Part shown: positions 1 through 62,890 of the stretch, in pieces
Layout: each line of letters begins with the position of its first letter
Numbering within the stretch: the stretch's first letter is position 1
Assembly: GCA_024401745.1 (NCBI GenBank)
Contig: JAKSKK010000009.1
Span: 1-62,890 of the forward strand
Reading direction: 5' to 3'
From: Bacteroidales bacterium
Lineage (GTDB): Bacteria; Bacteroidota; Bacteroidia; Bacteroidales; UBA932
Length of the DNA stretch: 62,890 bases
Position numbers and translations under genes: made by a program
The notes under the pieces: generated by a model
What the model was told of the DNA's origin: nothing
Seen by the model: only the letters and a program-made list of their open reading frames with translations
The model's database searches: none

Positions 1-675
1 CTTGTGGGCAAGAAGGTCTGCGTGGTTGATGTCGACCTCCGCAAGTGTACTCTCACCAAGCAGTTCTCAAGCACGAAGGTTACCGGCATGTCGGAGTATC
101 TGTCAGCACAGACCGACGACCTTGAGGGAATTGTCACAAAGAAGGCGATCTCAGACTGCGTTGATGCCGTGTTCACCGGCGCCATGCCGCCTAACCCTGC
201 CGAGCTCCTCTCCGACGAGCGCTTTGGCCGCCTGATGGATTATCTGCGCGAGCACTATGAGTATATCTTCCTTGACTCCATCCCTGCAGGCATCCTTGCC
301 GATGCAAGCATCGTGAAGAAATATGCCGATTCCACCATCTTCGTGGTACGTTCAGGATATGTCGACAAGCGTATGCTTCCTGACGTCGAGAAGATCTACA
401 AGACCGGCGCATTCCCTCACATGAACATCATCCTGAATGATGTAGAGTACGCCAAGAAGAGCCGCTACGGCTACGGTTATGGCTACGGTTATGGCTATGG
501 TCACGGTTATGGCTACGGCTATGGTCACAGCTATGGCTACGGCAGCGCATATGGCTATGGCGACAAGGGCTACGGCTATGGCGACTACGACAAGGAGCAT
601 CCCGAAGAGGCTGACGAAGGCGAGAAGAAGCACCGCCGTCACCACCACTCATCTGAATCAGAAAGCGCAGAATAA
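1..675 (+). CDS. BY-kinase (tyrosine autokinase) C-terminal part, 5' truncated by the window edge
   Basis: The frame is open from base 1, so the gene begins upstream and the GTG at position 4 is probably internal. What remains is the end of a bacterial tyrosine kinase of the Wzc/CapB type that controls export and chain length of surface polysaccharide. VVDVDLRK fits the Walker A' motif and YIFLDSIPAG the Walker B motif; the P-loop would lie just left of the window. The C-terminus is an unusually regular Tyr-Gly/Gly-His run (about residues 156-197), which would be the autophosphorylated tyrosine cluster, followed by a His/Glu/Ser-rich tail (KKHRRHHHSSESESAE). Its TAA stop overlaps the next ATG by one base, so it is in an operon with the sugar dehydrogenase. 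A CpsB-type phosphatase gene lies 2 kb downstream. The assignment is firm at family level; the exact polysaccharide is unknown. Confidence 0.85.
   Translation, partial: LVGKKVCVVDVDLRKCTLTKQFSSTKVTGMSEYLSAQTDDLEGIVTKKAISDCVDAVFTGAMPPNPAELLSDERFGRLMDYLREHYEYIFLDSIPAGILADASIVKKYADSTIFVVRSGYVDKRMLPDVEKIYKTGAFPHMNIILNDVEYAKKSRYGYGYGYGYGYGHGYGYGYGHSYGYGSAYGYGDKGYGYGDYDKEHPEEADEGEKKHRRHHHSSESESAE
466..591 (+). repeat. Tyr-Gly-encoding hexanucleotide repeat tract
   Basis: Degenerate tandem units of the form GGCTAC/GGTTAT (Gly-Tyr), interrupted by GGTCAC (Gly-His), encode the C-terminal tyrosine cluster of the BY-kinase. Near-identical six-base units of this kind can gain or lose copies by strand slippage without shifting the frame. 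Confidence 0.85.
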
Positions 676-1652
676 TGGCAAATTTCGCATTGATAGGCGC
701 TGCGGGCTACATTGCCCCCCGCCACCTCAAGGCAATCAAGGACACAGGCAACGACCTGCTGGCCGCATACGACAAGTTCGACAGCGTAGGCCGTCTGGAC
801 AGCTTCTTCCCCGAGTGTTCATTCTTCACCGAGAACGAACTGTTCGACCGCCACTGCTCCAAGCTGCAGCAGTCGGAGACTCCGCTTCAGTGGCTTTCAG
901 TCTGCACCCCCAACTACACCCACGACGCATTCATACGCTACGGTCTACGCCTGGGCTGCGACGTGATCTGCGAGAAGCCGGTCGTGCTCAATCCCTACAA
1001 CATCGACGCGCTCGAGAAGGTCGAGGAGGAGGCAGGTCACAAGGCATACAACATCTTGCAGCTGCGTCTGCACGACTCCATAGCCGCGCTCAAGAAGAAG
1101 GTCGACGAGGGCCCGCAGGACAAGATCTACGACGTTGACCTTACCTACATAACCTCCCGCGGCCGCTGGTACTATACCTCATGGAAGGGCGACGTTCACA
1201 AGAGCGGCGGAATCGCCACCAACATCGGCGTGCACTTCTACGACATGCTGCAGTGGATATTCGGCCCCGTCGAGCAGAACATCGTGCATGTGATGAGTTT
1301 CGACCGCGTTGCGGGATTCCTTCTCCTCAAGAAGGCCCGCGTGCGCTACTTCCTCAGCATCAATGCCGACTGCCTGCCCGAGAATGCGGTGCAGGGCGAG
1401 AAGCGCACCTACCGCACCCTCAGCATCGACGGCGACGAGTTCGAGTTCAGTCAGGGCTTCACAGAGCTGCACACTCTCAGCTACCAGAAGATACTCGCAG
1501 GCGAGGGCTTCCGCATCAGCGAGGCTCGCCCGTGCATCGAGATCGTGAGCCAGATACGCAACGCGACTCCGATAGGCCTCAAGGGCGACTACCATCCTCT
1601 TGCGAAGCTTCCCATGAGCCCGCATCCTTTCGGATGGGATGAGAAGAGATAA
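675..1652 (+). CDS. Gfo/Idh/MocA-family dehydrogenase, WlbA/WbpB-like (UDP-GlcNAc-uronate 3-dehydrogenase type)
   Basis: NAD(P)-dependent oxidoreductase of 325 residues. The N-terminal Rossmann motif reads GAAGYIAPRHL, and the family EKP motif is present as CEKPVV near residue 100. The start (GAAGYIAPRHLKAIKDTGN) and the phrase DSFFPECSFFTE resemble WlbA/WbpB, which oxidise C3 of UDP-N-acetylglucosaminuronic acid on the way to 2,3-diacetamido-uronic acids of O-antigen or capsule. That substrate is my inference from resemblance. The gene starts inside the stop of the BY-kinase gene (TAATG) and its own stop overlaps the next start the same way, so the three are translationally coupled. This fits a role in making the polysaccharide that the kinase exports. 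Other Gfo/Idh substrates cannot be excluded. Confidence 0.8.
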   Translation: MANFALIGAAGYIAPRHLKAIKDTGNDLLAAYDKFDSVGRLDSFFPECSFFTENELFDRHCSKLQQSETPLQWLSVCTPNYTHDAFIRYGLRLGCDVICEKPVVLNPYNIDALEKVEEEAGHKAYNILQLRLHDSIAALKKKVDEGPQDKIYDVDLTYITSRGRWYYTSWKGDVHKSGGIATNIGVHFYDMLQWIFGPVEQNIVHVMSFDRVAGFLLLKKARVRYFLSINADCLPENAVQGEKRTYRTLSIDGDEFEFSQGFTELHTLSYQKILAGEGFRISEARPCIEIVSQIRNATPIGLKGDYHPLAKLPMSPHPFGWDEKR

Positions 1653-2752
1653 TGACTTCTACCGAGATATATCTTGAACTTCTTCGCGCCGGCCTTTGGA
1701 ACAGGCCGGCCGTCGTTTCCGGCTCTGTCAAGTTCGCTGAACTGGTGGAGCTTGCCCGTCATCAGAATACCCTGCCCACGGTGGGCAAGGCGATTCTTGA
1801 CAAGCTTGGAGACAAGCTTCCGCAGAAGACTCATGACTTCTTTCAGGATGTCGTGCAGAAGTGCGAGAAGTCCCATCAGGCGGCAAACTCCGTAATTGCA
1901 TACGCCACCCAGGAACTTGCCGCTGAGGATATATCATCAGTGCTTCTCAAGGGGCAGGGGATAGCTTCTCATTACCCTGTGCCGACCATACGTCAGGCCG
2001 GCGACATCGACCTTTATGTCAAGGACTTCAGCCGTGCAAGAGCGGTCATGACGCGCCTTTTCGGCACCGAGACCGAAGTCGGCTCCAAGCATGTCACCTA
2101 TCATGTGGGAGGCACCCTTGACATAGAGCTTCACAAGTATACCGAGGTTCTGGCCAAGGAATCGCAGAATGCTGAGTATCAGCGGATTTCGGATAAAGGG
2201 ACTTCGGAGGATCTGGAACTCGTACGCCTTGACGGGCATTTCGTGAACACCCCGGAATCCACTTTCAATGCCTTCTATATCTTCCACCACCTGTGGCACC
2301 ACTTCATCGGGATGGGCATAGGCATGCGCCAGCTCTGCGACTGGGCGATGTTCCTGCATTCCCACAAGGGAAAGCTGGATGAGGCAAGGCTTGGGGAGTG
2401 GCTTGAGTCCTTCGGGCTCAAGGATGCCTGGCAGGTTTTCGGATGCGCCGCCGTTCAGGCACTTGCCCTTCCGTCGGAAGACGTACCGTTCTATGATGCC
2501 TCGAAGGCCAGGCGAGGCTCGAGGCTGGTCGATTTCTTTCTGGTTCAGGGAGACAACCGTGCCTTCAAGCACGGCCGCCACGACCAGAGCAAGCTCAGGC
2601 ACAAGGGTGGCTCCCTGCGCTTCATCCACAGGCGTTTGAAGCTGATGTTCCCTATCTTCCCTGGAAAAGCCCTACTCCAGTATGTTGGAGACATCAAGAA
2701 CGGTCTCCTGAAGCTCTTTAAGGCAGGAACGCCTAACCTTGGACTCGAGTAG
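1652..2752 (+). CDS. Nucleotidyltransferase-fold protein (PF14907-like)
   Basis: 366 residues. LLKGQGIASHYP followed by RQAGDIDLYV is the nucleotidyltransferase pattern (G[GS]-like helix, then DxD metal ligands) of the family often labelled NTP_transf_5, common in Bacteroidota capsule and O-antigen loci. The remainder is helical with no signal peptide, so it is likely cytoplasmic. It is coupled to the preceding dehydrogenase by a TAATG overlap and is the last gene of this operon in the window. Its 3' end overlaps the 3' end of the oppositely oriented phosphatase gene by 81 bases (2672-2752), although both proteins have the usual length for their families. The substrate is unknown. Confidence 0.75.
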   Translation: MTSTEIYLELLRAGLWNRPAVVSGSVKFAELVELARHQNTLPTVGKAILDKLGDKLPQKTHDFFQDVVQKCEKSHQAANSVIAYATQELAAEDISSVLLKGQGIASHYPVPTIRQAGDIDLYVKDFSRARAVMTRLFGTETEVGSKHVTYHVGGTLDIELHKYTEVLAKESQNAEYQRISDKGTSEDLELVRLDGHFVNTPESTFNAFYIFHHLWHHFIGMGIGMRQLCDWAMFLHSHKGKLDEARLGEWLESFGLKDAWQVFGCAAVQALALPSEDVPFYDASKARRGSRLVDFFLVQGDNRAFKHGRHDQSKLRHKGGSLRFIHRRLKLMFPIFPGKALLQYVGDIKNGLLKLFKAGTPNLGLE

Positions 2753-3394
2753 ATGCTCGAACTGTGAGCTGCGGTGCAGGTCTGTGCCGCAGTATGAATA
2801 GCCCTCTTCAGAAAGCAGCCACTGTGCGCGCCCCTGTGCTTCCCGGCCGTAGTATCCGGTGAGCGAGGCGATGTTGAGCTGGAATTCTATCTCGTTGTCA
2901 AGCAGCGCGACGTACTTGCGCTCGCTCATGTACTGATACCTCTCGGGGTGTGCAAGGACCGGTGAATAGCCGGCCTTTTCTATTTTACGCAGGGTCCCGA
3001 ACAGGTCTACGGGCGGGTTGAAGTATGATGTCTCGACAAGCAGCCTCTTGTCAGGCAGAGGCAGAAAGTCCTTGGCCTCCAGCCTTTTGAGGAACAGGTC
3101 GTCAAGCATGTTCTCTGATGCGAGGAACAGGTTCAGGCCACCGCTGTAGGCTGCCTGCAGCTCATCGAACCTCCTTCTCAGGTTGTCGGTCTCGTTGGGC
3201 ATGTCCACCATGACGTGGGGCGTGAAGAAGACGTTCGTCACGCCTGCCTCCTCGTAGCGGGCGAGTACGGCAAGGCTGTCCTCGAGAGTCTTGAATCCGT
3301 CATCCACGCCGGGCAGGATGTGGCAGTGCCAGTCGGTGAATCCTTCGAAAACGCCCTTGAGAGGGCTGCTGAGAAAGTCTGTAATCTTCATCAT
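2672..3394 (-). CDS. CpsB/YwqE-type PHP-domain tyrosine-protein phosphatase
   Basis: About 240 residues. The N-terminal metal-binding motif DWHCHILPGVDDG and later TPHV, LAHPERY and GTDLH are PHP-fold metal ligands characteristic of CpsB/CapC/YwqE phosphatases, which dephosphorylate BY-kinases and regulate capsule assembly. Its partner is plausibly the kinase at the left edge. I chose the ATG at 3394 (a second ATG follows at 3391); an upstream in-frame GTG at 3454 would add 20 residues coded by the operator and promoter region and is rejected. A TATATTTG element ends only six bases before this ATG, so the mRNA may be leaderless. It is divergent from kdgK and shares the operator region with it. 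It converges on the nucleotidyltransferase gene with an 81-base overlap. Confidence 0.88.
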   Translation of the reverse strand: MMKITDFLSSPLKGVFEGFTDWHCHILPGVDDGFKTLEDSLAVLARYEEAGVTNVFFTPHVMVDMPNETDNLRRRFDELQAAYSGGLNLFLASENMLDDLFLKRLEAKDFLPLPDKRLLVETSYFNPPVDLFGTLRKIEKAGYSPVLAHPERYQYMSERKYVALLDNEIEFQLNIASLTGYYGREAQGRAQWLLSEEGYSYCGTDLHRSSQFEHLLESKVRRSCLKELQETVLDVSNILE

Positions 3395-3400
3395 GGTCCA

Positions 3401-3408
3401 CAAATATA
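3401..3408 (-). promoter_or_regulatory. Candidate -7 element (TATATTTG) for the phosphatase gene
   Basis: Matches the Bacteroidota TAnnTTTG consensus on the minus strand. It ends six bases before the ATG at 3394, which would put the transcription start at or next to the start codon. No TTTG is seen at the usual -33 distance. Confidence 0.45.
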
Positions 3409-3441
3409 CAAATTTTGTCCGTTTTGAGGCGATTATAATCT

Positions 3442-3455
3442 CGTGCACGTGCACG
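3442..3455. promoter_or_regulatory. Palindromic operator candidate (CGTGCACGTGCACG) upstream of kdgK
   Basis: A perfect 14-base palindrome with a central CpG, as expected for LacI-family operators. It is centred near -38 of the predicted kdgK promoter, overlapping its -33 region, and lies upstream of the divergent phosphatase promoter. Near-identical palindromes occur at 17063-17076, 38010-38023 and 38165-38178. Confidence 0.7.
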
Positions 3456-3473
3456 TATACGCGAGGAATTTTG

Positions 3474-3481
3474 TATCTTTG
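3474..3481 (+). promoter_or_regulatory. -7 element (TATCTTTG) of the kdg operon
   Basis: Exact fit to the Bacteroidota TAnnTTTG consensus, 21 bases before the kdgK ATG. The -33 position is occupied by the palindromic operator rather than a clear TTTG. Confidence 0.65.
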
Positions 3482-3502
3482 TTTGATTTATATTCACTGA
3501 TT

Positions 3503-4528
3503 ATGGCAAAAATCATAACATTCGGCGAAATCATGCTTCGCCTCAGCCCTGAAGGCCAGGACCGTTTCATCCAGACTGACTCCTTCCGTATCATTCCCGG
3601 CGGTGGAGAGGCAAATGTGGCAGTCAGCCTCGCGAACTATGGTCACGATGCCTTCTACGTCACGAAACTCCCTTCACACGAAATAGGTCAGATCGCAGTC
3701 AATGCACTCCGCCGCTATGGTGTGCGTACCGACTATATAGCCCGCGGCGGCAGCCGCATAGGTCTCTACTATGCCGAGACCGGTGCATCCATGCGTCCTT
3801 CGAAGGTCATCTATGACCGCGCACATTCGGCAATCGCCGAGGCCGATCCCGCTGACTTCGACTTCGATGCAATCATGGAAGGCGCCAGCTGGTTCCACTG
3901 GTCAGGCATCAGCCCCGCCATCTCCGACAAGGCTGCAGAGCTTACCCGCCTTGCGTGCGAGGCTGCGAAGCGCCATGGGGTCACCGTCAGCGTCGACCTC
4001 AACTTCCGTAAGAAGCTCTGGACCTCAGAGAAGGCCATCAGCGTGATGCGCCCCCTGATGAAGTATGTGGACGTGTGCATAGGCAACGAGGAGGACGCCG
4101 AGCTCTGCCTCGGCTTCAAGCCCGATGCCGACGTCGAAGGCGGCAACACTGACGCAGCCGGCTACGAAGGCATCTTCCGCCAGATGATGCAGGAGTTCGG
4201 CTTCAAGTATGTGGTCAGCACCCTGCGCGAGTCCTTCTCCGCCACCCACAACGGCTGGAAGGCCCTCATCTACGACGGCAAGGAGTTCTACCAGAGCAAG
4301 CGCTACGACATCGATCCCATCATCGACCGCGTAGGCGGTGGCGACTCATTCTCCGGCGGCCTCATCCATGGCATGCTGAAGTACCCCGGCGACCAGGCAG
4401 CAGCCCTCGAGTTCGCCGTCGCCGCCTCCGCCCTGAAGCACACTGTGAATGGAGATTTCAATCTCGTATCAGAGTCAGAAGTATTATCGCTAGTTGGCGG
4501 AAGTGCTAACGGTAGAGTACAGAGATAG
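3503..4528 (+). CDS. kdgK: 2-keto-3-deoxygluconate kinase (PfkB family)
   Basis: 341 residues. It phosphorylates KDG to KDPG with ATP, the step where the galacturonate and unsaturated-uronate branches of pectin breakdown have joined. PfkB signature 1 appears near the N-terminus (GGGEANVAVSLANYG) and signature 2 near the C-terminus (DRVGGGDSFSGGL), whose Asp is the catalytic base. The start is the ATG at 3503; the frame is open upstream to a GTG in the operator palindrome, but that would add MHVHVY-type residues coded by the operator and promoter, so it is rejected. It is the first gene of the operon, six bases before kdgA. Nearby kdgA, exuT and the uxa and kdu genes make KDG kinase much likelier than another sugar kinase. 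Confidence 0.93.
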   Translation: MAKIITFGEIMLRLSPEGQDRFIQTDSFRIIPGGGEANVAVSLANYGHDAFYVTKLPSHEIGQIAVNALRRYGVRTDYIARGGSRIGLYYAETGASMRPSKVIYDRAHSAIAEADPADFDFDAIMEGASWFHWSGISPAISDKAAELTRLACEAAKRHGVTVSVDLNFRKKLWTSEKAISVMRPLMKYVDVCIGNEEDAELCLGFKPDADVEGGNTDAAGYEGIFRQMMQEFGFKYVVSTLRESFSATHNGWKALIYDGKEFYQSKRYDIDPIIDRVGGGDSFSGGLIHGMLKYPGDQAAALEFAVAASALKHTVNGDFNLVSESEVLSLVGGSANGRVQR

Positions 4529-4534
4529 ATTATT

Positions 4535-5200
4535 ATGGCAAAGTATAATAAAATGCAGGTCCTCGCGACCATGAAGGAGACCGGAATGGTCCCCGTATTC
4601 TACAACGCAGACGCTGAAGTCGCCAAGAAGGTCCTCAAGGCCTGCTACGACGGTGGCGTCCGCGCATTCGAATTCACCAACAGAGGCGACTTCGCCCAGG
4701 AAGTCTTCGCTGAACTCGTGAAATATGCCAACAAGGAACTCCCCGGCATGATAGTCGGAATCGGCTCGGTCGTCGATGCCCCTACCGCAGCCATGTACCT
4801 GCAGCTCGGCGCCAACTTCGTGGTCGGCCCACTCTTCAATCCCGAGATCGCTCCCGTCTGCAACCGCCGCCTTGTGCCCTATTGCCCCGGCTGCGGAACT
4901 GTCAGTGAAGTGGGTGCCGCCCAGCAACTCGGCTGCGACCTCTGCAAGGTCTTCCCCGGCGACGTCCTCGGCCCCAAGTTCGTCAAAGGCCTCCGCGCCC
5001 CCATGCCCTGGAGCCAGATCATGGTCACCGGCGGCGTGAAGCCCGAGCGTGAGAACCTCGAAGGATGGTTCAAGGCAGGCGTGACCTGCGTCGGCATGGG
5101 CTCCAACCTCTTCCCAAAGGATGTGATCGCCGCAGGGGAGTGGAGCAAGATAAGCGAACTCTGCAGGAATGCACTTGAAATAATCAAAGAAGTAAAATAA
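4535..5200 (+). CDS. kdgA: 2-dehydro-3-deoxy-6-phosphogluconate (KDPG) aldolase
   Basis: 221 residues, the usual size of class I KDPG/KHG aldolases. It cleaves KDPG to pyruvate and glyceraldehyde-3-phosphate. The Schiff-base lysine is in [11 protein letters not shown], the catalytic Glu in FEFTNRGD, and TGGV precedes the C-terminal phosphate-binding part. The gene follows kdgK by six bases and precedes the transporter by six, so all are co-transcribed. The name eda is used for the same enzyme; I use kdgA because the context is KDG metabolism. Confidence 0.93.
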
Positions 5201-5206
5201 CCATAT

Positions 5207-6652
5207 ATGAACCAGACTGCAAAAAAGACCAACTACAGATGGGTCATCTGCGCGATGCTCTTCTTCGCGACGACCATCAACTATATGGACCGCCAGGTGC
5301 TGTCCCTCACCTTCGAGGACTTCATCCGCCCCGAGTTCCACTGGACCAACAACCACTACGGTACCATCACCGGTATCTTCTCGCTGTTCTATGCAGTGGC
5401 AATGCTCTTTGCCGGAACCCTCGTCGACAAGCTCGGCACCAAGAAGGGTTACCTCTGGAGCATCGGCATCTGGTCAGTAGGCGCCTGCGCACACGCTGTC
5501 TGCGGCGTCCTCACCCAGAAGTTCATGGGTGTAGAGGGTGCTGAGGCCCTCCGCGCAATCACCGCTGCGGACGCAGTGTCCAAGATTGCAGTGGTCAGCA
5601 TGACCATGTTCATCATAGCACGATGCATCCTCGCCCTCGGTGAGGCCGGCAACTTCCCTGCAGCCATCAAGGCCACGGCGGAGTACTTCCCCAAGAAGGA
5701 CCGCGCATTCGCTACCTCCATCTTCAACGCAGGTTCCACCATCGGTGCGCTCGTGGCTCCGTTCTGCATCCCTGCACTGGCAGCGAAGTTCGGCTGGGAG
5801 GCTGCGTTCATCATCATCGGTGCCCTCGGTTTCATCTGGATGGGATTCTGGACATTCATCTACAAGAAGCCTGAGCAGAACGCCCGCGTGAATGCCGCCG
5901 AGCTCGAGTACATCGAGCAGGACAAGGCAGAGGAGGAGGCCGCAAAGGCTGCCGCTGCCGAGGCTGCAAAGAACGAGAAGAAGATCTCGCTCTGGAAGTG
6001 CTTCACTTACAAGCAGACATGGGCATTCGCATTCGGCAAGCTCCTGCCTGACGGAGTATGGTGGTTCTTCCTCTTCTGGATGCCCTCATTCCTCAAGAAC
6101 GTCTACGGCATGGCTTCAACCGAGCCCCGCTTCCAGATAGCCATCGGAGCGCTCTACCTCATCGTGATGCTCTCGATCTTCGGAGGCTACCTTCCCACAA
6201 TCTTCATCGAGAAGAAGAAAATGAATCCATACGCAGGCCGCATGCGCGCCATGCTCATCTTCGCCTTCTTCCCGCTTGTGGCTCTCGGAGCGCTGCCTCT
6301 CGCACACATCTCATACTGGATCCCCGTAGTGCTCATCGGTATTGCAGCCGCCGCCCACCAGTCATGGAGCGCCAACATCTTCTCTACCGTGGGAGACATG
6401 TTCCCCAAGAGCACCATCGCCACCGTCACAGGTATCGGCGGCATGGCAGGTGGACTCGGAAGCTTCGCAATCCAGAAGGCGGCAGGCCTTCTCTTCGACG
6501 CCAGTGAGGCCGGTGGCTGGAACATCCTCGGCTGCCAGGGCATACAGGCCGGCTACCTTATCATGTTCACCTTCTGTGGAGTGGCCTACCTGCTCAGCTG
6601 GGTCATCATGAAGAGCCTTGTGCCTGAGTACAAGCCCATCGTCATAGAGTAA
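5207..6652 (+). CDS. MFS hexuronate transporter, ExuT-like
   Basis: 481-residue major facilitator protein with about 12 predicted membrane segments. TINYMDRQVLSL in segment 1 and the ARCILALGEAGNFPAAIKATAEYF stretch in the middle of the N-terminal half are typical of the anion:cation symporter branch that includes ExuT (galacturonate/glucuronate:H+). The central cytoplasmic loop is Ala/Glu/Lys-rich (around residues 235-260). Its place between kdgA and the LacI regulator supports uptake of galacturonate or short uronates across the inner membrane, after the outer-membrane SusC/D step. The precise substrate is inferred from context. Confidence 0.88.
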   Translation: MNQTAKKTNYRWVICAMLFFATTINYMDRQVLSLTFEDFIRPEFHWTNNHYGTITGIFSLFYAVAMLFAGTLVDKLGTKKGYLWSIGIWSVGACAHAVCGVLTQKFMGVEGAEALRAITAADAVSKIAVVSMTMFIIARCILALGEAGNFPAAIKATAEYFPKKDRAFATSIFNAGSTIGALVAPFCIPALAAKFGWEAAFIIIGALGFIWMGFWTFIYKKPEQNARVNAAELEYIEQDKAEEEAAKAAAAEAAKNEKKISLWKCFTYKQTWAFAFGKLLPDGVWWFFLFWMPSFLKNVYGMASTEPRFQIAIGALYLIVMLSIFGGYLPTIFIEKKKMNPYAGRMRAMLIFAFFPLVALGALPLAHISYWIPVVLIGIAAAAHQSWSANIFSTVGDMFPKSTIATVTGIGGMAGGLGSFAIQKAAGLLFDASEAGGWNILGCQGIQAGYLIMFTFCGVAYLLSWVIMKSLVPEYKPIVIE

Positions 6653-6658
6653 CGGCCG

Positions 6659-7717
6659 ATGGAAGACGGGAAGATCACCATATTCGACGTTGCCGAGCGT
6701 GCGGGCGTCTCGAAGGGTACGGTAGACCGTGTCCTGCACAACCGCGGAGAAGTCTCTGCCAAGAGTGCCGCCAAGGTCCGCAAAGCCATAGAGGAGCTGG
6801 GCTATCAGCCCAACCTCTATGCTTCTCTGCTCGCAACGCGCAACGCCCATGTGATAGCCTGCCTTCTGCCGGAATTCGCCCCCGGTGAGTACTGGGAGCG
6901 CATCAACGACGGCATGGTCCTGGGCGGGAAGCAGGTGGCGTCGCTCAACGTGCTGGTCCGGGCATTCTACTATGACCAGTACGATGCCCGCAGCTTCCGC
7001 TCCGCCTGTGCCGAACTTCTGGCCTCCAAGCCTTCAGGAGTGGTCCTCCCTCCGCTTTTCATGAGCGACACCCTGAATTTCGTGCAGGAGCTGCAGAATT
7101 ACGGCATCCCGTACGTCTACATAGACAGCAAGCTCGAGGAGGATAACTATTTCGCCTATTACGGAATGCCCATGTACCGCAGCGGGCATCTCTGTGCCGC
7201 GCTCCTTACCGAGAGGGTGGCGGCCGAAGACGTTGACGAAGTGGCTGTGATCCGCATAAACCGAGACAAGAACCGTCAGTCAGACCCTACAGTGAGCCGC
7301 AGGGCCGGATTCATGGACTACATGGCCACCAACTTCCCTGAATGCCGTATAAGTCCGCTGTTCATCAATCCTTCGGATGAAGACGGCATCTATGCTGCGC
7401 TGGATGAGTTCTTCAGCGAGCATGGGGACCTGCGATATGTCGTGATGTTCAATTCACGCGTGCATCTGCTGAACCGTTACCTGGAAGACCATCCGGTTCC
7501 CGGGCGCAGGGTCATAGCCTTCGACAATCTCGACAAGAACATGCAGATGCTCAGGGACGGGCATCTGAGCATACTGATCAGCCAGCACACCGAGCACCAG
7601 TCAAGAGATGCCGTGGTCACGCTGGCGAACTATATCCTCATGAGGCAGAAGCCTGCAACGAGGGATAATTTCATGCACATGGATATCCTGACCAGATACA
7701 ATCAGGAGAATTATTAG
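6659..7717 (+). CDS. LacI-family transcriptional regulator, probable hexuronate/pectin regulator
   Basis: 352 residues. The N-terminal helix-turn-helix (residues 4-30: IFDVAERAGVSKGTVDRVLHN) and hinge region (GYQPNLYASLLATRN) precede a periplasmic-binding-protein-like sensor domain. The motif reads GTVDRVL where most relatives have TVSRVL. It sits as the fourth gene of the kdg operon, six bases after exuT, so it would autoregulate through the operator at 3442. CpG-centred palindromes of LacI type in front of kdgK, between uxaB and uxaC, and between GH28 and rpiB are its likely targets. The effector could be KDG, galacturonate or a related acid; the sequence does not show which. Repressor is the usual mode, but operator positions near -60 at GH28/rpiB leave activation open. 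Confidence 0.9.
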   Translation: MEDGKITIFDVAERAGVSKGTVDRVLHNRGEVSAKSAAKVRKAIEELGYQPNLYASLLATRNAHVIACLLPEFAPGEYWERINDGMVLGGKQVASLNVLVRAFYYDQYDARSFRSACAELLASKPSGVVLPPLFMSDTLNFVQELQNYGIPYVYIDSKLEEDNYFAYYGMPMYRSGHLCAALLTERVAAEDVDEVAVIRINRDKNRQSDPTVSRRAGFMDYMATNFPECRISPLFINPSDEDGIYAALDEFFSEHGDLRYVVMFNSRVHLLNRYLEDHPVPGRRVIAFDNLDKNMQMLRDGHLSILISQHTEHQSRDAVVTLANYILMRQKPATRDNFMHMDILTRYNQENY

Positions 7718-7721
7718 ACAG

Positions 7722-8348
7722 ATGAAAAACAAGTTAGTAGTGTTGTTCTTATTGTCCGGGGCATTTCTGATGCGTCCGGACAATGCTTTGGCGCAGCAGG
7801 CCGAATTCGATGCCTTCCAGAAGGAAGCGTCGTTCAAATCTGTGCTTTACCGCGGTCGGGCAGCCCAGCAATACTCCGGGATCCTTTTCAACGGAAACTA
7901 TTATTGGCTGACGACCGAGTTCCTTCCAGGCAGTGTCACCTTCAACGGCAAACATTACACCGATGTCCTTCTGAACATCGATGCAGTCACCCACGACCTC
8001 CTGGTGAAGAACAATCCCGGTGCTCCTGCCGTGGTTGTCGCCCGCGACCTGGTTACCGATCTCCAGATCGGAGAGGACAGATTCGTGAACCTTGAACTTG
8101 CCGGTCAGCAGGATGCCCTCCCGGGTTTCTACTGCATCGCAAGCGAACAGCCCCTCATTTACCTGAGGGTCGACAAACGTCTGAATACCAGTACCGAGAA
8201 TACCAATGGTCCCACCATAGGCTACTACGACCCCAACTACCGTTCCGACGTGCTCAACTACTTCGGGCGCGAGGAGCGCTATTATGTTCTCAAGGACGGC
8301 AGACTCAAGAGGATTGGCAGGCGTAAGGCCTTAAAGTTGATGAAATGA
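7722..8348 (+). CDS. Secreted protein of unknown function in the hexuronate operon
   Basis: 208 residues, not recognised. A signal peptide is clear (MKNKLVVLFLLSGAFLM with an ALAQQ cleavage area near residue 25), so the product is periplasmic or cell-surface. There is no lipobox and no internal membrane segment. The mature part is mixed alpha/beta with many Tyr (NGNYYWLTTEFLPG, TIGYYDPNYRSD, EERYYVLKDG) and a basic C-terminal end (KRIGRRKALK). It begins four bases after the regulator stop and its last codons overlap the TonB receptor start (ATGA), so it is translationally tied to the receptor. A helper of the receptor complex is plausible but is only an inference from position. Confidence 0.75.
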   Translation: MKNKLVVLFLLSGAFLMRPDNALAQQAEFDAFQKEASFKSVLYRGRAAQQYSGILFNGNYYWLTTEFLPGSVTFNGKHYTDVLLNIDAVTHDLLVKNNPGAPAVVVARDLVTDLQIGEDRFVNLELAGQQDALPGFYCIASEQPLIYLRVDKRLNTSTENTNGPTIGYYDPNYRSDVLNYFGREERYYVLKDGRLKRIGRRKALKLMK

Positions 8349-10999
8349 AAAAGATTCTCTCAATTGCATTTCTGATGCTGATCCTGACCTGCTCCGCAGC
8401 CAAGGCTCAGGATGTCCTGGAGGTCAAGGGCGTGCCCTCCGACTCCCTCGTCAGCTATCTGCGCACCAATATGGGCGCAAGGGTTTATTTCCTCAAGGAC
8501 GCCGAGGACAAGGCGTTCTATTCTGTGTCGGCACCTCGCACCCAGTTCGTAGGGCAGGCTTTGGGCGAGCTTAAGGGCAAGGGCTATACCGTGAGCGAGT
8601 ATGATGGCGCCTGGTTCGTGTCCTCTACTGCGGCATTCGGACGCCCCGTGCTTCCTGCAGGCTACTTCGATGCCGAGGCTTCTGGGGCAAGGCAGGCTGC
8701 CGATCTTGCTCAGACAGAAAATGTTACGGCCACATTCCAGAATAAGATCTACGAGATCGGCACAAAGACTCCCGGTCGTACCGGAAAGGCTTACGTGCGT
8801 GGATATGTGCGTGACGCCGCTTCCGGCGAGCCTCTCGTCGGCGTGAGCGTCTATGACGACAAGACGGGCGCCTATACTGTCACCGACGTCACAGGATTCT
8901 ACCGCATCGGTCTTCCTATTGGATCCTGCGTGCTTGGCTTCAGCGGCTATTCCCTCGAGGACGTCAAGCTCAATCTGGAGCTGTGGTCCGACGGAGGCAT
9001 GGACGTCCTCATGAAGGAGAAGGTCACTTCCCTTAAGGGAGCCGTGGTCTCTGCCGAGGGCCGCTCCGCTCACCGTGACGCGAGAATGGGCATCGAGAAG
9101 GTGCGCATCTCCACCATCAAGAAGGTCCCCACCGCATTCGGTGAGGCCGACGTGCTCAAGGTGGTCCTCACTCTTCCCGGCGTCAAGTCCGTGGGAGAGG
9201 CTGCCACGGGATTCAATGTCCGCGGTGGAGCCACCGACCAGAACCTCATACTGTTCAACGACGCCACCATATACAATCCCGGCCACATGTTCGGCGTGCT
9301 CAGCTCCTTCAATGCTGATGTCATCAACGATATCGAGCTATACAAGAGCAGCATTCCCGCGGAGTTTGGCGGACGAATCTCGTCGGTGCTCGACATCCGC
9401 AGCAAGGAAGGCAATGCCAACAAGCTCACCGGAACCCTCGGCATAGGTATCCTCACCAGCAACTTCACGCTGGAGGGCCCCATCAAGAAGGGTAAGACAA
9501 CCTTCATCATAGGCGGCCGCACGACCTACTCCGACTGGATACTCAATATGATTCCCAAGGATCAGAGCGACTATGCAGGTGGCAGCGCCGGCTTCAGCGA
9601 CCTCAATGTCGGCATCACCCATAAATTCAACGCAAACAACAGCATACAGGCATTCGGCTATTGGTCGAGAGACCGCTTCAGCTTCGGCGCCGACACCACC
9701 TTCAGGTATTCCAACATGAATGCCTCAATCAAGTGGAACAGCCATTTCAGCGAGCGTCACAGCATGAATCTCACAGCTGGATTCGACCGTTATGGCAGCC
9801 AGCTCGAGGAAACCTTCTATGGACCTCAGGCTTACACCCTCGATGCGGGCGTGCAGCAGTACTACCTCAAACTGGGCTTCAAGTCCAACATGGGCCAGCA
9901 CGTGCTTTCTTACGGTGCGCAGGGCATCTTCTACGATCTGAATCCCGGCGTCCGCAATCCTTCCGGCGAAATGTCTGCTGTGGTTCCCATGGAGCTTGCA
10001 CGGCAGAATGCGGTGGAGGCAGCAGTATATGCCAGCGACAGCTGGAGCGTCACAGACAAATTCCTGGTCGAATATGGCGTCCGAGGCTCTGGCTTCATGG
10101 CTCTGAATCCTTCGAAGTTCTACTTCAACCCTGAGGTGAGAATCAGCGGAAAGTATTCATTCACAAAGGACTTCACGTTGAAGGCTGGCTTCAACTCAAT
10201 GAGTCAGGCCATCCACATGATTTCAAACAATACCTCCATCTCACCTATGGACACATGGCGCTTGAGCAATGCCAGACTTCGTCCTCAGACGGGTTGGCAG
10301 GCAGCCGGTGGAGCATACTGGACGGTGGCCGACGGCAAGGTCGACCTCAGCCTGGAAGGCTACTACAAGCGTATGTACCACTATCCCGACTATAAGTCAG
10401 GAGCCGTGCTTGTGATGAACCCGAATCTCGAGGACGACCTCGTGGAGACGGTAGGCAAGGCATACGGAGTCGAGTTCATGGCAAAGAAGAGCCTCGGAAA
10501 GCTCAACGGATGGATCTCATACACCTGGTCAAGGGCGCTCCTCAAGGAGGCCGAGTACAGGGGTGTGGAGACCATCAACGGCGGTAACTGGTACAATGCT
10601 CCTCACGACAAGCCGCACGACCTCAAGCTTGTAGCAAACTACAAGTTCACACACCGCTACAGCCTTTCGCTCAACGTCGATTACGCCACGGGACGTCCTG
10701 TGACCATCCCTACCGGCAAGTACTATTATGCCAACACTTATATTCTGGCATACTCCGACAGGAACGCGCATCGTATTCCTGACTACTTCCGCATGGACGT
10801 GGCCATGAACATAGAGCCAGGCCATTACCTCAAGCAGCTGGCCCACATGACGGTCACCTTCGGCGCGTACAACGTGACAGGGCGCAAGAACCCTTATTCA
10901 GTATATTACACAGCCCACAACACCGATCAGGTCAAGGGCTACATGCTGAGCGTCTTCGCCTGCCCCATACCATACGTTTCACTTAATGTAAGATTCTAG
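8345..10999 (+). CDS. TonB-dependent outer-membrane receptor with STN-like and carboxypeptidase-regulatory-like N-terminal domains
   Basis: 884 residues. A signal peptide (to about residue 21, SAAKAQ) is followed by an STN-like segment (about 22-95, starting VLEVKGVPSDSLVSYLR), a carboxypeptidase-D-like beta sandwich (about 148-230, GYVRDAASGEPLVGVSVYDD), a plug domain (about 245-370, containing FGEADVLKVVLTLPGVKS and FNVRGGATDQNLI) and a 22-strand-type barrel ending in Phe (YVSLNVRF). It is not a classical SusC: it is shorter and is followed by a DUF4249 lipoprotein rather than SusD. Such receptor/DUF4249 pairs are widespread in Bacteroidota with mostly unknown cargo. An STN domain often signals to an anti-sigma factor, but none is encoded in the window. 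Overlaps the preceding gene by four bases and is two bases from the next. Confidence 0.9.
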   Translation: MKKILSIAFLMLILTCSAAKAQDVLEVKGVPSDSLVSYLRTNMGARVYFLKDAEDKAFYSVSAPRTQFVGQALGELKGKGYTVSEYDGAWFVSSTAAFGRPVLPAGYFDAEASGARQAADLAQTENVTATFQNKIYEIGTKTPGRTGKAYVRGYVRDAASGEPLVGVSVYDDKTGAYTVTDVTGFYRIGLPIGSCVLGFSGYSLEDVKLNLELWSDGGMDVLMKEKVTSLKGAVVSAEGRSAHRDARMGIEKVRISTIKKVPTAFGEADVLKVVLTLPGVKSVGEAATGFNVRGGATDQNLILFNDATIYNPGHMFGVLSSFNADVINDIELYKSSIPAEFGGRISSVLDIRSKEGNANKLTGTLGIGILTSNFTLEGPIKKGKTTFIIGGRTTYSDWILNMIPKDQSDYAGGSAGFSDLNVGITHKFNANNSIQAFGYWSRDRFSFGADTTFRYSNMNASIKWNSHFSERHSMNLTAGFDRYGSQLEETFYGPQAYTLDAGVQQYYLKLGFKSNMGQHVLSYGAQGIFYDLNPGVRNPSGEMSAVVPMELARQNAVEAAVYASDSWSVTDKFLVEYGVRGSGFMALNPSKFYFNPEVRISGKYSFTKDFTLKAGFNSMSQAIHMISNNTSISPMDTWRLSNARLRPQTGWQAAGGAYWTVADGKVDLSLEGYYKRMYHYPDYKSGAVLVMNPNLEDDLVETVGKAYGVEFMAKKSLGKLNGWISYTWSRALLKEAEYRGVETINGGNWYNAPHDKPHDLKLVANYKFTHRYSLSLNVDYATGRPVTIPTGKYYYANTYILAYSDRNAHRIPDYFRMDVAMNIEPGHYLKQLAHMTVTFGAYNVTGRKNPYSVYYTAHNTDQVKGYMLSVFACPIPYVSLNVRF

Positions 11000-11001
11000 C
11001 C

Positions 11002-12165
11002 ATGAGAAAGATAGCTTTGTTTTTAGCACTTGCACTCTGCGCAGTGTCCTGCATTTATCCATATAATGCTGAAGTCGGCGGAACCGGCGGCAATCTCGTC
11101 GTGGAAGGCGACATCGTGGTCGGCAGCATGTCCAACTTCGCCCTGAGCAGTCTAATGCCTCTTGGCAGCAACGGCTCACCTCAGCCTGTAGAGGCCGAGC
11201 TTTGGGTCGAGGACATCAACGGCGCGCATTATGAGGGAGTCCCGGGCGAAAAGAAGGGAGAGTATGACGTCAACCTTCACGGAGCCGACACTTCGCTTGA
11301 GTACAGACTCTGCATCAAGGTGGCCGGCGGACGCGACTACTGCTCCGCTTGGGCAAAGCCCAGCGGCTCCTGCGTCATCGACAAACTCGACTATTTCATA
11401 AACGAATCCGACGGCAGGAAGCAGGGCCTGTATGTCAGGATGAGCATGCATTCCGAAGACGGCACCCAGCATTTCCGCTACAGATATGTGGAGACTTGGG
11501 AGTATACTTCCTACTGGCGCGCCGATTCGTATTACGATCCCGAGATAACCGAGGATTCTCCCAATGGAACCGTCGTCATGTTCTCGAACGGCGAGAACAA
11601 CTACTACTGCTGGAAGACCGCCAGCTCACGAGGCATCAACCTTGCCACCACCGAGACAATGGGCGTCAACAGGCTTGACGATTACCCTCTGTTCTATTAC
11701 GAAGCCACCAACGACAAGATGTCGAGACTTTACCGTCTCGACCTTGAGGTCTATCCTGTCTCTATCGAGAGCTACCGTTACCTTGAGCACATCAGGGACG
11801 TGAGCAACTACGACGGCAGCCTCTTCGCTCCCATTCCCAGCGAGGTGCGCGGCAATCTGCGCTGCGTGACCGACGACGATGAAATCGTGTACGGCTACGT
11901 GGGCACCTCAAGCCCCCAGAAGGCACGGATCTACATCGACAACGGTGTCACTATGCTCTATGTGCGCCCCGAGATGCGCGATGCGGAGTACGAAGCGGTC
12001 GCTCCTGAGGACTGGCTCCTGTACTACACATCCAGAAACTGGCGTCCTTATTACAACGACCTGATGGCCGGAGAGTGCAACTGGGCTCCCGCCCGCTGCG
12101 TCGACTGTACTTACTATGGCGGCACCAAGAACAGACCCGCCGACTGGCCCAATCAAGATAAGTAG
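11002..12165 (+). CDS. DUF4249-family lipoprotein
   Basis: 387 residues with a lipoprotein signal (MRKIALFLALALCAVSC, acylated Cys near residue 17). The mature start, with NLVVEGDIVVGS, followed by beta-rich sequence and an ending rich in Cys/Trp/Tyr (CNWAPARCVDCTYYGG), fits the DUF4249 family, whose genes follow TonB receptors in Bacteroidota. By analogy with SusD it may cap or assist the receptor on the cell surface, but this role is inferred. It lies two bases after the receptor gene and five before the next. Its own substrate is unknown; the hexuronate operon suggests a uronate-containing ligand. Confidence 0.82.
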   Translation: MRKIALFLALALCAVSCIYPYNAEVGGTGGNLVVEGDIVVGSMSNFALSSLMPLGSNGSPQPVEAELWVEDINGAHYEGVPGEKKGEYDVNLHGADTSLEYRLCIKVAGGRDYCSAWAKPSGSCVIDKLDYFINESDGRKQGLYVRMSMHSEDGTQHFRYRYVETWEYTSYWRADSYYDPEITEDSPNGTVVMFSNGENNYYCWKTASSRGINLATTETMGVNRLDDYPLFYYEATNDKMSRLYRLDLEVYPVSIESYRYLEHIRDVSNYDGSLFAPIPSEVRGNLRCVTDDDEIVYGYVGTSSPQKARIYIDNGVTMLYVRPEMRDAEYEAVAPEDWLLYYTSRNWRPYYNDLMAGECNWAPARCVDCTYYGGTKNRPADWPNQDK

Positions 12166-12170
12166 TTGAT

Positions 12171-13850
12171 ATGAAAAGACTTGCATTATTCGCTATATTG
12201 ATGCTGACGGCCTTCTCCGCCTTTGCGCAGAGCGGCCTCAGCGAGCGTATTTATCTTACCACCGACCGTTCCGTATATGTTGCAGGCGATGTCCTGCGTC
12301 TTTCGGCATTCTGCTATGACGCTGCAACCGGCGGATATTCGGGCTTCAGCAGCGTAGCCTACCTCGAGCTGCATTCGGCATCCGCCATGGTAGCTACCGG
12401 CAAGGTCGCTCTCATTGGAGGCCGCGGTGGCGCAGAACTCCAGATTCCCTCAACCGTCCCTACAGGCAATTACGTGCTTGTGGCGTACACGGCGCAGAAC
12501 TGCAACGAGGACGGTATGGATTTCCTTGCAGGAGCCCGCACTGTCTCGATCTTCAACACCCTCTCGACCGAGCGGGTCGAAGGTGGCGTGGCTGTGGTGA
12601 GCGAGAGTGAGTACAAGATTCCCGACGCTCCGGCAAATGAGGGCAGGCTCAGTGTAAGCGTCGCTTCGGGCGCAAAGCAGGGCTCCATCATCCCCGTGAC
12701 TATCAGCAACGCCGGCAAGGATGCCAGATTCAGCGTGAGTGTCCGCCACGACGACGGCATTTCCGCTCCTGCCACCGCTTCAGCCTCTGCATTCCGCGCC
12801 GGCCTCAAACCAGGCACATCCTTTACCAACAGGCGCATACCCGAATTCGAGGGTGAAATCATCTACGGACGCATCGCCGGGCTCAATCCGGCGCAGGCTG
12901 ATTCCCTTTATGGCAAGAGCGGATTCATCTCAGCTCCCGGCAACAAGTCTGACGTGTATTCCGCCGCCATACAGAAGAATGCCGAGCTGACCTTCTTCAC
13001 CAACAATATCTATGGCGACAAGGATCTAGTCTGCGAGATCGAAAACATCGACGCCAGTGTTCCATGCCACATTGAGCTGGACTCTCCGTTCATCGGCGTT
13101 CCTGTGTCTGACGTGCCTCAGCTGCAGCTGTGCAAGTCTTTCCGTGACGCTTTGGAGAGACGCACTGCATCGTCAAGAATCGAGCAGTCCTTCGCGGGAG
13201 AGCTCATTCCCGAGTATCTTCCAGTGAGGGCGAACGCTCTATTCGGCAAGGAGTGCATCACTTATCGACTCGACGACTACACCCGCTTCCCCACGATGGA
13301 GGAGGTCATTGTGGAGTTCGTGACCGAGATGCGTCTTCGCAGGACATCGGAGCGCAAGCGCGACATCCAGGTGCGCCTGACTGACGTTTACCAGTCATCG
13401 CGCTTCTCCAACAATGCCGCCCTCATGATGGTGGACGGTATCCCCGTGTTCGATTACGACCGCATCCTGAGCTATGACCCGCTTCTTGTCGAGACCATCA
13501 ACATCTACCCATACGTGTATTATGTGGGCACCCGCTCGTTCGACGGCATAGTGAACTTCGAGACATACAGGGGAAACATGCCTGGTGTGTCCTTCGAGCC
13601 TAATGTCCGCATCGTGGACTTCCACGGTTGCACCTATCCTACTGTCTATACGGGTCTGAAGTCTGTGGATGATTATCCCGATTATCGTCAGACTGCCTAC
13701 TGGCATCCTCTGGTCGACCTTCCTGCTGAGGGAGAATTCAAGTTCGATGTCAAGCTCCCGGAGTATCCCGGCAACTTCGTCATCAGCGTCGAGGGCTTCG
13801 ACGCCGATGGAAATCCCATTGTATATCAGACTTCTTTCGAGGTGAAGTAG
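12171..13850 (+). CDS. Macroglobulin-like (MG2-type) secreted protein with a receptor-plug-like segment
   Basis: 559 residues. A signal peptide (to about residue 20, SAFAQS) precedes an MG2-like beta domain (RIYLTTDRSVYVAGDVLRLS), typical of alpha-2-macroglobulin-related Bacteroidota proteins that accompany TonB receptors. About residues 415-465 (ALMMVDGIPVFDYDRILSYD, then VETINIYPYVYYVG) resemble the part of a TonB plug where a short loop is followed by ETINIY-type strands. No barrel follows, so it is not itself a receptor. It is the last gene of the operon; one base separates its stop from the stop of the convergent uxaA, and I see no strong terminator there. The role is unknown; partner of the receptor complex is inferred. 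Confidence 0.72.
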   Translation: MKRLALFAILMLTAFSAFAQSGLSERIYLTTDRSVYVAGDVLRLSAFCYDAATGGYSGFSSVAYLELHSASAMVATGKVALIGGRGGAELQIPSTVPTGNYVLVAYTAQNCNEDGMDFLAGARTVSIFNTLSTERVEGGVAVVSESEYKIPDAPANEGRLSVSVASGAKQGSIIPVTISNAGKDARFSVSVRHDDGISAPATASASAFRAGLKPGTSFTNRRIPEFEGEIIYGRIAGLNPAQADSLYGKSGFISAPGNKSDVYSAAIQKNAELTFFTNNIYGDKDLVCEIENIDASVPCHIELDSPFIGVPVSDVPQLQLCKSFRDALERRTASSRIEQSFAGELIPEYLPVRANALFGKECITYRLDDYTRFPTMEEVIVEFVTEMRLRRTSERKRDIQVRLTDVYQSSRFSNNAALMMVDGIPVFDYDRILSYDPLLVETINIYPYVYYVGTRSFDGIVNFETYRGNMPGVSFEPNVRIVDFHGCTYPTVYTGLKSVDDYPDYRQTAYWHPLVDLPAEGEFKFDVKLPEYPGNFVISVEGFDADGNPIVYQTSFEVK

Positions 13851-13851
13851 C

Positions 13852-15576
13852 CTAAAGCGTCACCCCTGTCTTGAAAATAGCAATCTCGCGCCAGCCGTTG
13901 GACTCGTTGTTCACCGGCTGGCCTTCTGCTACAGCGAGCACGTAGTCGATGAACCGGGGCAGGACATCGTCGAAGCTGCTGTCTTCCGCAAGTACTCCGG
14001 CGTTGAAGTCTATCCAGCCGGGCTTGAGTGCGGCCAGACGGCTGTTGGTGCTGATCTTCATGGTGGGGACGAAGCTCCCGAAAGGTGTGCCGCGCCCTGT
14101 GGTGAACAGCACTAGCTGACAGCCTGACGCCGCAAGTGCCGTGGATGCCACGAGGTCGTTCCCTGGTGCGCTGAGCAGATTGAGTCCGCTGTTCTCAAGG
14201 CGCTCTCCGTATCGGAGGACGCCGCGTACCAGGCTTCTGCCGCTCTTCTGCGTGCACCCGAGCGATTTCTCCTCCAGCGTGGATATTCCGCCGGCCTTGT
14301 TGCCAGGCGACGGGTTCTCGTAAACCGGCATACCGGCTTTCATGAAGTAGCTCTTGAAGTCGTTGATGAGGCTGACTGTCTTGTCGAAGGTGGCCCTGTC
14401 CTGGCAGCGGTTCATCAGGATGGTCTCAGCACCGAACATCTCCGGCACTTCAGTCAGGATGGTGGTTCCGCCTTGCTCCACGAGCCAGTCTGAGAAGCGG
14501 CCGAGCAGGGGATTGGCCGTGATGCCGCTGAGGCCGTCGGATCCGCCGCACTTCAGGCCGACCTTGAGCTCTGAGATGGGAACGTCGGTCCTGATGTCCT
14601 TGGAGGCGGTGCAGAATATCTCACGCAGCTGCTGAAGGCCGTATCCGATCTCGTCTCCCTCAACCTTCTGGACCGTCATTGTGCGTATGCGGGCATTGTC
14701 TACGGGGCCCACAAGCTCCATGAAGGCATCCAGCTGGTTGTTCTCGCATCCGAGGCTGACCACCAGCGCGCCGCCGCAGTTGGGGTGGCGCAGCATGTCG
14801 GCGAGTATGGTGCGGGTGTTCTCGTGGTCTTCGCCGAGCTGGGAGCAGCCGTAGTTGTGTGGGAATGCGACCACTGCATCCACGCTGCCTTCCTTCCCTG
14901 CAATCTCCGCCTTGAACCGTTCAGCAATCGTCTGCGCTATTCCATTCACGCATCCCACAGTAGGAATTATCCAAATCTGGTTTCGAATTCCGATATTACC
15001 ATCCGCCCTTCTGAATCCTTTGAACGTTGCCGGCTGACCTTCGCAGCCGTGCGTATTGCCCCACGGGGAGTCGGAAGTACCTTCCGACCCCACCATTCCG
15101 CTTCGCTGCATAGTCCCCCCACTCCCGTGCCGTGGGCGGCACGTCCCCTTAGGGGCAATAGCACAGCTTGCTTCACAGGCTGCACCTATTATTGATGGAG
15201 GGGCGGACCCCTCCAAACCTCCCTGCCCTGCGGAATGCTCGCTAGCAGGCAGCGACCGTAGGGAGCCGGGGGGCGTTATGGGGGCAGAGCCCCCATCAGA
15301 AGTATGCGGAGCATATTCATATTCTAGAAGACCGGATAGGTTTGTCCGAATATGATTATGGTCTATGTGAGTACCAGCAGGAACACTAGTGGTGAGGTGC
15401 CCGATGGGGAAACCGTACTTGATGACGTCCTGGCCTTCGGAGAGGGGACATAGCGTGAATTTGTGCCCTGCAGGGACGTCAGTGGCCAGTTCTATGCCAT
15501 GAACGGACTCACCGGCCTTGAGGTCGGTGAGCGCAACTGCCACGTTGTCGGCGGCATTGATCTTTATGTATCTCAT
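13852..15576 (-). CDS. uxaA: Altronate dehydratase with an in-frame repeat-derived insertion
   Basis: Dehydrates D-altronate to KDG, the last dedicated step of the galacturonate isomerase route. Residues 1-90 form the SAF domain (ending SGLLEYEYAP). The large catalytic domain starts near residue 178 (FKGFRRADGNIGIRNQIWII) and contains the family's Cys/His-rich iron-binding features. Between them, roughly residues 92-175 are Gly/Ser/Pro-rich with no resemblance to the family and are encoded by hairpin-rich DNA (15054-15300). At 574 residues the protein is about 80 longer than I expect for UxaA. The frame is intact with no stop, so a functional enzyme with a long linker is possible; loss of activity is also possible. 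The gene follows uxaB with no gap (stop 15577, start 15576). Confidence 0.92.
   Translation of the reverse strand: MRYIKINAADNVAVALTDLKAGESVHGIELATDVPAGHKFTLCPLSEGQDVIKYGFPIGHLTTSVPAGTHIDHNHIRTNLSGLLEYEYAPHTSDGGSAPITPPGSLRSLPASEHSAGQGGLEGSAPPSIIGAACEASCAIAPKGTCRPRHGSGGTMQRSGMVGSEGTSDSPWGNTHGCEGQPATFKGFRRADGNIGIRNQIWIIPTVGCVNGIAQTIAERFKAEIAGKEGSVDAVVAFPHNYGCSQLGEDHENTRTILADMLRHPNCGGALVVSLGCENNQLDAFMELVGPVDNARIRTMTVQKVEGDEIGYGLQQLREIFCTASKDIRTDVPISELKVGLKCGGSDGLSGITANPLLGRFSDWLVEQGGTTILTEVPEMFGAETILMNRCQDRATFDKTVSLINDFKSYFMKAGMPVYENPSPGNKAGGISTLEEKSLGCTQKSGRSLVRGVLRYGERLENSGLNLLSAPGNDLVASTALAASGCQLVLFTTGRGTPFGSFVPTMKISTNSRLAALKPGWIDFNAGVLAEDSSFDDVLPRFIDYVLAVAEGQPVNNESNGWREIAIFKTGVTL
15054..15160. 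repeat. Inverted-repeat-bounded element inside uxaA (copy 1 of a repeat family)
   Basis: TATTGCCCC (15054-15062) pairs with GGGGCAATA (15152-15160). Inside is a 36-base core (15085-15120) that matches, in reverse complement, 33 of 36 bases of the core at 22040-22075 in the kduI-kduD spacer. A small GTGCCG/CGGCAC hairpin follows the core. It is translated as part of UxaA. Confidence 0.75.
15196..15296. repeat. Second hairpin-rich segment of the uxaA insertion
   Basis: Bounded by two perfect GC-rich hairpins: an 8-bp stem at 15196-15203/15208-15215 (TGGAGGGG with CCCCTCCA) and another at 15278-15285/15289-15296 (ATGGGGGC with GCCCCCAT). The DNA looks like an interspersed repeat rather than a protein-coding domain, and it codes for a Gly/Ser/Pro-rich stretch of UxaA. 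No second copy is seen in this window. Confidence 0.55.
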
Positions 15577-17016
15577 TTAGATGATGGTCTTGACTGCTTC
15601 CTTCATTCCAATTCTCTGTATGAGCTCGAGGTCGGCTGCGAGCAGCTCAGTAAGCCCTGGTATCGCATTGAGGTCCTCGCCCCAGATGAACTCGTCGGCC
15701 AGCACTCCCTTGGCAACGGCCTTGACGTCTCCGGTGGCCCAGAGAGCCTTCAGACTGTCCATGATCTTCGGGTCGTCGTTGGGAACGATCTCGTCGGTGC
15801 CGCGCATTCCGCCCTTGTAGTAGGTGCAGATGGCTGCGAGGCCGAATACCAGGCCCTGCGGCAGCTCTCCCTTGCGCTCAAGATAGGTCTTGAGGCCGGG
15901 CAGGTCGCGCGTCTTGTACTTGGGGAAGCTGTTGAGCATGATCGAGGTCACGAAATGCTTCACGAACGGGTTGCGGAAACGGTCCATCACGTCGGAGGCG
16001 AACTTCATGCAGTCGTCCTTCGGGAGGTTGAGGGTCTCCATGAGCTCCTTGAACATCACCTTGTGCACGAACTTGCCCACGACTTCGTCCTCGCAGCATT
16101 CCTTCACGGTGTTCAGGCCGCTGAGATAGCCGACGGGGGAGAGCACGGTGTGCGGGCCGTTCAGCAGGGTGACCTTGCGCTGATGGTACGGAGCCTCTGA
16201 CGGCACGAACAGGACGTGGAGGCCGGCCTTGTCTGCAGGGAACTCGGCGGCAACCTCCTGCGGTGCCTCGATGACCCACAGGTGGAAGATCTCAGCCTTG
16301 TCGAGCATGTTGTCCTGATAGCCTACGCGCTCGCACAGCTCTGCGGCGGTGTCGCGCGGGTAGCCCGGAACGATGCGGTCCACGAGGGTGCTGTAAACGC
16401 CGCAGCAGTCGGTGAACCAGGTCTTGAAGGCCTCGGGAAGCTGCCATAGGTCGATGTACTGGTAGATGCACTCCTTGAGGTGCTTGCCGTTCTCGAATAT
16501 GAGCTCGCAGGGGAAGATGATGAGGCCCTTGTCGGCCGCTCCCTTGAAGAATTCGTAGCGATGGTAGAGCAGCTGGACAAGCTTTCCGGGATATGAGGAT
16601 GCCGGTTCGTCGGTGAACTTGCAGGCAGGGTCAAAGGCTATTCCGGCCTCTGTGGTGTTGGAGATCACGAAACGTATCTGCGGCTGCTCGGCGAGCTTCA
16701 GATAGCCTTGGAAGTCGGCGTATGGGCTGAGGCCGCGGGATACTACGTCTATCATCTCGACGGAGTTCACAGGCTGCCCTTCGTCAAGACCCTGCAGGTT
16801 CAGGTGATAGAGGCCGTCCTGCTCGTTGAGCCTGTCCACAAGGCCTCTCTCTATGGGCTGCACGATGACTACGGATGCATCGAAGTCGGTCTTCTGGTTG
16901 GTCTTCCAGATTATCCAGTCGATGAATGCGCGGAGAAAGTTGCCTTCGCCGAACTGTATGATCTTTTCCGTGTACTGATGCGCCTGAGGGGCGTTTTTCC
17001 TGTTCAGATTCTCCAT
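15577..17016 (-). CDS. uxaB: Tagaturonate reductase (altronate oxidoreductase)
   Basis: 479 residues, the normal size of the mannitol-dehydrogenase-like UxaB family. It reduces D-tagaturonate to D-altronate with NADH. The nucleotide-binding N-terminus reads IIQFGEGNFLRAFIDW, followed by VVSRGLSPYADF and later KVTLLNGPHT, a family hallmark with the catalytic Lys nearby. It is cytoplasmic, with no signal peptide. It is the first gene of the minus-strand uxaB-uxaA pair and is divergent from uxaC, with which it shares a 126-base control region holding the operator palindrome. Confidence 0.93.
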   Translation of the reverse strand: MENLNRKNAPQAHQYTEKIIQFGEGNFLRAFIDWIIWKTNQKTDFDASVVIVQPIERGLVDRLNEQDGLYHLNLQGLDEGQPVNSVEMIDVVSRGLSPYADFQGYLKLAEQPQIRFVISNTTEAGIAFDPACKFTDEPASSYPGKLVQLLYHRYEFFKGAADKGLIIFPCELIFENGKHLKECIYQYIDLWQLPEAFKTWFTDCCGVYSTLVDRIVPGYPRDTAAELCERVGYQDNMLDKAEIFHLWVIEAPQEVAAEFPADKAGLHVLFVPSEAPYHQRKVTLLNGPHTVLSPVGYLSGLNTVKECCEDEVVGKFVHKVMFKELMETLNLPKDDCMKFASDVMDRFRNPFVKHFVTSIMLNSFPKYKTRDLPGLKTYLERKGELPQGLVFGLAAICTYYKGGMRGTDEIVPNDDPKIMDSLKALWATGDVKAVAKGVLADEFIWGEDLNAIPGLTELLAADLELIQRIGMKEAVKTII

Positions 17017-17044
17017 ATATTTGTGCTTTTGATTGTCGTATATA

Positions 17045-17052
17045 CAAATTTA
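17045..17052 (-). promoter_or_regulatory. -7 element (TAAATTTG) for uxaB-uxaA
   Basis: Matches TAnnTTTG on the minus strand, 28 bases before the uxaB ATG. The operator candidate at 17063-17076 lies just upstream, between the -7 and -33 positions, where binding should block polymerase. Confidence 0.6.
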
Positions 17053-17062
17053 GGAAAATTTT

Positions 17063-17076
17063 CGTGAACGTGCACG
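17063..17076. promoter_or_regulatory. Operator candidate (CGTGAACGTGCACG) between uxaB and uxaC
   Basis: Same palindrome as at 3442 with one mismatched base pair, again with a central CpG. It lies between the two divergent -7 elements, so one bound regulator could control both the uxaB-uxaA and uxaC-esterase transcripts. Confidence 0.65.
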
Positions 17077-17096
17077 GAACATTTGGAATTATTTGT

Positions 17097-17104
17097 TAAA
17101 TTTG
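17097..17104 (+). promoter_or_regulatory. -7 element (TAAATTTG) for uxaC
   Basis: Fits TAnnTTTG, 38 bases before the uxaC ATG. The operator ends 20 bases upstream, overlapping the expected -33 region. Confidence 0.6.
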
Positions 17105-17142
17105 TGTAAACACTGAACAGAATATCAAATTTAACCATTACT

Positions 17143-18558
17143 ATGTCTTTCATAAACGATGATTTCATGCTCGGTAACGAGACCGCAAAACGTCTCTTCC
17201 ATGAGCATGCCGAGTCTATGCCCATCATAGATTATCACTGCCACCTGAACCCCCAGCAGATTGCCGAGAACATCCAGTTCCGCGACATTACGCAGCTCTG
17301 GCTGGTAGACGGCCATTACGGCGACCATTACAAGTGGCGCGCGATGCGTGCAAACGGAGTACCTGAAGAGTATCTCACCGGCGGAGCCCACAGTGCATGG
17401 GAGACTTTCGAGAAATGGGCCGAGACCATGCCCTATACTATGCGCAACCCTCTGTATCACTGGTCTCACCTTGAACTCAGTCGCGTGTTCGGCATCGACA
17501 AGCTTCTCAGCCCCAAGACCGCCCGCGAAATATTCGAGGAATGCAACGCAAAGCTCGCTACGGAGGAGTTCCGCGGCCAGGCTCTCATAAAGAAGTTCAA
17601 CGTAAAGGTTGTCTGCACTACCGACGACCCCGCCGACGACCTGCGCTGGCACAGGATGATAGCCGAGAAGCCCTTCGGCGTGAAGGTCCTTCCTGCATGG
17701 CGTCCCGACAAGGCCATGGCAATCGAGAATCCCAAGGCTTACGTGGAGTACATTGAGAAGCTCGCCGAGGCGGCACAGACCGACATCATCACTTTCAGCG
17801 ACCTTATGGACGCTCTCCAGAAGCGTCACGACTTCTTCGCCTCCATGGGCTGCAAGCTCTCGGATCACGGCCTCGACACATTCTACGCCGCCGACTACAC
17901 CCAGGCAGAGATAGACGACATCTTCGCCAACACCATGGCAGGCTTCGAGCCTTCTGCCGACAAGCTCGTGAAGTTCCGCAGCGCAATGCTCTATGAGTTC
18001 GCGCGTATGGATGCGGAGTCCGGCTGGACCCAGCAGTTCCACGTGGGCGCCATCCGCAACAACAACACGAAGATGTTCAATCTCGTAGGCCCTGACACAG
18101 GATATGATGCCATACACGACCTGCAGTGCGCCGAGGCCGGTCACCGCTTCTTCGACCGTCTCACGCGAGAGGACAAGCTGGCCAAGACCATACTGTACTG
18201 CCTCAATCCCAAGGACAACGAGACCATGATCACCATGGCATACACCTTCAACGACGGCACATGCCCCGGCAAGATGCAGTTCGGCTCAGGCTGGTGGTTC
18301 CTCGACCAGGAGAGCGGCATGCGCAAGCAGATCAACGACCTCAGCGTGCTTGGCCTCCTCAGCCGTTTCGTGGGCATGCTCACCGACTCCCGCAGCTTCA
18401 TCAGCTATCCCAGGCACGAGTACTTCCGCCGCATCCTCTGCGACGTGATAGGAACTGACGTCGAGGCCGGCAAGCTTCCTGCTTCCGAGATCGAATGGCT
18501 CGGCAAGATGGTCGAGGACATCTCCTACAACAACGCAGACAAGTATTTCGGATTCTAG
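17143..18558 (+). CDS. uxaC: Glucuronate/galacturonate isomerase
   Basis: 471 residues, standard for UxaC. It isomerises D-galacturonate to D-tagaturonate (and glucuronate to fructuronate), the first step of the isomerase route. The amidohydrolase-like metal site is visible as DYHCHL near residue 30, and later QFHVGAIRNNN and a C-terminal PRHEYFRRILCDVIG segment are family hallmarks. It is cytoplasmic. One base separates its stop from the ATG of the pectin esterase gene, so enzyme and esterase are co-transcribed from the divergent control region shared with uxaB. Confidence 0.95.
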   Translation: MSFINDDFMLGNETAKRLFHEHAESMPIIDYHCHLNPQQIAENIQFRDITQLWLVDGHYGDHYKWRAMRANGVPEEYLTGGAHSAWETFEKWAETMPYTMRNPLYHWSHLELSRVFGIDKLLSPKTAREIFEECNAKLATEEFRGQALIKKFNVKVVCTTDDPADDLRWHRMIAEKPFGVKVLPAWRPDKAMAIENPKAYVEYIEKLAEAAQTDIITFSDLMDALQKRHDFFASMGCKLSDHGLDTFYAADYTQAEIDDIFANTMAGFEPSADKLVKFRSAMLYEFARMDAESGWTQQFHVGAIRNNNTKMFNLVGPDTGYDAIHDLQCAEAGHRFFDRLTREDKLAKTILYCLNPKDNETMITMAYTFNDGTCPGKMQFGSGWWFLDQESGMRKQINDLSVLGLLSRFVGMLTDSRSFISYPRHEYFRRILCDVIGTDVEAGKLPASEIEWLGKMVEDISYNNADKYFGF

Positions 18559-18559
18559 A

Positions 18560-20263
18560 ATGAAAAGATCTTCACTTTATCTGGCGAGCCTCGTGCTCGC
18601 CACTTTGTTTTGCCTGAGCGCTTCTGCCTCGGACAAAGTGACCATCCATCTGATGGGCGACAGCACCTGCGCACCCAAGGACCTCAGTAAGGGCTCTCCC
18701 GAGAGGGGCTGGGGCATGATGTTCCCCAACTTCCTCGACTCCGGCGCCACTGTAATCAACCATGCACGCAACGGCAGGAGCACCCGCAGCATCCAGCTGA
18801 ACGGGGAGTGGGATGCCATTCGCGAGTCCGTCGGTGCAGGGGACTACGTGTTCATACAGTATGGCCACAATGACGGCAAGGAGTCCGATCCCGACCGCTT
18901 TGCCGCTCCCTGGGGAGAATACCAGAAGAACTTGGAACTCTTCATTTCGACAGTTCGTGCCAAGGGTGCCGTTCCCGTCCTGCTTACCCCGGTGAGCAGG
19001 CGCTGGTTCAAGGCCGACACACTCGACATGCTTTCGCTTGGGGACTATCCGGCAGCGATGCGCGAGGTGGCCAAGAAGACCGGCACAGCCCTGCTCGACA
19101 TCTATCCTATGACGCAGGAATGGCTCTCGAAGCTTGGCGACGAAGCCTCCCGCCCGTACTATATGTACGACTGGAACCCTGAGAAGATAGACAACACCCA
19201 TACCCGCCCTGCGGGTGCCCGCAAGCTGGCAGGGTTCGTGGCTGAGGCCCTCAAGGCCGACGCTACTCCCGAGCTCGATCCCCTGAGGGAGCATCTTCTT
19301 GCAGAAGCACCCCGCTTTGTGGTTGCAAAAGACGGTACGGGCGACTTCTTCACCGTGCAGGAGGCCATTGACGCATGCCCCGACTACAGCCACGCCGGAA
19401 TCACCTCCATATATATCAAGTCTGGCGTCTACAGGGAGATGGTGACCATCCCGCACAACAAGTTCCGCCTGCATATCTATGGCGATGACCCTGAGACCAC
19501 TGTGATCAGCTGGGGGAAATACGCTACGCAGACCTGGCCTGACAGCGATGCCACCGTCGGCACCTCAGGCAGCGCGTCGATGTACATCCACTCAAGCTAC
19601 GTCACCATGGAGAACATCACCGTAGAGAACACGGCAGGAGAAGGAAAGGAGATAGGGCAGGCCGTCGCCCTTTTCACTGACGGAGACTTCCTCTTCTTCA
19701 GGAACTGCCGCCTTGTGGGCAATCAGGACACACTCTACACATACGGCCGCTACGGCAAAGAGGGGGGAGTGAAGCGCAACTACTACCTCGACTGCTACAT
19801 CGAGGGCACGACCGACTTCATCTTCGGCCCGTCTATCTGCTATTTCGAGAACTGCACCCTGCACTCGAAGAAGAACAGCTACGTTACCGCGGCTTCAACC
19901 TTCGAAGGGCAGAAATACGGCTACGTCTTCGTGAACTGCCGCCTTACCGCCGCCCCTGGCATAGACAAGGTCTATCTTGGCCGCCCCTGGGGAGCATACG
20001 CGAAGACCGTGTTCATCAAGTGCGAACTTGGCGGCCACATAGTTGCCGACGGCTGGCATAACTGGAACAAGCCTGGCAAGCCAGTCACTGAGAAGTGTGC
20101 CTACTATGCTGAATACCAGAACTATGGCCCGGGTGCAGCACCCAGGTCGCGCGTAAAATGGTCTCACCAGCTTACCGCGAAGCAAGCTGGTGAGTATACA
20201 TTTGAAAAGGTGATGTATCAGGCCCAGGACGGGATAGTCTGGGACCCGTACGACAATCAGTAG
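18560..20263 (+). CDS. Two-domain pectin esterase: SGNH (CE12-like) acetylesterase fused to CE8 pectin methylesterase
   Basis: 567 residues with a signal peptide (to about residue 23). Residues 25-235 form an SGNH hydrolase like rhamnogalacturonan acetylesterases: GDSTCA (Ser), NGRST (Gly block), GHNDGK (Asn) and DNTHTRPAG (Asp/His). Residues about 252-560 form a right-handed beta-helix pectin methylesterase (CE8): FVVAKDGTGDFFTVQEAIDA at the start, GNQDTLY, the catalytic Asp in TTDFIFG, and LGRPWGAYA with the substrate-binding Arg. It would strip acetyl and methyl groups from pectin before lyase or hydrolase attack, in the periplasm or on the cell surface. Fusions of these two activities occur in Bacteroidota. 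It is co-transcribed with uxaC; its stop abuts the stop of the convergent DUF4861 gene. Confidence 0.92.
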   Translation: MKRSSLYLASLVLATLFCLSASASDKVTIHLMGDSTCAPKDLSKGSPERGWGMMFPNFLDSGATVINHARNGRSTRSIQLNGEWDAIRESVGAGDYVFIQYGHNDGKESDPDRFAAPWGEYQKNLELFISTVRAKGAVPVLLTPVSRRWFKADTLDMLSLGDYPAAMREVAKKTGTALLDIYPMTQEWLSKLGDEASRPYYMYDWNPEKIDNTHTRPAGARKLAGFVAEALKADATPELDPLREHLLAEAPRFVVAKDGTGDFFTVQEAIDACPDYSHAGITSIYIKSGVYREMVTIPHNKFRLHIYGDDPETTVISWGKYATQTWPDSDATVGTSGSASMYIHSSYVTMENITVENTAGEGKEIGQAVALFTDGDFLFFRNCRLVGNQDTLYTYGRYGKEGGVKRNYYLDCYIEGTTDFIFGPSICYFENCTLHSKKNSYVTAASTFEGQKYGYVFVNCRLTAAPGIDKVYLGRPWGAYAKTVFIKCELGGHIVADGWHNWNKPGKPVTEKCAYYAEYQNYGPGAAPRSRVKWSHQLTAKQAGEYTFEKVMYQAQDGIVWDPYDNQ

Positions 20264-21130
20264 CTAAAGACTCTTTACAAGCTCGAACCAATCGTTCGAG
20301 CTTTTTATATCGCCTTTGCTCCAGCATGAGCCGAAGTAGTAGGTGACGGTCTGGCCGGACACGATCTGGCGTCCTACTATGGCATGCTCGTCGCCCTTCG
20401 ACATTCCTGCTGTCTCTGCTTCGGGCATATAGACTGCAACTCCGATCATTCCATCTTCAGGCTCGTTGCTCTGGTCTGAGGCATGTTCCCAGATGGCGTA
20501 GCGGTCTTTGCCGTTCCACTCGGTCTCAATGGTCTCGAGGGCAGCGTGCCTGTTGATGCCGGCAACCATCCAGAGAGAGTCGACTCCTTCGCCGTTGAAG
20601 GTGTAGGTGTCTTCGCATTTGAAGAAGTAGGTGTCGGGGGTGACGGTTATCTTCTTGTCAAGTGCGATGGTCACGCCTTCGGCCTGCCACTCGGGGTAGT
20701 GCAGCATGAAGGCTACCTTCTCCGGACCTTCCTCAAGAATCTCGTAGCTGCGGTAGTTGGTTGCAGGATACTGGATGCGGTTCTCCACCAGTAGGGCAGA
20801 GGCTCCGCCGCCGAGGCTGACGGCAACCTTGTAGCAGTCCTTTCCACCATGGTCGTGATGGTAGTAGGACTCGTTGCCTTCCTCTGAGAAATGGCGGTAC
20901 CATTCATTAGCTACCAGTGCACCGGGCAGTTTGACCCAGATGTCCACGCCGGGCGAAGTGGGATTGCCCTCAAGGGCCTGTCCGTAGATGCGTCCGCATA
21001 CGAGGTTGTTCTCGAAGACGAAGTCGTCGGCCCTTTCGGGGACGTAGCGGGCCATTACTCTGGGCTTCTGCGGAGCCTGTGAGCAGGCTGCAAGTGCAAG
21101 CAGCGCTGCAAGGACAAGTGCTCTTTTCAT
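20264..21130 (-). CDS. DUF4861-family lipoprotein of the pectin locus
   Basis: 288 residues. The start is the ATG at 21130, giving a lipoprotein signal (MKRALVLAALLALAACS). The mature protein is beta-rich with many Trp/Tyr/His (YYHHDHGGKDCYKVAVSLGG), consistent with the DUF4861 family common in pectin and ulvan loci of Bacteroidota. No activity is established from the sequence. It begins one base after the kduI stop and is the last gene of the GH105-kduD-kduI unit. Its final codons contain the terminator of the opposing esterase gene. A carbohydrate-processing or binding role is inferred from context only. Confidence 0.8.
   Translation of the reverse strand: MKRALVLAALLALAACSQAPQKPRVMARYVPERADDFVFENNLVCGRIYGQALEGNPTSPGVDIWVKLPGALVANEWYRHFSEEGNESYYHHDHGGKDCYKVAVSLGGGASALLVENRIQYPATNYRSYEILEEGPEKVAFMLHYPEWQAEGVTIALDKKITVTPDTYFFKCEDTYTFNGEGVDSLWMVAGINRHAALETIETEWNGKDRYAIWEHASDQSNEPEDGMIGVAVYMPEAETAGMSKGDEHAIVGRQIVSGQTVTYYFGSCWSKGDIKSSNDWFELVKSL
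20279..20303 (+). terminator. Rho-independent terminator for the uxaC-esterase operon
   Basis: Perfect 10-bp stem AAGCTCGAAC (20279-20288) and GTTCGAGCTT (20294-20303) with a five-base loop, followed by further T residues. It starts 16 bases after the esterase stop and lies wholly inside the 3' coding end of the convergent DUF4861 gene. Confidence 0.85.
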
Positions 21131-21131
21131 A

Positions 21132-21977
21132 TTATCTGAGGTCTGGCGTTGCAACCCAATCCATGTCGTTGTAGTCGTCGTTCTCGCCGCACATGCCCCA
21201 GATGAAGGTATAGTTGCGGGTTGCGCATGCGCTGTGGATGCTCCACTGCGGGCTGATCACTGCCTGCTCGTTGTGCATCCAGATGTGGCGCGTCTCCTGA
21301 GGCTCGCCCATGAAGTGGCATACGGCGTCCTTCTCGGGAACCTCGAAGTAGAAGTATACCTCCATCCTGCGGTTGTGGGTGTGAGCGGGCATGGTGTTCC
21401 AGGTGCTGCCCGGAGCGAGCTCGGTCATGCCCATCTGCAGCTGGCAGCAGGGAACGACTTCCTTGACGAGAAGGCGGTTGATAGTGCGCTCGTTGGCCTC
21501 CTCGAGGCTTCCGCAATGCATCACGACTGCATCCTTCTTGCTGACCTTCTTCACGCCGGTCTCCTTGTGGGCGGTGGCTGAGCAGAAGTAGAAGTGTGCC
21601 GGAGCGGCAGGATCGTCGCTCTTGAATGTCACATGGCGGTTACCGCGGCCGATGTATATGGCCTCCTTGTATTCAAGGTGATACTCCTCCTCGCCGACGA
21701 TTACGGAACCTGCGCCTCCGACGTTGAAGATTCCGAGTTCGCGGCGCTGGGTGAAATACTCTGCGCGCAGAATCTCGGGAGCTTCGAGCGTGAGGGGCTC
21801 GGTTGCGGGTACGGCTCCGCCGGCGATGATGCGGTCGAACATGGAGTAGACCATGTTGATCTCGTCGGGTACCATCACGTTCTCTACCAGATACTCCTGG
21901 CGGATGCGCTGGGTATCATAGTTCTTTGCGTCAACATTGCTTGACGCCTGTCTTACTGTACAGTTGATCTTTGCCAT
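21132..21977 (-). CDS. kduI: 5-keto-4-deoxyuronate isomerase
   Basis: 281 residues from the ATG at 21977; an upstream extension in the same frame is coded by a repeat element and is rejected. KduI isomerises 5-keto-4-deoxyuronate, formed from unsaturated galacturonate, to 2,5-diketo-3-deoxygluconate. The cupin metal site shows as MPAHTHNRRMEVYFYFEV, with the downstream His in a QWSIHSACATRNYTF stretch; these match the family well. It follows kduD with a 145-base spacer filled by an inverted-repeat element, and is followed one base later by the DUF4861 gene. It acts in the cytoplasm on products of PL1 and GH105. Confidence 0.95.
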   Translation of the reverse strand: MAKINCTVRQASSNVDAKNYDTQRIRQEYLVENVMVPDEINMVYSMFDRIIAGGAVPATEPLTLEAPEILRAEYFTQRRELGIFNVGGAGSVIVGEEEYHLEYKEAIYIGRGNRHVTFKSDDPAAPAHFYFCSATAHKETGVKKVSKKDAVVMHCGSLEEANERTINRLLVKEVVPCCQLQMGMTELAPGSTWNTMPAHTHNRRMEVYFYFEVPEKDAVCHFMGEPQETRHIWMHNEQAVISPQWSIHSACATRNYTFIWGMCGENDDYNDMDWVATPDLR

Positions 21978-21991
21978 AATATTGTTTTTGT

Positions 21992-22111
21992 GGCTGGTGG
22001 GCCTCCCAGCAAAACTGTGCCACCCTCGGCGGCATAAGAGGGGGGACCACGCAGCGAAGCGGAGTGGTGGGGTCGAGCGAAGCGAGACGTTTTGCGGGAG
22101 GCCCACCAGCC
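21992..22111. repeat. 120-base inverted-repeat element in the kduI-kduD spacer (copy 2)
   Basis: Perfect 16-base arms (21992-22007 and 22096-22111; GGCTGGTGGGCCTCCC and its complement) are extended by a further 7 bp (GCAAAAC/GTTTTGC) after one bulged base. The 36-base core at 22040-22075, containing GCAGCGAAGCGGA, is shared with the element inside uxaA. It has no coding potential of its own and sits between two genes of the same operon, so its transcript would fold into a long hairpin. Confidence 0.85.
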
Positions 22112-22122
22112 GCAGAATTATA

Positions 22123-22926
22123 CTATTTGGGTTGTTTTCCGATGTAAGCGAGGATACCGCCGTCTACGTAAAGGATGTGCCCGTTGACCGCGTCTGACGC
22201 ATGCGATGCCAGGAACACGGCAGGGCCGCCGAGTTCTGCGGGATCGAGCCAGCGTCCTGCGGGAGTCTTTGCGCAGATGAACGAGTCGAAGGGGTGACGG
22301 CTTCCGTCGGGCTGAGTCTCACGGAGAGGGGCAGTCTGGGGCGTGGCGATGTATCCCGGACCTATGCCGTTGCACTGGATGTTGTACTCGCCGTACTCGG
22401 AGCAGATGTTGCGTGTTAGCATCTTCAGGCCGCCCTTTGCAGCTGCGTACGCTGACACGGTCTCGCGTCCAAGCTCGCTCATCATCGAGCAGATGTTTAT
22501 GATCTTGCCCTCGCGACGCTCCATCATCTCAGGCAGAACTGCGCTGGACACGATGTAGGGAGCGACGAGGTCGACGTCTATCACTGCCTGGAACTCGCTG
22601 CGCTTCATCTCGTGCATGGGGATGCGCTTGATGATGCCGGCGTTGTTCACCAGGATGTCGATCTGGCCGACTTCTTCGTGGATGCGTTCCACGAGAGCCT
22701 TGACGTCATCTTCCTTGGTCACGTCGCATACATAGCCGGTGACGTTGGTGATGCCCGCCTCCTTGTAGTTGTCAAGTCCGCGCTGGAGGGCGGCTTCGTT
22801 GATGTCGTTGAAAATGATGTGATTGATTCCGGCGGCAACGAATGCTTTCGCAATGTTGAAACCGATACCATAGGATGCGCCGGTGATCCAGGCGTTCTTT
22901 CCTTCAAGTGAGAATGGATTAGTCAT
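22123..22926 (-). CDS. kduD: 2-dehydro-3-deoxy-D-gluconate 5-dehydrogenase (short-chain dehydrogenase)
   Basis: 267 residues. It reduces 2,5-diketo-3-deoxygluconate to KDG with NADH, the step after KduI. Classical SDR motifs are present: TGASYGIG nucleotide loop (about 16-23), NNAG (about 93-96), a Ser in ICSMMSELG and the YAAAK catalytic Tyr/Lys pair (about 161-165). Many SDRs look alike; the kduI neighbour and the pectin locus make KduD the clear choice. It begins nine bases after GH105 and belongs to the same transcript. Confidence 0.9.
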   Translation of the reverse strand: MTNPFSLEGKNAWITGASYGIGFNIAKAFVAAGINHIIFNDINEAALQRGLDNYKEAGITNVTGYVCDVTKEDDVKALVERIHEEVGQIDILVNNAGIIKRIPMHEMKRSEFQAVIDVDLVAPYIVSSAVLPEMMERREGKIINICSMMSELGRETVSAYAAAKGGLKMLTRNICSEYGEYNIQCNGIGPGYIATPQTAPLRETQPDGSRHPFDSFICAKTPAGRWLDPAELGGPAVFLASHASDAVNGHILYVDGGILAYIGKQPK

Positions 22927-22935
22927 ATCTTTCCT

Positions 22936-24117
22936 TTATAGTTTTTCGTATTCGAGTGATGCCCAGATGAAAGGCCCGACTCCCTTCGGGTCATTGTCGC
23001 GTATGGGTTCGCTGAGGTAGTAGGCGAAGTCGCCCATGCGGTTCTGCTTGCCGCCCAGCCCGCCTACCGAGCAGCATTGTGTGATGCTGATGCGGCCCTC
23101 GTCGTCGCGGACGATGAACTTGCTCAGCATATACTCGTAGATGCCCTTGGCGTAGGGGAGGAGGCTGCCGTCGAGGTAGCCCATGCGTATTCCCTTGAGG
23201 TAGGTGTAGCAGAACATTGCCGTGCAGGTTGACTCGATGTAGTTACCTTCCCTGCCGGGCTGGTCGAGTACCTGGTACCAGGCGCCTCCGGGAACGTCAG
23301 TGTACTGCGGGAGAACGGCGCAGATGTCCTTCAGGATATCTATCAGGGTGCCCCTGCCCTCGTATCCCTCCGGGAGGAAGTCCAGAACGTCCAGCAGAGC
23401 CATGCAGTACCATCCGAGGGCACGGCCCCAGCAGTGTGCGCTCCGGCCGTTTTCCGGATCGGCCCAGGGCTGGCTGTGAGTCTCGTCCCATGCGTGGCGC
23501 ATGAGCCCTGTGGCAGGGTCGTAGCAATGCTCGCGGGCCCTGACGAACTCGTTCACTATGTCGTCGTAGGCTGCGGCCTTGTCCTCCTCGGGGAAGTAGC
23601 GTGAGACGTACTCCACGTAGAATGGTTCGGCCATGTACACACCGTCGAGCCATATCTGCCAGGGATAGTCCTTCTTGTGCCAGAAGGCGCCGTCGGAGGT
23701 GCGGGGATGCCCGTCTATCTGGCTCTTCACCAGGTCCATGGCCTTGCGGTACTTCTCCTTGCCCGTCCGGTCGTACAGGTAGAACAGGGTCTTTGCAGGG
23801 CAGATATGGTCGGTGCTGTATCTGTCGACCTTGTAGGTGAGTATGCTGCCGTCTTCCTGGACTATGGCGTCATACCAGGCCTCGGCGTACGAGAAGATGT
23901 CTTCTGAGCCGTATGCCTTGTGCACGTCGAGGTATGAGCGCAGTTCCAGACCAGGAGTGTAGTTCCATTTGAGCTTGCCCTCGAGGAAGTCGAGATATGT
24001 GGCGTCCGGGCAGCGGAACATCTGGCTGCGTACCATCTGCTCGGAGAGCCTGGCAGCGGGACTGCAGGCGCAGAGGAGCATGGTCAGCGTCAGTATCAGC
24101 GGGGCTGTTCTTCGCAT
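22936..24117 (-). CDS. GH105-type unsaturated uronyl hydrolase, lipoprotein
   Basis: 393 residues from the ATG at 24117; the frame runs further upstream but the added residues are coded by the terminator and promoter and lack sense. The N-terminus is a lipoprotein signal (MRRTAPLILTLTMLLCACS). The (alpha/alpha)6-barrel features of GH105/YteR are visible: HPRTSDGAFWHKKDYPWQIW, DETHSQPW and HCWGRALGWYCMALLD, the last carrying the W-R-GW signature. It hydrolyses the unsaturated uronic acid at the non-reducing end of lyase products, giving the substrate of the KduI branch. GH88 is the close alternative but is less likely in a pectin locus. A possible leaderless promoter precedes it, separating it from the large lipoprotein gene upstream. 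Confidence 0.88.
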   Translation of the reverse strand: MRRTAPLILTLTMLLCACSPAARLSEQMVRSQMFRCPDATYLDFLEGKLKWNYTPGLELRSYLDVHKAYGSEDIFSYAEAWYDAIVQEDGSILTYKVDRYSTDHICPAKTLFYLYDRTGKEKYRKAMDLVKSQIDGHPRTSDGAFWHKKDYPWQIWLDGVYMAEPFYVEYVSRYFPEEDKAAAYDDIVNEFVRAREHCYDPATGLMRHAWDETHSQPWADPENGRSAHCWGRALGWYCMALLDVLDFLPEGYEGRGTLIDILKDICAVLPQYTDVPGGAWYQVLDQPGREGNYIESTCTAMFCYTYLKGIRMGYLDGSLLPYAKGIYEYMLSKFIVRDDEGRISITQCCSVGGLGGKQNRMGDFAYYLSEPIRDNDPKGVGPFIWASLEYEKL

Positions 24118-24123
24118 ATCGTA

Positions 24124-24131
24124 CAAATTTA
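24124..24131 (-). promoter_or_regulatory. Candidate -7 element (TAAATTTG) for the GH105-kduD-kduI unit
   Basis: TAnnTTTG match ending six bases before the GH105 ATG, the same spacing as at the phosphatase gene, suggesting leaderless transcription. It lies directly downstream of the terminator of the preceding gene. Confidence 0.45.
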
Positions 24132-24136
24132 CTAAT

Positions 24137-24166
24137 AAAAGACCGAAAGTTGTCTTCCGGTCTTTT
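24137..24166 (-). terminator. Terminator after the 1799-residue lipoprotein gene
   Basis: AAAAGACCG (24137-24145) pairs with CGGTCTTTT (24158-24166), with a further partial inner pairing AAG/CTT. On the minus strand the stem is followed by TTTTATTAG-type sequence. It ends 19 bases after the stop of the large lipoprotein gene. Confidence 0.7.
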
Positions 24167-24184
24167 ATCATTTTGAAACAAATC

Positions 24185-27100
24185 TTACCATCTGAGGTCA
24201 CCGTATCCCTTCCAGGCAGTCTTGACTGTGAACTTGCCTGTGGTGGGATCACCGCTGAACGGTGTCTCCTCAAGTACTGTACCCGCTGCTGCAGCGTCTT
24301 CTGCAGTCACCGTGTTCCACCAGTTGTAGTCGCCTTCGAACTTGAGGTCGAAGAAGATGTTGTCGCTGATGGTCGGGTGGGCGATCTTCTCAGAAGTCGT
24401 GCTGACGAGCTTCGGGAAGCCTGCTGCCTTGATGTTGTCGGCAGCGTCAGCGAGGCCGGCCTCGTCGGGATGGCTGCATGCGAAGATGTTCCTGCGGACA
24501 ACTATCTGGCGAGGATTTGCCGTTGCAGAGGTGCTGCGCACGTGCATGATACCGTTGTTGTCCTTGCTGAGGGCGGTGAGCACGTTGTAGAATGTGTTGT
24601 TCTCGACGGTGACAGCTCCGCAGGCTACGCCGGCGTCAACGCGGGCGAAGGTACGTATGCCGTTGTAGAAGGTGCTGCGTGTTATCTTGATGCTGCTTAC
24701 GCTGCCCTTGCGGAAGTCGATGAAGTCGCCTCCGGTGAAGTTGCCGGCCTCGGTGCCGCTTACCAGACATCCGGAAACGATCACGGGACCGCACTTGGAC
24801 TCGTTCGGGCCGCTGATGAGGCGGTTCTTGTATGCAGTGACGTCGCAGTTCACAATCGCGAGCTTGGTGAGGTCTGCTGCTGCATTGATGACTACCATGT
24901 CGTTCTGGCCGTTGCCGTTGAGGCGGAGGTTGTTCAGCTCGAAGCTGTCGCCTGCAGTGGCGACGTCGAAGCAGCCGATCACCTCGGGCTTCAGACCGCA
25001 GCTGGTCTCACCCTTGAGGTTGAGGCCGGTGACTACGCTGAGCTTGCCTCCGAGTGTGGCGTCTGCCGTGAAGTCATAGCTGGTTCCGGTAAGGAGTATG
25101 TCCTTCTTGCCGGCGTCGATTGCGGTAAGGAGTGCTGCAAGGTCTGCAACCTCGAAGTATCCGTCGGGACGTACCGGGCGGCCGGTGTTCCAGCGCTGGT
25201 CGCCGATCTTCTCGGATGCTGCAAGTGCGCTTGTGAGGGTGAAGTCGCCGCTAGCCGCATTCTTGAACGGATCCTCGGAGAGGACTATGCCGTATCCTGC
25301 GGTAGCAACTTCCTCGGTGATGCGTCCTGCAGTCCAGAAGTCGAAGCCTTCGCTGTGGTCGAGGTCGTAATAGTAGTTGTGCTTGAATGTCGGGATATTG
25401 CTGGCTGAGTTGGTGGACACGAGTTTCGGGTATCCTGCCGCATTCGAAGGAGCCTCGGCGGCCCTGTGCATGCCTGCGAAGATGTTGTTCCTGACTATGA
25501 AGTTTGCTTCATTGAGCGAGGTTGCCCTTACGTGGAAGATACCGTTGTTGTCCTTTGAATCAACGAAACAGAGGTTCCAGAAGGTGTTGTTCGCTACAAC
25601 CATCGAGTTCAGGACGGTGTTCGCGTCGATACGTGCGAATGTGCGCACGCAGTTCTCGAAGGTACAGTTCTGGACCTTGATGGCAGTGGCGGTTCCCTTG
25701 CGTATGTCGATGAAGTCGCCGCTGGTGAAGTCTGCGCCTGATACTCCGGAGATGATGTCACCTACGAATTCGAGCGACTGCACGGCACCCTCGGTGTTCA
25801 TGTAGAACAGACGGTTCTTGTAAGCGTTGATGGTGCTGTTGCGGATGATGACTGAGCTGAGGCTTGCTGTAGCCTCTGCAATCTCGAATACGTTGTCGAC
25901 TGCACTGTTGCCGTCGAATGCCACGCCGTTGGCGCTGAACTTCTCGACACCTGCCTTGAAGATGAATCCTCCGATGAACTTCGCACCGGTCTGGCCGATG
26001 AGGTTCAGGGAGTTCACGAGGGTGATCTTGCCGTTAGCGACGTCAGCGTTGTCAGTGACTGAGGTGAGGTCGTATGTGCCGGCTGCCAGGGTGATGGTGC
26101 TCTTGCCTGCAGAGATTGCGGTGAGCAGTTCGTCTGTGTTGGCGACGGTGATCTCAGAGCTAGGGGTGCTGCCGCGCATGGGGTTCCAGCGGGGATCTCC
26201 GACGTTTGCATTCATTGCGACACCGTTGGTGAGGGTGAAGTCGCCGTTTGCTGCATCCTTGCAAGGATCTGCAGGGAGAATGGCACCGTGTCCGGTGAGG
26301 GTCTCCTCCTTGGTGATGTATGCCCAGAATGAGTATGCGGCCCTTTCCTCACGGTCCTCACAGTTGAAGAAGTAGTTGTTCGTGATCGTGTTCGGGGTAA
26401 GGCCTGCCTTGCTCTTGAACTTCGGGAATCCTGCAGCGTTTGAAGGATCCTCGTCTATCATGATCGAGTAGAACAGGTTGTTCTGAACCTTGTAGTCGAG
26501 CATGCCTGAACCTGCGGCGCTCCTGATATGGAGGATACCGTTGTTGTCCTTGCTGCTTGAGTTGGTTGCAACCTTGTAGAAGGTGTTGTTGCGTATGGTC
26601 GCATAGTTCATCTCGTGAGCGGCGTCGGTGCGCACGAAGGTGCGGCAGCTGTTGGCCACGGTGTTCTCTGCGAAGATGAAGTTATGGTGAGCGCCGTCAC
26701 GCATGTCGATGAAGTCTGCTCCGTCTGAGCATCCGTCGATGAGGTTGCCCTTGAAGATTACGTACTGCACATCTGACTTGGCCTTGCCTGAGTTGTCATA
26801 CAGTGCCTTGGTGCCGTGGAGATAGCTGTCGTAGATTGCGATTGTATCGGCAACAGGTGCGCAGTCGGTAGTCTTGTCATCAACGATGACTGAGGTGCCG
26901 TCTCCTGCTATCTCGAGGTTGCGAAGCACTACTGAACCTCCGATATTGCCGCTGACGGTGAAGCTTGCCGTGATGGGGGTCTTCTTTCCGTTCACGGTCT
27001 GTCCCTTGAGGTGCAGAGGTGCGGTCACGGTGACTGCTCCGATTGCATGAGGTGTGTCGGAGTACTTGATGGTGATGGCATCCTTGCCTGCTGCGAGTGC

Positions 27101-29584
27101 GTTCAGGAACTCCTCGGCGTTGGCTACGATGAACTCGTCACCGCCCTCGCCGCCACCTGCAGGAAGGACAGCGAATGCTGCCACGCCGGCCTCGGATTCG
27201 GTGTTGTAGATGTCGTTCTTGTCGGGGTTCGCATATACCTTCACGGTGTAGCTGCCTGCATCGAGCATGCTTGTGGTCTTGCCTTCGATGACGTACTCGG
27301 TGCCTTCATCCACAGCGTATGTCTTGCCGCTGAATACGACTGAGTAGCTGCCTGCATTCTCCACGGGCTCCCAGCTGATGGTGATGTCGGTGGCTTCACC
27401 CTGGGTGAATGACTCGGGAGCTGCCTTGGGAGCGGGAGCGGGGAGTGCACGGTTGGTCTGGCTGACGTCGTTAGACCATGCGAGCTCGCTGATGCCTACT
27501 GCACCTGATGCATATACATAAACGAGGGATTCCTCGACTATGCCGCTGATGAGGATCTTCTGAGGGCTGGTGCCGTCTGCCATTGCGGAGGCTCCGCCCT
27601 TGACTGTGAACTCGCTGCCGTCTGCCTTGGAAACGCCCACGATGACGTGTGCGGTCTCTCCACCGACGGGCTTGACTACCACTGAACCGGGCTTGTCGAC
27701 CTTGAAGCAGAGGTAACCGTCTGAAGGAAGTCCCTTCTTGTTGCATACGGTGGCGTTGCTGAAGTTCAGCACGCCGTCAGCGAATGCCACGGGGTTGTTC
27801 TCGGAGGCCACGATCATGAGGTCGTCGCGTACCATGCTCTTCTTGACGGTGCCGCTGAAGAGCTTGGCGTTGCCGAGATCCCAGGTCTTTGCTGCCGGGA
27901 TGAGATTGAGCGTGAGGTCCTCAGGCTCTTCAACGTATGCCACCCACCACTTGGGTGCGCCTACCTCCTTGCCGGAGATCTCTGAATCGGGGTTGAGGTT
28001 GAAATATCCGCCCTTTGCGTTGTAGCAGGGGTCTGCACCGAGAGTTGTAGCACCGGCCTTTGCGAAGGGGAAGGTGTCGGTGAAGAAGGTCTCCACAACG
28101 TTGTAGAACCAGTTGTTGGAAGCTGCTACTGCAAGGTCGTCGGCAGTCTTGTACTTGGTGTTGGCGCTTGCGAGAGTGGCCTTGCCCTCCATGTTGAGGA
28201 AGAGGTTGTTCTTGAAGCTGAATGAAGCGGGAACCACCTGGAGTCCGAAGATACCTGCGTTGTTCGTGTTGTCGACGAAGCAGAGGTTCATGATGGTGTT
28301 GTTCTCGAACTTCACGTCTCCCCATGTGCCGGCGTCTATACGTACGAAGGTACGCATGCCCTGGTAGATGGTATTGTTGACGATGTTCAGCTTGTCGACC
28401 TGAGAGTTGCCGCGGAAGTCGATGACGTCGCCACCGCCCGAACCGTCGGAGTTGATGTTGTTGATGTCACAGCTGTCCCAGGTGAGCTCGCCTATGGTCA
28501 TGGTCTTGCTCCATTCATAGATGAGACCCTTGCTGTAGCCGGTGAGGATACAGTTCTTGAAGATTATGCTGGAGATCTGGATGTTGTCTGCGGTACCGCC
28601 GTTGAGCTTCTGGATAGGGAATCCGTAGGTGCCTGATGCGCCGTTGAATTCCACGCCCTCGAAGTACACTGCGTCTCCGTTTGCCCAGGTGTCGGCGAAG
28701 TGCATCTCGCCCTTGATCACGGGCTTGCTGCCGTCAGCCGTCTCTTCTCCGAGAATCTTCACGCCCTTCACGAGGGTGAGGCGGGCATCGCTGTTCAGGG
28801 TGGAGAGGTCGTAGGGTGAACCGTCCATGCTGAGGGAGATGTTCGCTCCGTCGGCAACGGCCTGGCCGAGAGCTGCCACTGTGGATACCTTGGTGGTGCC
28901 GCTCATGTCGGGCATGGTCCATGCGTCCACCTCGCCGCGGCTTGCGCTCATGTAGTAGAGCACGATGTCGTATTCGGTGGATGCGGTGAGTCCTTCGATG
29001 ACTGCCTTGCCGGCAGCGATCTCATCTGCGCTGAGGGTCTTTGTGCCGATTTCCTCGGCAGCGCATCCGACAACGCCGTACTCGATGTGTGAAACGTCCT
29101 GGAAGTCAGCTACTTCTGTAGACCACGCGACGGTGATTGCATCAGCAGCCCTCTCGGCTACCTTGAGGAACAGGGGATCCTTCACGGCGAAGGTCTTGAT
29201 GGCCTTGCTGTAAACGGCCCAGTTGGATTCCTTCTTCTTGGAGCTGGTTGCCTGAACCTTGAAGTAGTAGTTGGAGTCAGCAGTGAGCTTCACGGTGAAG
29301 GGAACCTGTGAGGGCTCCAGTTCCTCGTGCATGTACTCGCTGCTCATGGCCTCGTCTGTGTAGACGACAAGGGTATAATGCTCTGCGTCCTTGGCAACAT
29401 CCCAGCTGAAGGTGACCACGTCACCCAGCGAGCTGCTGACCTTTGCGTCCAGATTCATAGGCTGCAGACAGCGGTAGAGATCCAGACCTGTGATCTCCTC
29501 CGCCATCTCATCCTGGCATCCGCTCGCACAGGCGAGCGCCAAGCCGAGCGCGAGGACTGTCAATATTTGCTTTATGAGTTTCAT
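24185..29584 (-). CDS. Giant modular surface lipoprotein with FnIII-like and four DUF4957/DUF5123-type beta-helix modules
   Basis: 1799 residues. A lipoprotein signal (LALACASGC, Cys near 23) is followed by two fibronectin-III-like domains (about 40-230), a divergent beta-helix module (about 235-545), a beta-sandwich segment resembling ancillary domains of pectinolytic proteins (about 555-705), another FnIII-like domain (about 715-805) and three similar beta-helix modules (about 815-1130, 1145-1462 and 1473-1799). Each module ends in a DPxxxAxxGDFTL...GDxRWN-like block and carries an NNTFYxxxx...KDNNGI motif, repeating about every 330 residues. It follows susC-susD where surface glycan-binding proteins are encoded, so it likely binds or cuts pectin outside the cell. 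I cannot show catalytic residues; lyase versus binding function is open. Confidence 0.85.
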   Translation of the reverse strand: MKLIKQILTVLALGLALACASGCQDEMAEEITGLDLYRCLQPMNLDAKVSSSLGDVVTFSWDVAKDAEHYTLVVYTDEAMSSEYMHEELEPSQVPFTVKLTADSNYYFKVQATSSKKKESNWAVYSKAIKTFAVKDPLFLKVAERAADAITVAWSTEVADFQDVSHIEYGVVGCAAEEIGTKTLSADEIAAGKAVIEGLTASTEYDIVLYYMSASRGEVDAWTMPDMSGTTKVSTVAALGQAVADGANISLSMDGSPYDLSTLNSDARLTLVKGVKILGEETADGSKPVIKGEMHFADTWANGDAVYFEGVEFNGASGTYGFPIQKLNGGTADNIQISSIIFKNCILTGYSKGLIYEWSKTMTIGELTWDSCDINNINSDGSGGGDVIDFRGNSQVDKLNIVNNTIYQGMRTFVRIDAGTWGDVKFENNTIMNLCFVDNTNNAGIFGLQVVPASFSFKNNLFLNMEGKATLASANTKYKTADDLAVAASNNWFYNVVETFFTDTFPFAKAGATTLGADPCYNAKGGYFNLNPDSEISGKEVGAPKWWVAYVEEPEDLTLNLIPAAKTWDLGNAKLFSGTVKKSMVRDDLMIVASENNPVAFADGVLNFSNATVCNKKGLPSDGYLCFKVDKPGSVVVKPVGGETAHVIVGVSKADGSEFTVKGGASAMADGTSPQKILISGIVEESLVYVYASGAVGISELAWSNDVSQTNRALPAPAPKAAPESFTQGEATDITISWEPVENAGSYSVVFSGKTYAVDEGTEYVIEGKTTSMLDAGSYTVKVYANPDKNDIYNTESEAGVAAFAVLPAGGGEGGDEFIVANAEEFLNALAAGKDAITIKYSDTPHAIGAVTVTAPLHLKGQTVNGKKTPITASFTVSGNIGGSVVLRNLEIAGDGTSVIVDDKTTDCAPVADTIAIYDSYLHGTKALYDNSGKAKSDVQYVIFKGNLIDGCSDGADFIDMRDGAHHNFIFAENTVANSCRTFVRTDAAHEMNYATIRNNTFYKVATNSSSKDNNGILHIRSAAGSGMLDYKVQNNLFYSIMIDEDPSNAAGFPKFKSKAGLTPNTITNNYFFNCEDREERAAYSFWAYITKEETLTGHGAILPADPCKDAANGDFTLTNGVAMNANVGDPRWNPMRGSTPSSEITVANTDELLTAISAGKSTITLAAGTYDLTSVTDNADVANGKITLVNSLNLIGQTGAKFIGGFIFKAGVEKFSANGVAFDGNSAVDNVFEIAEATASLSSVIIRNSTINAYKNRLFYMNTEGAVQSLEFVGDIISGVSGADFTSGDFIDIRKGTATAIKVQNCTFENCVRTFARIDANTVLNSMVVANNTFWNLCFVDSKDNNGIFHVRATSLNEANFIVRNNIFAGMHRAAEAPSNAAGYPKLVSTNSASNIPTFKHNYYYDLDHSEGFDFWTAGRITEEVATAGYGIVLSEDPFKNAASGDFTLTSALAASEKIGDQRWNTGRPVRPDGYFEVADLAALLTAIDAGKKDILLTGTSYDFTADATLGGKLSVVTGLNLKGETSCGLKPEVIGCFDVATAGDSFELNNLRLNGNGQNDMVVINAAADLTKLAIVNCDVTAYKNRLISGPNESKCGPVIVSGCLVSGTEAGNFTGGDFIDFRKGSVSSIKITRSTFYNGIRTFARVDAGVACGAVTVENNTFYNVLTALSKDNNGIMHVRSTSATANPRQIVVRRNIFACSHPDEAGLADAADNIKAAGFPKLVSTTSEKIAHPTISDNIFFDLKFEGDYNWWNTVTAEDAAAAGTVLEETPFSGDPTTGKFTVKTAWKGYGDLRW

Positions 29585-29608
29585 ATGCGTATGATTGTCA
29601 GGTAAATA

Positions 29609-31441
29609 CTAATATCCGTAGTCGTTTACCAGGTAGCCCTGGCTGTTGGAGATATGGTCGTTGAAGATAGGCCAGAACATGTGCTGCTCGGGATCCTGGG
29701 TGTAGATGCCGTCTATGCGCTCCTCTCCCATTCCTTCTGCGGGCTTCTTCAGATAGTCTGCATTGACGTATGCGGCCTTCTTCTCCCATTCGCCTTCAGG
29801 AGCTCCTGTCTGGTTCCTGTCAAGACCCCAGATCACGATCGACTTCTCGTCAGCTGCGAGCTGATACCAGATGTCTCCTGAGAGGAAACTGTAGTCTCCC
29901 GCAAGGTCGCGGAGGTCCTTGAGCTGTGCCTTGGTCTCGTCAAGCTTGCTCTTGAGCATGTTCCAGCGGATGAGGTCTCCCTTGCGGAGGAACTCGCCGC
30001 AGAACTCAAGTGCGCGCTCTTCCACGATTGCGTTGAAGAAGTCTTCCTTGCTCACAAGGGAAGCGACGTAGGCCTCGGCCTTGTCTTCATATCCCTTGTA
30101 TGCGCGCTCGCGGACGGCCTGCAGCCACTTCTTGGCATCTGCTGAAGGTCCGTTGAGCTCGTTCTCCATCTCGGCTGCCATGAGGAGGATGTCGGAGTAG
30201 CGCATCACCACGGGCTTCACACCGTCGTCGTTGCCTCCGGTGTAGGGGCTCTTGTCCATCCACTCGAAGCGGTATTTGCCGAAGTACCACTTGCTTATGC
30301 CTGCGGGCTCTATGTCGCCTGCCTTGGTCCACTTGTAGTTCACGCAGGTGACGTCGCGTCTGACGTCCTGGCTGTCGTACTTGAAGAACATGGTAGGAAC
30401 GGGGCCTGCGTCTCCGCCACGGCTCACACCGCCGCTGATGCCGGCACCCTCAGATGCGATTGCGAAGGTGAAGTTCCAGCGTCCGCGTCCGTCGCCGAAC
30501 GGAATCACATACAGGGTCTCGAAGCCGGGACCTGCAGTGAGGTTGTTGAAATTGTTCAGGTTGTACCACATTCCGGCGTAATCGCTCTCGAGTGATGCGC
30601 TTCCGGAAGCGATGGCTTCCTTGAGGAATCCGAGAGCCTTCGGGTAGAGAGCCTCCTTGCTGAGCTCAGGATCGCTTGAGAGCCTGATGGTTCCGAGGTC
30701 ACCGGTGCCTACCTTTCCGTCGTCAGGACGGATGGCGTAGCCTGATGCCGCAAGGGCGATTCGTGCGTAGAGTCCCTGTGCGAAAGCCTTGTTTATCCTG
30801 TCAGTGCGTGAGGTGGCAGCGGTCTTTCCGGGATAGGGAAGATATGCGAATGCCTCCTCGAGGTCGCCGAGGATCTGCTTGAAGATGACGTCGCGGTTCT
30901 CCTTGGCTGCGTAGATGGTCTCGGAGTCGAGGGAGCTGAAGCGTGCGGGAACGTCTCCCCATGCCTTGATGAGGTCGTAGTAGATCATGGCGCGCAGGGT
31001 GAGTGCCTCGCCGAGCAGATATGCCATGTTCGCGTCGGCCTCCACATTGCCGTGCTCGCGCAGGCCCTCGATCACGAGGTTGGCCCTCTCGATACCGGTG
31101 TACATCAGAACGTACGGACCGTTGGCGAGGTTCAGCTGTGCGTTGTTGGGAAGGCAGTTGTATGCGGCGATGTCGGACTTGCCGTCACCGGGCTTGTGGC
31201 TGTTGTACCATTCGATATCGGTGTTGAAACCGTACCAGGGGAGAAAACGTCCGCGGTATGAGTTCACCTCGCAGAATACCTCTGTGATACCGAATACGGT
31301 GGACTCGGCGAGGTCATAGTTTGCAAAGACCACTGAGCCGTCGAAGGTAGAGGGTGACGGCTGGTCAAGAACGGCCTCGCATGAGGGAAGTGCAACTGTG
31401 AGCGCTGCAATGCCTATTATGAGTGATAATATCTTTTTCAT
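29609..31441 (-). CDS. SusD/RagB-family surface lipoprotein of the pectin locus
   Basis: 610 residues with a lipoprotein signal (ALTVALPSC, Cys near 21). The TPR-helical SusD fold is supported by ALTLRAMIYYDLIKAWGDVP near residue 145, the family hallmark, and by the C-terminal VRERAYKGYEDKA...FFNAIVEERALEF...GDLIRWN pattern. SusD caps the SusC pore and binds oligosaccharide on the outer surface. It starts 12 bases after the susC stop and is followed by the giant lipoprotein gene. The substrate is inferred as a pectic oligosaccharide from the surrounding GH28, PL1 and GH105. Confidence 0.93.
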   Translation of the reverse strand: MKKILSLIIGIAALTVALPSCEAVLDQPSPSTFDGSVVFANYDLAESTVFGITEVFCEVNSYRGRFLPWYGFNTDIEWYNSHKPGDGKSDIAAYNCLPNNAQLNLANGPYVLMYTGIERANLVIEGLREHGNVEADANMAYLLGEALTLRAMIYYDLIKAWGDVPARFSSLDSETIYAAKENRDVIFKQILGDLEEAFAYLPYPGKTAATSRTDRINKAFAQGLYARIALAASGYAIRPDDGKVGTGDLGTIRLSSDPELSKEALYPKALGFLKEAIASGSASLESDYAGMWYNLNNFNNLTAGPGFETLYVIPFGDGRGRWNFTFAIASEGAGISGGVSRGGDAGPVPTMFFKYDSQDVRRDVTCVNYKWTKAGDIEPAGISKWYFGKYRFEWMDKSPYTGGNDDGVKPVVMRYSDILLMAAEMENELNGPSADAKKWLQAVRERAYKGYEDKAEAYVASLVSKEDFFNAIVEERALEFCGEFLRKGDLIRWNMLKSKLDETKAQLKDLRDLAGDYSFLSGDIWYQLAADEKSIVIWGLDRNQTGAPEGEWEKKAAYVNADYLKKPAEGMGEERIDGIYTQDPEQHMFWPIFNDHISNSQGYLVNDYGY

Positions 31442-31453
31442 GTTCGCCGGCTT

Positions 31454-34400
31454 TTAGAATGTTACGTTTACACCGAATACATAACCGATGCTCTTGGGAT
31501 ATGCCGAGTAGTCCACACCGGGGGTGAGAGGGGTGGCGCGGCGGGTATCCACTTCCGGATCATATCCTGAGTATTTCGTCAGGCAGAAGAGATTGGTTCC
31601 GGTCAGATAGAACCTTACCTTGCGCAGGTGCACCTTCTCGGTGACCTTTCCCGGCAGGGTGTATCCGATGGTAGCGCTCTGCAGGCGGAGGAATGATGCA
31701 TCCTCCACTGCCCAGTCGCTGAATACGGCCTGTCCTACGAAAGGAGACCACATCGTGGTGCCGCGGTTGAGCTGCTCGAGAGCCGCAGGGTCTTCGATGA
31801 GCTCGCCTGTGCTCCAGTCGACGCTGGTCCAGCGCTTGTCGACGTCCATGGCCTCCACGAGGTTGCGGTTGTAGAACTTGCGTGATGAGGTGAACTCGAC
31901 CTTGTTGGCGTTGTATACTTCGTTGCCAATCATATAGTTGAAGTTGGCGTTGAAGTCGAAGCCATAGAGATATCCGTTGATTGAGAAGCCGCCGGTGATG
32001 TCAGGTGAGGCGTTGCCTATCACCTCGCGGTCGGCAACTGTGACCTTGCCGTCTCCGTTGAGGTCCTTGAGCTTGAGCGCACCGGGACGGAGATAGCTTG
32101 AACCGATGATGTCGCCATCGTTCACGACGCCCTCGTTGAGGGTCCACTTTCCATTGCTGTAGGTGAAGTCGCTCACTTCGTAGCGGCCGTCGCAGCGGTA
32201 TCCGTACATGTTGCCGAGAGGCTCTCCGACCTTTACTACATAGTCGTCACCGATTTCGGTAGATGCCCAGTATGACTGAGCGAAGATGGTCTCGAGGCCG
32301 CCGAGGTCGGTGACCATGTTCTTGTTGTAGGCTATGTTCCCGCTGATGTTGAGTGAGAAGTCCTTCTTTGATACGACGGGAGCGTTGAGGGTGAGCTCGA
32401 CACCGCGGTTGCGGGTGGAACCGATGTTGCGGTACTGGCTGTCATAGCCGGATCCCGTGATGGGGAAGTTGATCAGAAGGTCTCTGGTGACGTTCTGATA
32501 AGCCTCGATGCTACCGCTGAGCCTGCTCTTGAAGAAGCTGAAGTCCAGACCGAAGTTATGAGTGTAGGTGGTCTCCCACTTGAGGTCCGGGTTGTTCATG
32601 ACCTTTCCGGCCATCCAGTAGCTTGAGCTCTGGCTGAGCCATGTGGTTGCGGTGGCTGAGTATTCCTTGTTGATCTGTCCTGCGGGGATGTTGTTGTTAC
32701 CTGCTGAACCGAAGCTGTAGCGCAGCTTGAGCTGGTCAACCCAGCCGGCGCCCTGCATCCAGGGTTCGTTGCTGATTGTCCAGGATGCCGCAGCTGAAGG
32801 GAAGAATCCCCAGCGGTTGGCCTTGCTGAACTTGCTGGAACCATCGGCACGGAACGTTGCGGCGAAGGAGTACCTGTGCTTGTAGTCGTAGTTCACGCGC
32901 CCGAAGAATGAAAGCAGGTTGTCGTTCGGGTTGTAGTAGTTCACGGTGTTCACCGCATCTCCGGAACTGAGGAAGTTCCATGCCATCTCTGCATCGTAGA
33001 ATGTGGGGAAGCCCTCCACCATTGCAGTCAGGGTGTTGCTGCGGGTGATGGTCATCTCCTCGCCGAGAAGGACGTTGAGGCTGTGGTCGCTGTTGCCGAT
33101 CACGTTCTCGAAGTCGTAGTTCAGGGTGTTTGTGTTGCGGTACTTGGTGCGGAATGCCTCCTTGTGCTGGTTCGCCGGCTTGTTGCGGTTGGGGTGTGCG
33201 TCGGTGTTGGCGGCTGTGTTGGCAACATAGTAGGTGGTTAGGCCGTAGAACCTGTCGTCGGTCTGGCGGTAGTCCTCGAGGCCGCCCTCGATCTTGAGCT
33301 GCAGCTTGTCAACTATGTTCCAGTTGAATGCGGCATTGGCATTCCAGGTGTTACGTATCCTTCTGGAGTCGTTGTCGGCAACTGACAGGAGGGGAGGTGC
33401 GTTGTCGCCGTAATCCTGCTCCTCGTCGACGCCCTGGATGGTGCTGCTGATGGGGATGGGTGCGTATGAAACGGCATGCTTGAGACGGCCGTTGCCCGAG
33501 GTGGTGCCGCTGTCGTTGATGCCGTTGGCACCTGCTCCGCGCACGTTGGTGCTGGAGTAGCGTACGTTGACGTCGATGAAGGTCTTCTTGGAGGTGTCGA
33601 AGCGTCCCTTGAAGTTCAGGTTGTTGCGGACGTAGTTCGATCCCGACATGATTGCCTGGTCACCCATGTGCGCGAAGCCTAGGGTCCAGTTGTAGCCCTC
33701 TCCGCTGCCAGAAACCGAGGCGTCGGTGCTGAATGTGCTGCCGGTGTTGCCGAAGACCATGCCTACCCAGTCGTTGGTGGGGAGGCTGCCGTAGAGGTCG
33801 ATGTCGGAGAAGGTTCCGAAGTAGGGCTCGTAGTTGTCGGATACGTTGTCACGTATCTGGGCAAGTTCATACTGGAACTTGACGTAGTTGTCGGCGTCCA
33901 TGGCCTTGATGGCGCCTGCGTTGGCCATCTTCTTGGTTCCGTAGTATGCATTGAAGTTAACGCTGACCTTGCGTCCCTTCTCTCCGCCCTTGGTGGTCAC
34001 GATGACGACGCCGTTGGCGCCGCGGCTACCGTAGATCGCAGTCGAGAATGCGTCCTTGAGGACGTCGATGCTGGCAATCTCGGAAGATGAGATGTCGTTG
34101 ATGGACTCTACAGGGAATCCGTCCACGATATAGAGAGGGGAGTTGTCCTGGGTGATGGAGCCGCCTCCGCGGACACGTATCTTGATGTCTGCGTCGGGGT
34201 CACCTTCAGTGGTCACAACTGATACGCCGGCCATCTTTCCGGTGAGTGCCTGTGATACTGTGGTCACGGGCTGTTCGGCAAGCTTGTCGGAATTGACTGA
34301 TGATACCGAGCCCAGGAGGTCACGCCTCTTCACTGTGGCGTAACCTACGACGACTACTTCATCCAGGAAGTTCGAGTCGTCGGAGAGAACCACGTCTACC

Positions 34401-34672
34401 ACAGCCCTGTTGTTCACGGGCTCGGTGACTGTGCTCATGCCGATCATGGAGAATTCCAGGATGTTCTTCGCGGCGTCCGGGACATTGATGGAGTAGTGTC
34501 CGTCAAGATCCGTGGATACGCCGGTACTGGTGCCCTGCACCAATACGAAGGCTCCCATCACAGGTTCCCCGTTCCCATCCTTGACTGTGCCGGTCACAGT
34601 CTGCGCCTGGAGCGCTGTCGCGCAGCCGAGCGCCAGAACAAGAGCGGCAAGTTTCAATGCGATTTTACTCAT
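31454..34672 (-). CDS. SusC/RagA-family TonB-dependent transporter of the pectin locus
   Basis: 1072 residues. Signal peptide (to LQAQ), then a carboxypeptidase-D-like domain (about 24-105, TGTVKDGNGEPVMGAFVLVQ), the SusC box DEVVVVGYATVKRRDLLGSV, a plug with YIVDGFPVESINDI and SIDVLKDAFSTAIYGSRGANG, and a large barrel ending in VNVTF. It imports oligosaccharides across the outer membrane using TonB energy, paired with the downstream susD. It follows the PL1 gene after 38 bases, so the lyase, transporter and binding proteins appear to be in one transcript starting at GH28. Confidence 0.95.
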   Translation of the reverse strand: MSKIALKLAALVLALGCATALQAQTVTGTVKDGNGEPVMGAFVLVQGTSTGVSTDLDGHYSINVPDAAKNILEFSMIGMSTVTEPVNNRAVVDVVLSDDSNFLDEVVVVGYATVKRRDLLGSVSSVNSDKLAEQPVTTVSQALTGKMAGVSVVTTEGDPDADIKIRVRGGGSITQDNSPLYIVDGFPVESINDISSSEIASIDVLKDAFSTAIYGSRGANGVVIVTTKGGEKGRKVSVNFNAYYGTKKMANAGAIKAMDADNYVKFQYELAQIRDNVSDNYEPYFGTFSDIDLYGSLPTNDWVGMVFGNTGSTFSTDASVSGSGEGYNWTLGFAHMGDQAIMSGSNYVRNNLNFKGRFDTSKKTFIDVNVRYSSTNVRGAGANGINDSGTTSGNGRLKHAVSYAPIPISSTIQGVDEEQDYGDNAPPLLSVADNDSRRIRNTWNANAAFNWNIVDKLQLKIEGGLEDYRQTDDRFYGLTTYYVANTAANTDAHPNRNKPANQHKEAFRTKYRNTNTLNYDFENVIGNSDHSLNVLLGEEMTITRSNTLTAMVEGFPTFYDAEMAWNFLSSGDAVNTVNYYNPNDNLLSFFGRVNYDYKHRYSFAATFRADGSSKFSKANRWGFFPSAAASWTISNEPWMQGAGWVDQLKLRYSFGSAGNNNIPAGQINKEYSATATTWLSQSSSYWMAGKVMNNPDLKWETTYTHNFGLDFSFFKSRLSGSIEAYQNVTRDLLINFPITGSGYDSQYRNIGSTRNRGVELTLNAPVVSKKDFSLNISGNIAYNKNMVTDLGGLETIFAQSYWASTEIGDDYVVKVGEPLGNMYGYRCDGRYEVSDFTYSNGKWTLNEGVVNDGDIIGSSYLRPGALKLKDLNGDGKVTVADREVIGNASPDITGGFSINGYLYGFDFNANFNYMIGNEVYNANKVEFTSSRKFYNRNLVEAMDVDKRWTSVDWSTGELIEDPAALEQLNRGTTMWSPFVGQAVFSDWAVEDASFLRLQSATIGYTLPGKVTEKVHLRKVRFYLTGTNLFCLTKYSGYDPEVDTRRATPLTPGVDYSAYPKSIGYVFGVNVTF

Positions 34673-34710
34673 AGGAATCTTGTTTTTGGTAGGTTATTGA
34701 TGATTATGTG

Positions 34711-36564
34711 CTATTTGATTTCCGTATATTGTCCGTTGGCGTTCTGACCCTTCACTATGTCCTTCACCAGATAGTGCAGATACATCTCGAGGTTGGTATA
34801 CCTGCCGTCGGGGTCGATCGTGCTCAGGGCGGCGTCGGTGGAGTCCTTGCCGTCAAGCCCGAACAGGGTCTCATACCAGTCGGGGATGCCGTCGAGGTCA
34901 GTGTCGGTGACTATGGCCAGCTGCTCGTCGCTTGCCTTGTATGCGGGCCAGCCGCCAACGTCCTCCTGGGTGTCGATTATACCCTTCGTGCCTCCCTTGC
35001 TGCCCTTGTAGGTGTAACTGCCTTCCCTGGTCTCCTTGGCCAGGCGGGTGTCTATCCTGTCTCTTGCGAGCGACGCTCCCGCGTATGTGAGAACGCTTTC
35101 CATTGCGTCCTCCGCATTGTGCAGGGTGCCCTTGTGGCTTCCCATGAAACTATCGGAGCGCACCTTGTCCTTCTGGTTCTTGTCGTCAGGCTCGACGCCC
35201 TCCCAGTTGTCTGCGGTCACCTTGTCTGAGCCGTACATGAAGTTGCCGCTGACGTAGAACAGGCCCGGAGTGACGCTGTACTGGTCGTCGGGGTTGCAGT
35301 TGCTGCACTTGGTCGTCGGGTTGACTATGCGGGCCCTGTTGCTGCTGCCTTCGCCCGGGCGGTACCAGTTGTTGACGATGTTTATCTGCCTTGGATTGCA
35401 TCCGGGGCGGGATTCGCCGCCGTAGCCGGAATTGCCTCCCCAGTTGTATATCACGTTGTTGATGAAGTGGACGGGGCCTCTTGCAGTGCAGAGGTAGTCA
35501 TGGTCGAAGCGGGGGTTGCGGCTGTCGTGATGGATGAGCAGGTTGTGGTGGAACGATGCGTTGTTTCCGCCCCACAGTCCGCCGTAGCCGTGCGTGCCCT
35601 TGCCGTGTACCGACGTCCTGAGGCTCTCCGAGATTATGCAGTACTGCAGGGTGAAGTTCTCGTTGCCGTAGAATGACGCGCACTCGTCGGTGCTCCAGGA
35701 TACCGAGCAGTGGTCGATGATGATGTCGCTGCACCAGCTGCCGTCCTTATGGCTGGCCGAGAGGGCGTCGTCCTCGGCTCCGGTCTCGTCTCCCATGCGG
35801 CAGCGGATGAACCTGACTATCACGTTCGATGCGTTTATCTGCAGGGGGTAGTTCTTCAGGCAGATTCCGTCGCCAGGCGCAGTCTGGCCCGCGATGGTGA
35901 GGTCTCCGTTCGAGATCTTGAGGGTGGATTTGAGCTCGATTATGCCGGCCACGTCGAATACGACTGTGCGCGCTCCTTTCTGGCTGACCGCCCATCGCAG
36001 GGTGCCCTCTTCGCTGCCGTCCTTTATGGATGTGACGTGAAGCACCTTGCCTCCGCGTCCTCCGGTTGCGTACATTCCGCCCCCTTCAGCTCCGGGGAAG
36101 GCTCTGGCAGTGCCGTCTTCCTCAGCGGCGGGAATCTGCATTGCGGAGTACACGTCGGGGATGGGGTCGGGGCCGGGAACTGGTTCGGGAATGTCGCCAT
36201 TCGCCGTTACGACTTCGACTCTGGCGCTCCATGGCGATGTTTCGCTGCCCGCTACGGTGGCAACCTCGAATTTGTATGATGTTTCGCTCTCGAGATTGTT
36301 GAACGATACTGACGTGCCGACTACGTTTCCGTTTCGGTCGAGCGTGTTCCCCTTGAGCAGACGGTAATTGTAGCTGTCGGCTCCGGAGACGGCATCCCAT
36401 GCGAACGCCAGGGTATTATTGGTGCAGAATTCCACGTGGACATCGGTGGGAGCGATAGGCTTCACGGGCTTGTCATCGGGTTCCTTGCTGCCGGAAGTGC
36501 CTCCGCAGGCGAAAAGGCCCGCGAACGCTATTAAAAGGACAAGTATGTTGGCTTTTATCTTCAT
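34711..36564 (-). CDS. Pectate lyase (PL1-like) lipoprotein with an N-terminal FnIII-like domain
   Basis: 617 residues. A lipoprotein signal (IAFAGLFAC, Cys near 20) is followed by an FnIII-like domain (about 38-120, PTDVHVEFCTNNTLAFAWDA) and a Pro-rich linker. The parallel beta-helix catalytic part starts near 153 (ARAFPGAEGGGMYATGG) and continues with GTLRWAVSQKGARTVVFDVA, then IIIDHCSVSWSTDE and RNPRFDHDY, which carry the Ca-binding acids and likely catalytic Arg of PL1-type pectate lyases. It cleaves homogalacturonan by beta-elimination, giving the unsaturated ends that GH105 and KduI/KduD process. Its start overlaps the GH28 stop by four bases (ATGA), so the two are translationally coupled. 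The subfamily cannot be fixed by eye. Confidence 0.88.
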   Translation of the reverse strand: MKIKANILVLLIAFAGLFACGGTSGSKEPDDKPVKPIAPTDVHVEFCTNNTLAFAWDAVSGADSYNYRLLKGNTLDRNGNVVGTSVSFNNLESETSYKFEVATVAGSETSPWSARVEVVTANGDIPEPVPGPDPIPDVYSAMQIPAAEEDGTARAFPGAEGGGMYATGGRGGKVLHVTSIKDGSEEGTLRWAVSQKGARTVVFDVAGIIELKSTLKISNGDLTIAGQTAPGDGICLKNYPLQINASNVIVRFIRCRMGDETGAEDDALSASHKDGSWCSDIIIDHCSVSWSTDECASFYGNENFTLQYCIISESLRTSVHGKGTHGYGGLWGGNNASFHHNLLIHHDSRNPRFDHDYLCTARGPVHFINNVIYNWGGNSGYGGESRPGCNPRQINIVNNWYRPGEGSSNRARIVNPTTKCSNCNPDDQYSVTPGLFYVSGNFMYGSDKVTADNWEGVEPDDKNQKDKVRSDSFMGSHKGTLHNAEDAMESVLTYAGASLARDRIDTRLAKETREGSYTYKGSKGGTKGIIDTQEDVGGWPAYKASDEQLAIVTDTDLDGIPDWYETLFGLDGKDSTDAALSTIDPDGRYTNLEMYLHYLVKDIVKGQNANGQYTEIK

Positions 36565-38081
36565 TCCTGGATGATGTTTGAGACCTTGTATGTCTTGAGC
36601 GGCTCGCCGTCGGCGGCGTTGACGGTCACGCCGCGCAGCGATACATCCTCGCTGTAGCGCAGCTCTATGCCTCTTGACGCGCTGATGGTGCAGTCTTCTA
36701 TGCTGATTCCCTTGACGGGCATTTCGGGCAGGCCGTTGAAGTACATCGCCCTGTCAGCGCCGCTGCAGGTGACCGAACTGATGTGGATGTCGCGGAAGGC
36801 CGGCGTGGTCTCGTCGACGGGGAGGGCCGGTTCGTCAGCGGGAGCGCCGTCCTCTCTTGATTCCGTTGCCGACTTGCCACCGTAGAAAAGATCAAAGAGC
36901 AAGCAGTCGGTCGCTATATCCGTCATACGGATGTTGTCGATCCATATTCCGGAAACCACACCACCGCGCCCGCGCTTGCTCTTGAATCTTAAACCCACGT
37001 CAGTGCCGAGGAAACGGCAGTTGCTGACCTTGATGTCCTTCACGCCACCACTCATCTCGGAGCCTACCACAAAGCCGCCGTGACCGTGGAATACCGTACA
37101 TCCGTCAACGATTATCCGGCTGCACGGAACACCGCGCCGCCTGCCGTCCTCGTCCTTGCCGCTTTTTATGCATATACCGTCGTCCCCACAGTCGAAACTG
37201 CTGTTCACGAGCAGGACGCCGGTGCATGAATCTATGTCTATGCCATCCCCGTTCTGGGAATATTCGGGATTGCGTACCGTGATTCCGTCCACAATCACGT
37301 TCCTGCACAGCAGGGGATGTATGTTCCAGGCCGGAGAGTTCTGGAAGACGCAGTCCTTGAGCAGGACGTTCTCGCAGTTTCTCAGGCTTACCATGACGGG
37401 CCTCAGGAAGCTCTTGATGAGCGAGTCAGGCAGGGATGCGTCCGGCACGTTCATATTGGCGTTCTTTTCGGCGAGGATGAATCCTTCGTCAGGGTACCAG
37501 GTCTTGCCGTCTTCACTCAGGACTCCTCCGCTTGCCAGCTTGGCCTTCCACTGGGCGGAATTCATCTTGCTCTTCTTCACGGCTCGCCAGTCCTGCCCGC
37601 TGCCGTCAATGACGCCGCCTCCGGTGATGGATATGTCATGTGCGTCCTGGGCGAAGAGGGGAGACTCGCAGCGTCTTGTCTCCAGACCTTCGAACGAGGT
37701 GTGTATCACGGGGTAAAGGTTCCTCGAGGGGTCGAAGACGATGACGGCGCCACGCTCCACGTGCAGGTCCATGTTGCTCCTGAGCTCTATGGGGCCGGTG
37801 CGCCAGATTCCTGCGGGAACCACCAGCCTTCCGCCGCCAAGCGCTTCGAGGTGGGCGACGGCATCGGCAAATGCGTTGGTATTCAGAGTGATACCATCGC
37901 CGATTCCTCCGAAGTCTTCTATGCTGACTGTTCTGGACGGTATTTCAGGAAGGCCGATCCTGTCCATTTCAAATGGAAGCTTCCGGTAATATTGCCCATA
38001 ATTATCTTTCGTGCTCGTGCACGAAAGGAGACACGGTACTGATAATAAAACAGTTAGGAATATTGTGGCTAGCTTTCTCAT
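36561..38081 (-). CDS. GH28 polygalacturonase-type lipoprotein
   Basis: 506 residues from the ATG at 38081; a TTG two codons upstream is possible but less likely. The lipoprotein signal ends VPCLLSC|TSTK. The beta-helix carries GH28 motifs in order: NGDGIDID (about 255), CGDDG, the GHGG His and the RFKSKRGRGG Arg/Lys. It hydrolyses galacturonic-acid linkages in pectin, yielding galacturonate for UxaC. It is the first gene of the pectin operon and overlaps the PL1 start by four bases. Oddity: codons 19-25 (LSCTSTK) contain a near-perfect copy of the operator palindrome seen in the regulatory regions. Endo versus exo action and exact linkage are not visible. Confidence 0.92.
   Translation of the reverse strand: MRKLATIFLTVLLSVPCLLSCTSTKDNYGQYYRKLPFEMDRIGLPEIPSRTVSIEDFGGIGDGITLNTNAFADAVAHLEALGGGRLVVPAGIWRTGPIELRSNMDLHVERGAVIVFDPSRNLYPVIHTSFEGLETRRCESPLFAQDAHDISITGGGVIDGSGQDWRAVKKSKMNSAQWKAKLASGGVLSEDGKTWYPDEGFILAEKNANMNVPDASLPDSLIKSFLRPVMVSLRNCENVLLKDCVFQNSPAWNIHPLLCRNVIVDGITVRNPEYSQNGDGIDIDSCTGVLLVNSSFDCGDDGICIKSGKDEDGRRRGVPCSRIIVDGCTVFHGHGGFVVGSEMSGGVKDIKVSNCRFLGTDVGLRFKSKRGRGGVVSGIWIDNIRMTDIATDCLLFDLFYGGKSATESREDGAPADEPALPVDETTPAFRDIHISSVTCSGADRAMYFNGLPEMPVKGISIEDCTISASRGIELRYSEDVSLRGVTVNAADGEPLKTYKVSNIIQE
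38007..38026. promoter_or_regulatory. Intragenic operator candidate in the GH28 signal-peptide codons
   Basis: A 20-base palindrome, TTTCGTGCTCGTGCACGAAA, with one mismatched pair; the core (38010-38023) matches the other operators. It lies about 90 bases into the predicted GH28 transcript and 155 bases from the main site at 38160-38183, similar in concept to the auxiliary intragenic operator of lac. It could also be a coincidence of the LSCTSTK codons. Confidence 0.5.
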
Positions 38082-38115
38082 TTGCAAATCCGGCCTATTT
38101 CAGGCTTGTAACGAA

Positions 38116-38123
38116 CAAATATA
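38116..38123 (-). promoter_or_regulatory. -7 element (TATATTTG) of the pectin operon (GH28 onward)
   Basis: TAnnTTTG match on the minus strand, 34 bases before the GH28 ATG. The main palindrome is centred about 60 bases upstream of the predicted start. Confidence 0.6.
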
Positions 38124-38159
38124 ATAAATAATTCATTATATGACGCCTATTCGGCTAAA

Positions 38160-38183
38160 ATTTTCGTGCACGTGCACGAAAAT
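38160..38183. promoter_or_regulatory. Main operator candidate between GH28 and rpiB: 24-base perfect palindrome
   Basis: The core CGTGCACGTGCACG (38165-38178) is extended by ATTTT on the left and AAAAT on the right, making all 24 bases perfectly palindromic about a central CpG. It is the best copy of the four. It lies about midway between the divergent -7 elements (38116-38123 and 38216-38223), near -60 of each, a position more typical of activation or looping than of simple blocking. Confidence 0.72.
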
Positions 38184-38215
38184 AATCAACTACGTTGTTT
38201 TCAATGAAAATTCCT

Positions 38216-38223
38216 TAACTTTG
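38216..38223 (+). promoter_or_regulatory. -7 element (TAACTTTG) for rpiB-truB
   Basis: TAnnTTTG match ending 27 bases before the rpiB ATG, with a TTG about 18 bases upstream as a weak -33. Confidence 0.6.
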
Positions 38224-38250
38224 CAGAAACAGTTACAGCATTTTATTATC

Positions 38251-38682
38251 ATGACAATCGGAATCTGCAGCGACCACGCCGGTCTTGAATACAAGACAAA
38301 GCTTATCAGTTATCTTCTCGGAAAAGGTTATGATGTCGTCAACTTCGGTACTGACAGCGCCGACAGCTGCGACTACTCTGACTTTGCACACCCTCTGGCA
38401 TCGGCCGTAGAGGAGGGCAGCGTCGACTGTGGCATAGCGATCTGCGGTACGGGCAACGGTATGGCGATGACTCTCAATCATCACAGGGGCATTCGTGCAG
38501 GCCTTGCATGGAGCACTGCGATCGCACATCTCGTGAAGGAGCACAACAACGCCAACGTCCTCGTGATGCCCGCCCGATTCATCTCCTACCAGATGGCAGT
38601 GAGCTGCGTGCGTGAGTGGCTCAAGACCGACTTCGCCGGCGGCCGCCATCAGCGCCGTATCGACAAAATCCCTGTAGACTAG
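38251..38682 (+). CDS. rpiB: Ribose-5-phosphate isomerase B (RpiB/LacAB family)
   Basis: 143 residues from the ATG at 38251. The frame is open upstream through the operator to an earlier ATG, but the added residues are coded by regulatory DNA. Family motifs: ICSDHAGLEYK at the N-terminus and ICGTGNGMAMTLNH with the catalytic Cys. It interconverts ribose-5-P and ribulose-5-P; relatives act on allose-6-P or galactose-6-P, so the substrate is not certain. Its stop overlaps the GTG start of truB. It shares the control region, with the best operator palindrome, with the pectin operon. Confidence 0.9.
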   Translation: MTIGICSDHAGLEYKTKLISYLLGKGYDVVNFGTDSADSCDYSDFAHPLASAVEEGSVDCGIAICGTGNGMAMTLNHHRGIRAGLAWSTAIAHLVKEHNNANVLVMPARFISYQMAVSCVREWLKTDFAGGRHQRRIDKIPVD

Positions 38683-39518
38683 TGGAGCCTTTCAGCCATA
38701 GCATCGAGGACTATCCTGAAGGAATAATCCTCCCTATCGACAAGCCCTACCGCTGGACTTCGGCCGACGTGATACGCAAGGTCAAGTTCGCGGCTATCCG
38801 CCATTTCGGCAAGAAGAACCTTAAGGTCGGCCATGCCGGCACCCTGGACCCCCTTGCGACAGGAATCCTCCTGGTTTGCATCGGCCCTGCGACCAAGCGT
38901 GCCGAGGAGCTTCAGCGCTCTGCGAAGCAGTATGTCGCAGGAGTGACCTTCGGAGCCACCACGCCCTCGTATGACCTTGAGAAAGAGATAGATGCCGAGT
39001 TCCCGCTAGACGGCGTGAGCCGTGAGGCGCTTGAGGCCGTGCTCCCCACGTTCGTAGGCGAGCAGGAGCAGGTCGCACCGCTGTTCAGCGCCAAGTCCGT
39101 GGATGGAGTGCGCGCGTATGAGCTTGCCAGGAAGATGTACCGCGAGCATCTTCGCACCGGGGCCGATTTCAACCACGAACAGAGCGAACTCCTCAGCCGC
39201 CAGCAGATCAACATCTACGGTCTTGAACTGATTGATTATCGCGAAGATTTGCCGGAGAGCACCCAGCCCTGCGGAGAAACGAAACAAAACAAATCAAACA
39301 GGATTCATGTTGCTGATATTTCAGGGTATGATCTTCCGACAGCGATGATACGGGTGGACTGCAGCAAAGGAACCTACATCCGCGCCCTGGCCCGCGACCT
39401 TGGCGAAGCGCTCGGCAGCGCAGCCTTCCTCAGCAGCCTCCGCCGCACCGGCAACGGTGGCTTCACAATCGAGGATGCCGTGACGCTCGAGAAAGCAATG
39501 ACACTTTTCGGAGAATAA
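38682..39518 (+). CDS. truB: tRNA pseudouridine55 synthase
   Basis: 278 residues. I take the GTG at 38682, which overlaps the rpiB TAG (TAGTG); it gives an N-terminus (VEPFSHSIEDYPEGIILPIDKPYRWTS) that fits, whereas the earlier in-frame ATG lies inside rpiB. The catalytic Asp is in GHAGTLDPLATGILLVCIG, and SAKSVDGVRAYELAR and CSKGTYIRALARDLG are further TruB hallmarks. It makes pseudouridine 55 in the T-loop of tRNAs. A short basic/polar segment near residues 195-210 (ETKQNKSNRIH) is AT-richer than its surroundings. A strong terminator follows immediately. Confidence 0.93.
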   Translation: MEPFSHSIEDYPEGIILPIDKPYRWTSADVIRKVKFAAIRHFGKKNLKVGHAGTLDPLATGILLVCIGPATKRAEELQRSAKQYVAGVTFGATTPSYDLEKEIDAEFPLDGVSREALEAVLPTFVGEQEQVAPLFSAKSVDGVRAYELARKMYREHLRTGADFNHEQSELLSRQQINIYGLELIDYREDLPESTQPCGETKQNKSNRIHVADISGYDLPTAMIRVDCSKGTYIRALARDLGEALGSAAFLSSLRRTGNGGFTIEDAVTLEKAMTLFGE

Positions 39519-39520
39519 AA

Positions 39521-39546
39521 AAAGGCGAGATCTAAGTCTCGCCTTT
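39521..39546. terminator. Bidirectional terminator between truB and the second susD
   Basis: Perfect 10-bp stem AAAGGCGAGA (39521-39530)/TCTCGCCTTT (39537-39546) with a six-base loop, preceded by A-rich and followed by T-rich sequence. It can end both truB (plus) and the convergent susC-susD operon (minus). Confidence 0.88.
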
Positions 39547-39565
39547 TTCGTTATGTGCTGAACTG

Positions 39566-41236
39566 TTAGTAACCAGGGTTCTGCTTCCAGTTTGTGTTGC
39601 TGTTCATGACTCCGGTAGGGATGGGGAAGATACGCCAGTTCCTGTTACCGGCGTCCGGGTTGATCTTATGGATCAGCCAGGTCTCATTCTCATACTGGCC
39701 GAAACGGATCATGTCGTTGCGGCGCCATCCTTCATCGAAGAACTCGCGTCCACGCTCGTCGAGGATGTCCTGGAGAGTGGGGTCGGCAGCAAGTTCGGGT
39801 GCGTGAACGTATGAGCGGATCTGGTTGAACAGGCTCTTTGCCGAGTCACCATTGGTCGCTGAACCTCCGCGGAGTATTGCCTCTGCCTTCATGAGAAGGA
39901 TGTCGGCATAACGGAAGACGGGAACGTCGTTGCTGTTGCTGCGTCCGTATGTGTTATAGTCTGAAGGATTGAGACAGTACTTGTTGGTTATCCAGCCCTG
40001 GGTCCATCCTGTCATGTTTGCACCTACGTCAAGGTGGTCATACTCAGGACCGATGGGAATCACATTGCCGTTTGCATCGGTAATCTCTACGAGGGTGATG
40101 GTCTTCTTCATCTGCACGAGTTCGCCCTTGTAGTATGTAGGGATGTCGGTCTTCTCGTAGTCAGCGCCGTACTGGTATACGATACCGTCGGGATCGTTGC
40201 CATAGATGCAGTCGTTGCGGCGGTCGCCGGGAAGGTTGAAGAGGTCTGAGAAGTCAGGGTTCATCATGAAGCAGCCTGCGCATGAGTTGGTGAGGGGTGC
40301 ATTGTAGAGACCGGCACCGCTGCCACCGTCGTTCTGGCCACGGCGCCAGGTATGATAGCGGCCATAGTCATTACCGTCCTTGTCGGACGCGGTGTAGGGA
40401 ACAGCATAGATGAAGTCCTTGATCTGAGGGCCGTTGTTGGGGAGGAACTTGGTCTTGAAGTCATCGCTGAGGTTGAAGTTGCCGCTCTTGATGATGTCGT
40501 CGCATGCAGCGATGCAGTCATTGATCTTGGCGTTGGTCTGCGAAGGCTCGTAAGAGTAGATGTCTCCTGTATAGACTGCCCAGTTGAGGTAGATCTTTGC
40601 GAGGAGTGCCTGTGCCATCCAGCGGGTCGGCTTGCCATAGTTGGCGTTGTTGAGTTCTACGGGGAGCTTGTCCATCACGGTGGTAAGTTCGTCCACTATC
40701 CACTCGGTCACGTCCTTGCGGGGAGCACGCTCCACTGCCTCATCGTCATCGTAGAGGTGGTCGAGGATAGGAGTGTCGCCGAATGCGTCCATGAGCATCC
40801 AATGATAGAATGCGCGGACGGCACGGATCTGAGCGGCTGTCTTGGAGATCTCGCCATCACCGCTCTCGAGGCTCATGAGCGCCTTGTTGCACTTGGTGAT
40901 ACCTCCCTGGATGTCAGAGTACCAGTCTACGCAGTAGTCCTGAGGGAGAGTCTTGTGAAGGGTCGCACGCATACGCGGACCCTCGTCGTAGTAGTCACCG
41001 CTGAATGAGACAGCAACGGCAGCGCCGCCTGTCATCTCCATGAGTCCGATGTAACCTGAGTAGAATCCTACATATCTTGCTCTGTGTGCGAAGTAGCAGT
41101 CGGTTGCAAGTGCTTCCTGTGCGATCTCGTTCTCGGGATATGAGGTGTAGTTTGACTTGACGTCGACGTCAAGGTCAACACAGCTGCTTATCATGAGCAG
41201 TGCCGCAGCACCAAGAATTAAATATTTGTTCTTCAT
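39566..41236 (-). CDS. SusD/RagB-family lipoprotein, second pair
   Basis: 556 residues with a lipoprotein signal (GAAALLMISSC, Cys near 19). SusD-type features include IRAVRAFYHWMLMDAFGDTPIL near residue 140 and a C-terminal DERGREFFDEGWRRNDMIRFG block. It is paired with the upstream susC after 13 bases. No glycan-active enzyme, SusE-like protein or sugar regulator is encoded beside it, so the substrate is unknown. The second half shows the usual low conservation of binding loops. Ends at a bidirectional terminator. Confidence 0.93.
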   Translation of the reverse strand: MKNKYLILGAAALLMISSCVDLDVDVKSNYTSYPENEIAQEALATDCYFAHRARYVGFYSGYIGLMEMTGGAAVAVSFSGDYYDEGPRMRATLHKTLPQDYCVDWYSDIQGGITKCNKALMSLESGDGEISKTAAQIRAVRAFYHWMLMDAFGDTPILDHLYDDDEAVERAPRKDVTEWIVDELTTVMDKLPVELNNANYGKPTRWMAQALLAKIYLNWAVYTGDIYSYEPSQTNAKINDCIAACDDIIKSGNFNLSDDFKTKFLPNNGPQIKDFIYAVPYTASDKDGNDYGRYHTWRRGQNDGGSGAGLYNAPLTNSCAGCFMMNPDFSDLFNLPGDRRNDCIYGNDPDGIVYQYGADYEKTDIPTYYKGELVQMKKTITLVEITDANGNVIPIGPEYDHLDVGANMTGWTQGWITNKYCLNPSDYNTYGRSNSNDVPVFRYADILLMKAEAILRGGSATNGDSAKSLFNQIRSYVHAPELAADPTLQDILDERGREFFDEGWRRNDMIRFGQYENETWLIHKINPDAGNRNWRIFPIPTGVMNSNTNWKQNPGY

Positions 41237-41249
41237 GATCGTTTCAATT

Positions 41250-44200
41250 TTAGAAGTTAACCTTTACACCAAACAGGACTGAACGGGTGCGAGGATAGCG
41301 TGTCTCCTGATTCTCGATACCGGGAGTAAGGCCACCGAGGTTGACCTCGGGATCGGTGCCTGAGTACTTGGTGATGCAGAAGATGTTGTTGCCTGTTGCG
41401 TAGAGCTGGAGGTTGTTCACCCAGTTGCCGATCTTGCCGAAGTTGTATGCAAGCTGCAGTGATGCAAGACGGATGAAGCTGCCGTTCTCGAGGTAACGGT
41501 CTGAAGGACACTGTGAGCAGGAGTCGGTGAACTTCTGTTCGGTCATGACGCTCTTGAGGGCGTTCTTACCGGTGGTCACGAGTGTAAGTGAACTGAAGTA
41601 GTCGCGGGGACCGTTGTAGACCTTGTTGCCTGCAACGCCCTGGAAGAATGCGGTGAGTGACCAGTTCTTGTAGCTGAAGTCGTTGTTCCATCCGAAGCTT
41701 ACTGCAGGCTGTGCGCTGCCCTTTGCCACGCGGTCGTCCTCGCCGGGATTCGATGTGGTGCCTACGAGCTTGCCGTTCTCATCGTAATCGTTGAAGATCG
41801 AGATGCCTGCATCGTTATAGCCGGCCCACTCATATACGAAGAACTGTCCGATGGGATAGCCTTCCTGCAGACGCTGTACGGTGGTGGTTGAATATCCGCC
41901 GACCTTCGGGTTACCCATGTTCACATAGTCGACTGAGTATGTGTCGTTGCTCATCTTGGTGACGAGGTTCTTGTTATGTGAGATGTTGAAGTTTGTCCTC
42001 CATCTGAAGTTCTCGGTCTGTACGGGAACTGCGTTGATTGAGAGCTCGATACCCTTGTTGCTGATGTTGCCGACATTCGCGGTCATTGTGTTGTAGGGGT
42101 AGCGGTTGGTTGAAACGGGGTACCAGTAGATCAGGTCTGAGGTCTCCTTGTCGTAGTACTCGATGGTACCGGTGAGCCTGTTGTTGAAGAAGCCGAAGTC
42201 AACGCCCACATTGAGCATTGCGGTACGCTCCCACTTGAGGTCAGGGTTGGCGTTGTTGGTGGCTGCGATGGTACGGTAGCGTGAGGTGTTGTCGCTTGCG
42301 TCGGTGTAGTTGAACCATCCTGATGCGCCGTAGGTCTCGCGTGCGGTGTAGGCGTCGAAGCCGAGTGAGTTACCGCTCACGCCGTAGCCGATGCGGAACT
42401 TGAGGTCAGAGAGGACGTTCTGGTTCTTCATGAACTCTTCCTGGATGGCGCGCCATGCGAATGATGCTGAAGGGAATGTACCCCAGCGGTTGTTCACGCC
42501 GAATGCTGAAGAACCGTCGCGGCGTATGGTGGCCTGGAAGATGTAGCGGCTGTCGTATGAGTAGTTCACACGTCCGTAGAACGAGATCATTCTAAGGGTG
42601 GAGAGAAGGTTCGCATAGATGTCGTTGGTGTCGATGACGTTTGCAAGACCGATGTTGTAGTACTGCAGTGAGTCGTCATAGAAGTTGTATGCGGAAAGGC
42701 CGAAGCCGTCGCCGTTGTCGCTCTGCTCCCAAGAGTAGCCGGCCATGAGGTCAAGCTTGTGCACACCTGCGAATGTCTTGTCGTATGAGAGCCAGGTCTC
42801 GAGCTGCTTCTTCTCGCTCTCAGTCTCGCTGCGTCCGGCAAGACCGTGCTTCGATGCTGATGCTGCAAGCTGAGACTTGATTGAATCGTAGCCGTAGTAG
42901 AGGTTCTGGTGGTTCTGGTATGAAGCAGTTACGTTCCATACAAGGCCGTCGGTGATTGTGAGGGCACCCTTGATGACGCCCTGGATGAACTTGTTCTTGC
43001 CCCTGTAGTTGTTCTCGTTGACCATTGCAACAGGGTTGTAGTTCTGTGAAACCACGCCTGTACCGTCGTACCATGAGCCGTCAGGATTGGTGACGGGGCA
43101 GAGGGGAGAGAAGTAGTAGAGAGACTGGTATACGCTCTCGCCGTTGCCGTTGGCTGAAGGAAGCCAGCTGCTGTTCCTTACGCTTGCGTTGAGGTTTGCA
43201 GAAAGCTCGAGGCGGTCGTTGAGGCACTTTGTCTGGATGAATGAGCGTGCTGAGAGCATGTCCATGCCGGCATTGGGGAGGATACCCTGCTTGTTGCGGT
43301 AGTTGATGCTTGCGCTGTACTGGCTCTTCTCGGTGCTTCCGAGAAGTGACAGGTTGTGGTTGTGGGTGAAGCCTGTGCGGAGAACCTCGTCAGCCCAGTT
43401 GGTGTCGGCTCCCATGTCGTTGGGAAGGGTGAAGTTGTTCTCCTTGGCGTATGCGCGGAGGTCGTCGGCAGACATCATCTCGAGCCTCTTTGCGGGCTTC
43501 TCGAATGAAACGTAGCCATTGTATGTGACGGATGCCTTCTCGCCCTTGCCCTTCTTGGTGGTGACGATGATGACGCCGTTGGCTGCCTTTGAACCGTAGA
43601 TTGCGGTTGCGCTGGCGTCGCGGAGTACGTCGATTGACTCGATGTCGTCAGGAGCCACGAGAGAAAGATCCACGCCGGGAACGCCGTCGATCACATAGTA
43701 GGGCTCCATTGCGGCACCCTCACGGAGTGATGATGCACCGCGGAGTGAAATCGAACCGGAACCGTTGGGGTCTGAGTCCTGGGTGATGGTGAGTCCGGGA
43801 ACCTTGCCCTGGAGAAGCTCAGCGGGGCTGGTGTAGGAACCCTTGTTGAAGTCGTTTGCGTTGACGCTGGTGATCGAAGATGAGATGTCCTTGCGCTGGA
43901 GGCTGCCGTAGCCGATGACGACTACGTCCTCAAGGAAGTTCGCGTCGTCTGCAAGAACGACGTTGAGGACTGAACCGTCAACGGTGACTTCCTTGGTCTG
44001 GTAGCCGATGTAGCTGACCTCGAGTACCTGACCTTTGGCTGCTGAAATGGTGAAGTTGCCGTCCATGTCGGTGACGACACCCTGTGTCTGTCCCTTGAGG
44101 AGAACGGCGGCACCGATGAGAGGCTCGCCTTGCGAGTCCTTGACGGAGCCTTTCACTGTCTGGCTCTGGGCGTATGCCATACCGTATCCGGTACCCGGCA

Positions 44201-44282
44201 TGAACTCAGGCGCTGACAGGCAGAATACGCAGAGAGAGGCCAATGCAATCAGCCTGCCCTTCAAACATAAATGCTTTTTCAT
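41250..44282 (-). CDS. SusC/RagA-family TonB-dependent transporter, second pair
   Basis: 1010 residues. A rather long N-terminal signal region (to about residue 39, AYAQSQ) precedes the carboxypeptidase-D-like domain (KGSVKDSQGEPLIGAAVLLK), the SusC box EDVVVIGYGSLQRKDISSSI, and plug segments YVIDGVPGVDLSLV and SIDVLRDASATAIYGSKAANG; the barrel ends in FGVKVNF. It forms an outer-membrane import pair with the downstream susD. A good promoter precedes it (TTTG, 20 bases, TACCTTTG). This pair lacks the operator palindrome and enzymes of the pectin locus, so it is probably regulated separately. Confidence 0.95.
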   Translation of the reverse strand: MKKHLCLKGRLIALASLCVFCLSAPEFMPGTGYGMAYAQSQTVKGSVKDSQGEPLIGAAVLLKGQTQGVVTDMDGNFTISAAKGQVLEVSYIGYQTKEVTVDGSVLNVVLADDANFLEDVVVIGYGSLQRKDISSSITSVNANDFNKGSYTSPAELLQGKVPGLTITQDSDPNGSGSISLRGASSLREGAAMEPYYVIDGVPGVDLSLVAPDDIESIDVLRDASATAIYGSKAANGVIIVTTKKGKGEKASVTYNGYVSFEKPAKRLEMMSADDLRAYAKENNFTLPNDMGADTNWADEVLRTGFTHNHNLSLLGSTEKSQYSASINYRNKQGILPNAGMDMLSARSFIQTKCLNDRLELSANLNASVRNSSWLPSANGNGESVYQSLYYFSPLCPVTNPDGSWYDGTGVVSQNYNPVAMVNENNYRGKNKFIQGVIKGALTITDGLVWNVTASYQNHQNLYYGYDSIKSQLAASASKHGLAGRSETESEKKQLETWLSYDKTFAGVHKLDLMAGYSWEQSDNGDGFGLSAYNFYDDSLQYYNIGLANVIDTNDIYANLLSTLRMISFYGRVNYSYDSRYIFQATIRRDGSSAFGVNNRWGTFPSASFAWRAIQEEFMKNQNVLSDLKFRIGYGVSGNSLGFDAYTARETYGASGWFNYTDASDNTSRYRTIAATNNANPDLKWERTAMLNVGVDFGFFNNRLTGTIEYYDKETSDLIYWYPVSTNRYPYNTMTANVGNISNKGIELSINAVPVQTENFRWRTNFNISHNKNLVTKMSNDTYSVDYVNMGNPKVGGYSTTTVQRLQEGYPIGQFFVYEWAGYNDAGISIFNDYDENGKLVGTTSNPGEDDRVAKGSAQPAVSFGWNNDFSYKNWSLTAFFQGVAGNKVYNGPRDYFSSLTLVTTGKNALKSVMTEQKFTDSCSQCPSDRYLENGSFIRLASLQLAYNFGKIGNWVNNLQLYATGNNIFCITKYSGTDPEVNLGGLTPGIENQETRYPRTRSVLFGVKVNF

Positions 44283-44351
44283 TCTGAGATTAGTGGTTAA
44301 AATGTGATTATTTGGTTAAATGGGTTTCTGGTATGTGGTTGTAACTTGTAC

Positions 44352-44383
44352 CAAAGGTACCAGTTATCCCCTCCAGGGACAAA
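44352..44383 (-). promoter_or_regulatory. Promoter of the second susC-susD operon
   Basis: Complete Bacteroidota promoter on the minus strand: -33 TTTG (44383-44380), 20-base spacer, -7 TACCTTTG (44359-44352). The predicted leader is about 60 bases. This is the only promoter in the window with both elements at standard spacing. Confidence 0.72.
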
Positions 44384-44458
44384 TAAAGCGGGTTAAAAAA
44401 TGGTTAATTCCCCATTAAAATTGTGCATATTTGTATAAAAGAGTGCATTTTTGTTCAA

Positions 44459-46099
44459 ATGAGTGTATTGCTGACAATGCTGTGCCTGCTGGTCTCAGGC
44501 CTTGCGCATGAAAGGATAGCCTTTGTGCCTGACCCCCATATCATGGATGTGGAGGGTCACCCCGAACTTGTGAAGAGCCTTGACGAGGAAGTCCATTCCA
44601 CAAGGCTCTTCAACGAGAACATCTTTGCGTTCCGGGCCGCCCTTGACGACGTGGCTTCGCGAGGAATCAGGACCGTGGTCATTCCGGGAGACGTGACCGA
44701 CGACGGCCAACGGCTCAACCAGGAGGCCGCCAGTCGCATCCTTGAATACTATGAGCAGCACTATGGCATGAGGTTCTTCCTCACTCCGGGCAACCATGAC
44801 CCAAAGGCCCCTTTCGGGCGACATACAGGAAGCGCGTCGTTCCTGAAGCCCGACGGAAGCGTGCACCCCATATCCAGCGATCCGGGCATGATGCTCTACG
44901 GCTCGGATGTGAATCCCGACTTGTGGTCTGCCGGTCTTGAGGAGCAGGTGTCCTGCTATTCGGACTATGGTTACTTCCCTCGGGAGGACTACCTGTACTG
45001 GGAGACTCCGTTCTCGACATACACCCCCGACGATTACAGTTTCGGCGAGGCTCTTGCCCAAAGCGCGCCGGATGATCGCCTTTTCTGCTACTGTGACTCC
45101 ATCAGGGTGATGGACACAAGCTATCTCGTGGAACCTGTGGACGGGCTGTGGCTGCTGAGCATCGATTCAGGCGTGTTTCTCCCGGACGGCAAGGGTGGCT
45201 TCAAGGGCTCCAACCCGGGTTACAACTATACCCTCGGACATAAGCCGCATCTGCTTACGTGGGTGCGCAGGGTGTGCAGAGAGGCAGAAGAGCGTGGCAA
45301 GACGCTGATTGCTTTCAGCCATTATCCGCTCACCGACTTCAACAACGGCGCGTCCGAGTATCTGATACGCTCCTGGGGGCGCGACAAGTTCGACATCGAG
45401 CGCATACCATGCGCGGCTGTTTCGGATTCCATGGCTCTCTCCGGTCTGAAGCTCCATTTCGGCGGGCACATGCACATAAACAACACGGCTGTGTGGAAGG
45501 TGGGCGACGCTGTCCTCACGAATGTCCAGGTGCCGTCGGTGTCCGCGGCCATTCCGGCCTACAAGATCCTGACGCTTAAGAAGTCCGGTAAGTACAGGCT
45601 GGAGGATGTGATAGTCGAGGACGTCGAGGGCTTCGACTCGCTCTTCCCTCTATACAGGAAGGAGATGGAGCATGCCGGTTCCCGTGGCTCGCAGGTCAGC
45701 TGGTCACCGGTCATACTCGATTCCAGGAACTATGCGGAGTTCTGTGACCTTTATTTCCGCGACCTCGTGCGTCTTCGTTTCTGCAGGAATGACGTCCCCG
45801 AGATACTTCAGGAACAGATGCTGCCTTATACCGGTGCCGAGCTTCTGGCCAGGATAGACGCAGATGCCAGGATTTCCCGGGGCATGTCAAGCTGGACCGG
45901 ATACGACCTGATTCTGGACCTTTACCGATTCCATTACAGCGCCGACCTAGCCTGGCGCCTGGTTTCCCGCAGACGCGTAAGGCAGTACGAAAAACTCTTC
46001 GATGCCGCTCAGCGCAGCACCGAAGAGTCAGAGTTTATCAGCCAGATGCGGGATCTGGGGATGATCATGAATCTGTTTATTGACCAAGACGGCCGATAG
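44459..46099 (+). CDS. Secreted calcineurin-type metallophosphoesterase
   Basis: 546 residues from the ATG at 44459, which gives a hydrophobic signal (MSVLLTMLCLLVSGLAHE). Metal-binding motifs run in order: FVPDPHIMD (D-x-H), VIPGDVTDDG (GD), LTPGNHDPKAP (GNHD), AFSHYPL (His) and FGGHMHIN (GHxH). These define an extracytoplasmic metallophosphoesterase; the substrate is unknown. The C-terminal about 150 residues are helical and unassigned. It is divergent from the second susC gene, and its 3' end overlaps gltX by 23 bases. A weak -7-like CATTTTTG ends five bases before the ATG, so its transcript may also lack a leader. Confidence 0.88.
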   Translation: MSVLLTMLCLLVSGLAHERIAFVPDPHIMDVEGHPELVKSLDEEVHSTRLFNENIFAFRAALDDVASRGIRTVVIPGDVTDDGQRLNQEAASRILEYYEQHYGMRFFLTPGNHDPKAPFGRHTGSASFLKPDGSVHPISSDPGMMLYGSDVNPDLWSAGLEEQVSCYSDYGYFPREDYLYWETPFSTYTPDDYSFGEALAQSAPDDRLFCYCDSIRVMDTSYLVEPVDGLWLLSIDSGVFLPDGKGGFKGSNPGYNYTLGHKPHLLTWVRRVCREAEERGKTLIAFSHYPLTDFNNGASEYLIRSWGRDKFDIERIPCAAVSDSMALSGLKLHFGGHMHINNTAVWKVGDAVLTNVQVPSVSAAIPAYKILTLKKSGKYRLEDVIVEDVEGFDSLFPLYRKEMEHAGSRGSQVSWSPVILDSRNYAEFCDLYFRDLVRLRFCRNDVPEILQEQMLPYTGAELLARIDADARISRGMSSWTGYDLILDLYRFHYSADLAWRLVSRRRVRQYEKLFDAAQRSTEESEFISQMRDLGMIMNLFIDQDGR

Positions 46100-47735
46100 C
46101 GAACTCCCAGCGGGCGAGTGTCTGCTCGCGGCCGATGAAGTACATGATGTCGGCGATTCCGAGGCCGCTGGCCGCTCCGGAGAGCACCAGACGGGTGCAG
46201 TTCATCACCTTCCCCATAGGCATCTCGTGACCCTTGATGTATTCCTCGAGTGCGGTCTCGATGGCTTCCTTCTTCCAGTCTGCCACGGTCTCGCATACTG
46301 CCTTGCAGGCTTCGTGAGCTGCTGCAACTGCCTCCGGCTTCCAGAACTTGTCGACGTCCTTTGCGAGGAAAGGAGCGGTGAGGGTGTCGTCATATACCTT
46401 TGCCCTGGGATCGACGGGACGTGAAGGGTCGACGGGCTTCTCGCTGGCTGCACCGGCCTTGATGCCGTATTCCCCGAACTCTGCGGGAGCCACGAACAGG
46501 TATGATGCGATGGTCCAGAAGTCCTTCACGAAGGTAGCGCGCTCCTTGATGAGGGCTACGACTTCCACGAGCTTCGCGCCGTCGACGCTGATGCCCTTTG
46601 CCTCGAGCATGGGTGCGAATATGGCTGCGAGCTCCTCGTCGCTCTTCATGCGGAGGTACTCCTTGTTGAACCACTTTGCCTTCTCGGGGTTGAATTTTGC
46701 GCCTGACTTGCTCACCTTGTCAAGTGAGAAGGAAGCGATGAGCTCGTCCATGGTGAAGAGCTCCTGCTCGGTTCCGGGGTTCCAGCCGAGCATTGCGAGA
46801 AGGTTCACGAATGCGGGGGCAAAATAGCCGTCCTCGCGGTATCCGTGATATGTCTCGCCTTCAGAATTGAGCCAGTTGAGGGGGAATACGGGGAAGCCCA
46901 TCTTGTCGCCGTCGCGCTTGCTGAGCTTGCCGTTGCCAACGGGTTTGAGCAGCAGGGGAAGGTGTGCGAACTGCGGACGTTCCCAGCCGAATGCCTGATA
47001 GAGCAAGTAGTGCAGGGGAAGTGAGGGCAGCCATTCCTCGCCGCGGATGACCTCGGTGATCTCCATAAGGTGGTCGTCCACAATGTTTGCGAGGTGATAT
47101 GTGGGGAGCTCGTCGGCGCGTTTCCAGAGAACCTTGTCGTCAAGGGTGGAGGTGTTCACCTCGATGTGGCCGCGGATGAGGTCGTCCATTGCCACAACTG
47201 TGTCCTGGGGCATCTTGAAGCGGACGGTCCAGTCGGTGGTCTCCTCGAGAAGACGCTTGACTTCGTCGTCGGGAAGGACCAGCGAGTTGCGCAGGCCCTG
47301 ACGGCTCTCGGCATTGTAGATGAATGTCTTGCCTTCTGCCTCGGCTGCAGCGCGGGCTGCTTCCAGAGCCTCTGAAGAGTCGAATGCATAGTATGCCCAG
47401 CCAGCCTCGATGAGCTGCTCTGCGTATGCGCGATAGATGGCACGCCTCTGGCTCTGGCGGTAGGGTGCGTGGGGATGCTTCTCAGAAGCGGTCTCCACAA
47501 CCTTTCCGTTCTCGTCTACACCCTCGTCGGGTATGATGCCGCACCAGTTCAGTGCTTCGATTATGTACTGCTCTGCGCCGGGAACGAACCTGTGCGAGTC
47601 GGTGTCCTCGATTCTGATGATGAAGTCACCGCCTTTCTGCTTGGCGTACAGATAGTTGTAAAGTGCGGTACGGACGCCGCCCATATGCAGGGGCCCGGTA
47701 GGAGAGGGGGCGAATCTTACTCTTGTGCGTTTCAT
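46077..47735 (-). CDS. gltX: Glutamyl-tRNA synthetase
   Basis: 552 residues from the ATG at 47735; longer versions in frame would enter ftsZ. Class I signature HIGH appears as APSPTGPLHMGG, and KMSKS as GKLSKRDGDK. It charges tRNA-Glu and is longer than the E. coli enzyme (about 470), largely in the C-terminal anticodon-binding half. It lies one base after the ftsZ stop and reads as the last gene of the division cluster, an unusual but possibly lineage-specific arrangement. Its end overlaps the convergent metallophosphoesterase gene. Confidence 0.95.
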   Translation of the reverse strand: MKRTRVRFAPSPTGPLHMGGVRTALYNYLYAKQKGGDFIIRIEDTDSHRFVPGAEQYIIEALNWCGIIPDEGVDENGKVVETASEKHPHAPYRQSQRRAIYRAYAEQLIEAGWAYYAFDSSEALEAARAAAEAEGKTFIYNAESRQGLRNSLVLPDDEVKRLLEETTDWTVRFKMPQDTVVAMDDLIRGHIEVNTSTLDDKVLWKRADELPTYHLANIVDDHLMEITEVIRGEEWLPSLPLHYLLYQAFGWERPQFAHLPLLLKPVGNGKLSKRDGDKMGFPVFPLNWLNSEGETYHGYREDGYFAPAFVNLLAMLGWNPGTEQELFTMDELIASFSLDKVSKSGAKFNPEKAKWFNKEYLRMKSDEELAAIFAPMLEAKGISVDGAKLVEVVALIKERATFVKDFWTIASYLFVAPAEFGEYGIKAGAASEKPVDPSRPVDPRAKVYDDTLTAPFLAKDVDKFWKPEAVAAAHEACKAVCETVADWKKEAIETALEEYIKGHEMPMGKVMNCTRLVLSGAASGLGIADIMYFIGREQTLARWEFAIGRLGQ

Positions 47736-47736
47736 T

Positions 47737-48972
47737 TTATTTCCTTCTGATTGCTGGTGTGTTCTTGAGTGCTGCCATGTCCTGGCTGTCGTCGACGAGC
47801 AGGGTGGGACGCTTGTCGAGGTCATAGTGGAATGCCCTCTGGTTGTCCTTGCTGCTGAAGCCTACTCTGGTGCCGCTGGGTGTCTCGTGCAGCTGCACGC
47901 CTTCCCTGCGGGAAGTATCGGCCTTGTCGTATACGAAGTTGCGGGTGATCATGATGTAGTCTCCCATCTCGGGGGTGGGACCGATCACATCCTTGAACTT
48001 CAGGCCTGTGACTATCGATGTGATGTGGATGTTGTCGCCTATCTCGGGGTCGTCGTCCCAGATGAGGCCGCGCTTGAAGTTGTTGGCTCCTCCGGTGAAC
48101 TCGTCGATCTTGCGGTTTATCTCGTTCATGTCGTCCATTGTGAGGCCCTTCTCGTTGCGGCCTCCCGTGATGTTCACGAGAACGTTCTTGGCTGTCTTGA
48201 GGTCGAAGTCATTCAGCAGGGGAGACTTGAATGCCTGGTTGACGGCATCCTCGATGCGGTTCTTGCCGCTGCCTGAGCCGTAGCCCATCAGCGCCATGCC
48301 GCTGTCCTTCATCATGGTCTTCACATCCTCGAAGTCCACGTTGATGTAGCCGGGCTTCTGGATTATCTCGATGATGCCTCGTACTGCGGTCGAGAGCACC
48401 TCGTCTGCCTTGGGGAATGCATCGTGGATGAGCAGGGCTCCGTAATACTCGTACAGCTTCTCGTTGTTGATGATGAGCAGAGAGTCCACGTTGCGCTCAA
48501 GCTCGTGAATGCCCTCGATGGCGCGTGTGAGAGCCTTGTTTCCCTCGTTCTTGAAGGGGAGCGTCACTACTGCCACGGTGAGAATTCCGCGGTCCTTCGC
48601 CATCTTGGCGATCACGGGTGCGGCTCCTGTACCTGTGCCGCCGCCCATTCCTGCGGTGATGAACAGCATCTGGGTGTTGGTGTTCATCACGATGCGCTCT
48701 ATCTCGGACTGTGACTCCAGAGCCGCGTTGCGTCCTTTTATGGGATCGGTTCCTGCGCCGAGGCCATGGCCCATCTGTATCTTTGTCTGTACGGGCGAAT
48801 TGACAAGGGCCATGGAGTCGGTGTTGCAGACTACGAAGCTGCATCCGCTGATGCCCTCGCGGAACATGTTGTTGACTGCGTTGCAGCCGCCACCGCCCAC
48901 GCCAATGACCTTGATTATCTCTTCTGAGGGTGCCCAGTTCCTGGGTGCCAGTATATCGGTAATCTCTTCCAT
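47737..48972 (-). CDS. ftsZ: Cell division GTPase FtsZ
   Basis: 411 residues. The tubulin signature GGGTGTGAAPVIAK is near residue 110, with the N-terminal nucleotide loop KVIGVGGGGCNAVNNM. The synergy-loop NVDFEDVKTMM and a C-terminal conserved peptide (ALKNTPAIRRK), used to bind FtsA, are intact. It forms the cytokinetic ring. It follows ftsA by 12 bases and precedes gltX by one. Normal length for Bacteroidota, without the long C-terminal linker seen in some relatives. Confidence 0.97.
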   Translation of the reverse strand: MEEITDILAPRNWAPSEEIIKVIGVGGGGCNAVNNMFREGISGCSFVVCNTDSMALVNSPVQTKIQMGHGLGAGTDPIKGRNAALESQSEIERIVMNTNTQMLFITAGMGGGTGTGAAPVIAKMAKDRGILTVAVVTLPFKNEGNKALTRAIEGIHELERNVDSLLIINNEKLYEYYGALLIHDAFPKADEVLSTAVRGIIEIIQKPGYINVDFEDVKTMMKDSGMALMGYGSGSGKNRIEDAVNQAFKSPLLNDFDLKTAKNVLVNITGGRNEKGLTMDDMNEINRKIDEFTGGANNFKRGLIWDDDPEIGDNIHITSIVTGLKFKDVIGPTPEMGDYIMITRNFVYDKADTSRREGVQLHETPSGTRVGFSSKDNQRAFHYDLDKRPTLLVDDSQDMAALKNTPAIRRK

Positions 48973-48984
48973 GATTCTGTCCTG

Positions 48985-50436
48985 TTAGTTAAGTCCGTCA
49001 TAAAGTCCACCTATGGTGTCGTCGAACACCTTGCCGAGCTTGGTCCCGATGGAACTGCTTATCTTCTTGCCCCACTGAATGTTGAGTGACTTGTGCTCCT
49101 TCTTGGGCTTGGGCTCTTTCTTCGGCTTCTGCGGCACTACCTTGTTCGCCGTCTCGTCGAAGATGGTGCCCTCGTAGCTCTCGACCTCCTGTACGGGTTC
49201 TTCCTCGATGAGCCTGGTCTCCTCTTCCTCGACCTCCACGGGTTCAGTGGTGCAGTTGAGAAGCTGGTCCTGCTTTGCGGTGAGGATGAGTCCTATGGAT
49301 GCTGCTGCTGAAGGGTCGCAGATGTCGGGGCAGCCTTCTGCGCTGAACATGTGTGACCTGGGATAGCCTATGCGTACCTTGTAGCCCGACATCTCCTTGA
49401 CGAGGTTTGCGAAGTTTGCGAGGTTTGCGCATCCTCCGGTCACGACCACGCCGCTGCGCAGGCGGTCAGCGTATCCGCTTTCCTGAATCTGGAACAGCAC
49501 GGCGTCGATTATCTCCTTTGCGCGTGCGGTGATTATCTCAGACAGATACTTGACGGGAAGGTGCTCGTATGCGCCTGTCTCCTCGTCGTTGATCTGCAGT
49601 ATCTTCTCGCTCATGTTGAGCAGCTTCTCGGGCATGCAGGCGCCGAAGGCGAGCTTGATGTTCTCGGCCAGTTCGCGTTTGAAGCTGCCCTCGTACTTGA
49701 TGTCGGTGGTGATGCTCTCACCGCCGAAGGGGATGGCACCGTAGAAGCGCAGTATCCTTCCCTGGTAGATGGTGAGGGAGGTCACGCCGCCGCCAACCTC
49801 GATGAGTGCCACGCCGTTGTCCCTCTCCTCGTCGGTGAGGACTGCGTTTGCCGTGGCATGGGGCATGAATATCTTCTTTGCGGGAGCCACGCCGAGGGAG
49901 TTCAGCACGATCTCTATGTTCTTGACCGACTTCTTGGAGCCGACGAAGATGCGGAAATTGCCTTCCAGCGTGTCTGCAACAGAACCCACGACGTCCCTTT
50001 CGGGCTGCTGGATAAGGTCGTCGGCATTGAACGACTGTGCCACTGCGCCGTAGATCTCCTCCTTCGACGCGTCGTCGAGGGGATAGGTCTCCAGTGCGAT
50101 GCTCTTGAGCGCATCAATCTCCTCCTGGGAGATGCAGGTGTTCGGATCGACCCTTTGGAGGGTGGCGCTGGCCGTCTCCTGGTGCACTGCATAGCGGGGA
50201 AGGCCTACGACTACCTGCAGAATCTTGATTCCGAGTTCGTTCTCAGCTTCCTTGAGGGCCGCGCTCACCGGCTTGGAGGCGCGCAAGGGGTTGAACACAT
50301 TGCTGTCGTTCACGCCGTCGGAGGGCGTCTCCTTGTAGTAGATGATCTGGACGTTCTCTCCCGTGACCTTGGCCACGGTCATGGCAATCTTGGTCGATCC
50401 CAGATCAACAGCTGCTATATATCTGTCCTGCTGCAT
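48985..50436 (-). CDS. ftsA: Cell division protein FtsA
   Basis: 483 residues, an actin-like ATPase that anchors FtsZ to the membrane. The phosphate-1 motif is AVDLGSTKIAMTVAK; phosphate-2 appears as ALIEVGGGVTSLTIY, and the adenosine motif as GVVVTGGCANL. After residue 385 there is a charged Glu/Lys/Pro-rich linker (EEEETRLIEEEP, KPKKEPKPKKEH) and a C-terminal amphipathic helix likely to bind membrane. The start overlaps the ftsQ end by 22 bases. Confidence 0.96.
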   Translation of the reverse strand: MQQDRYIAAVDLGSTKIAMTVAKVTGENVQIIYYKETPSDGVNDSNVFNPLRASKPVSAALKEAENELGIKILQVVVGLPRYAVHQETASATLQRVDPNTCISQEEIDALKSIALETYPLDDASKEEIYGAVAQSFNADDLIQQPERDVVGSVADTLEGNFRIFVGSKKSVKNIEIVLNSLGVAPAKKIFMPHATANAVLTDEERDNGVALIEVGGGVTSLTIYQGRILRFYGAIPFGGESITTDIKYEGSFKRELAENIKLAFGACMPEKLLNMSEKILQINDEETGAYEHLPVKYLSEIITARAKEIIDAVLFQIQESGYADRLRSGVVVTGGCANLANFANLVKEMSGYKVRIGYPRSHMFSAEGCPDICDPSAAASIGLILTAKQDQLLNCTTEPVEVEEEETRLIEEEPVQEVESYEGTIFDETANKVVPQKPKKEPKPKKEHKSLNIQWGKKISSSIGTKLGKVFDDTIGGLYDGLN

Positions 50437-51155
50437 ATTATTTGTTTGTTATATTTCACGTTAATCTTCCTGTAGTATCCGTCTCCCTTGTAAGGAAGGA
50501 TGTGGGAGTAGTACTTGGCGAGTCTCCAGAACTTCTGCTCCACGTCGGTTGGGGTTCCGAACAGGATCTTTTCCCCTCCTTCGGCAGAGGTGAGTATGAT
50601 CTCGCCGCCGTCGGTGGCCCTGATCGAGCTTATCCTCTTGTCCCAATAGTGTGACTGCATGTAGTCGAGCATGGCTGTCACCTGCTGTACCCATTCCTTG
50701 TCTGTAGGTATCACGCCCGTGATCTCGGGTACGTGGGCTATGAAGCCGTTCTGCAGGGGGAAGAGGTCCCCGCGGTCGTCGGCATACACGCTCTGGCCGT
50801 CCTTCGTGAAGCGGGCGAGCGGCTGGCGCCTTGAAATCAGGAGGTGCAGCAGGCCGTCGTCGGTAGTCCATGCCTCGCAGGTCTTGATTGCGCTCTGCTC
50901 CTCGAGTATCCCTTCTATCCTGGCGAGGCCCATGCTGTCGAGCCTCTGGCCTATGTAGCTGCCGTACAGTCTTTCCACGCACATGCGCACGTCCTCCTCG
51001 TTCACGAACTCCAGCGAGTCTGCGAACTTCACGTCGATTCCGCCGCAGGTGAGCATGCTGCGGGAACTGTTGCCAATGCTGGCTATCAGTGCCACTATCA
51101 GCACGAACATCAGCACGAATGCCAGTGTGATGAGGTGTCGTACGCGAGCTTTCAT
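50415..51155 (-). CDS. ftsQ: Cell division protein FtsQ
   Basis: 246 residues: a short cytoplasmic N-terminus, one membrane helix (about 8-28) and a periplasmic part with a POTRA-like start (VKFADSLEFVNEEDVRMCVE) and beta domain. The sequence is weakly conserved, as usual for FtsQ; identification relies on topology and its place between murC and ftsA. It links the FtsL/PBP side of the divisome to the ring. Confidence 0.88.
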   Translation of the reverse strand: MKARVRHLITLAFVLMFVLIVALIASIGNSSRSMLTCGGIDVKFADSLEFVNEEDVRMCVERLYGSYIGQRLDSMGLARIEGILEEQSAIKTCEAWTTDDGLLHLLISRRQPLARFTKDGQSVYADDRGDLFPLQNGFIAHVPEITGVIPTDKEWVQQVTAMLDYMQSHYWDKRISSIRATDGGEIILTSAEGGEKILFGTPTDVEQKFWRLAKYYSHILPYKGDGYYRKINVKYNKQIICSRTDI

Positions 51156-51158
51156 GTC

Positions 51159-52505
51159 CTATCTCTTTTCAAGCATTTCCCTGATGGGGGCTATGAATCT
51201 GTCGATGTTGCCGGCTCCGAAGGTCACGAGCACGTCGAGGTCCTCCTTCCCGAGGTAGTCCATGAGCTCTTCCTTGGGGAGCATCACCTTCTCGGGGGCG
51301 GTCACGTCCTTGAATATGATTTCGGAGGTCACACCCTCGATGGGGAGTTCCCTTGCGGGGTAGATGTCGAGGAGTATGAGTTTGTCCACTCCGCTGAGGG
51401 CCTCTGCGAACTCATGCGCGAAGTCCCTGGTGCGGGTGTAGAGGTGCGGCTGGAACACTGCAGTGATCCTGCGTCCGGGGAAGATGTCCCTGATGCTGGA
51501 GATGGCGCTGGCCAGCTCTGCTGGATGGTGTGCGTAGTCGTCGATGTAGGCGAGGCCGGGCTTGTTGACGTGCTCGTCGAGGCGGCGCTGCGCTCCCTGG
51601 TATGTGCCTATGGCATGGCGTATCTTCTGCGCGTCGGTGCCGTAGCAGAGGCATATTGCGGCGGCTGCGATGCTGTTCTCGACGTTCACCCAGCCGAGGG
51701 TGCCCACGCGGATGTCCTTCAGGACTCCTGCGGGGTATACGAGGTCGTAGGTGTAGTGGCCGTCAGCGCTCAGCCTGAGGTTGGTGCTGTGGATGTCGGC
51801 GCGCTCGTCGTCGAAATGGTAGGTGTATATCCTGGCGCTGATCTGGTCCTGGCTGATGGGGCATCCGTACTTGAGGATGAGGGTCTCGCTGATCTGTGAG
51901 GCGAATTCGCGGAATGCCTCCTGCACGTGGGCCAGGTCGCCGTAGATGTCGAGGTGGTCGGCATCCATCGCGGTGATGGCTGCGATTGCGGGATGCAGCT
52001 GCAGGAAGGAACGGTCGAACTCGTCGGCTTCGGCAACCACGGTGGGCGTCTTGCTCATGAGCATGTTGGTGCCGTAGTTCTTGGAGATTCCTCCGAGGAA
52101 GGCCGAGCATCCGGTTCTGGCCTCGGTGAGTATGTGCGCAACCAGAGTGCTGGTCGTGGTCTTTCCGTGCGTGCCGGCCACTGCAAGGCAGGTCTGGCCC
52201 TTGGTTATCTCTCCGAGGGCGAGGCTGCGCTTAACCACGCGGTAGCCGTTCTCCTTGACGAAGCAGAGCTCGCCGAGTTCGGCGGGGATGGCGGGAGTAT
52301 ATATGACGAGAGTCTCGTCCTTGTCGGCAGGGATGAGGTCGGGGCGGTCTTCGTAATGGACCTGAATGCCCTCTGACTCAAGCTTTGCGGTCAGCTCGCT
52401 GGGGGTGCGGTCGTATCCGGCCACGTTCAGTCCCTTGAACTTGAAATATCTGGCGATGGCACTCATGCCTATGCCGCCGATTCCTATGAAATATACGTTC
52501 GTCAT
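51159..52505 (-). CDS. murC: UDP-N-acetylmuramate--L-alanine ligase
   Basis: 448 residues. The Rossmann-like start (YFIGIGGIGMSAIARYF), ATP loop GTHGKTTTSTLVAHI and C-terminal DDYAHHPAEL motif identify MurC, which adds the first amino acid to UDP-MurNAc. Its first codon overlaps the murG stop by four bases, and ftsQ follows three bases after its stop. Confidence 0.97.
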   Translation of the reverse strand: MTNVYFIGIGGIGMSAIARYFKFKGLNVAGYDRTPSELTAKLESEGIQVHYEDRPDLIPADKDETLVIYTPAIPAELGELCFVKENGYRVVKRSLALGEITKGQTCLAVAGTHGKTTTSTLVAHILTEARTGCSAFLGGISKNYGTNMLMSKTPTVVAEADEFDRSFLQLHPAIAAITAMDADHLDIYGDLAHVQEAFREFASQISETLILKYGCPISQDQISARIYTYHFDDERADIHSTNLRLSADGHYTYDLVYPAGVLKDIRVGTLGWVNVENSIAAAAICLCYGTDAQKIRHAIGTYQGAQRRLDEHVNKPGLAYIDDYAHHPAELASAISSIRDIFPGRRITAVFQPHLYTRTRDFAHEFAEALSGVDKLILLDIYPARELPIEGVTSEIIFKDVTAPEKVMLPKEELMDYLGKEDLDVLVTFGAGNIDRFIAPIREMLEKR

Positions 52506-53629
52506 ACCAGTCTGTAAACTTCGTCTATGATTGTCTGGGCTGCGTCGGGTCTTGCGAGAGGGGCGACGTTGCGCTCAAGTTCCTTTATCTTCTCAGGGTT
52601 TCCGAGCAGCTCGATTGCAGTGGGCAGGAGCTTTGTCTCGGCATCCGCGTCGCGCACCAGCATGGCGGCGTCCTTGCTTACGAGGGCCATGGCGTTGTGC
52701 GTCTGATGGTCTTCGGCCACGTTGGGGCTGGGGACGAATATGGCTGCCTTGTGGGCTGCGCATATCTCTGACACTGAAGATGCGCCGGAGCGGCTGATTA
52801 TCACGTCAGCGCAAGCGTATGCGAGGTCCATGCGTCCAATGAAGTCGGTGTAGTGGATGAAAGGAAGCTCGCGGCCTGCCATGAACTCGTCTATGCCTTT
52901 CTTGTAGTAGCGTCCGCACTGCCAGAGCACCTCGATGCCTTCGGATCCGGGGCAACCTGCCTCTATCCACTTGCGCATTGCCCTGTTGAGGGTGCCTGCG
53001 CCGAGGCTGCCGCCCACGATGAAGAGATGCTTCTTCGCCGGATCGAGCCTGTAGTATTCCATGCCTTCAGCCTTCTCTGCCTCTCCGTAAGGGTGTATCT
53101 CCGAACGGATGGGGTTGCCGCTGAATGTGATCCTGTCGGCAGGGAAGAACCTCTCCATGCCGTCGTATGCCACGCAGATGCTGCCTACTCTCTTTGCGAG
53201 AAGCTTGTTGGTGAGTCCTGCGAAGCCGTTCTGCTCCTGGATGAGGGCGGGGACTTTCTTTGCGGTGGCCTTCCACAGAAGGGGAGCGCTAGCATAGCCG
53301 CCCACGCCTATTGCGATGTCGGGCTTGAACTCATCTATGACCTTTCCTGCCTTGTGTATGCTCTGGAGTATCTTGAAGGGAACCTTGAGGTCGTTCACTA
53401 TGTTCTTGAAGTTCAGCTGGCGCTGCAGGCCCACGATAGGCAGTCCGACTATCTCGTAGCCGGCTGCGGGAACCTTCTCCATCTCCATCTTGCCCTCCGC
53501 ACCTACGAAGAGTATCTCGGTTTCAGGATTGACTTCCTTCAGCTTGTTCGCGATCGACACTGCAGGGAAGATGTGTCCTCCGGTGCCGCCTCCGCTGATG
53601 ATCACTCTGAGTTTCCTATAGGCTGTCAT
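52502..53629 (-). CDS. murG: Lipid II synthase (UDP-GlcNAc:undecaprenyl-PP-MurNAc-pentapeptide GlcNAc transferase)
   Basis: 375 residues. GGGTGGHIFPAVSIA at the N-terminus is the MurG G-loop; GVGGYASAPLLW and ISRSGASSVSEICA carry further acceptor and nucleotide-sugar motifs. It is a membrane-associated GT28 enzyme making lipid II from lipid I. The start overlaps ftsW by 14 bases, and the stop overlaps murC by four. Confidence 0.97.
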   Translation of the reverse strand: MTAYRKLRVIISGGGTGGHIFPAVSIANKLKEVNPETEILFVGAEGKMEMEKVPAAGYEIVGLPIVGLQRQLNFKNIVNDLKVPFKILQSIHKAGKVIDEFKPDIAIGVGGYASAPLLWKATAKKVPALIQEQNGFAGLTNKLLAKRVGSICVAYDGMERFFPADRITFSGNPIRSEIHPYGEAEKAEGMEYYRLDPAKKHLFIVGGSLGAGTLNRAMRKWIEAGCPGSEGIEVLWQCGRYYKKGIDEFMAGRELPFIHYTDFIGRMDLAYACADVIISRSGASSVSEICAAHKAAIFVPSPNVAEDHQTHNAMALVSKDAAMLVRDADAETKLLPTAIELLGNPEKIKELERNVAPLARPDAAQTIIDEVYRLV

Positions 53630-54977
53630 ATTCTTTGCTTTCTTGTAAAAGTTCGTCTTCTGTGTATTCGTCGTCGGCAGTGTCAGGTGCTGCCGCTGCG
53701 ACCTCGTGCATCTCCACCAGGGGAGCCGCCTTCTTTATCTCACGGTCTATCTTCCTTGATGCTATCCTGCTGAAGCTCAGTATGATACCGAATGCGAGGC
53801 TGAAGCACAAGAAGGCTGAGTTTCCGTGACTGATGAGGGGCAGCGTCTGGCCTGTCATGGGGCCTATGTCGGCATTCACGAACATGTGCAGGAAGGCCTG
53901 CCCCGTTATGAGTATGGCCAGACCGGCCACGCTGAGCTTCGCGTAAAGGTCGTTGCCGCAGTTCCTCACTATGATTGTGGCCCTTGCCATCAGCGACACG
54001 TACAGGAAGATTACGAGTATGCCTCCTAGCAGTCCGTACTCCTCGATGATGAAGCTGAACATGTAGTCCTCCGAGATGTCGGGAACCACGTATCTCTGGG
54101 TGCTCTGTCCGGGACCCTTTCCGATGATGCCGCCTTCGTGCACCGCAATCTTGGCGCTGTAGGGCTGGCGTATCGCGTCGAGAGCTTCCTGATAGGGGAT
54201 GGATCCCTTGCGTGAGTTCAGCACCTGCTGCTCCCAGTCGGTGTCGTCGAATATACGGCTGATACCTGTGCCGATTCGGCCCATGACCTTGCCGTCAGAA
54301 ACTTTGTAGGCCAGCACGCAGAGCGTCAGCAGAACGGCTCCCGATGCGGCCAGCAGGCCGAGGTCCTTGGCGTTGCCACCACCGAGAAGTATCACGATGA
54401 ACATTATGCCTCCGATGAACAGAGCCGCGGTGTTGGAGCCGGGAATGACCATCATGAATATGGTCAGGAAGGGTGCATACAGGTATATGACCTTCTTCCA
54501 GATGAGCTTCTTCGGGCCTTTCAGCCGGCCCTTCTTGAGCTCGTCGAGCGCCCATGCGAGGTACATGACCATAGCCACCTTGACCACCTCGAACACGTGG
54601 ATCTGTATGCCTGCCACCTGTATGATTCGTCTGGCGCCGTTCAGCTCGATGGACTTGATGAATGGAGTGCTTATCTTGGAGAGCAGCAGTGCGAGCAGCG
54701 CGAACGAAACGAGGAATCCCCATTTCGAGCACCACCTGAAGAAGCCGATGCTCTTGATGTTGTAGCAGAGTATTATAAGTCCAAGGCCTATCGCCACTAT
54801 GACAAGCTGGCCGCGGACTATGTCAAGTCTGGTCTGTCCGCCCTCCAGGAGCCTGGAGGTGGACGAGAATATGCAGACGATGGAGAACAGGATCAGCATC
54901 AGCACGATGATCCATACCACCTTGTCTCCTTCAAGACTGTCTGCGAATGTCCAGAATGACTTTTTCTTTGCTGCCAT
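53616..54977 (-). CDS. ftsW: SEDS-family peptidoglycan polymerase FtsW
   Basis: 453 residues with about ten membrane segments. Family motifs visible include YAKLSVAGLAILITGQAFLH and the loop ending TGQTLPLISHGNSAF. It polymerises septal glycan with the PBP encoded upstream. The C-terminal tail beyond the last helix is long and acidic (ADDEYTEDELLQESKEYD), of unknown purpose. Overlaps the murG start by 14 bases and follows murD by nine. Confidence 0.95.
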   Translation of the reverse strand: MAAKKKSFWTFADSLEGDKVVWIIVLMLILFSIVCIFSSTSRLLEGGQTRLDIVRGQLVIVAIGLGLIILCYNIKSIGFFRWCSKWGFLVSFALLALLLSKISTPFIKSIELNGARRIIQVAGIQIHVFEVVKVAMVMYLAWALDELKKGRLKGPKKLIWKKVIYLYAPFLTIFMMVIPGSNTAALFIGGIMFIVILLGGGNAKDLGLLAASGAVLLTLCVLAYKVSDGKVMGRIGTGISRIFDDTDWEQQVLNSRKGSIPYQEALDAIRQPYSAKIAVHEGGIIGKGPGQSTQRYVVPDISEDYMFSFIIEEYGLLGGILVIFLYVSLMARATIIVRNCGNDLYAKLSVAGLAILITGQAFLHMFVNADIGPMTGQTLPLISHGNSAFLCFSLAFGIILSFSRIASRKIDREIKKAAPLVEMHEVAAAAPDTADDEYTEDELLQESKEYDSL

Positions 54978-54986
54978 TGTATGCTC

Positions 54987-56321
54987 TTAAAGTTTCCTTA
55001 CTGCCTGCTTGAATTTCTCGCCGCGGTCTTCGTAGTTCTTGAACAGGTCGAAGCTTGCACAGCAGGGGCTGAGAAGCACTACGTCGCCGGGCTTTGCAAG
55101 CTTGGCCGATGCCTTCACTGCCTCGTCGGCTGAGAGTGTGTCGACCATGGGGAGGCCGAATTTCTCGAATGCCGCGTGTATCTTGCTGTTGTCCACACCC
55201 ATGCAGACTATCGCTCTGACCTTGGTCTTCACAAGCTCGTCGAGGATGGAGTAGTCGTTGCCCTTGTCCTTGCCGCCCACGATCCAGACGATGGGGCTTG
55301 TCTGGCTCTCGAGTGCGTACCATGCAGCGTCGATGTTGGTAGCCTTGGAGTCGTTGATGTACATAACGTCATTGAGGCTGAGGACGGGCTCCAGACGGTG
55401 CTCGATGGGTGAGAATGACTTCAGCGAGTTGCGTATCACGCTGTCTGATATGCCTGTTGCCTTTGCTGCAAGTGCGGCGGCCATGGAATTGTATACATTG
55501 TGCTTTCCGCCGAGTGCGAGCTCCTTGAGGTAGATCTCGGTCTCGCTCTCCTCGAACTTCACGACGATCTTCTCGTCCTCAAGGTATGCGCCCTGCTCGA
55601 CCTTCTTCTCCTGTGTGAAGGGGAGCATCTTGGCCTGGAGCACGATCTTGCTGAGGTGCTCGATGGTTATCTTGTCGTCTGAGTCGAAGATGAAGCAGTC
55701 CTCGGGGCGGAGGTTCTGGGTGATCTTGAACTTGGCCTTCACGTAGTTCTCCATCTTGTGGTCGTAGCGGTCGAGATGGTCGGGCGTGATGTTGGTGATG
55801 ATGGCGATGTCGGGGCGGAAGTCGTATGCGTCGTCGAGCTGGAAGCTGCTGATTTCCAGTACATAGTAGTCGTGCTGCTCAGTTGCTACCTGCATGGCGT
55901 AGCTCTTGCCTATGTTGCCGCCCAGGCCCACGTTGAGGTTCGCCTCCTTGAGGAGGTAGTAAATCAGCGAGGTGGTCGTGGTCTTGCCGTTGGATCCGGT
56001 GATGCAGATCTTCTTCGCGCTGTCGTAGCGTGAAGCGAACTCTATCTCAGACACGATGTGGGTGCCCTGCTCGGCGAGCTTCCTTACCATGGGAGCAGTG
56101 GAAGGAATGCCGGGGCTCTTCACAACCTCGTCTGCGTTGAGAATGAGGCTCTCGGTGTGGCCTCCCTGCTCGAAGGGAATGTCCCACTGGCGCAGAGTCT
56201 GCGCATACTCTTCCTTGATCTGTCCCAGGTCGGACAGGAATACGTCGAAACCTTTAACCTTTGCGAGCACTGCAGCGCCTACGCCGCTCTCTGCTCCGCC
56301 CAATACAACGACTCTAGCCAT
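54987..56321 (-). CDS. murD: UDP-N-acetylmuramoyl-L-alanine--D-glutamate ligase
   Basis: 444 residues. ATP loop GSNGKTTTTSLIYYLL near 115; NSMAAALAAKA and the C-terminal SPCCASFDLFKNYEDRG block are MurD hallmarks. Adds D-Glu to UDP-MurNAc-L-Ala. The start shares one base with the mraY stop (TAATG). Confidence 0.97.
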   Translation of the reverse strand: MARVVVLGGAESGVGAAVLAKVKGFDVFLSDLGQIKEEYAQTLRQWDIPFEQGGHTESLILNADEVVKSPGIPSTAPMVRKLAEQGTHIVSEIEFASRYDSAKKICITGSNGKTTTTSLIYYLLKEANLNVGLGGNIGKSYAMQVATEQHDYYVLEISSFQLDDAYDFRPDIAIITNITPDHLDRYDHKMENYVKAKFKITQNLRPEDCFIFDSDDKITIEHLSKIVLQAKMLPFTQEKKVEQGAYLEDEKIVVKFEESETEIYLKELALGGKHNVYNSMAAALAAKATGISDSVIRNSLKSFSPIEHRLEPVLSLNDVMYINDSKATNIDAAWYALESQTSPIVWIVGGKDKGNDYSILDELVKTKVRAIVCMGVDNSKIHAAFEKFGLPMVDTLSADEAVKASAKLAKPGDVVLLSPCCASFDLFKNYEDRGEKFKQAVRKL

Positions 56322-57478
56322 TATCTGATCTTCAAAAGTGCCAATGTTGATACCGCCAATATGATTCCTATGATGTAGAACCTGCTTACGATGCGAGGCT
56401 CAGGAATGCCTTTCTTCTGGTAGTGATGGTGCAGAGGTGCCATGAGGAACACTCTTCTGCCCTCGCCGTACTTGATCCTGGTGCGCTTGAAGTGGGTGCG
56501 CTGGATGATCACTGACAGGCTTTCCATCAGGAAGATGCCGCAGAGTATGGGGAGGAGGAGCTCCTTTCTCACGAGCACTGCGCATACGCCGATCACGCCG
56601 CCTATGGTGAGGCTGCCGGTGTCGCCCATGAATACTTGGGCGGGGAAGCAGTTGTACCAGAGGAATCCGAGCAGGGCGCCCACGAATGCCGCCATGTATA
56701 TCGCCACCTCGCCGGCACCGGGTATGTACATGATGTTCAGGTACTTCGCGTCAATCGCGTCACCGCTGAGCCATGCCATGATACCGAGCGCCACGCCTAC
56801 GATTGCCGAGGTGCCGGCTGCAAGGCCGTCCATGCCGTCGGTGAGGTTGGTGCCGTTTGAGCATGACAGGATGACCACGATTATCATTATCATGTAGATT
56901 GCCCATGAGCAGTACACTCCGAACTGACCCTTGAAGGGTGAGAGCCATGAATAGTCGAACTCGTGAGCCTTCACGAAGGGGATTGTGGTCACCAGGTTGT
57001 CGGTGGGGATGGACTTGCTGATGCATACGGTGAACGCTACCAGCAGTCCGAGGCCGAACTGGAGGACGAGCTTGCCCTTGGCGCTCATGCCTTCCTTGTT
57101 GTGCTTGAATACCTTGATGTAGTCGTCGGTGAATCCGATAGCTCCGCACCAGAGGGTGGTCACGAGCATCAGGATGGTGTAGATGCTGTCAAGCCTGCAG
57201 ACGAGCAGGGCTGAGCCCACGACTGCAAGAATGATGATGACGCCGCCCATGGTAGGGGTGCCCTTCTTCTGCATCTGGCCTTCCAGACCGAGGTCGCGTA
57301 TGGTCTCGCCGATCTGCTTGCGCTGGAGCAGACGTATGATCTTGCCGCCGGCAAAGAATGCGATGAGCATGCTGAACACGGCTGCCAGCATCGCCCTGAA
57401 TGACAGGTAGTTCATCAGGCCCGCTCCGGGAATGTCTATGCCAAGGCTTGAAAGCCAGTTGATAAGGTGATATAACAT
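56321..57478 (-). CDS. mraY: Phospho-MurNAc-pentapeptide transferase (lipid I synthase)
   Basis: 385 residues with about ten membrane helices. Catalytic acids appear in GFTDDYIKVFKHN and NGTNLTDGMDGLAAG, and the HHH motif in APLHHHYQKKG. It transfers phospho-MurNAc-pentapeptide to undecaprenyl phosphate. Three bases follow the murE stop, and its own stop overlaps murD by one base. Confidence 0.97.
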   Translation of the reverse strand: MLYHLINWLSSLGIDIPGAGLMNYLSFRAMLAAVFSMLIAFFAGGKIIRLLQRKQIGETIRDLGLEGQMQKKGTPTMGGVIIILAVVGSALLVCRLDSIYTILMLVTTLWCGAIGFTDDYIKVFKHNKEGMSAKGKLVLQFGLGLLVAFTVCISKSIPTDNLVTTIPFVKAHEFDYSWLSPFKGQFGVYCSWAIYMIMIIVVILSCSNGTNLTDGMDGLAAGTSAIVGVALGIMAWLSGDAIDAKYLNIMYIPGAGEVAIYMAAFVGALLGFLWYNCFPAQVFMGDTGSLTIGGVIGVCAVLVRKELLLPILCGIFLMESLSVIIQRTHFKRTRIKYGEGRRVFLMAPLHHHYQKKGIPEPRIVSRFYIIGIILAVSTLALLKIR

Positions 57479-57481
57479 CTT

Positions 57482-58933
57482 CTACTTTAAGGTTTTAAAG
57501 ACTTCGTTTACAATTTCTCTCTCATCGAAATGAGTCTTCTCCTTCCCGATTATCTGGTATGTCTCGTGGCCCTTGCCTGCGAGGAGGATGGTGGCGTTCA
57601 TGGGGGCGAACATTATCGCGCTCCTGATGGCCTCCCTGCGGTCGGAGATGCATATCGCCTTGGCCCTTCCTTCTGCTGAGAATCCCTTCACTATTTCGTC
57701 CATTATGTCCTCGGTGCGCTCTGTGCGGGAGTTGTCGGAGGTCACGAATATGCGGTCGGCGTACTTCTCGGCAATTGCTGCCATTTCGGGACGCTTTGTG
57801 CGGTCGCGGTCGCCGCCGCAGCCGAAGAGGCAGTCAAGCTCGCTCTCGGGAGCAACGTCCCTGAGGGTCTTGAGCACGTTCTCGAGTGCGTCGGGCGTGT
57901 GTGCGTAGTCAATTATTACGTTGATGCCCCTGGGCCCGTTCAGGGTCTCGAGGCGGCCGGGCGCTGATTCGAGAGAAGAGAGTGCCACCAGCACTTCCTC
58001 CCTGTCGGCTCCCAGGGCCAATGCTGCGCAGTATATCGCGAGCAGATTGTATGCGTTGTGCGCACCTACGAGGCGGCACCATACTTCGGTTCCGTCGATC
58101 TTGAGGAGCATTCCGTCGAATCCCTGCTCGATTATGCGGCAGCTGTGGTCTGCGACGCTGCGGCAGCTGTAGGTCATGACCTCGGCCTTGGTGTTCTGGG
58201 TCATTATCATGCCGTTGCGGTCGTCGGCATTGATGATTGCGCATGCGCCTGAGCCCAGACGGTCGAAGAACAGCTTCTTGCACCTGAGGTACTCGGCGAA
58301 GGTGCCGTGGTAGTCGAGGTGGTCGTGGGTGAGGTTCGAGAAGATGCCTACGTTGAAGTCGAGGCCGCTTACCCTGTCCTGCTCGACGCCTATCGAGCTC
58401 ACTTCCATGAAGCAGTACTCGCATCCTGCCTCTACCATCCTTGCCATGAGCGAGTTGATGGTGAAGGGGTCGGAGGTGGTGTTGGCTGTCTCCATCCTCT
58501 CCTCGCTCACGTAGTTGGCTATGGTTGAAAGGAGGCCGCAGCCGTATCCGAGCTTGCGGAACATGTTGTACAGGAGGGTGACAGTGGTGGTCTTGCCGTT
58601 GGTTCCGGTGATGCCCACGAGCTTGAGATCTCTGCTGGGGTGGCCGTAGAATGCGTCGGCTATGATGGCGGCTGCGTAGCGGCTGTTCTCCACTATCATC
58701 TCGGTGGCCTCGCCTCTGCATGAAGGCTCGCCTTCGTGCACGACTGCGGCTGCTCCTGCGGCAATTGCCGAGGGAATGAAGCCGCGTCCGTCGTTCCCGC
58801 AGCCGTTCACGGCCACGAATACGGTGCCGGGAACGACCTTGCGTGAGTCGTTGGTCGCGAAGGTGATGTCGATGTCCGTGCTGCCGGCCACTGACACAAT
58901 GCCTGTATTCTTTATGAGCTCGCTCAGTTTCAT
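57482..58933 (-). CDS. murE: UDP-MurNAc-tripeptide ligase MurE
   Basis: 483 residues. ATP loop GTNGKTTTVTLLYNMF near 110, YAHTPDALENVL, and GKGHETYQ near the C-terminus identify MurE. The residue-3 selectivity motif is DNSR where diaminopimelate-adding enzymes usually have DNPR; the Arg that binds the extra carboxylate is kept, so meso-DAP is the likely substrate. The stop precedes mraY by three bases and its start overlaps the PBP stop by four. Confidence 0.96.
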   Translation of the reverse strand: MKLSELIKNTGIVSVAGSTDIDITFATNDSRKVVPGTVFVAVNGCGNDGRGFIPSAIAAGAAAVVHEGEPSCRGEATEMIVENSRYAAAIIADAFYGHPSRDLKLVGITGTNGKTTTVTLLYNMFRKLGYGCGLLSTIANYVSEERMETANTTSDPFTINSLMARMVEAGCEYCFMEVSSIGVEQDRVSGLDFNVGIFSNLTHDHLDYHGTFAEYLRCKKLFFDRLGSGACAIINADDRNGMIMTQNTKAEVMTYSCRSVADHSCRIIEQGFDGMLLKIDGTEVWCRLVGAHNAYNLLAIYCAALALGADREEVLVALSSLESAPGRLETLNGPRGINVIIDYAHTPDALENVLKTLRDVAPESELDCLFGCGGDRDRTKRPEMAAIAEKYADRIFVTSDNSRTERTEDIMDEIVKGFSAEGRAKAICISDRREAIRSAIMFAPMNATILLAGKGHETYQIIGKEKTHFDEREIVNEVFKTLK

Positions 58934-60876
58934 TTTGCTTTCTCCAATGTGGGCTGGAAGTAGGGATCTATGTTGTACAGCCCGTCAATAAGTGTCTTGA
59001 TTGCCCTTGCAGGGATTCCGCCACCCTGGAACTGCTTGCCAGTGGGCTTTGAGTATACGGCGCAGATGACGCTGTACTGAGGGTCTTCTGCGGGGAAGAA
59101 TCCTACGAAGGTTCCTTGGTATTTCTTGCGGCCGGAAGCGTCGGAGTACTGCCCGTTCTCGAAGGTTCCGAACGATGTGCCCGTCTTTCCTGCCACTGTG
59201 CACTTCGCGTTCTTGAGTCTCTTTGCCGTACCTTCCTCGGTGACGGCCTTGAGGGCGCGGGTGATCGTGTCGGCGACAGCCTTGGTGCAGACTGCGGCGT
59301 TCAGTACGCTGGGGCCGCGCTTGTCCACCACGATTCCGTGCTCCTCTATGTCCTCCACGAGGTAGGGCTTCATCATCCTTCCCTTGTTCGCGATGGCGTT
59401 GTAGAAGGTGAGGATGTGCATGGGAGTCTCCTCGGTCGAGTATCCGAAACCGATGGAGCCGAGGTCGGTGTTGGTCCAGTAGCGGCTCTCGGGAGAGGGT
59501 ATCGTGGGAGTGAGCATTCCGTCGAGGTCGAAGTCGTAGGCCTCGCCCAGCTTGTAGGTGTAGATGTTCTCGAGGAAGCGCTTGGTGTCGTCCTTCTTGC
59601 CGTGCTTTCCGTAGTTCTTGACTGCCAGGGTCGCGAATACGTAGTTGGACGATATCTTGAATCCGTCGATTATCGAGATCTCCTTCACTCCGCCGTGGTT
59701 GCGCACGAAGTCGGGGATGTGTGCGTCGTTGATCGAGGTTCCTTCAACGTGGCCGCTGCCGGCGGGGAGAGTCTCCTCGAGGCTCTTGATGAATCCGTCG
59801 TTCAGCACGCTCATGAGGGTCACGGTCTTGAACACAGAGCCGGGCTCGCACTTGCGGCCTATGGCGAGGTTCTGTATCTCTTCCCAGGAGCCGGTGCCGG
59901 CGTTGTCCCTGACGAGGTTGACCATCGCGCGGATTGCGCCCGTGCTCACCTCCATGAGTACCAGGCATGCGCCCTCGAGGTCTTCCTCGGGCTCGATCTC
60001 GGCGCGCAGGGCCTTGTCGGCGATGTCCTGATAGTCGATGTTCAGGGTGGTCCTGAGGTCCTTGCCGTCGACTGCCTTCACGAATGCGCTGTCGTTGTCG
60101 CGCATGCGGCCGTGGTCGGTCTCACGCAGGTACTCGCGGCCGTTCGTGCCGTGCAGGATGTGGTCGAACTTGCCCTCGAGGCCGATGTGGGTGTTGCCTA
60201 CGTCGCTCTTGTTGTTGCGCACGAATCCGATGGTACGCCTTGCGAGCTTGCCGTAGGGGTACTTGCGCACGTAGTCCTGCTCGAAGATGACTCCGCTCTT
60301 GTAGCGTCCGTCCCTGAACAGAGGGAACTCCATCACGGCGTTGCGGGTGTTGCGGTCGATGGGGGTGCCTATCTTGACGTATTTCCTGTTGTTGGCGCGT
60401 CCGTCCCTGATGAGCTGGTAGAAGTAGTCGGAAGTCTTGCCGGGGAATACCTTGGCAAGCTCTACGGAGAGCTCCTTTGCCTTGCCGAGCCACTCTGCCT
60501 CGCGGGTCTCGGCCTCAGCCTTTGCGTCAGAGATCTTCACGGGGTCGCCCTTTGCGCGGGCTATCTTGCTGTCCATCCTGCTCTTGATTTCTTCCTTGAG
60601 CACCGTGCAGTCCATGTAGATCTGATAGGTGGGGGTGGTGAGGGCCAGCAGGCGGCCTTCGCAGTCGATGATGTTGCCTCGGGCGGGGTCGATGGTCTTG
60701 GCCACCACTGCCGGGGTGAGGGCGTCCCTGATCTTCTCGTCGGGGCGGAAGAACAGCTGGATGCCGATGATGCGCAGGATCAGCAGCACCGATGCTGCGA
60801 GCAGCACGATGTAGAGCGTGTACAGTATTACGCTGATACGCTCACGTTTCTTGCCTATGCCGTTGTTCTCGCTCAT
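58930..60876 (-). CDS. Division penicillin-binding protein (class B transpeptidase, FtsI/PBP2-3 type)
   Basis: 648 residues: a short cytoplasmic start, one membrane helix (about 15-38), a dimerisation/pedestal domain (about 60-300) and a transpeptidase domain. Active-site motifs are complete: SVFK in CEPGSVFKTVT, SSN in KISSNYVFA and KTG in VAGKTGTSFG. It cross-links septal peptidoglycan together with FtsW. No C-terminal PASTA domain is apparent; the protein ends shortly after the transpeptidase fold. The name ftsI is appropriate by position. Confidence 0.95.
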   Translation of the reverse strand: MSENNGIGKKRERISVILYTLYIVLLAASVLLILRIIGIQLFFRPDEKIRDALTPAVVAKTIDPARGNIIDCEGRLLALTTPTYQIYMDCTVLKEEIKSRMDSKIARAKGDPVKISDAKAEAETREAEWLGKAKELSVELAKVFPGKTSDYFYQLIRDGRANNRKYVKIGTPIDRNTRNAVMEFPLFRDGRYKSGVIFEQDYVRKYPYGKLARRTIGFVRNNKSDVGNTHIGLEGKFDHILHGTNGREYLRETDHGRMRDNDSAFVKAVDGKDLRTTLNIDYQDIADKALRAEIEPEEDLEGACLVLMEVSTGAIRAMVNLVRDNAGTGSWEEIQNLAIGRKCEPGSVFKTVTLMSVLNDGFIKSLEETLPAGSGHVEGTSINDAHIPDFVRNHGGVKEISIIDGFKISSNYVFATLAVKNYGKHGKKDDTKRFLENIYTYKLGEAYDFDLDGMLTPTIPSPESRYWTNTDLGSIGFGYSTEETPMHILTFYNAIANKGRMMKPYLVEDIEEHGIVVDKRGPSVLNAAVCTKAVADTITRALKAVTEEGTAKRLKNAKCTVAGKTGTSFGTFENGQYSDASGRKKYQGTFVGFFPAEDPQYSVICAVYSKPTGKQFQGGGIPARAIKTLIDGLYNIDPYFQPTLEKAK

Positions 60877-60877
60877 C

Positions 60878-61237
60878 TTACTTTACAAGTCTGGTTGCAG
60901 GCTGCTGCGCTTCCTGTACTTCCGAGCCCATCTCCTGCAGCATTGCGTTCACGGTGGAACGGCGTGAGAGGCTCACGATCTCGTATGTCTTCTGGGAATG
61001 GACTATCTCCAGTTCCTGAAGTGTTCTCTTGTTCTTCTCCACCTTGCTCTGGGTGTTGTCTATCATCAGCGATATCCAGATCACAAGGGCGAACAGGAAG
61101 AAGGTGTAGACGATGTGGATGAAGTACCTGCCCACGTTGAGGCGCAGGAGGAACTCTCCCTTCAAGATCGCTATGAAGCTGTTCTTGAGGAAAGTGCCGA
61201 TGTCGGCTATCTTCCAGGTCTTCTTCACGTCCTTCAT
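60878..61237 (-). CDS. FtsL-like divisome protein
   Basis: 119 residues: an N-terminal cytoplasmic part of about 35 residues, one membrane helix (IHIVYTFFLFALVIWISLMI, about 41-60) and a periplasmic coiled-coil (KVEKNKRTLQELEIVHSQKT). This topology, size and location between rsmH and the PBP gene fit FtsL of Bacteroidota; sequence similarity in FtsL is always weak. It overlaps the rsmH stop by four bases and ends one base before the PBP gene. Confidence 0.82.
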   Translation of the reverse strand: MKDVKKTWKIADIGTFLKNSFIAILKGEFLLRLNVGRYFIHIVYTFFLFALVIWISLMIDNTQSKVEKNKRTLQELEIVHSQKTYEIVSLSRRSTVNAMLQEMGSEVQEAQQPATRLVK

Positions 61238-62136
61238 ATCTTCTCCGCTATCCTGAGTTTTGCGCTGCGTGCGCGTGTGTTGCTCTCTATCTCCTCCTCG
61301 GCAGGAAGGATGGGCTTGCGGTTGACCGCCTTCAGCGGGGCGCTGCTGCGTCCGAACATGTCCTTCTCCTCGGTCCCGTCGACGTTTCCTGTCTTGATGA
61401 AGTTCTTGACCATGCGGTCCTCCAGGGAGTGGTAGGTGATGACTACGAGCCTTCCACCTTCCTTCAGGGCCTTTGCCGAGCCCTCGAGGAACTTCTGCAG
61501 TGATCTCATCTCCTGGTTGACCTCGATGCGAAGGCCTTGGTAGACCTTTGCGAGGTACTTGTGCTCAGCGAAAGAAGGCAGGGCTGCCGCAATGGCATTG
61601 TCGAGGTCGTCTGTTGTGAGGATCGGCGCCTTTGCGCGGGCGGCAACTATGAGCTGGGCCACGCGGCGGGCGTTGTCGATCTCCGAATAGAGTCGTAGAA
61701 CCTTCTCCAATTCTTCTTGCGTATAAGAATTGACAATGTCTGCAGCGGTCTTACCACCCTGCACATTCATTCGCATATCGAGCTGCGCGCTGTAGCGGAA
61801 GGAGAATCCGCGTTCAGCGGTATCGAACTGATGGGAGCTTACGCCGAGGTCGGCCAGGATTCCGTCGAATCCGCCCTCCGTATGCAGGAGGGAGTAGTTG
61901 TGTATGAATCTGAAATTGTTGTGTACGAGCGTGAAGCGGGGGGCGTCGATGGCGTTGGCGAGGGCGTCCTCGTCCCTGTCGAAGGATACGAGGCGACCGT
62001 TCGCGTCAAGCCTGCTCATGATTTCCCTTGAGTGCCCGCCGCCACCGAAAGTAGCGTCGGCATAGATTCCGCCCGGGTTCAGGACCAGGGCGTCCACGCT
62101 TTCATGAAGGAGTACTGGATTGTGGTATTCGCTCAT
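61234..62136 (-). CDS. rsmH: 16S rRNA (cytosine1402-N4)-methyltransferase
   Basis: 300 residues. SAM-binding motif DATFGGGGHSREIM and the family signatures GILADLGVSSHQFD and AERGFSFR are clear, with VVITYHSLEDRMVKNFIK near the end. It methylates C1402 of 16S rRNA in the decoding centre. Second gene of the division cluster, nine bases after mraZ. Confidence 0.97.
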   Translation of the reverse strand: MSEYHNPVLLHESVDALVLNPGGIYADATFGGGGHSREIMSRLDANGRLVSFDRDEDALANAIDAPRFTLVHNNFRFIHNYSLLHTEGGFDGILADLGVSSHQFDTAERGFSFRYSAQLDMRMNVQGGKTAADIVNSYTQEELEKVLRLYSEIDNARRVAQLIVAARAKAPILTTDDLDNAIAAALPSFAEHKYLAKVYQGLRIEVNQEMRSLQKFLEGSAKALKEGGRLVVITYHSLEDRMVKNFIKTGNVDGTEEKDMFGRSSAPLKAVNRKPILPAEEEIESNTRARSAKLRIAEKI

Positions 62137-62145
62137 CGTCTCCGC

Positions 62146-62595
62146 CTATCTGCGGGAGAGGCTCTTGGCGATGGCTACGTAATTCTCGTTAGATATGCGG
62201 GACTGCTCGAACTGCTCCTTTGCCCAGATCTCGATCTTGAAGCCAATGCCAAAGAATTCCACTTCCTTGGTTACACCTATTGCGTCAAGAAGGTCCCGGG
62301 ATATGGAGATTCGCCCGAGCCGGGCGTCTGGCTCCACTATGTCACAGTCACGCATGTATTCTCTCCAGAACGTGACGTGATCGGGATTGAAGAAGTCGAG
62401 AGAATCCTTGATCTTCTCTGACTGGGCATTCCACTCTTCGAAAGTGTACATCTCCAGACAGGGGTCGTAGATGCTCTTCTTGATGACAAACCTCGAGTCG
62501 CTTCCAGCGGGCAATACGCCTCTGAATGACGCCGGAAGGACCAGGCGGCCCTTGTCGTCGACTTTGGAGGGATATTTTCCGATGAATGTGACCAT
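62146..62595 (-). CDS. mraZ: Transcriptional regulator MraZ
   Basis: 149 residues with two AbrB/SpoVT-like halves: KYPSKVDDKGRLVLPASFRG near the start, and the second RISISRDLLDAIGVTKEVEF region. MraZ binds repeated short boxes upstream of its own gene and controls the dcw cluster. It is the first gene of the cluster. A TATCTTTG -7 element lies 22 bases upstream and candidate boxes just beyond. Confidence 0.95.
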   Translation of the reverse strand: MVTFIGKYPSKVDDKGRLVLPASFRGVLPAGSDSRFVIKKSIYDPCLEMYTFEEWNAQSEKIKDSLDFFNPDHVTFWREYMRDCDIVEPDARLGRISISRDLLDAIGVTKEVEFFGIGFKIEIWAKEQFEQSRISNENYVAIAKSLSRR

Positions 62596-62617
62596 TTTTA
62601 ATTCTTATACGCAAACG

Positions 62618-62625
62618 CAAAGATA
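62618..62625 (-). promoter_or_regulatory. -7 element (TATCTTTG) of the mraZ/dcw cluster
   Basis: TAnnTTTG match on the minus strand, 22 bases before the mraZ ATG. No TTTG at standard -33 spacing; the candidate MraZ boxes occupy that position. Confidence 0.6.
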
Positions 62626-62628
62626 ATA

Positions 62629-62671
62629 AAAATTTTCCACTTCATTACACTTTCACCCAAAATTTTCCACT
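62629..62671 (-). promoter_or_regulatory. Candidate MraZ-binding region with a 13-base direct repeat
   Basis: AAAATTTTCCACT occurs at 62629-62641 and 62659-62671, exactly 30 bases apart. Read on the mraZ strand, GTG triplets start at 62670, 62650 and 62640, in a 10-base phase, as known for MraZ boxes. An additional GTG at 62656 is out of phase. Confidence 0.45.
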
Positions 62672-62791
62672 ATTTGTGCGAAACGCATTCAAGAGGGCAT
62701 GGCGCCCCCGTGGAGGACGATTCTTTTCTTTTTTCTTGTTGATCTTAAAATCGTTGGCCAGGACTGGTGATTATATCAGAAATAATTGACT

Positions 62792-62799
62792 ACCTTTGA
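62792..62799 (+). promoter_or_regulatory. -7 element (TACCTTTG) for the right-edge lipoprotein
   Basis: TAnnTTTG match 19 bases before the ATG at 62819. The 120 bases between the MraZ boxes and this element show no other feature beyond a small GGGCATGGCGCCCCC palindrome. Confidence 0.55.
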
Positions 62800-62818
62800 G
62801 ATGCAGGATAACTTTTCA

Positions 62819-62890
62819 TGAGGAGATCAGTAAAGTATTACGTATTAGGCATTCTTGTTCTTGCAGTGATTTCTTGCGGGAAGAGGCAGC
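62819..62890 (+). CDS. Lipoprotein, N-terminal 24 codons only (truncated by the window edge)
   Basis: ATG at 62819 opens a frame that runs to the end of the window: a basic start (MRRSVKYY), a hydrophobic stretch (VLGILVLAVI) and a lipobox ending SC followed by GKRQ. This is a typical lipoprotein signal peptide with Cys at residue 20. A TACCTTTG promoter element lies 19 bases upstream. It is divergent from mraZ. The mature protein is outside the window, so no function can be given. Confidence 0.6.

Follow-up and report, generated by a model that had tools for sequence, protein, structure and literature searches.

A CG-centred palindrome as putative operator of a LacI-family regulator of pectin and uronate genes in a Bacteroidales bacterium

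Proteins of the LacI family are mostly repressors, and in the gal operon of Escherichia coli GalR has one operator at about -60 and another within galE. LacI regulons for uronates are known in Bacteroides, where those of KdgR (BT0487) and UxaR (BT0824) have been described (Ravcheev et al., 2013; PMC3878776). In the parts of that study that we cite, a limited set of genes whose products are periplasmic or extracellular belongs to the KdgR regulon, control of rhamnogalacturonan SusCD loci is attributed to HTCS regulators, and B. thetaiotaomicron ManR and AraR, for mannose and arabinose, belong to the GntR and NrtR families, respectively (Table 2, PMC3878776). A central CG is the operator rule of the LacI family in the relevant portion of a survey of 1173 transcription factors (PMC4052901).

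Analysis of a 62,890-nucleotide stretch from a gut-type Bacteroidales bacterium (the window) indicates that four palindromes of this kind are putative landing sites of the LacI-family regulator encoded at 6659..7717 (+ strand). It is probable (roughly 85%) that their extended form, TTTCCGTGCACGTGCACGGAAA, is the operator through which this protein governs pectin and uronate transcription units via the four sites. The protein has a LacI HTH at residues 7-52 (PF00356, 61.8 bits, cut-off 27) and Peripla_BP_4 at residues 70-326 (PF13407, 80 bits, cut-off 35.1), which places it in the LacI/GalR family. The palindrome is assigned to it because no other LacI protein was found in the source genome (an assembly 72% complete), because CGTNNNCGNNNACG stands upstream of the regulator gene in 70 of 80 relatives (shuffled mean 0.29, maximum 2) and because site and regulator co-occur. 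In the preliminary description the regulator of the kdg operon was thought to bind all the sites and so to couple transport, depolymerisation and catabolism, a prediction that gains support from the same three lines of evidence and from motif ranking.

The window scan recovered all four sites of that description, two of them exact copies of CGTGCACGTGCACG (3442-3455 and 38165-38178) and two with a single mismatch, CGTGAACGTGCACG at 17063-17076 and CGTGCTCGTGCACG at 38010-38023. As candidate operators, they have the even symmetry and central CG typical of the LacI/GalR family. The first (3442..3455, 20.6 bits) is predicted to serve the kdgK-kdgA-MFS-lacI operon, in which the regulator gene is preceded on the + strand by kdgK (3503..4528, a PfkB-family kinase named 2-keto-3-deoxygluconate kinase by family and context, no NCBIfam cut-off being reached), the KDPG/KHG aldolase gene kdgA (4535..5200, NF005499 over cut-off) and a gene for an MFS transporter, probably of sugar acids (5207..6652, again with no NCBIfam cut-off reached); the divergent cpsB is probably a bystander of this promoter. 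The second predicted operator (17063..17076, 28.2 bits) lies between uxaC and uxaB, that is, between the tagaturonate reductase gene uxaB (15577..17016, NF002969 over cut-off) with uxaA (13852..15576, galactarate/altronate dehydratase family) on the - strand, and uxaC (uronate isomerase, 17143..18558) with a pectinesterase carrying a GDSL esterase domain (18560..20263) on the + strand. The fourth (38165..38178, 30.9 bits), enclosed in a perfect 24-bp palindrome, is predicted to act at the GH28 promoter, divergent from rpiB. On the - strand there follow the GH28 gene (36561..38081, polygalacturonase family with a lipoprotein signal, taken to begin with ATG 38081), an fn3-domain protein of the pectin locus (34711..36564), SusC and SusD of that locus together with a 1799-aa ORF (24185..34672), and GH88, kduD, kduI and DUF4861 (20264..24273), with which the predicted GH28 operon would close. 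On site prediction only, the regulon would thus include the glucuronate/galacturonate genes kdgK, uxaB/uxaC and GH28.

These three sites (3442, 17063 and 38165) are intergenic and stand between divergent genes, as first reported; the remaining one (38010..38023, 22.9 bits), a possible operator, had to be relocated to the GH28 coding sequence, where its codons L-S-C-T-S-T-K form the lipobox. It is enclosed by a 22-bp palindrome in which a single pair fails to match, and it lies 155 bp from the 38165 site, on the opposite side of the GH28 promoter. At up to three mismatches the window holds 14 matches, a number reached by 0 of 100 shuffles (mean 4.53, maximum 11).

The bit scores come from a 22-bp motif trained solely on sequence upstream of the 80 regulator relatives, with the window excluded. 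It ranks the 38165, 17063, 38010 and 3442 sites first to fourth in the window; the fifth score, 15.8 bits at 58804, falls inside an ORF (57482-58933), in keeping with the earlier statement that no site precedes the second SusC/SusD pair, the division cluster or the capsule genes, and the best score over 20 shuffled windows was 12.9 bits. The 80 loci, kept from 585 confirmed stretches and none titled as a Bacteroides species, were all used for palindrome ranking, the motif and site counts in neighbouring genes (these gene counts omit matches below 30% identity, starts after query residue 40 and too-short upstream sequence), and all but one, L157, whose reading frame breaks early, joined the window in the regulator tree (79/80). 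Among the 4096 possible CG-centred 14-mers, CGTGCACGTGCACG is the one best shared by the 80 upstream regions (33/80). Outside the training set, uxaC/uxaB sites recur in six relatives (L082, L083, L086, L110, L130 and L140) and a uxaC site in L152. No site was found in the 80-locus set before the operon-internal genes kdgA (0/40), PME (0/20) and susC1 (0/18). Against the proposal, two (L105 and L160) of the 98 sites above 17 bits lie inside ORFs away from the pectin/uronate genes. A literature text search for the 14-mer matched unrelated eukaryotic papers.

The idea of a dedicated pectin and uronate regulon also holds at the scale of genomes (outside the window, motif scoring covered pattern matches and 222 kb of stretches), for strong sites are near-confined to pectin/uronate regions. 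CGTKNNCGNNMACG matches 23 other places in the source genome; every one of them falls within an ORF, and none exceeds 16.8 bits, whereas the window sites have 20.6-30.9. Within two mismatches of the 14-mer there are 16 places outside the window; ORFs of 100 aa or more contain 15 of them, and the last (C3:3689, 5.0 bits) is covered only by frames of 62-72 codons. Of 13 places in a 95%-complete relative, just three exceed 17 bits, those of the regulator/kdgK, uxaC and GH28 regions. Leyella lascolaii speaks against strict confinement, with one site by a probable Gfo/Idh oxidoreductase gene and another, of 18.2 bits, inside an ORF; this cultured relative also carries two sites that separate its uxaC-kdgK-kdgA-MFS group from the regulator (L152/L303). 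The genome as a whole has no excess at up to two mismatches (22 places vs 22 for the reversed control); the signal of the palindrome is in the quality and location of its sites, not in their number.

Co-occurrence is clearest for GH28, for which 28 of 43 rows of the genome comparison count (13 lack the locus, and L206 and L207, which are partial or weak, were omitted). A site precedes GH28 in 8/9 rows whose regulator reaches 50% identity vs 0/19 other rows, a threshold chosen once the data were known; when any regulator of at least 35% identity is counted, the contrast is 8/12 vs 0/16. In five of the eight positive rows GH28 and the regulator gene are divergently arranged, so that one shared region serves for site and regulator, and without these rows it is 3/4 vs 0/19 (p 0.002). 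One genome, G007, has a close regulator and no site before GH28. Since several assemblies appear both among the genomes and among the named loci (e.g. L061 and L095), these counts overlap with those of the 80 loci and are not additive.

The other promoters differ in this respect. Many relatives have no site at uxaC itself: it is present in 3 of the 30 rows counted (out of 46), is missing from seven genomes with a regulator 41-52% identical and, in G016 and G035, uxaC is found further down an operon, behind a lacI or kduD region that carries sites. As for rpiB (30 of 55 rows counted), membership of the regulon is disfavoured, the site being upstream of it in 0/29 relatives, of which eight (G002, G003, G005, G007, G012, G022, G027 and G034) have a regulator of at least 50% identity. 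Three genomes (G008, G015 and G036) have rpiB divergent from GH28, as in the window, and the absent site says nothing on rpiB there because the regulator is missing. The linking of sites to control regions in the preliminary description is supported for kdgK, uxaB/uxaC and GH28, and rpiB is probably a bystander of the divergent promoter.

We picture the regulator as acting through four sites at three control regions on four transcription units, which would be kdgK-kdgA-MFS-lacI, uxaB-uxaA, uxaC-pectinesterase and the ~18-kb SusCD pectin locus from GH28 to DUF4861. It would most likely be a dimeric repressor that covers the -33 to -7 promoter region and comes off the DNA in response to an intracellular uronate (KDG or a related intermediate), upon which depolymerisation, uptake and catabolism would rise together, with autoregulation, and the two GH28 sites, flanking the promoter, suggest a repression loop. 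At all three regions the sites stand near promoter-like sequences. The centre of the 3442 site is 25.5 bp upstream of TATCTTTG (3474), a promoter-like element of kdgK; that of the 17063 site is offset by 27.5 bp to the TAAATTTG of uxaC (17097) and by 17.5 bp to that of uxaB (- strand, 17052); and the 38165 site is 48.5 bp from the GH28 TATATTTG (- strand, 38123). In relatives, the centre lies 24.5-27.5 bp before TAnnTTTG in 32/38 listed kdgK pairs and 24/30 GH28 pairs, and a spacing of ~26 bp is also seen at some uxaC and MFS promoters. Such strict spacing also fits an activator (or dual regulator) that binds the same operator and recruits polymerase where a good -33 element is missing, as do a second cluster at 47.5-50.5 bp and the window GH28 operator, which by prediction lies upstream of the core promoter, beyond simple occlusion. 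We consider activation unlikely, however, for a distance of 17.5-18.5 bp between centre and -7 box, which puts the site within the core promoter, is seen at uxaB (6/7 listed pairs) and in 13 regulator-gene pairs; the spacing may stem from shared ancestry, and most proteins of this family are repressors.

The remaining explanations concern the sites themselves. That the 38010-38023 palindrome is a coincidence of lipobox codons is a somewhat doubtful proposition: these codons generate it, it was not found at that place in any of the seven relatives checked, and two other strong matches, in L105 and L160, lie inside ORFs, yet its flanks (CTTTCG...CGAAAG) agree with the motif and its 22.9 bits are far above the best of the shuffled windows. 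It is very improbable that a different protein, encoded in the part of the genome missing from the incomplete assembly, binds the sites, since the motif stands upstream of the lacI relatives themselves and tracks lacI presence, and since the second LacI type traced in the genus pairs with a different palindrome. Chance or structural repeats without any regulator would account for a genome count equal to its reversed control but hardly for the conservation, ranking and co-occurrence described above, and have a negligible probability.

This other LacI type (regulator B, the one considered so far being A) brings in an evolutionary dimension. Of the 28 GH28 rows, eight have CGTGCACGTGCACG-type sites, all in species with A at 50% identity or more, and five, from four genomes (G004, G011, G019 twice and G020), have TRCAAACGTTTGYA at 0-1 mismatch, all with B present and no close A; 15 have neither palindrome and none has both. 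The pathway seems to be split in G003, with predicted A sites at the GH28 locus and B sites at its own kdgK operon and kduD, whereas the window species appears to run the whole of it through A. We lean towards the view that, within one genus, the same pectin locus may have been passed between two LacI regulators by operator replacement. If true, this natural regulator swap would be useful for studying regulon rewiring. More generally, for pectin use in Cryptobacteroides-like bacteria there is now a candidate operator with its regulator, open to test, and the analysis points to a SusCD locus under the direct control of a cytoplasmic LacI protein and not of a membrane HTCS; the Reg_prop domain (PF07494) of the latter type is not in the window and was found in only one ORF (contig C31) of the source genome.

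How does this compare with known systems? The gal operon is likewise built with one operator upstream and another within its first gene, the promoter lying between them; the difference is that the intragenic site here was not found in seven relatives, and that the loop is only suggested. ManR and AraR, as presented in the cited part of PMC3878776, are also cytoplasmic sugar-use regulators that control a SusC/SusD locus, but they are GntR and NrtR proteins for mannose and arabinose and not of LacI family. KdgR and UxaR, compared by description, are closest in that they are LacI-family proteins of Bacteroidales, linked by computational reconstruction to glucuronate/galacturonate catabolic genes, and differ, as far as those sections go, in that here the SusCD pectin locus and catabolism appear to be under the joint control of a single LacI protein. 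LacI uronate regulons are not new in themselves, and what the present locus would add is the motif, a SusCD pectin locus predicted to be controlled directly, and the apparent operator swap in sister species.

The four CG-centred palindromes that the preliminary description had put forward as operators are indeed present in the window, at 3442-3455, 17063-17076, 38010-38023 and 38165-38178. With up to three mismatches, the proposed 14-mer word has 14 matches in the window, whereas 100 shuffles average 4.53 and never exceed 11. Site 38165 is embedded in a perfect 24-bp palindrome, and site 38010 in one of 22 bp that has a single mismatched pair. That these sites mark control regions holds for three such regions, but 38010-38023 is coding since the GH28 reading frame begins at ATG 38081, which places the site at the lipobox codons L-S-C-T-S-T-K. 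A second, weaker copy (CGTGCACGTATACG, 3448-3461) overlaps the kdgK operator, the two together spanning 3442-3461. The LacI-family protein encoded at 6659-7717 (regulator A), which combines a LacI HTH with a Peripla_BP_4 domain, has as its gene neighbours kdgK, kdgA, MFS, uxaA, uxaB, uxaC, pectinesterase, DUF4861, kduI, kduD, GH88, SusD, SusC, an fn3 protein and GH28; among six proteins scanned, the NCBIfam cut-off was exceeded by kdgA and uxaB only. The short intergenic gaps suggest four transcription units, each beginning at one of three control regions, with operon extents predicted from gene spacing. Within the pectin locus, SusD and GH88 flank a 1799-aa ORF (24185-29584, minus strand).

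Of 61 genomes searched at the protein level, 37 gave a match to the regulator, in many cases only a distant LacI protein, and 80 loci were kept (of 585 confirmed stretches) from a genome-collection scan, many from Cryptobacteroides or unnamed Bacteroidales MAGs. Among 4096 CG-centred 14-mer palindromes sought with up to two mismatches in the 300-bp upstream regions of the 80 regulator-relative genes, the exact word proposed ranks best, with 33 of 80 regions (median 0, 99th percentile 2). The pattern CGTNNNCGNNNACG is present upstream of 70 of these genes, against a mean of 0.29 and a maximum of 2 after shuffling. A 22-bp matrix built from 70 distinct sites, window excluded (CGT-CG-ACG positions fixed by the pattern, remaining positions and flanks free), gives its four highest scores in the window to the four sites (30.9, 28.2, 22.9 and 20.6), the best score among 20 shuffled windows being 12.9. 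Across the 80 loci, 98 sites reach at least 17 bits. Such sites occur upstream of lacI (68/80), kdgK (36/46), GH28 (25/27), uxaC (8/12), uxaB (6/11) and MFS (3/36), and never upstream of kdgA (0/40), PME (0/20), susC1 (0/18), fn3 (0/19), uxaA (0/11) or kduD (0/7). The kdgK and GH28 counts depend on matrix training, because these genes mostly have a common upstream region with the regulator; sites independent of training are those of uxaC/uxaB in L082, L083, L086, L110, L130 and L140, and of uxaC in L152. Two sites, L105:1762 (18.1 bits) and L160:5226 (20.8 bits), are intragenic, in ORFs 264 and 1213 aa long, apart from the pectin genes sought.

An asymmetric form of the operator, CCGTGCACGGTAACGG, which retains the outer CCGT/ACGG and central CG with changed inner bases, recurs in GH28-linked and kdgK-linked relatives (L061:10833, L062:10673, L064:2677 and many of L088-L159), and more distant relatives of the regulator have AGTGCACGTGCACT, GGTGCACGTGCACC or TGTGCACGCGCACA instead (L069:9995, L144, L146, L147, L161). 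The protein segment SRGTVDRV[LI]Y in L069, L144, L146 and L147 (L069 and L146 are seemingly one assembly), against SKGTVDRVLH in the window protein, is a possible specificity code.

In the window's own genome (72% complete), the 14-mer with up to two mismatches occurs at 22 places, exactly as often as the reversed control; six are in the window, 15 of the 16 outside lie within ORFs 100 aa or longer, and the sixteenth (C3:3689, matrix score 5.0) lies only in frames of 62-72 codons. The broader pattern CGTKNNCGNNMACG occurs at 29 places (21 for the reversed control), and all 23 outside the window are intragenic, in ORFs 100 aa or longer, none scoring above 16.8 bits. Matrix scoring outside the window covered pattern matches and 222 kb of stretches, the latter yielding no site of at least 17 bits. 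The window's LacI-family HTH is the only one found in this 72% complete genome, where HTCS-type Reg_prop repeats are confined to one ORF on contig C31.

A related genome, G022 (95% complete, regulator 66% identical), serves as an independent replicate. Its 13 pattern places are below the reversed control's 18. Three sites on three contigs exceed 17 bits, at regulator/kdgK (26.8), uxaC (30.8) and GH28 (22.8), and the remaining ten are within ORFs and score at most 15.0; the regulator/kdgK site was flagged as intra-ORF because an open frame reaches upstream of the aligned regulator start. Leyella lascolaii has 32 places (reversed control 24), four above 17 bits: two (21.3 and 24.1) that separate the uxaC-kdgK-kdgA-MFS group from the regulator, one (18.2) within an ORF and one (29.4, L300 position 1013) about 125 bp upstream of frame L300:3-893 (minus strand), which by eye resembles a Gfo/Idh-type oxidoreductase and is a possible further regulon member.

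Site and regulator co-occur. Among 28 GH28 rows, the site is present in 8/9 whose regulator reaches 50% identity (window included) and in 0/19 others (Fisher 2.9e-6), on an identity line chosen after the data were seen and with some genomes giving two rows and species being related; at 35% or more, the contrast is 8/12 versus 0/16 (p 1.6e-4). In G002, G003, G005, G027 and G034, GH28 and the regulator gene are transcribed divergently and have one site in common; without these rows, 3/4 versus 0/19 remain (p 0.002), the site being present in G000 (the window's own genome), G012 and G022 and absent in G007. A site directly upstream of uxaC is found only in G000, G012 and G022 among 30 rows, and is absent in seven genomes with a regulator 41-52% identical; in two of these, G016 and G035, uxaC is a later gene of an operon that begins after the upstream region of lacI or kduD, where there are sites of this operator's form or of a TGTGCAC-type form. 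The rpiB promoter, also described as site-marked, has its site in the window alone (1/30 rows).

Genomes G004, G011, G019 and G020, which lack a close regulator A, have TRCAAACGTTTGYA before GH28 with 0-1 mismatch, and all encode a second LacI protein (regulator B) 61-71% identical to that in the G003 kdgK operon (one stop in the G020 frame). TRCAAACGTTTGYA is a second LacI-type palindrome in sister species, before GH28, uxaC or kduD (L061:17606-17619 and 18880-18893, L195:1407, L198:1425, L199:3009, L221:2979; second LacI gene L061:16571-17572, minus strand). None of 28 GH28 upstream regions has both site types and 15 have neither, and G003, G014, G022 and G034 have both regulators. The same pectin locus may well have been handed between two LacI regulators by operator replacement within one genus. 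A strict pairing of word and regulator B is disfavoured because the word is at uxaC in only 2/30 rows, G020 and G017, and regulator B was not found in G017 at E 1e-50. In the tree, the 25 GH28-linked regulators form one clade (98/93), and the window protein belongs to a supported 15-row set (98/90) that also includes 7 kdgK-linked and 7 unclassified regulators.

Among pairs listed within 10-60 bp, site centres in relatives are 24.5-27.5 bp upstream of TAnnTTTG for kdgK (32/38) and GH28 (24/30), and 17.5-18.5 bp for uxaB (6/7) and the regulator gene (13 pairs); window spacings are 25.5 (kdgK), 27.5 (uxaC), 17.5 (uxaB), 48.5 (GH28), 44.5 (rpiB) and 40.5 bp (cpsB). Centres at 17-28 bp cover the -33 to -7 region, which fits repression; the fixed spacing, taken from raw counts, would also fit activation by the regulator. 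As the regulator sits in the kdgK operon, KDG may be guessed as effector. The GH28 sites, 155 bp apart with the promoter in between, resemble the operator pair of the gal operon.

LacI-family uronate regulators (KdgR, UxaR, UxuR and UxmR) are known in Bacteroides (PMC3878776), and in one literature collection neither the probable operator swap nor the fuller regulon was met. The window regulator would be a further member of this known kind, with a fuller regulon and a probable operator swap, and its candidate operators share the even palindrome with central CG that is the LacI family rule (PMC4052901).
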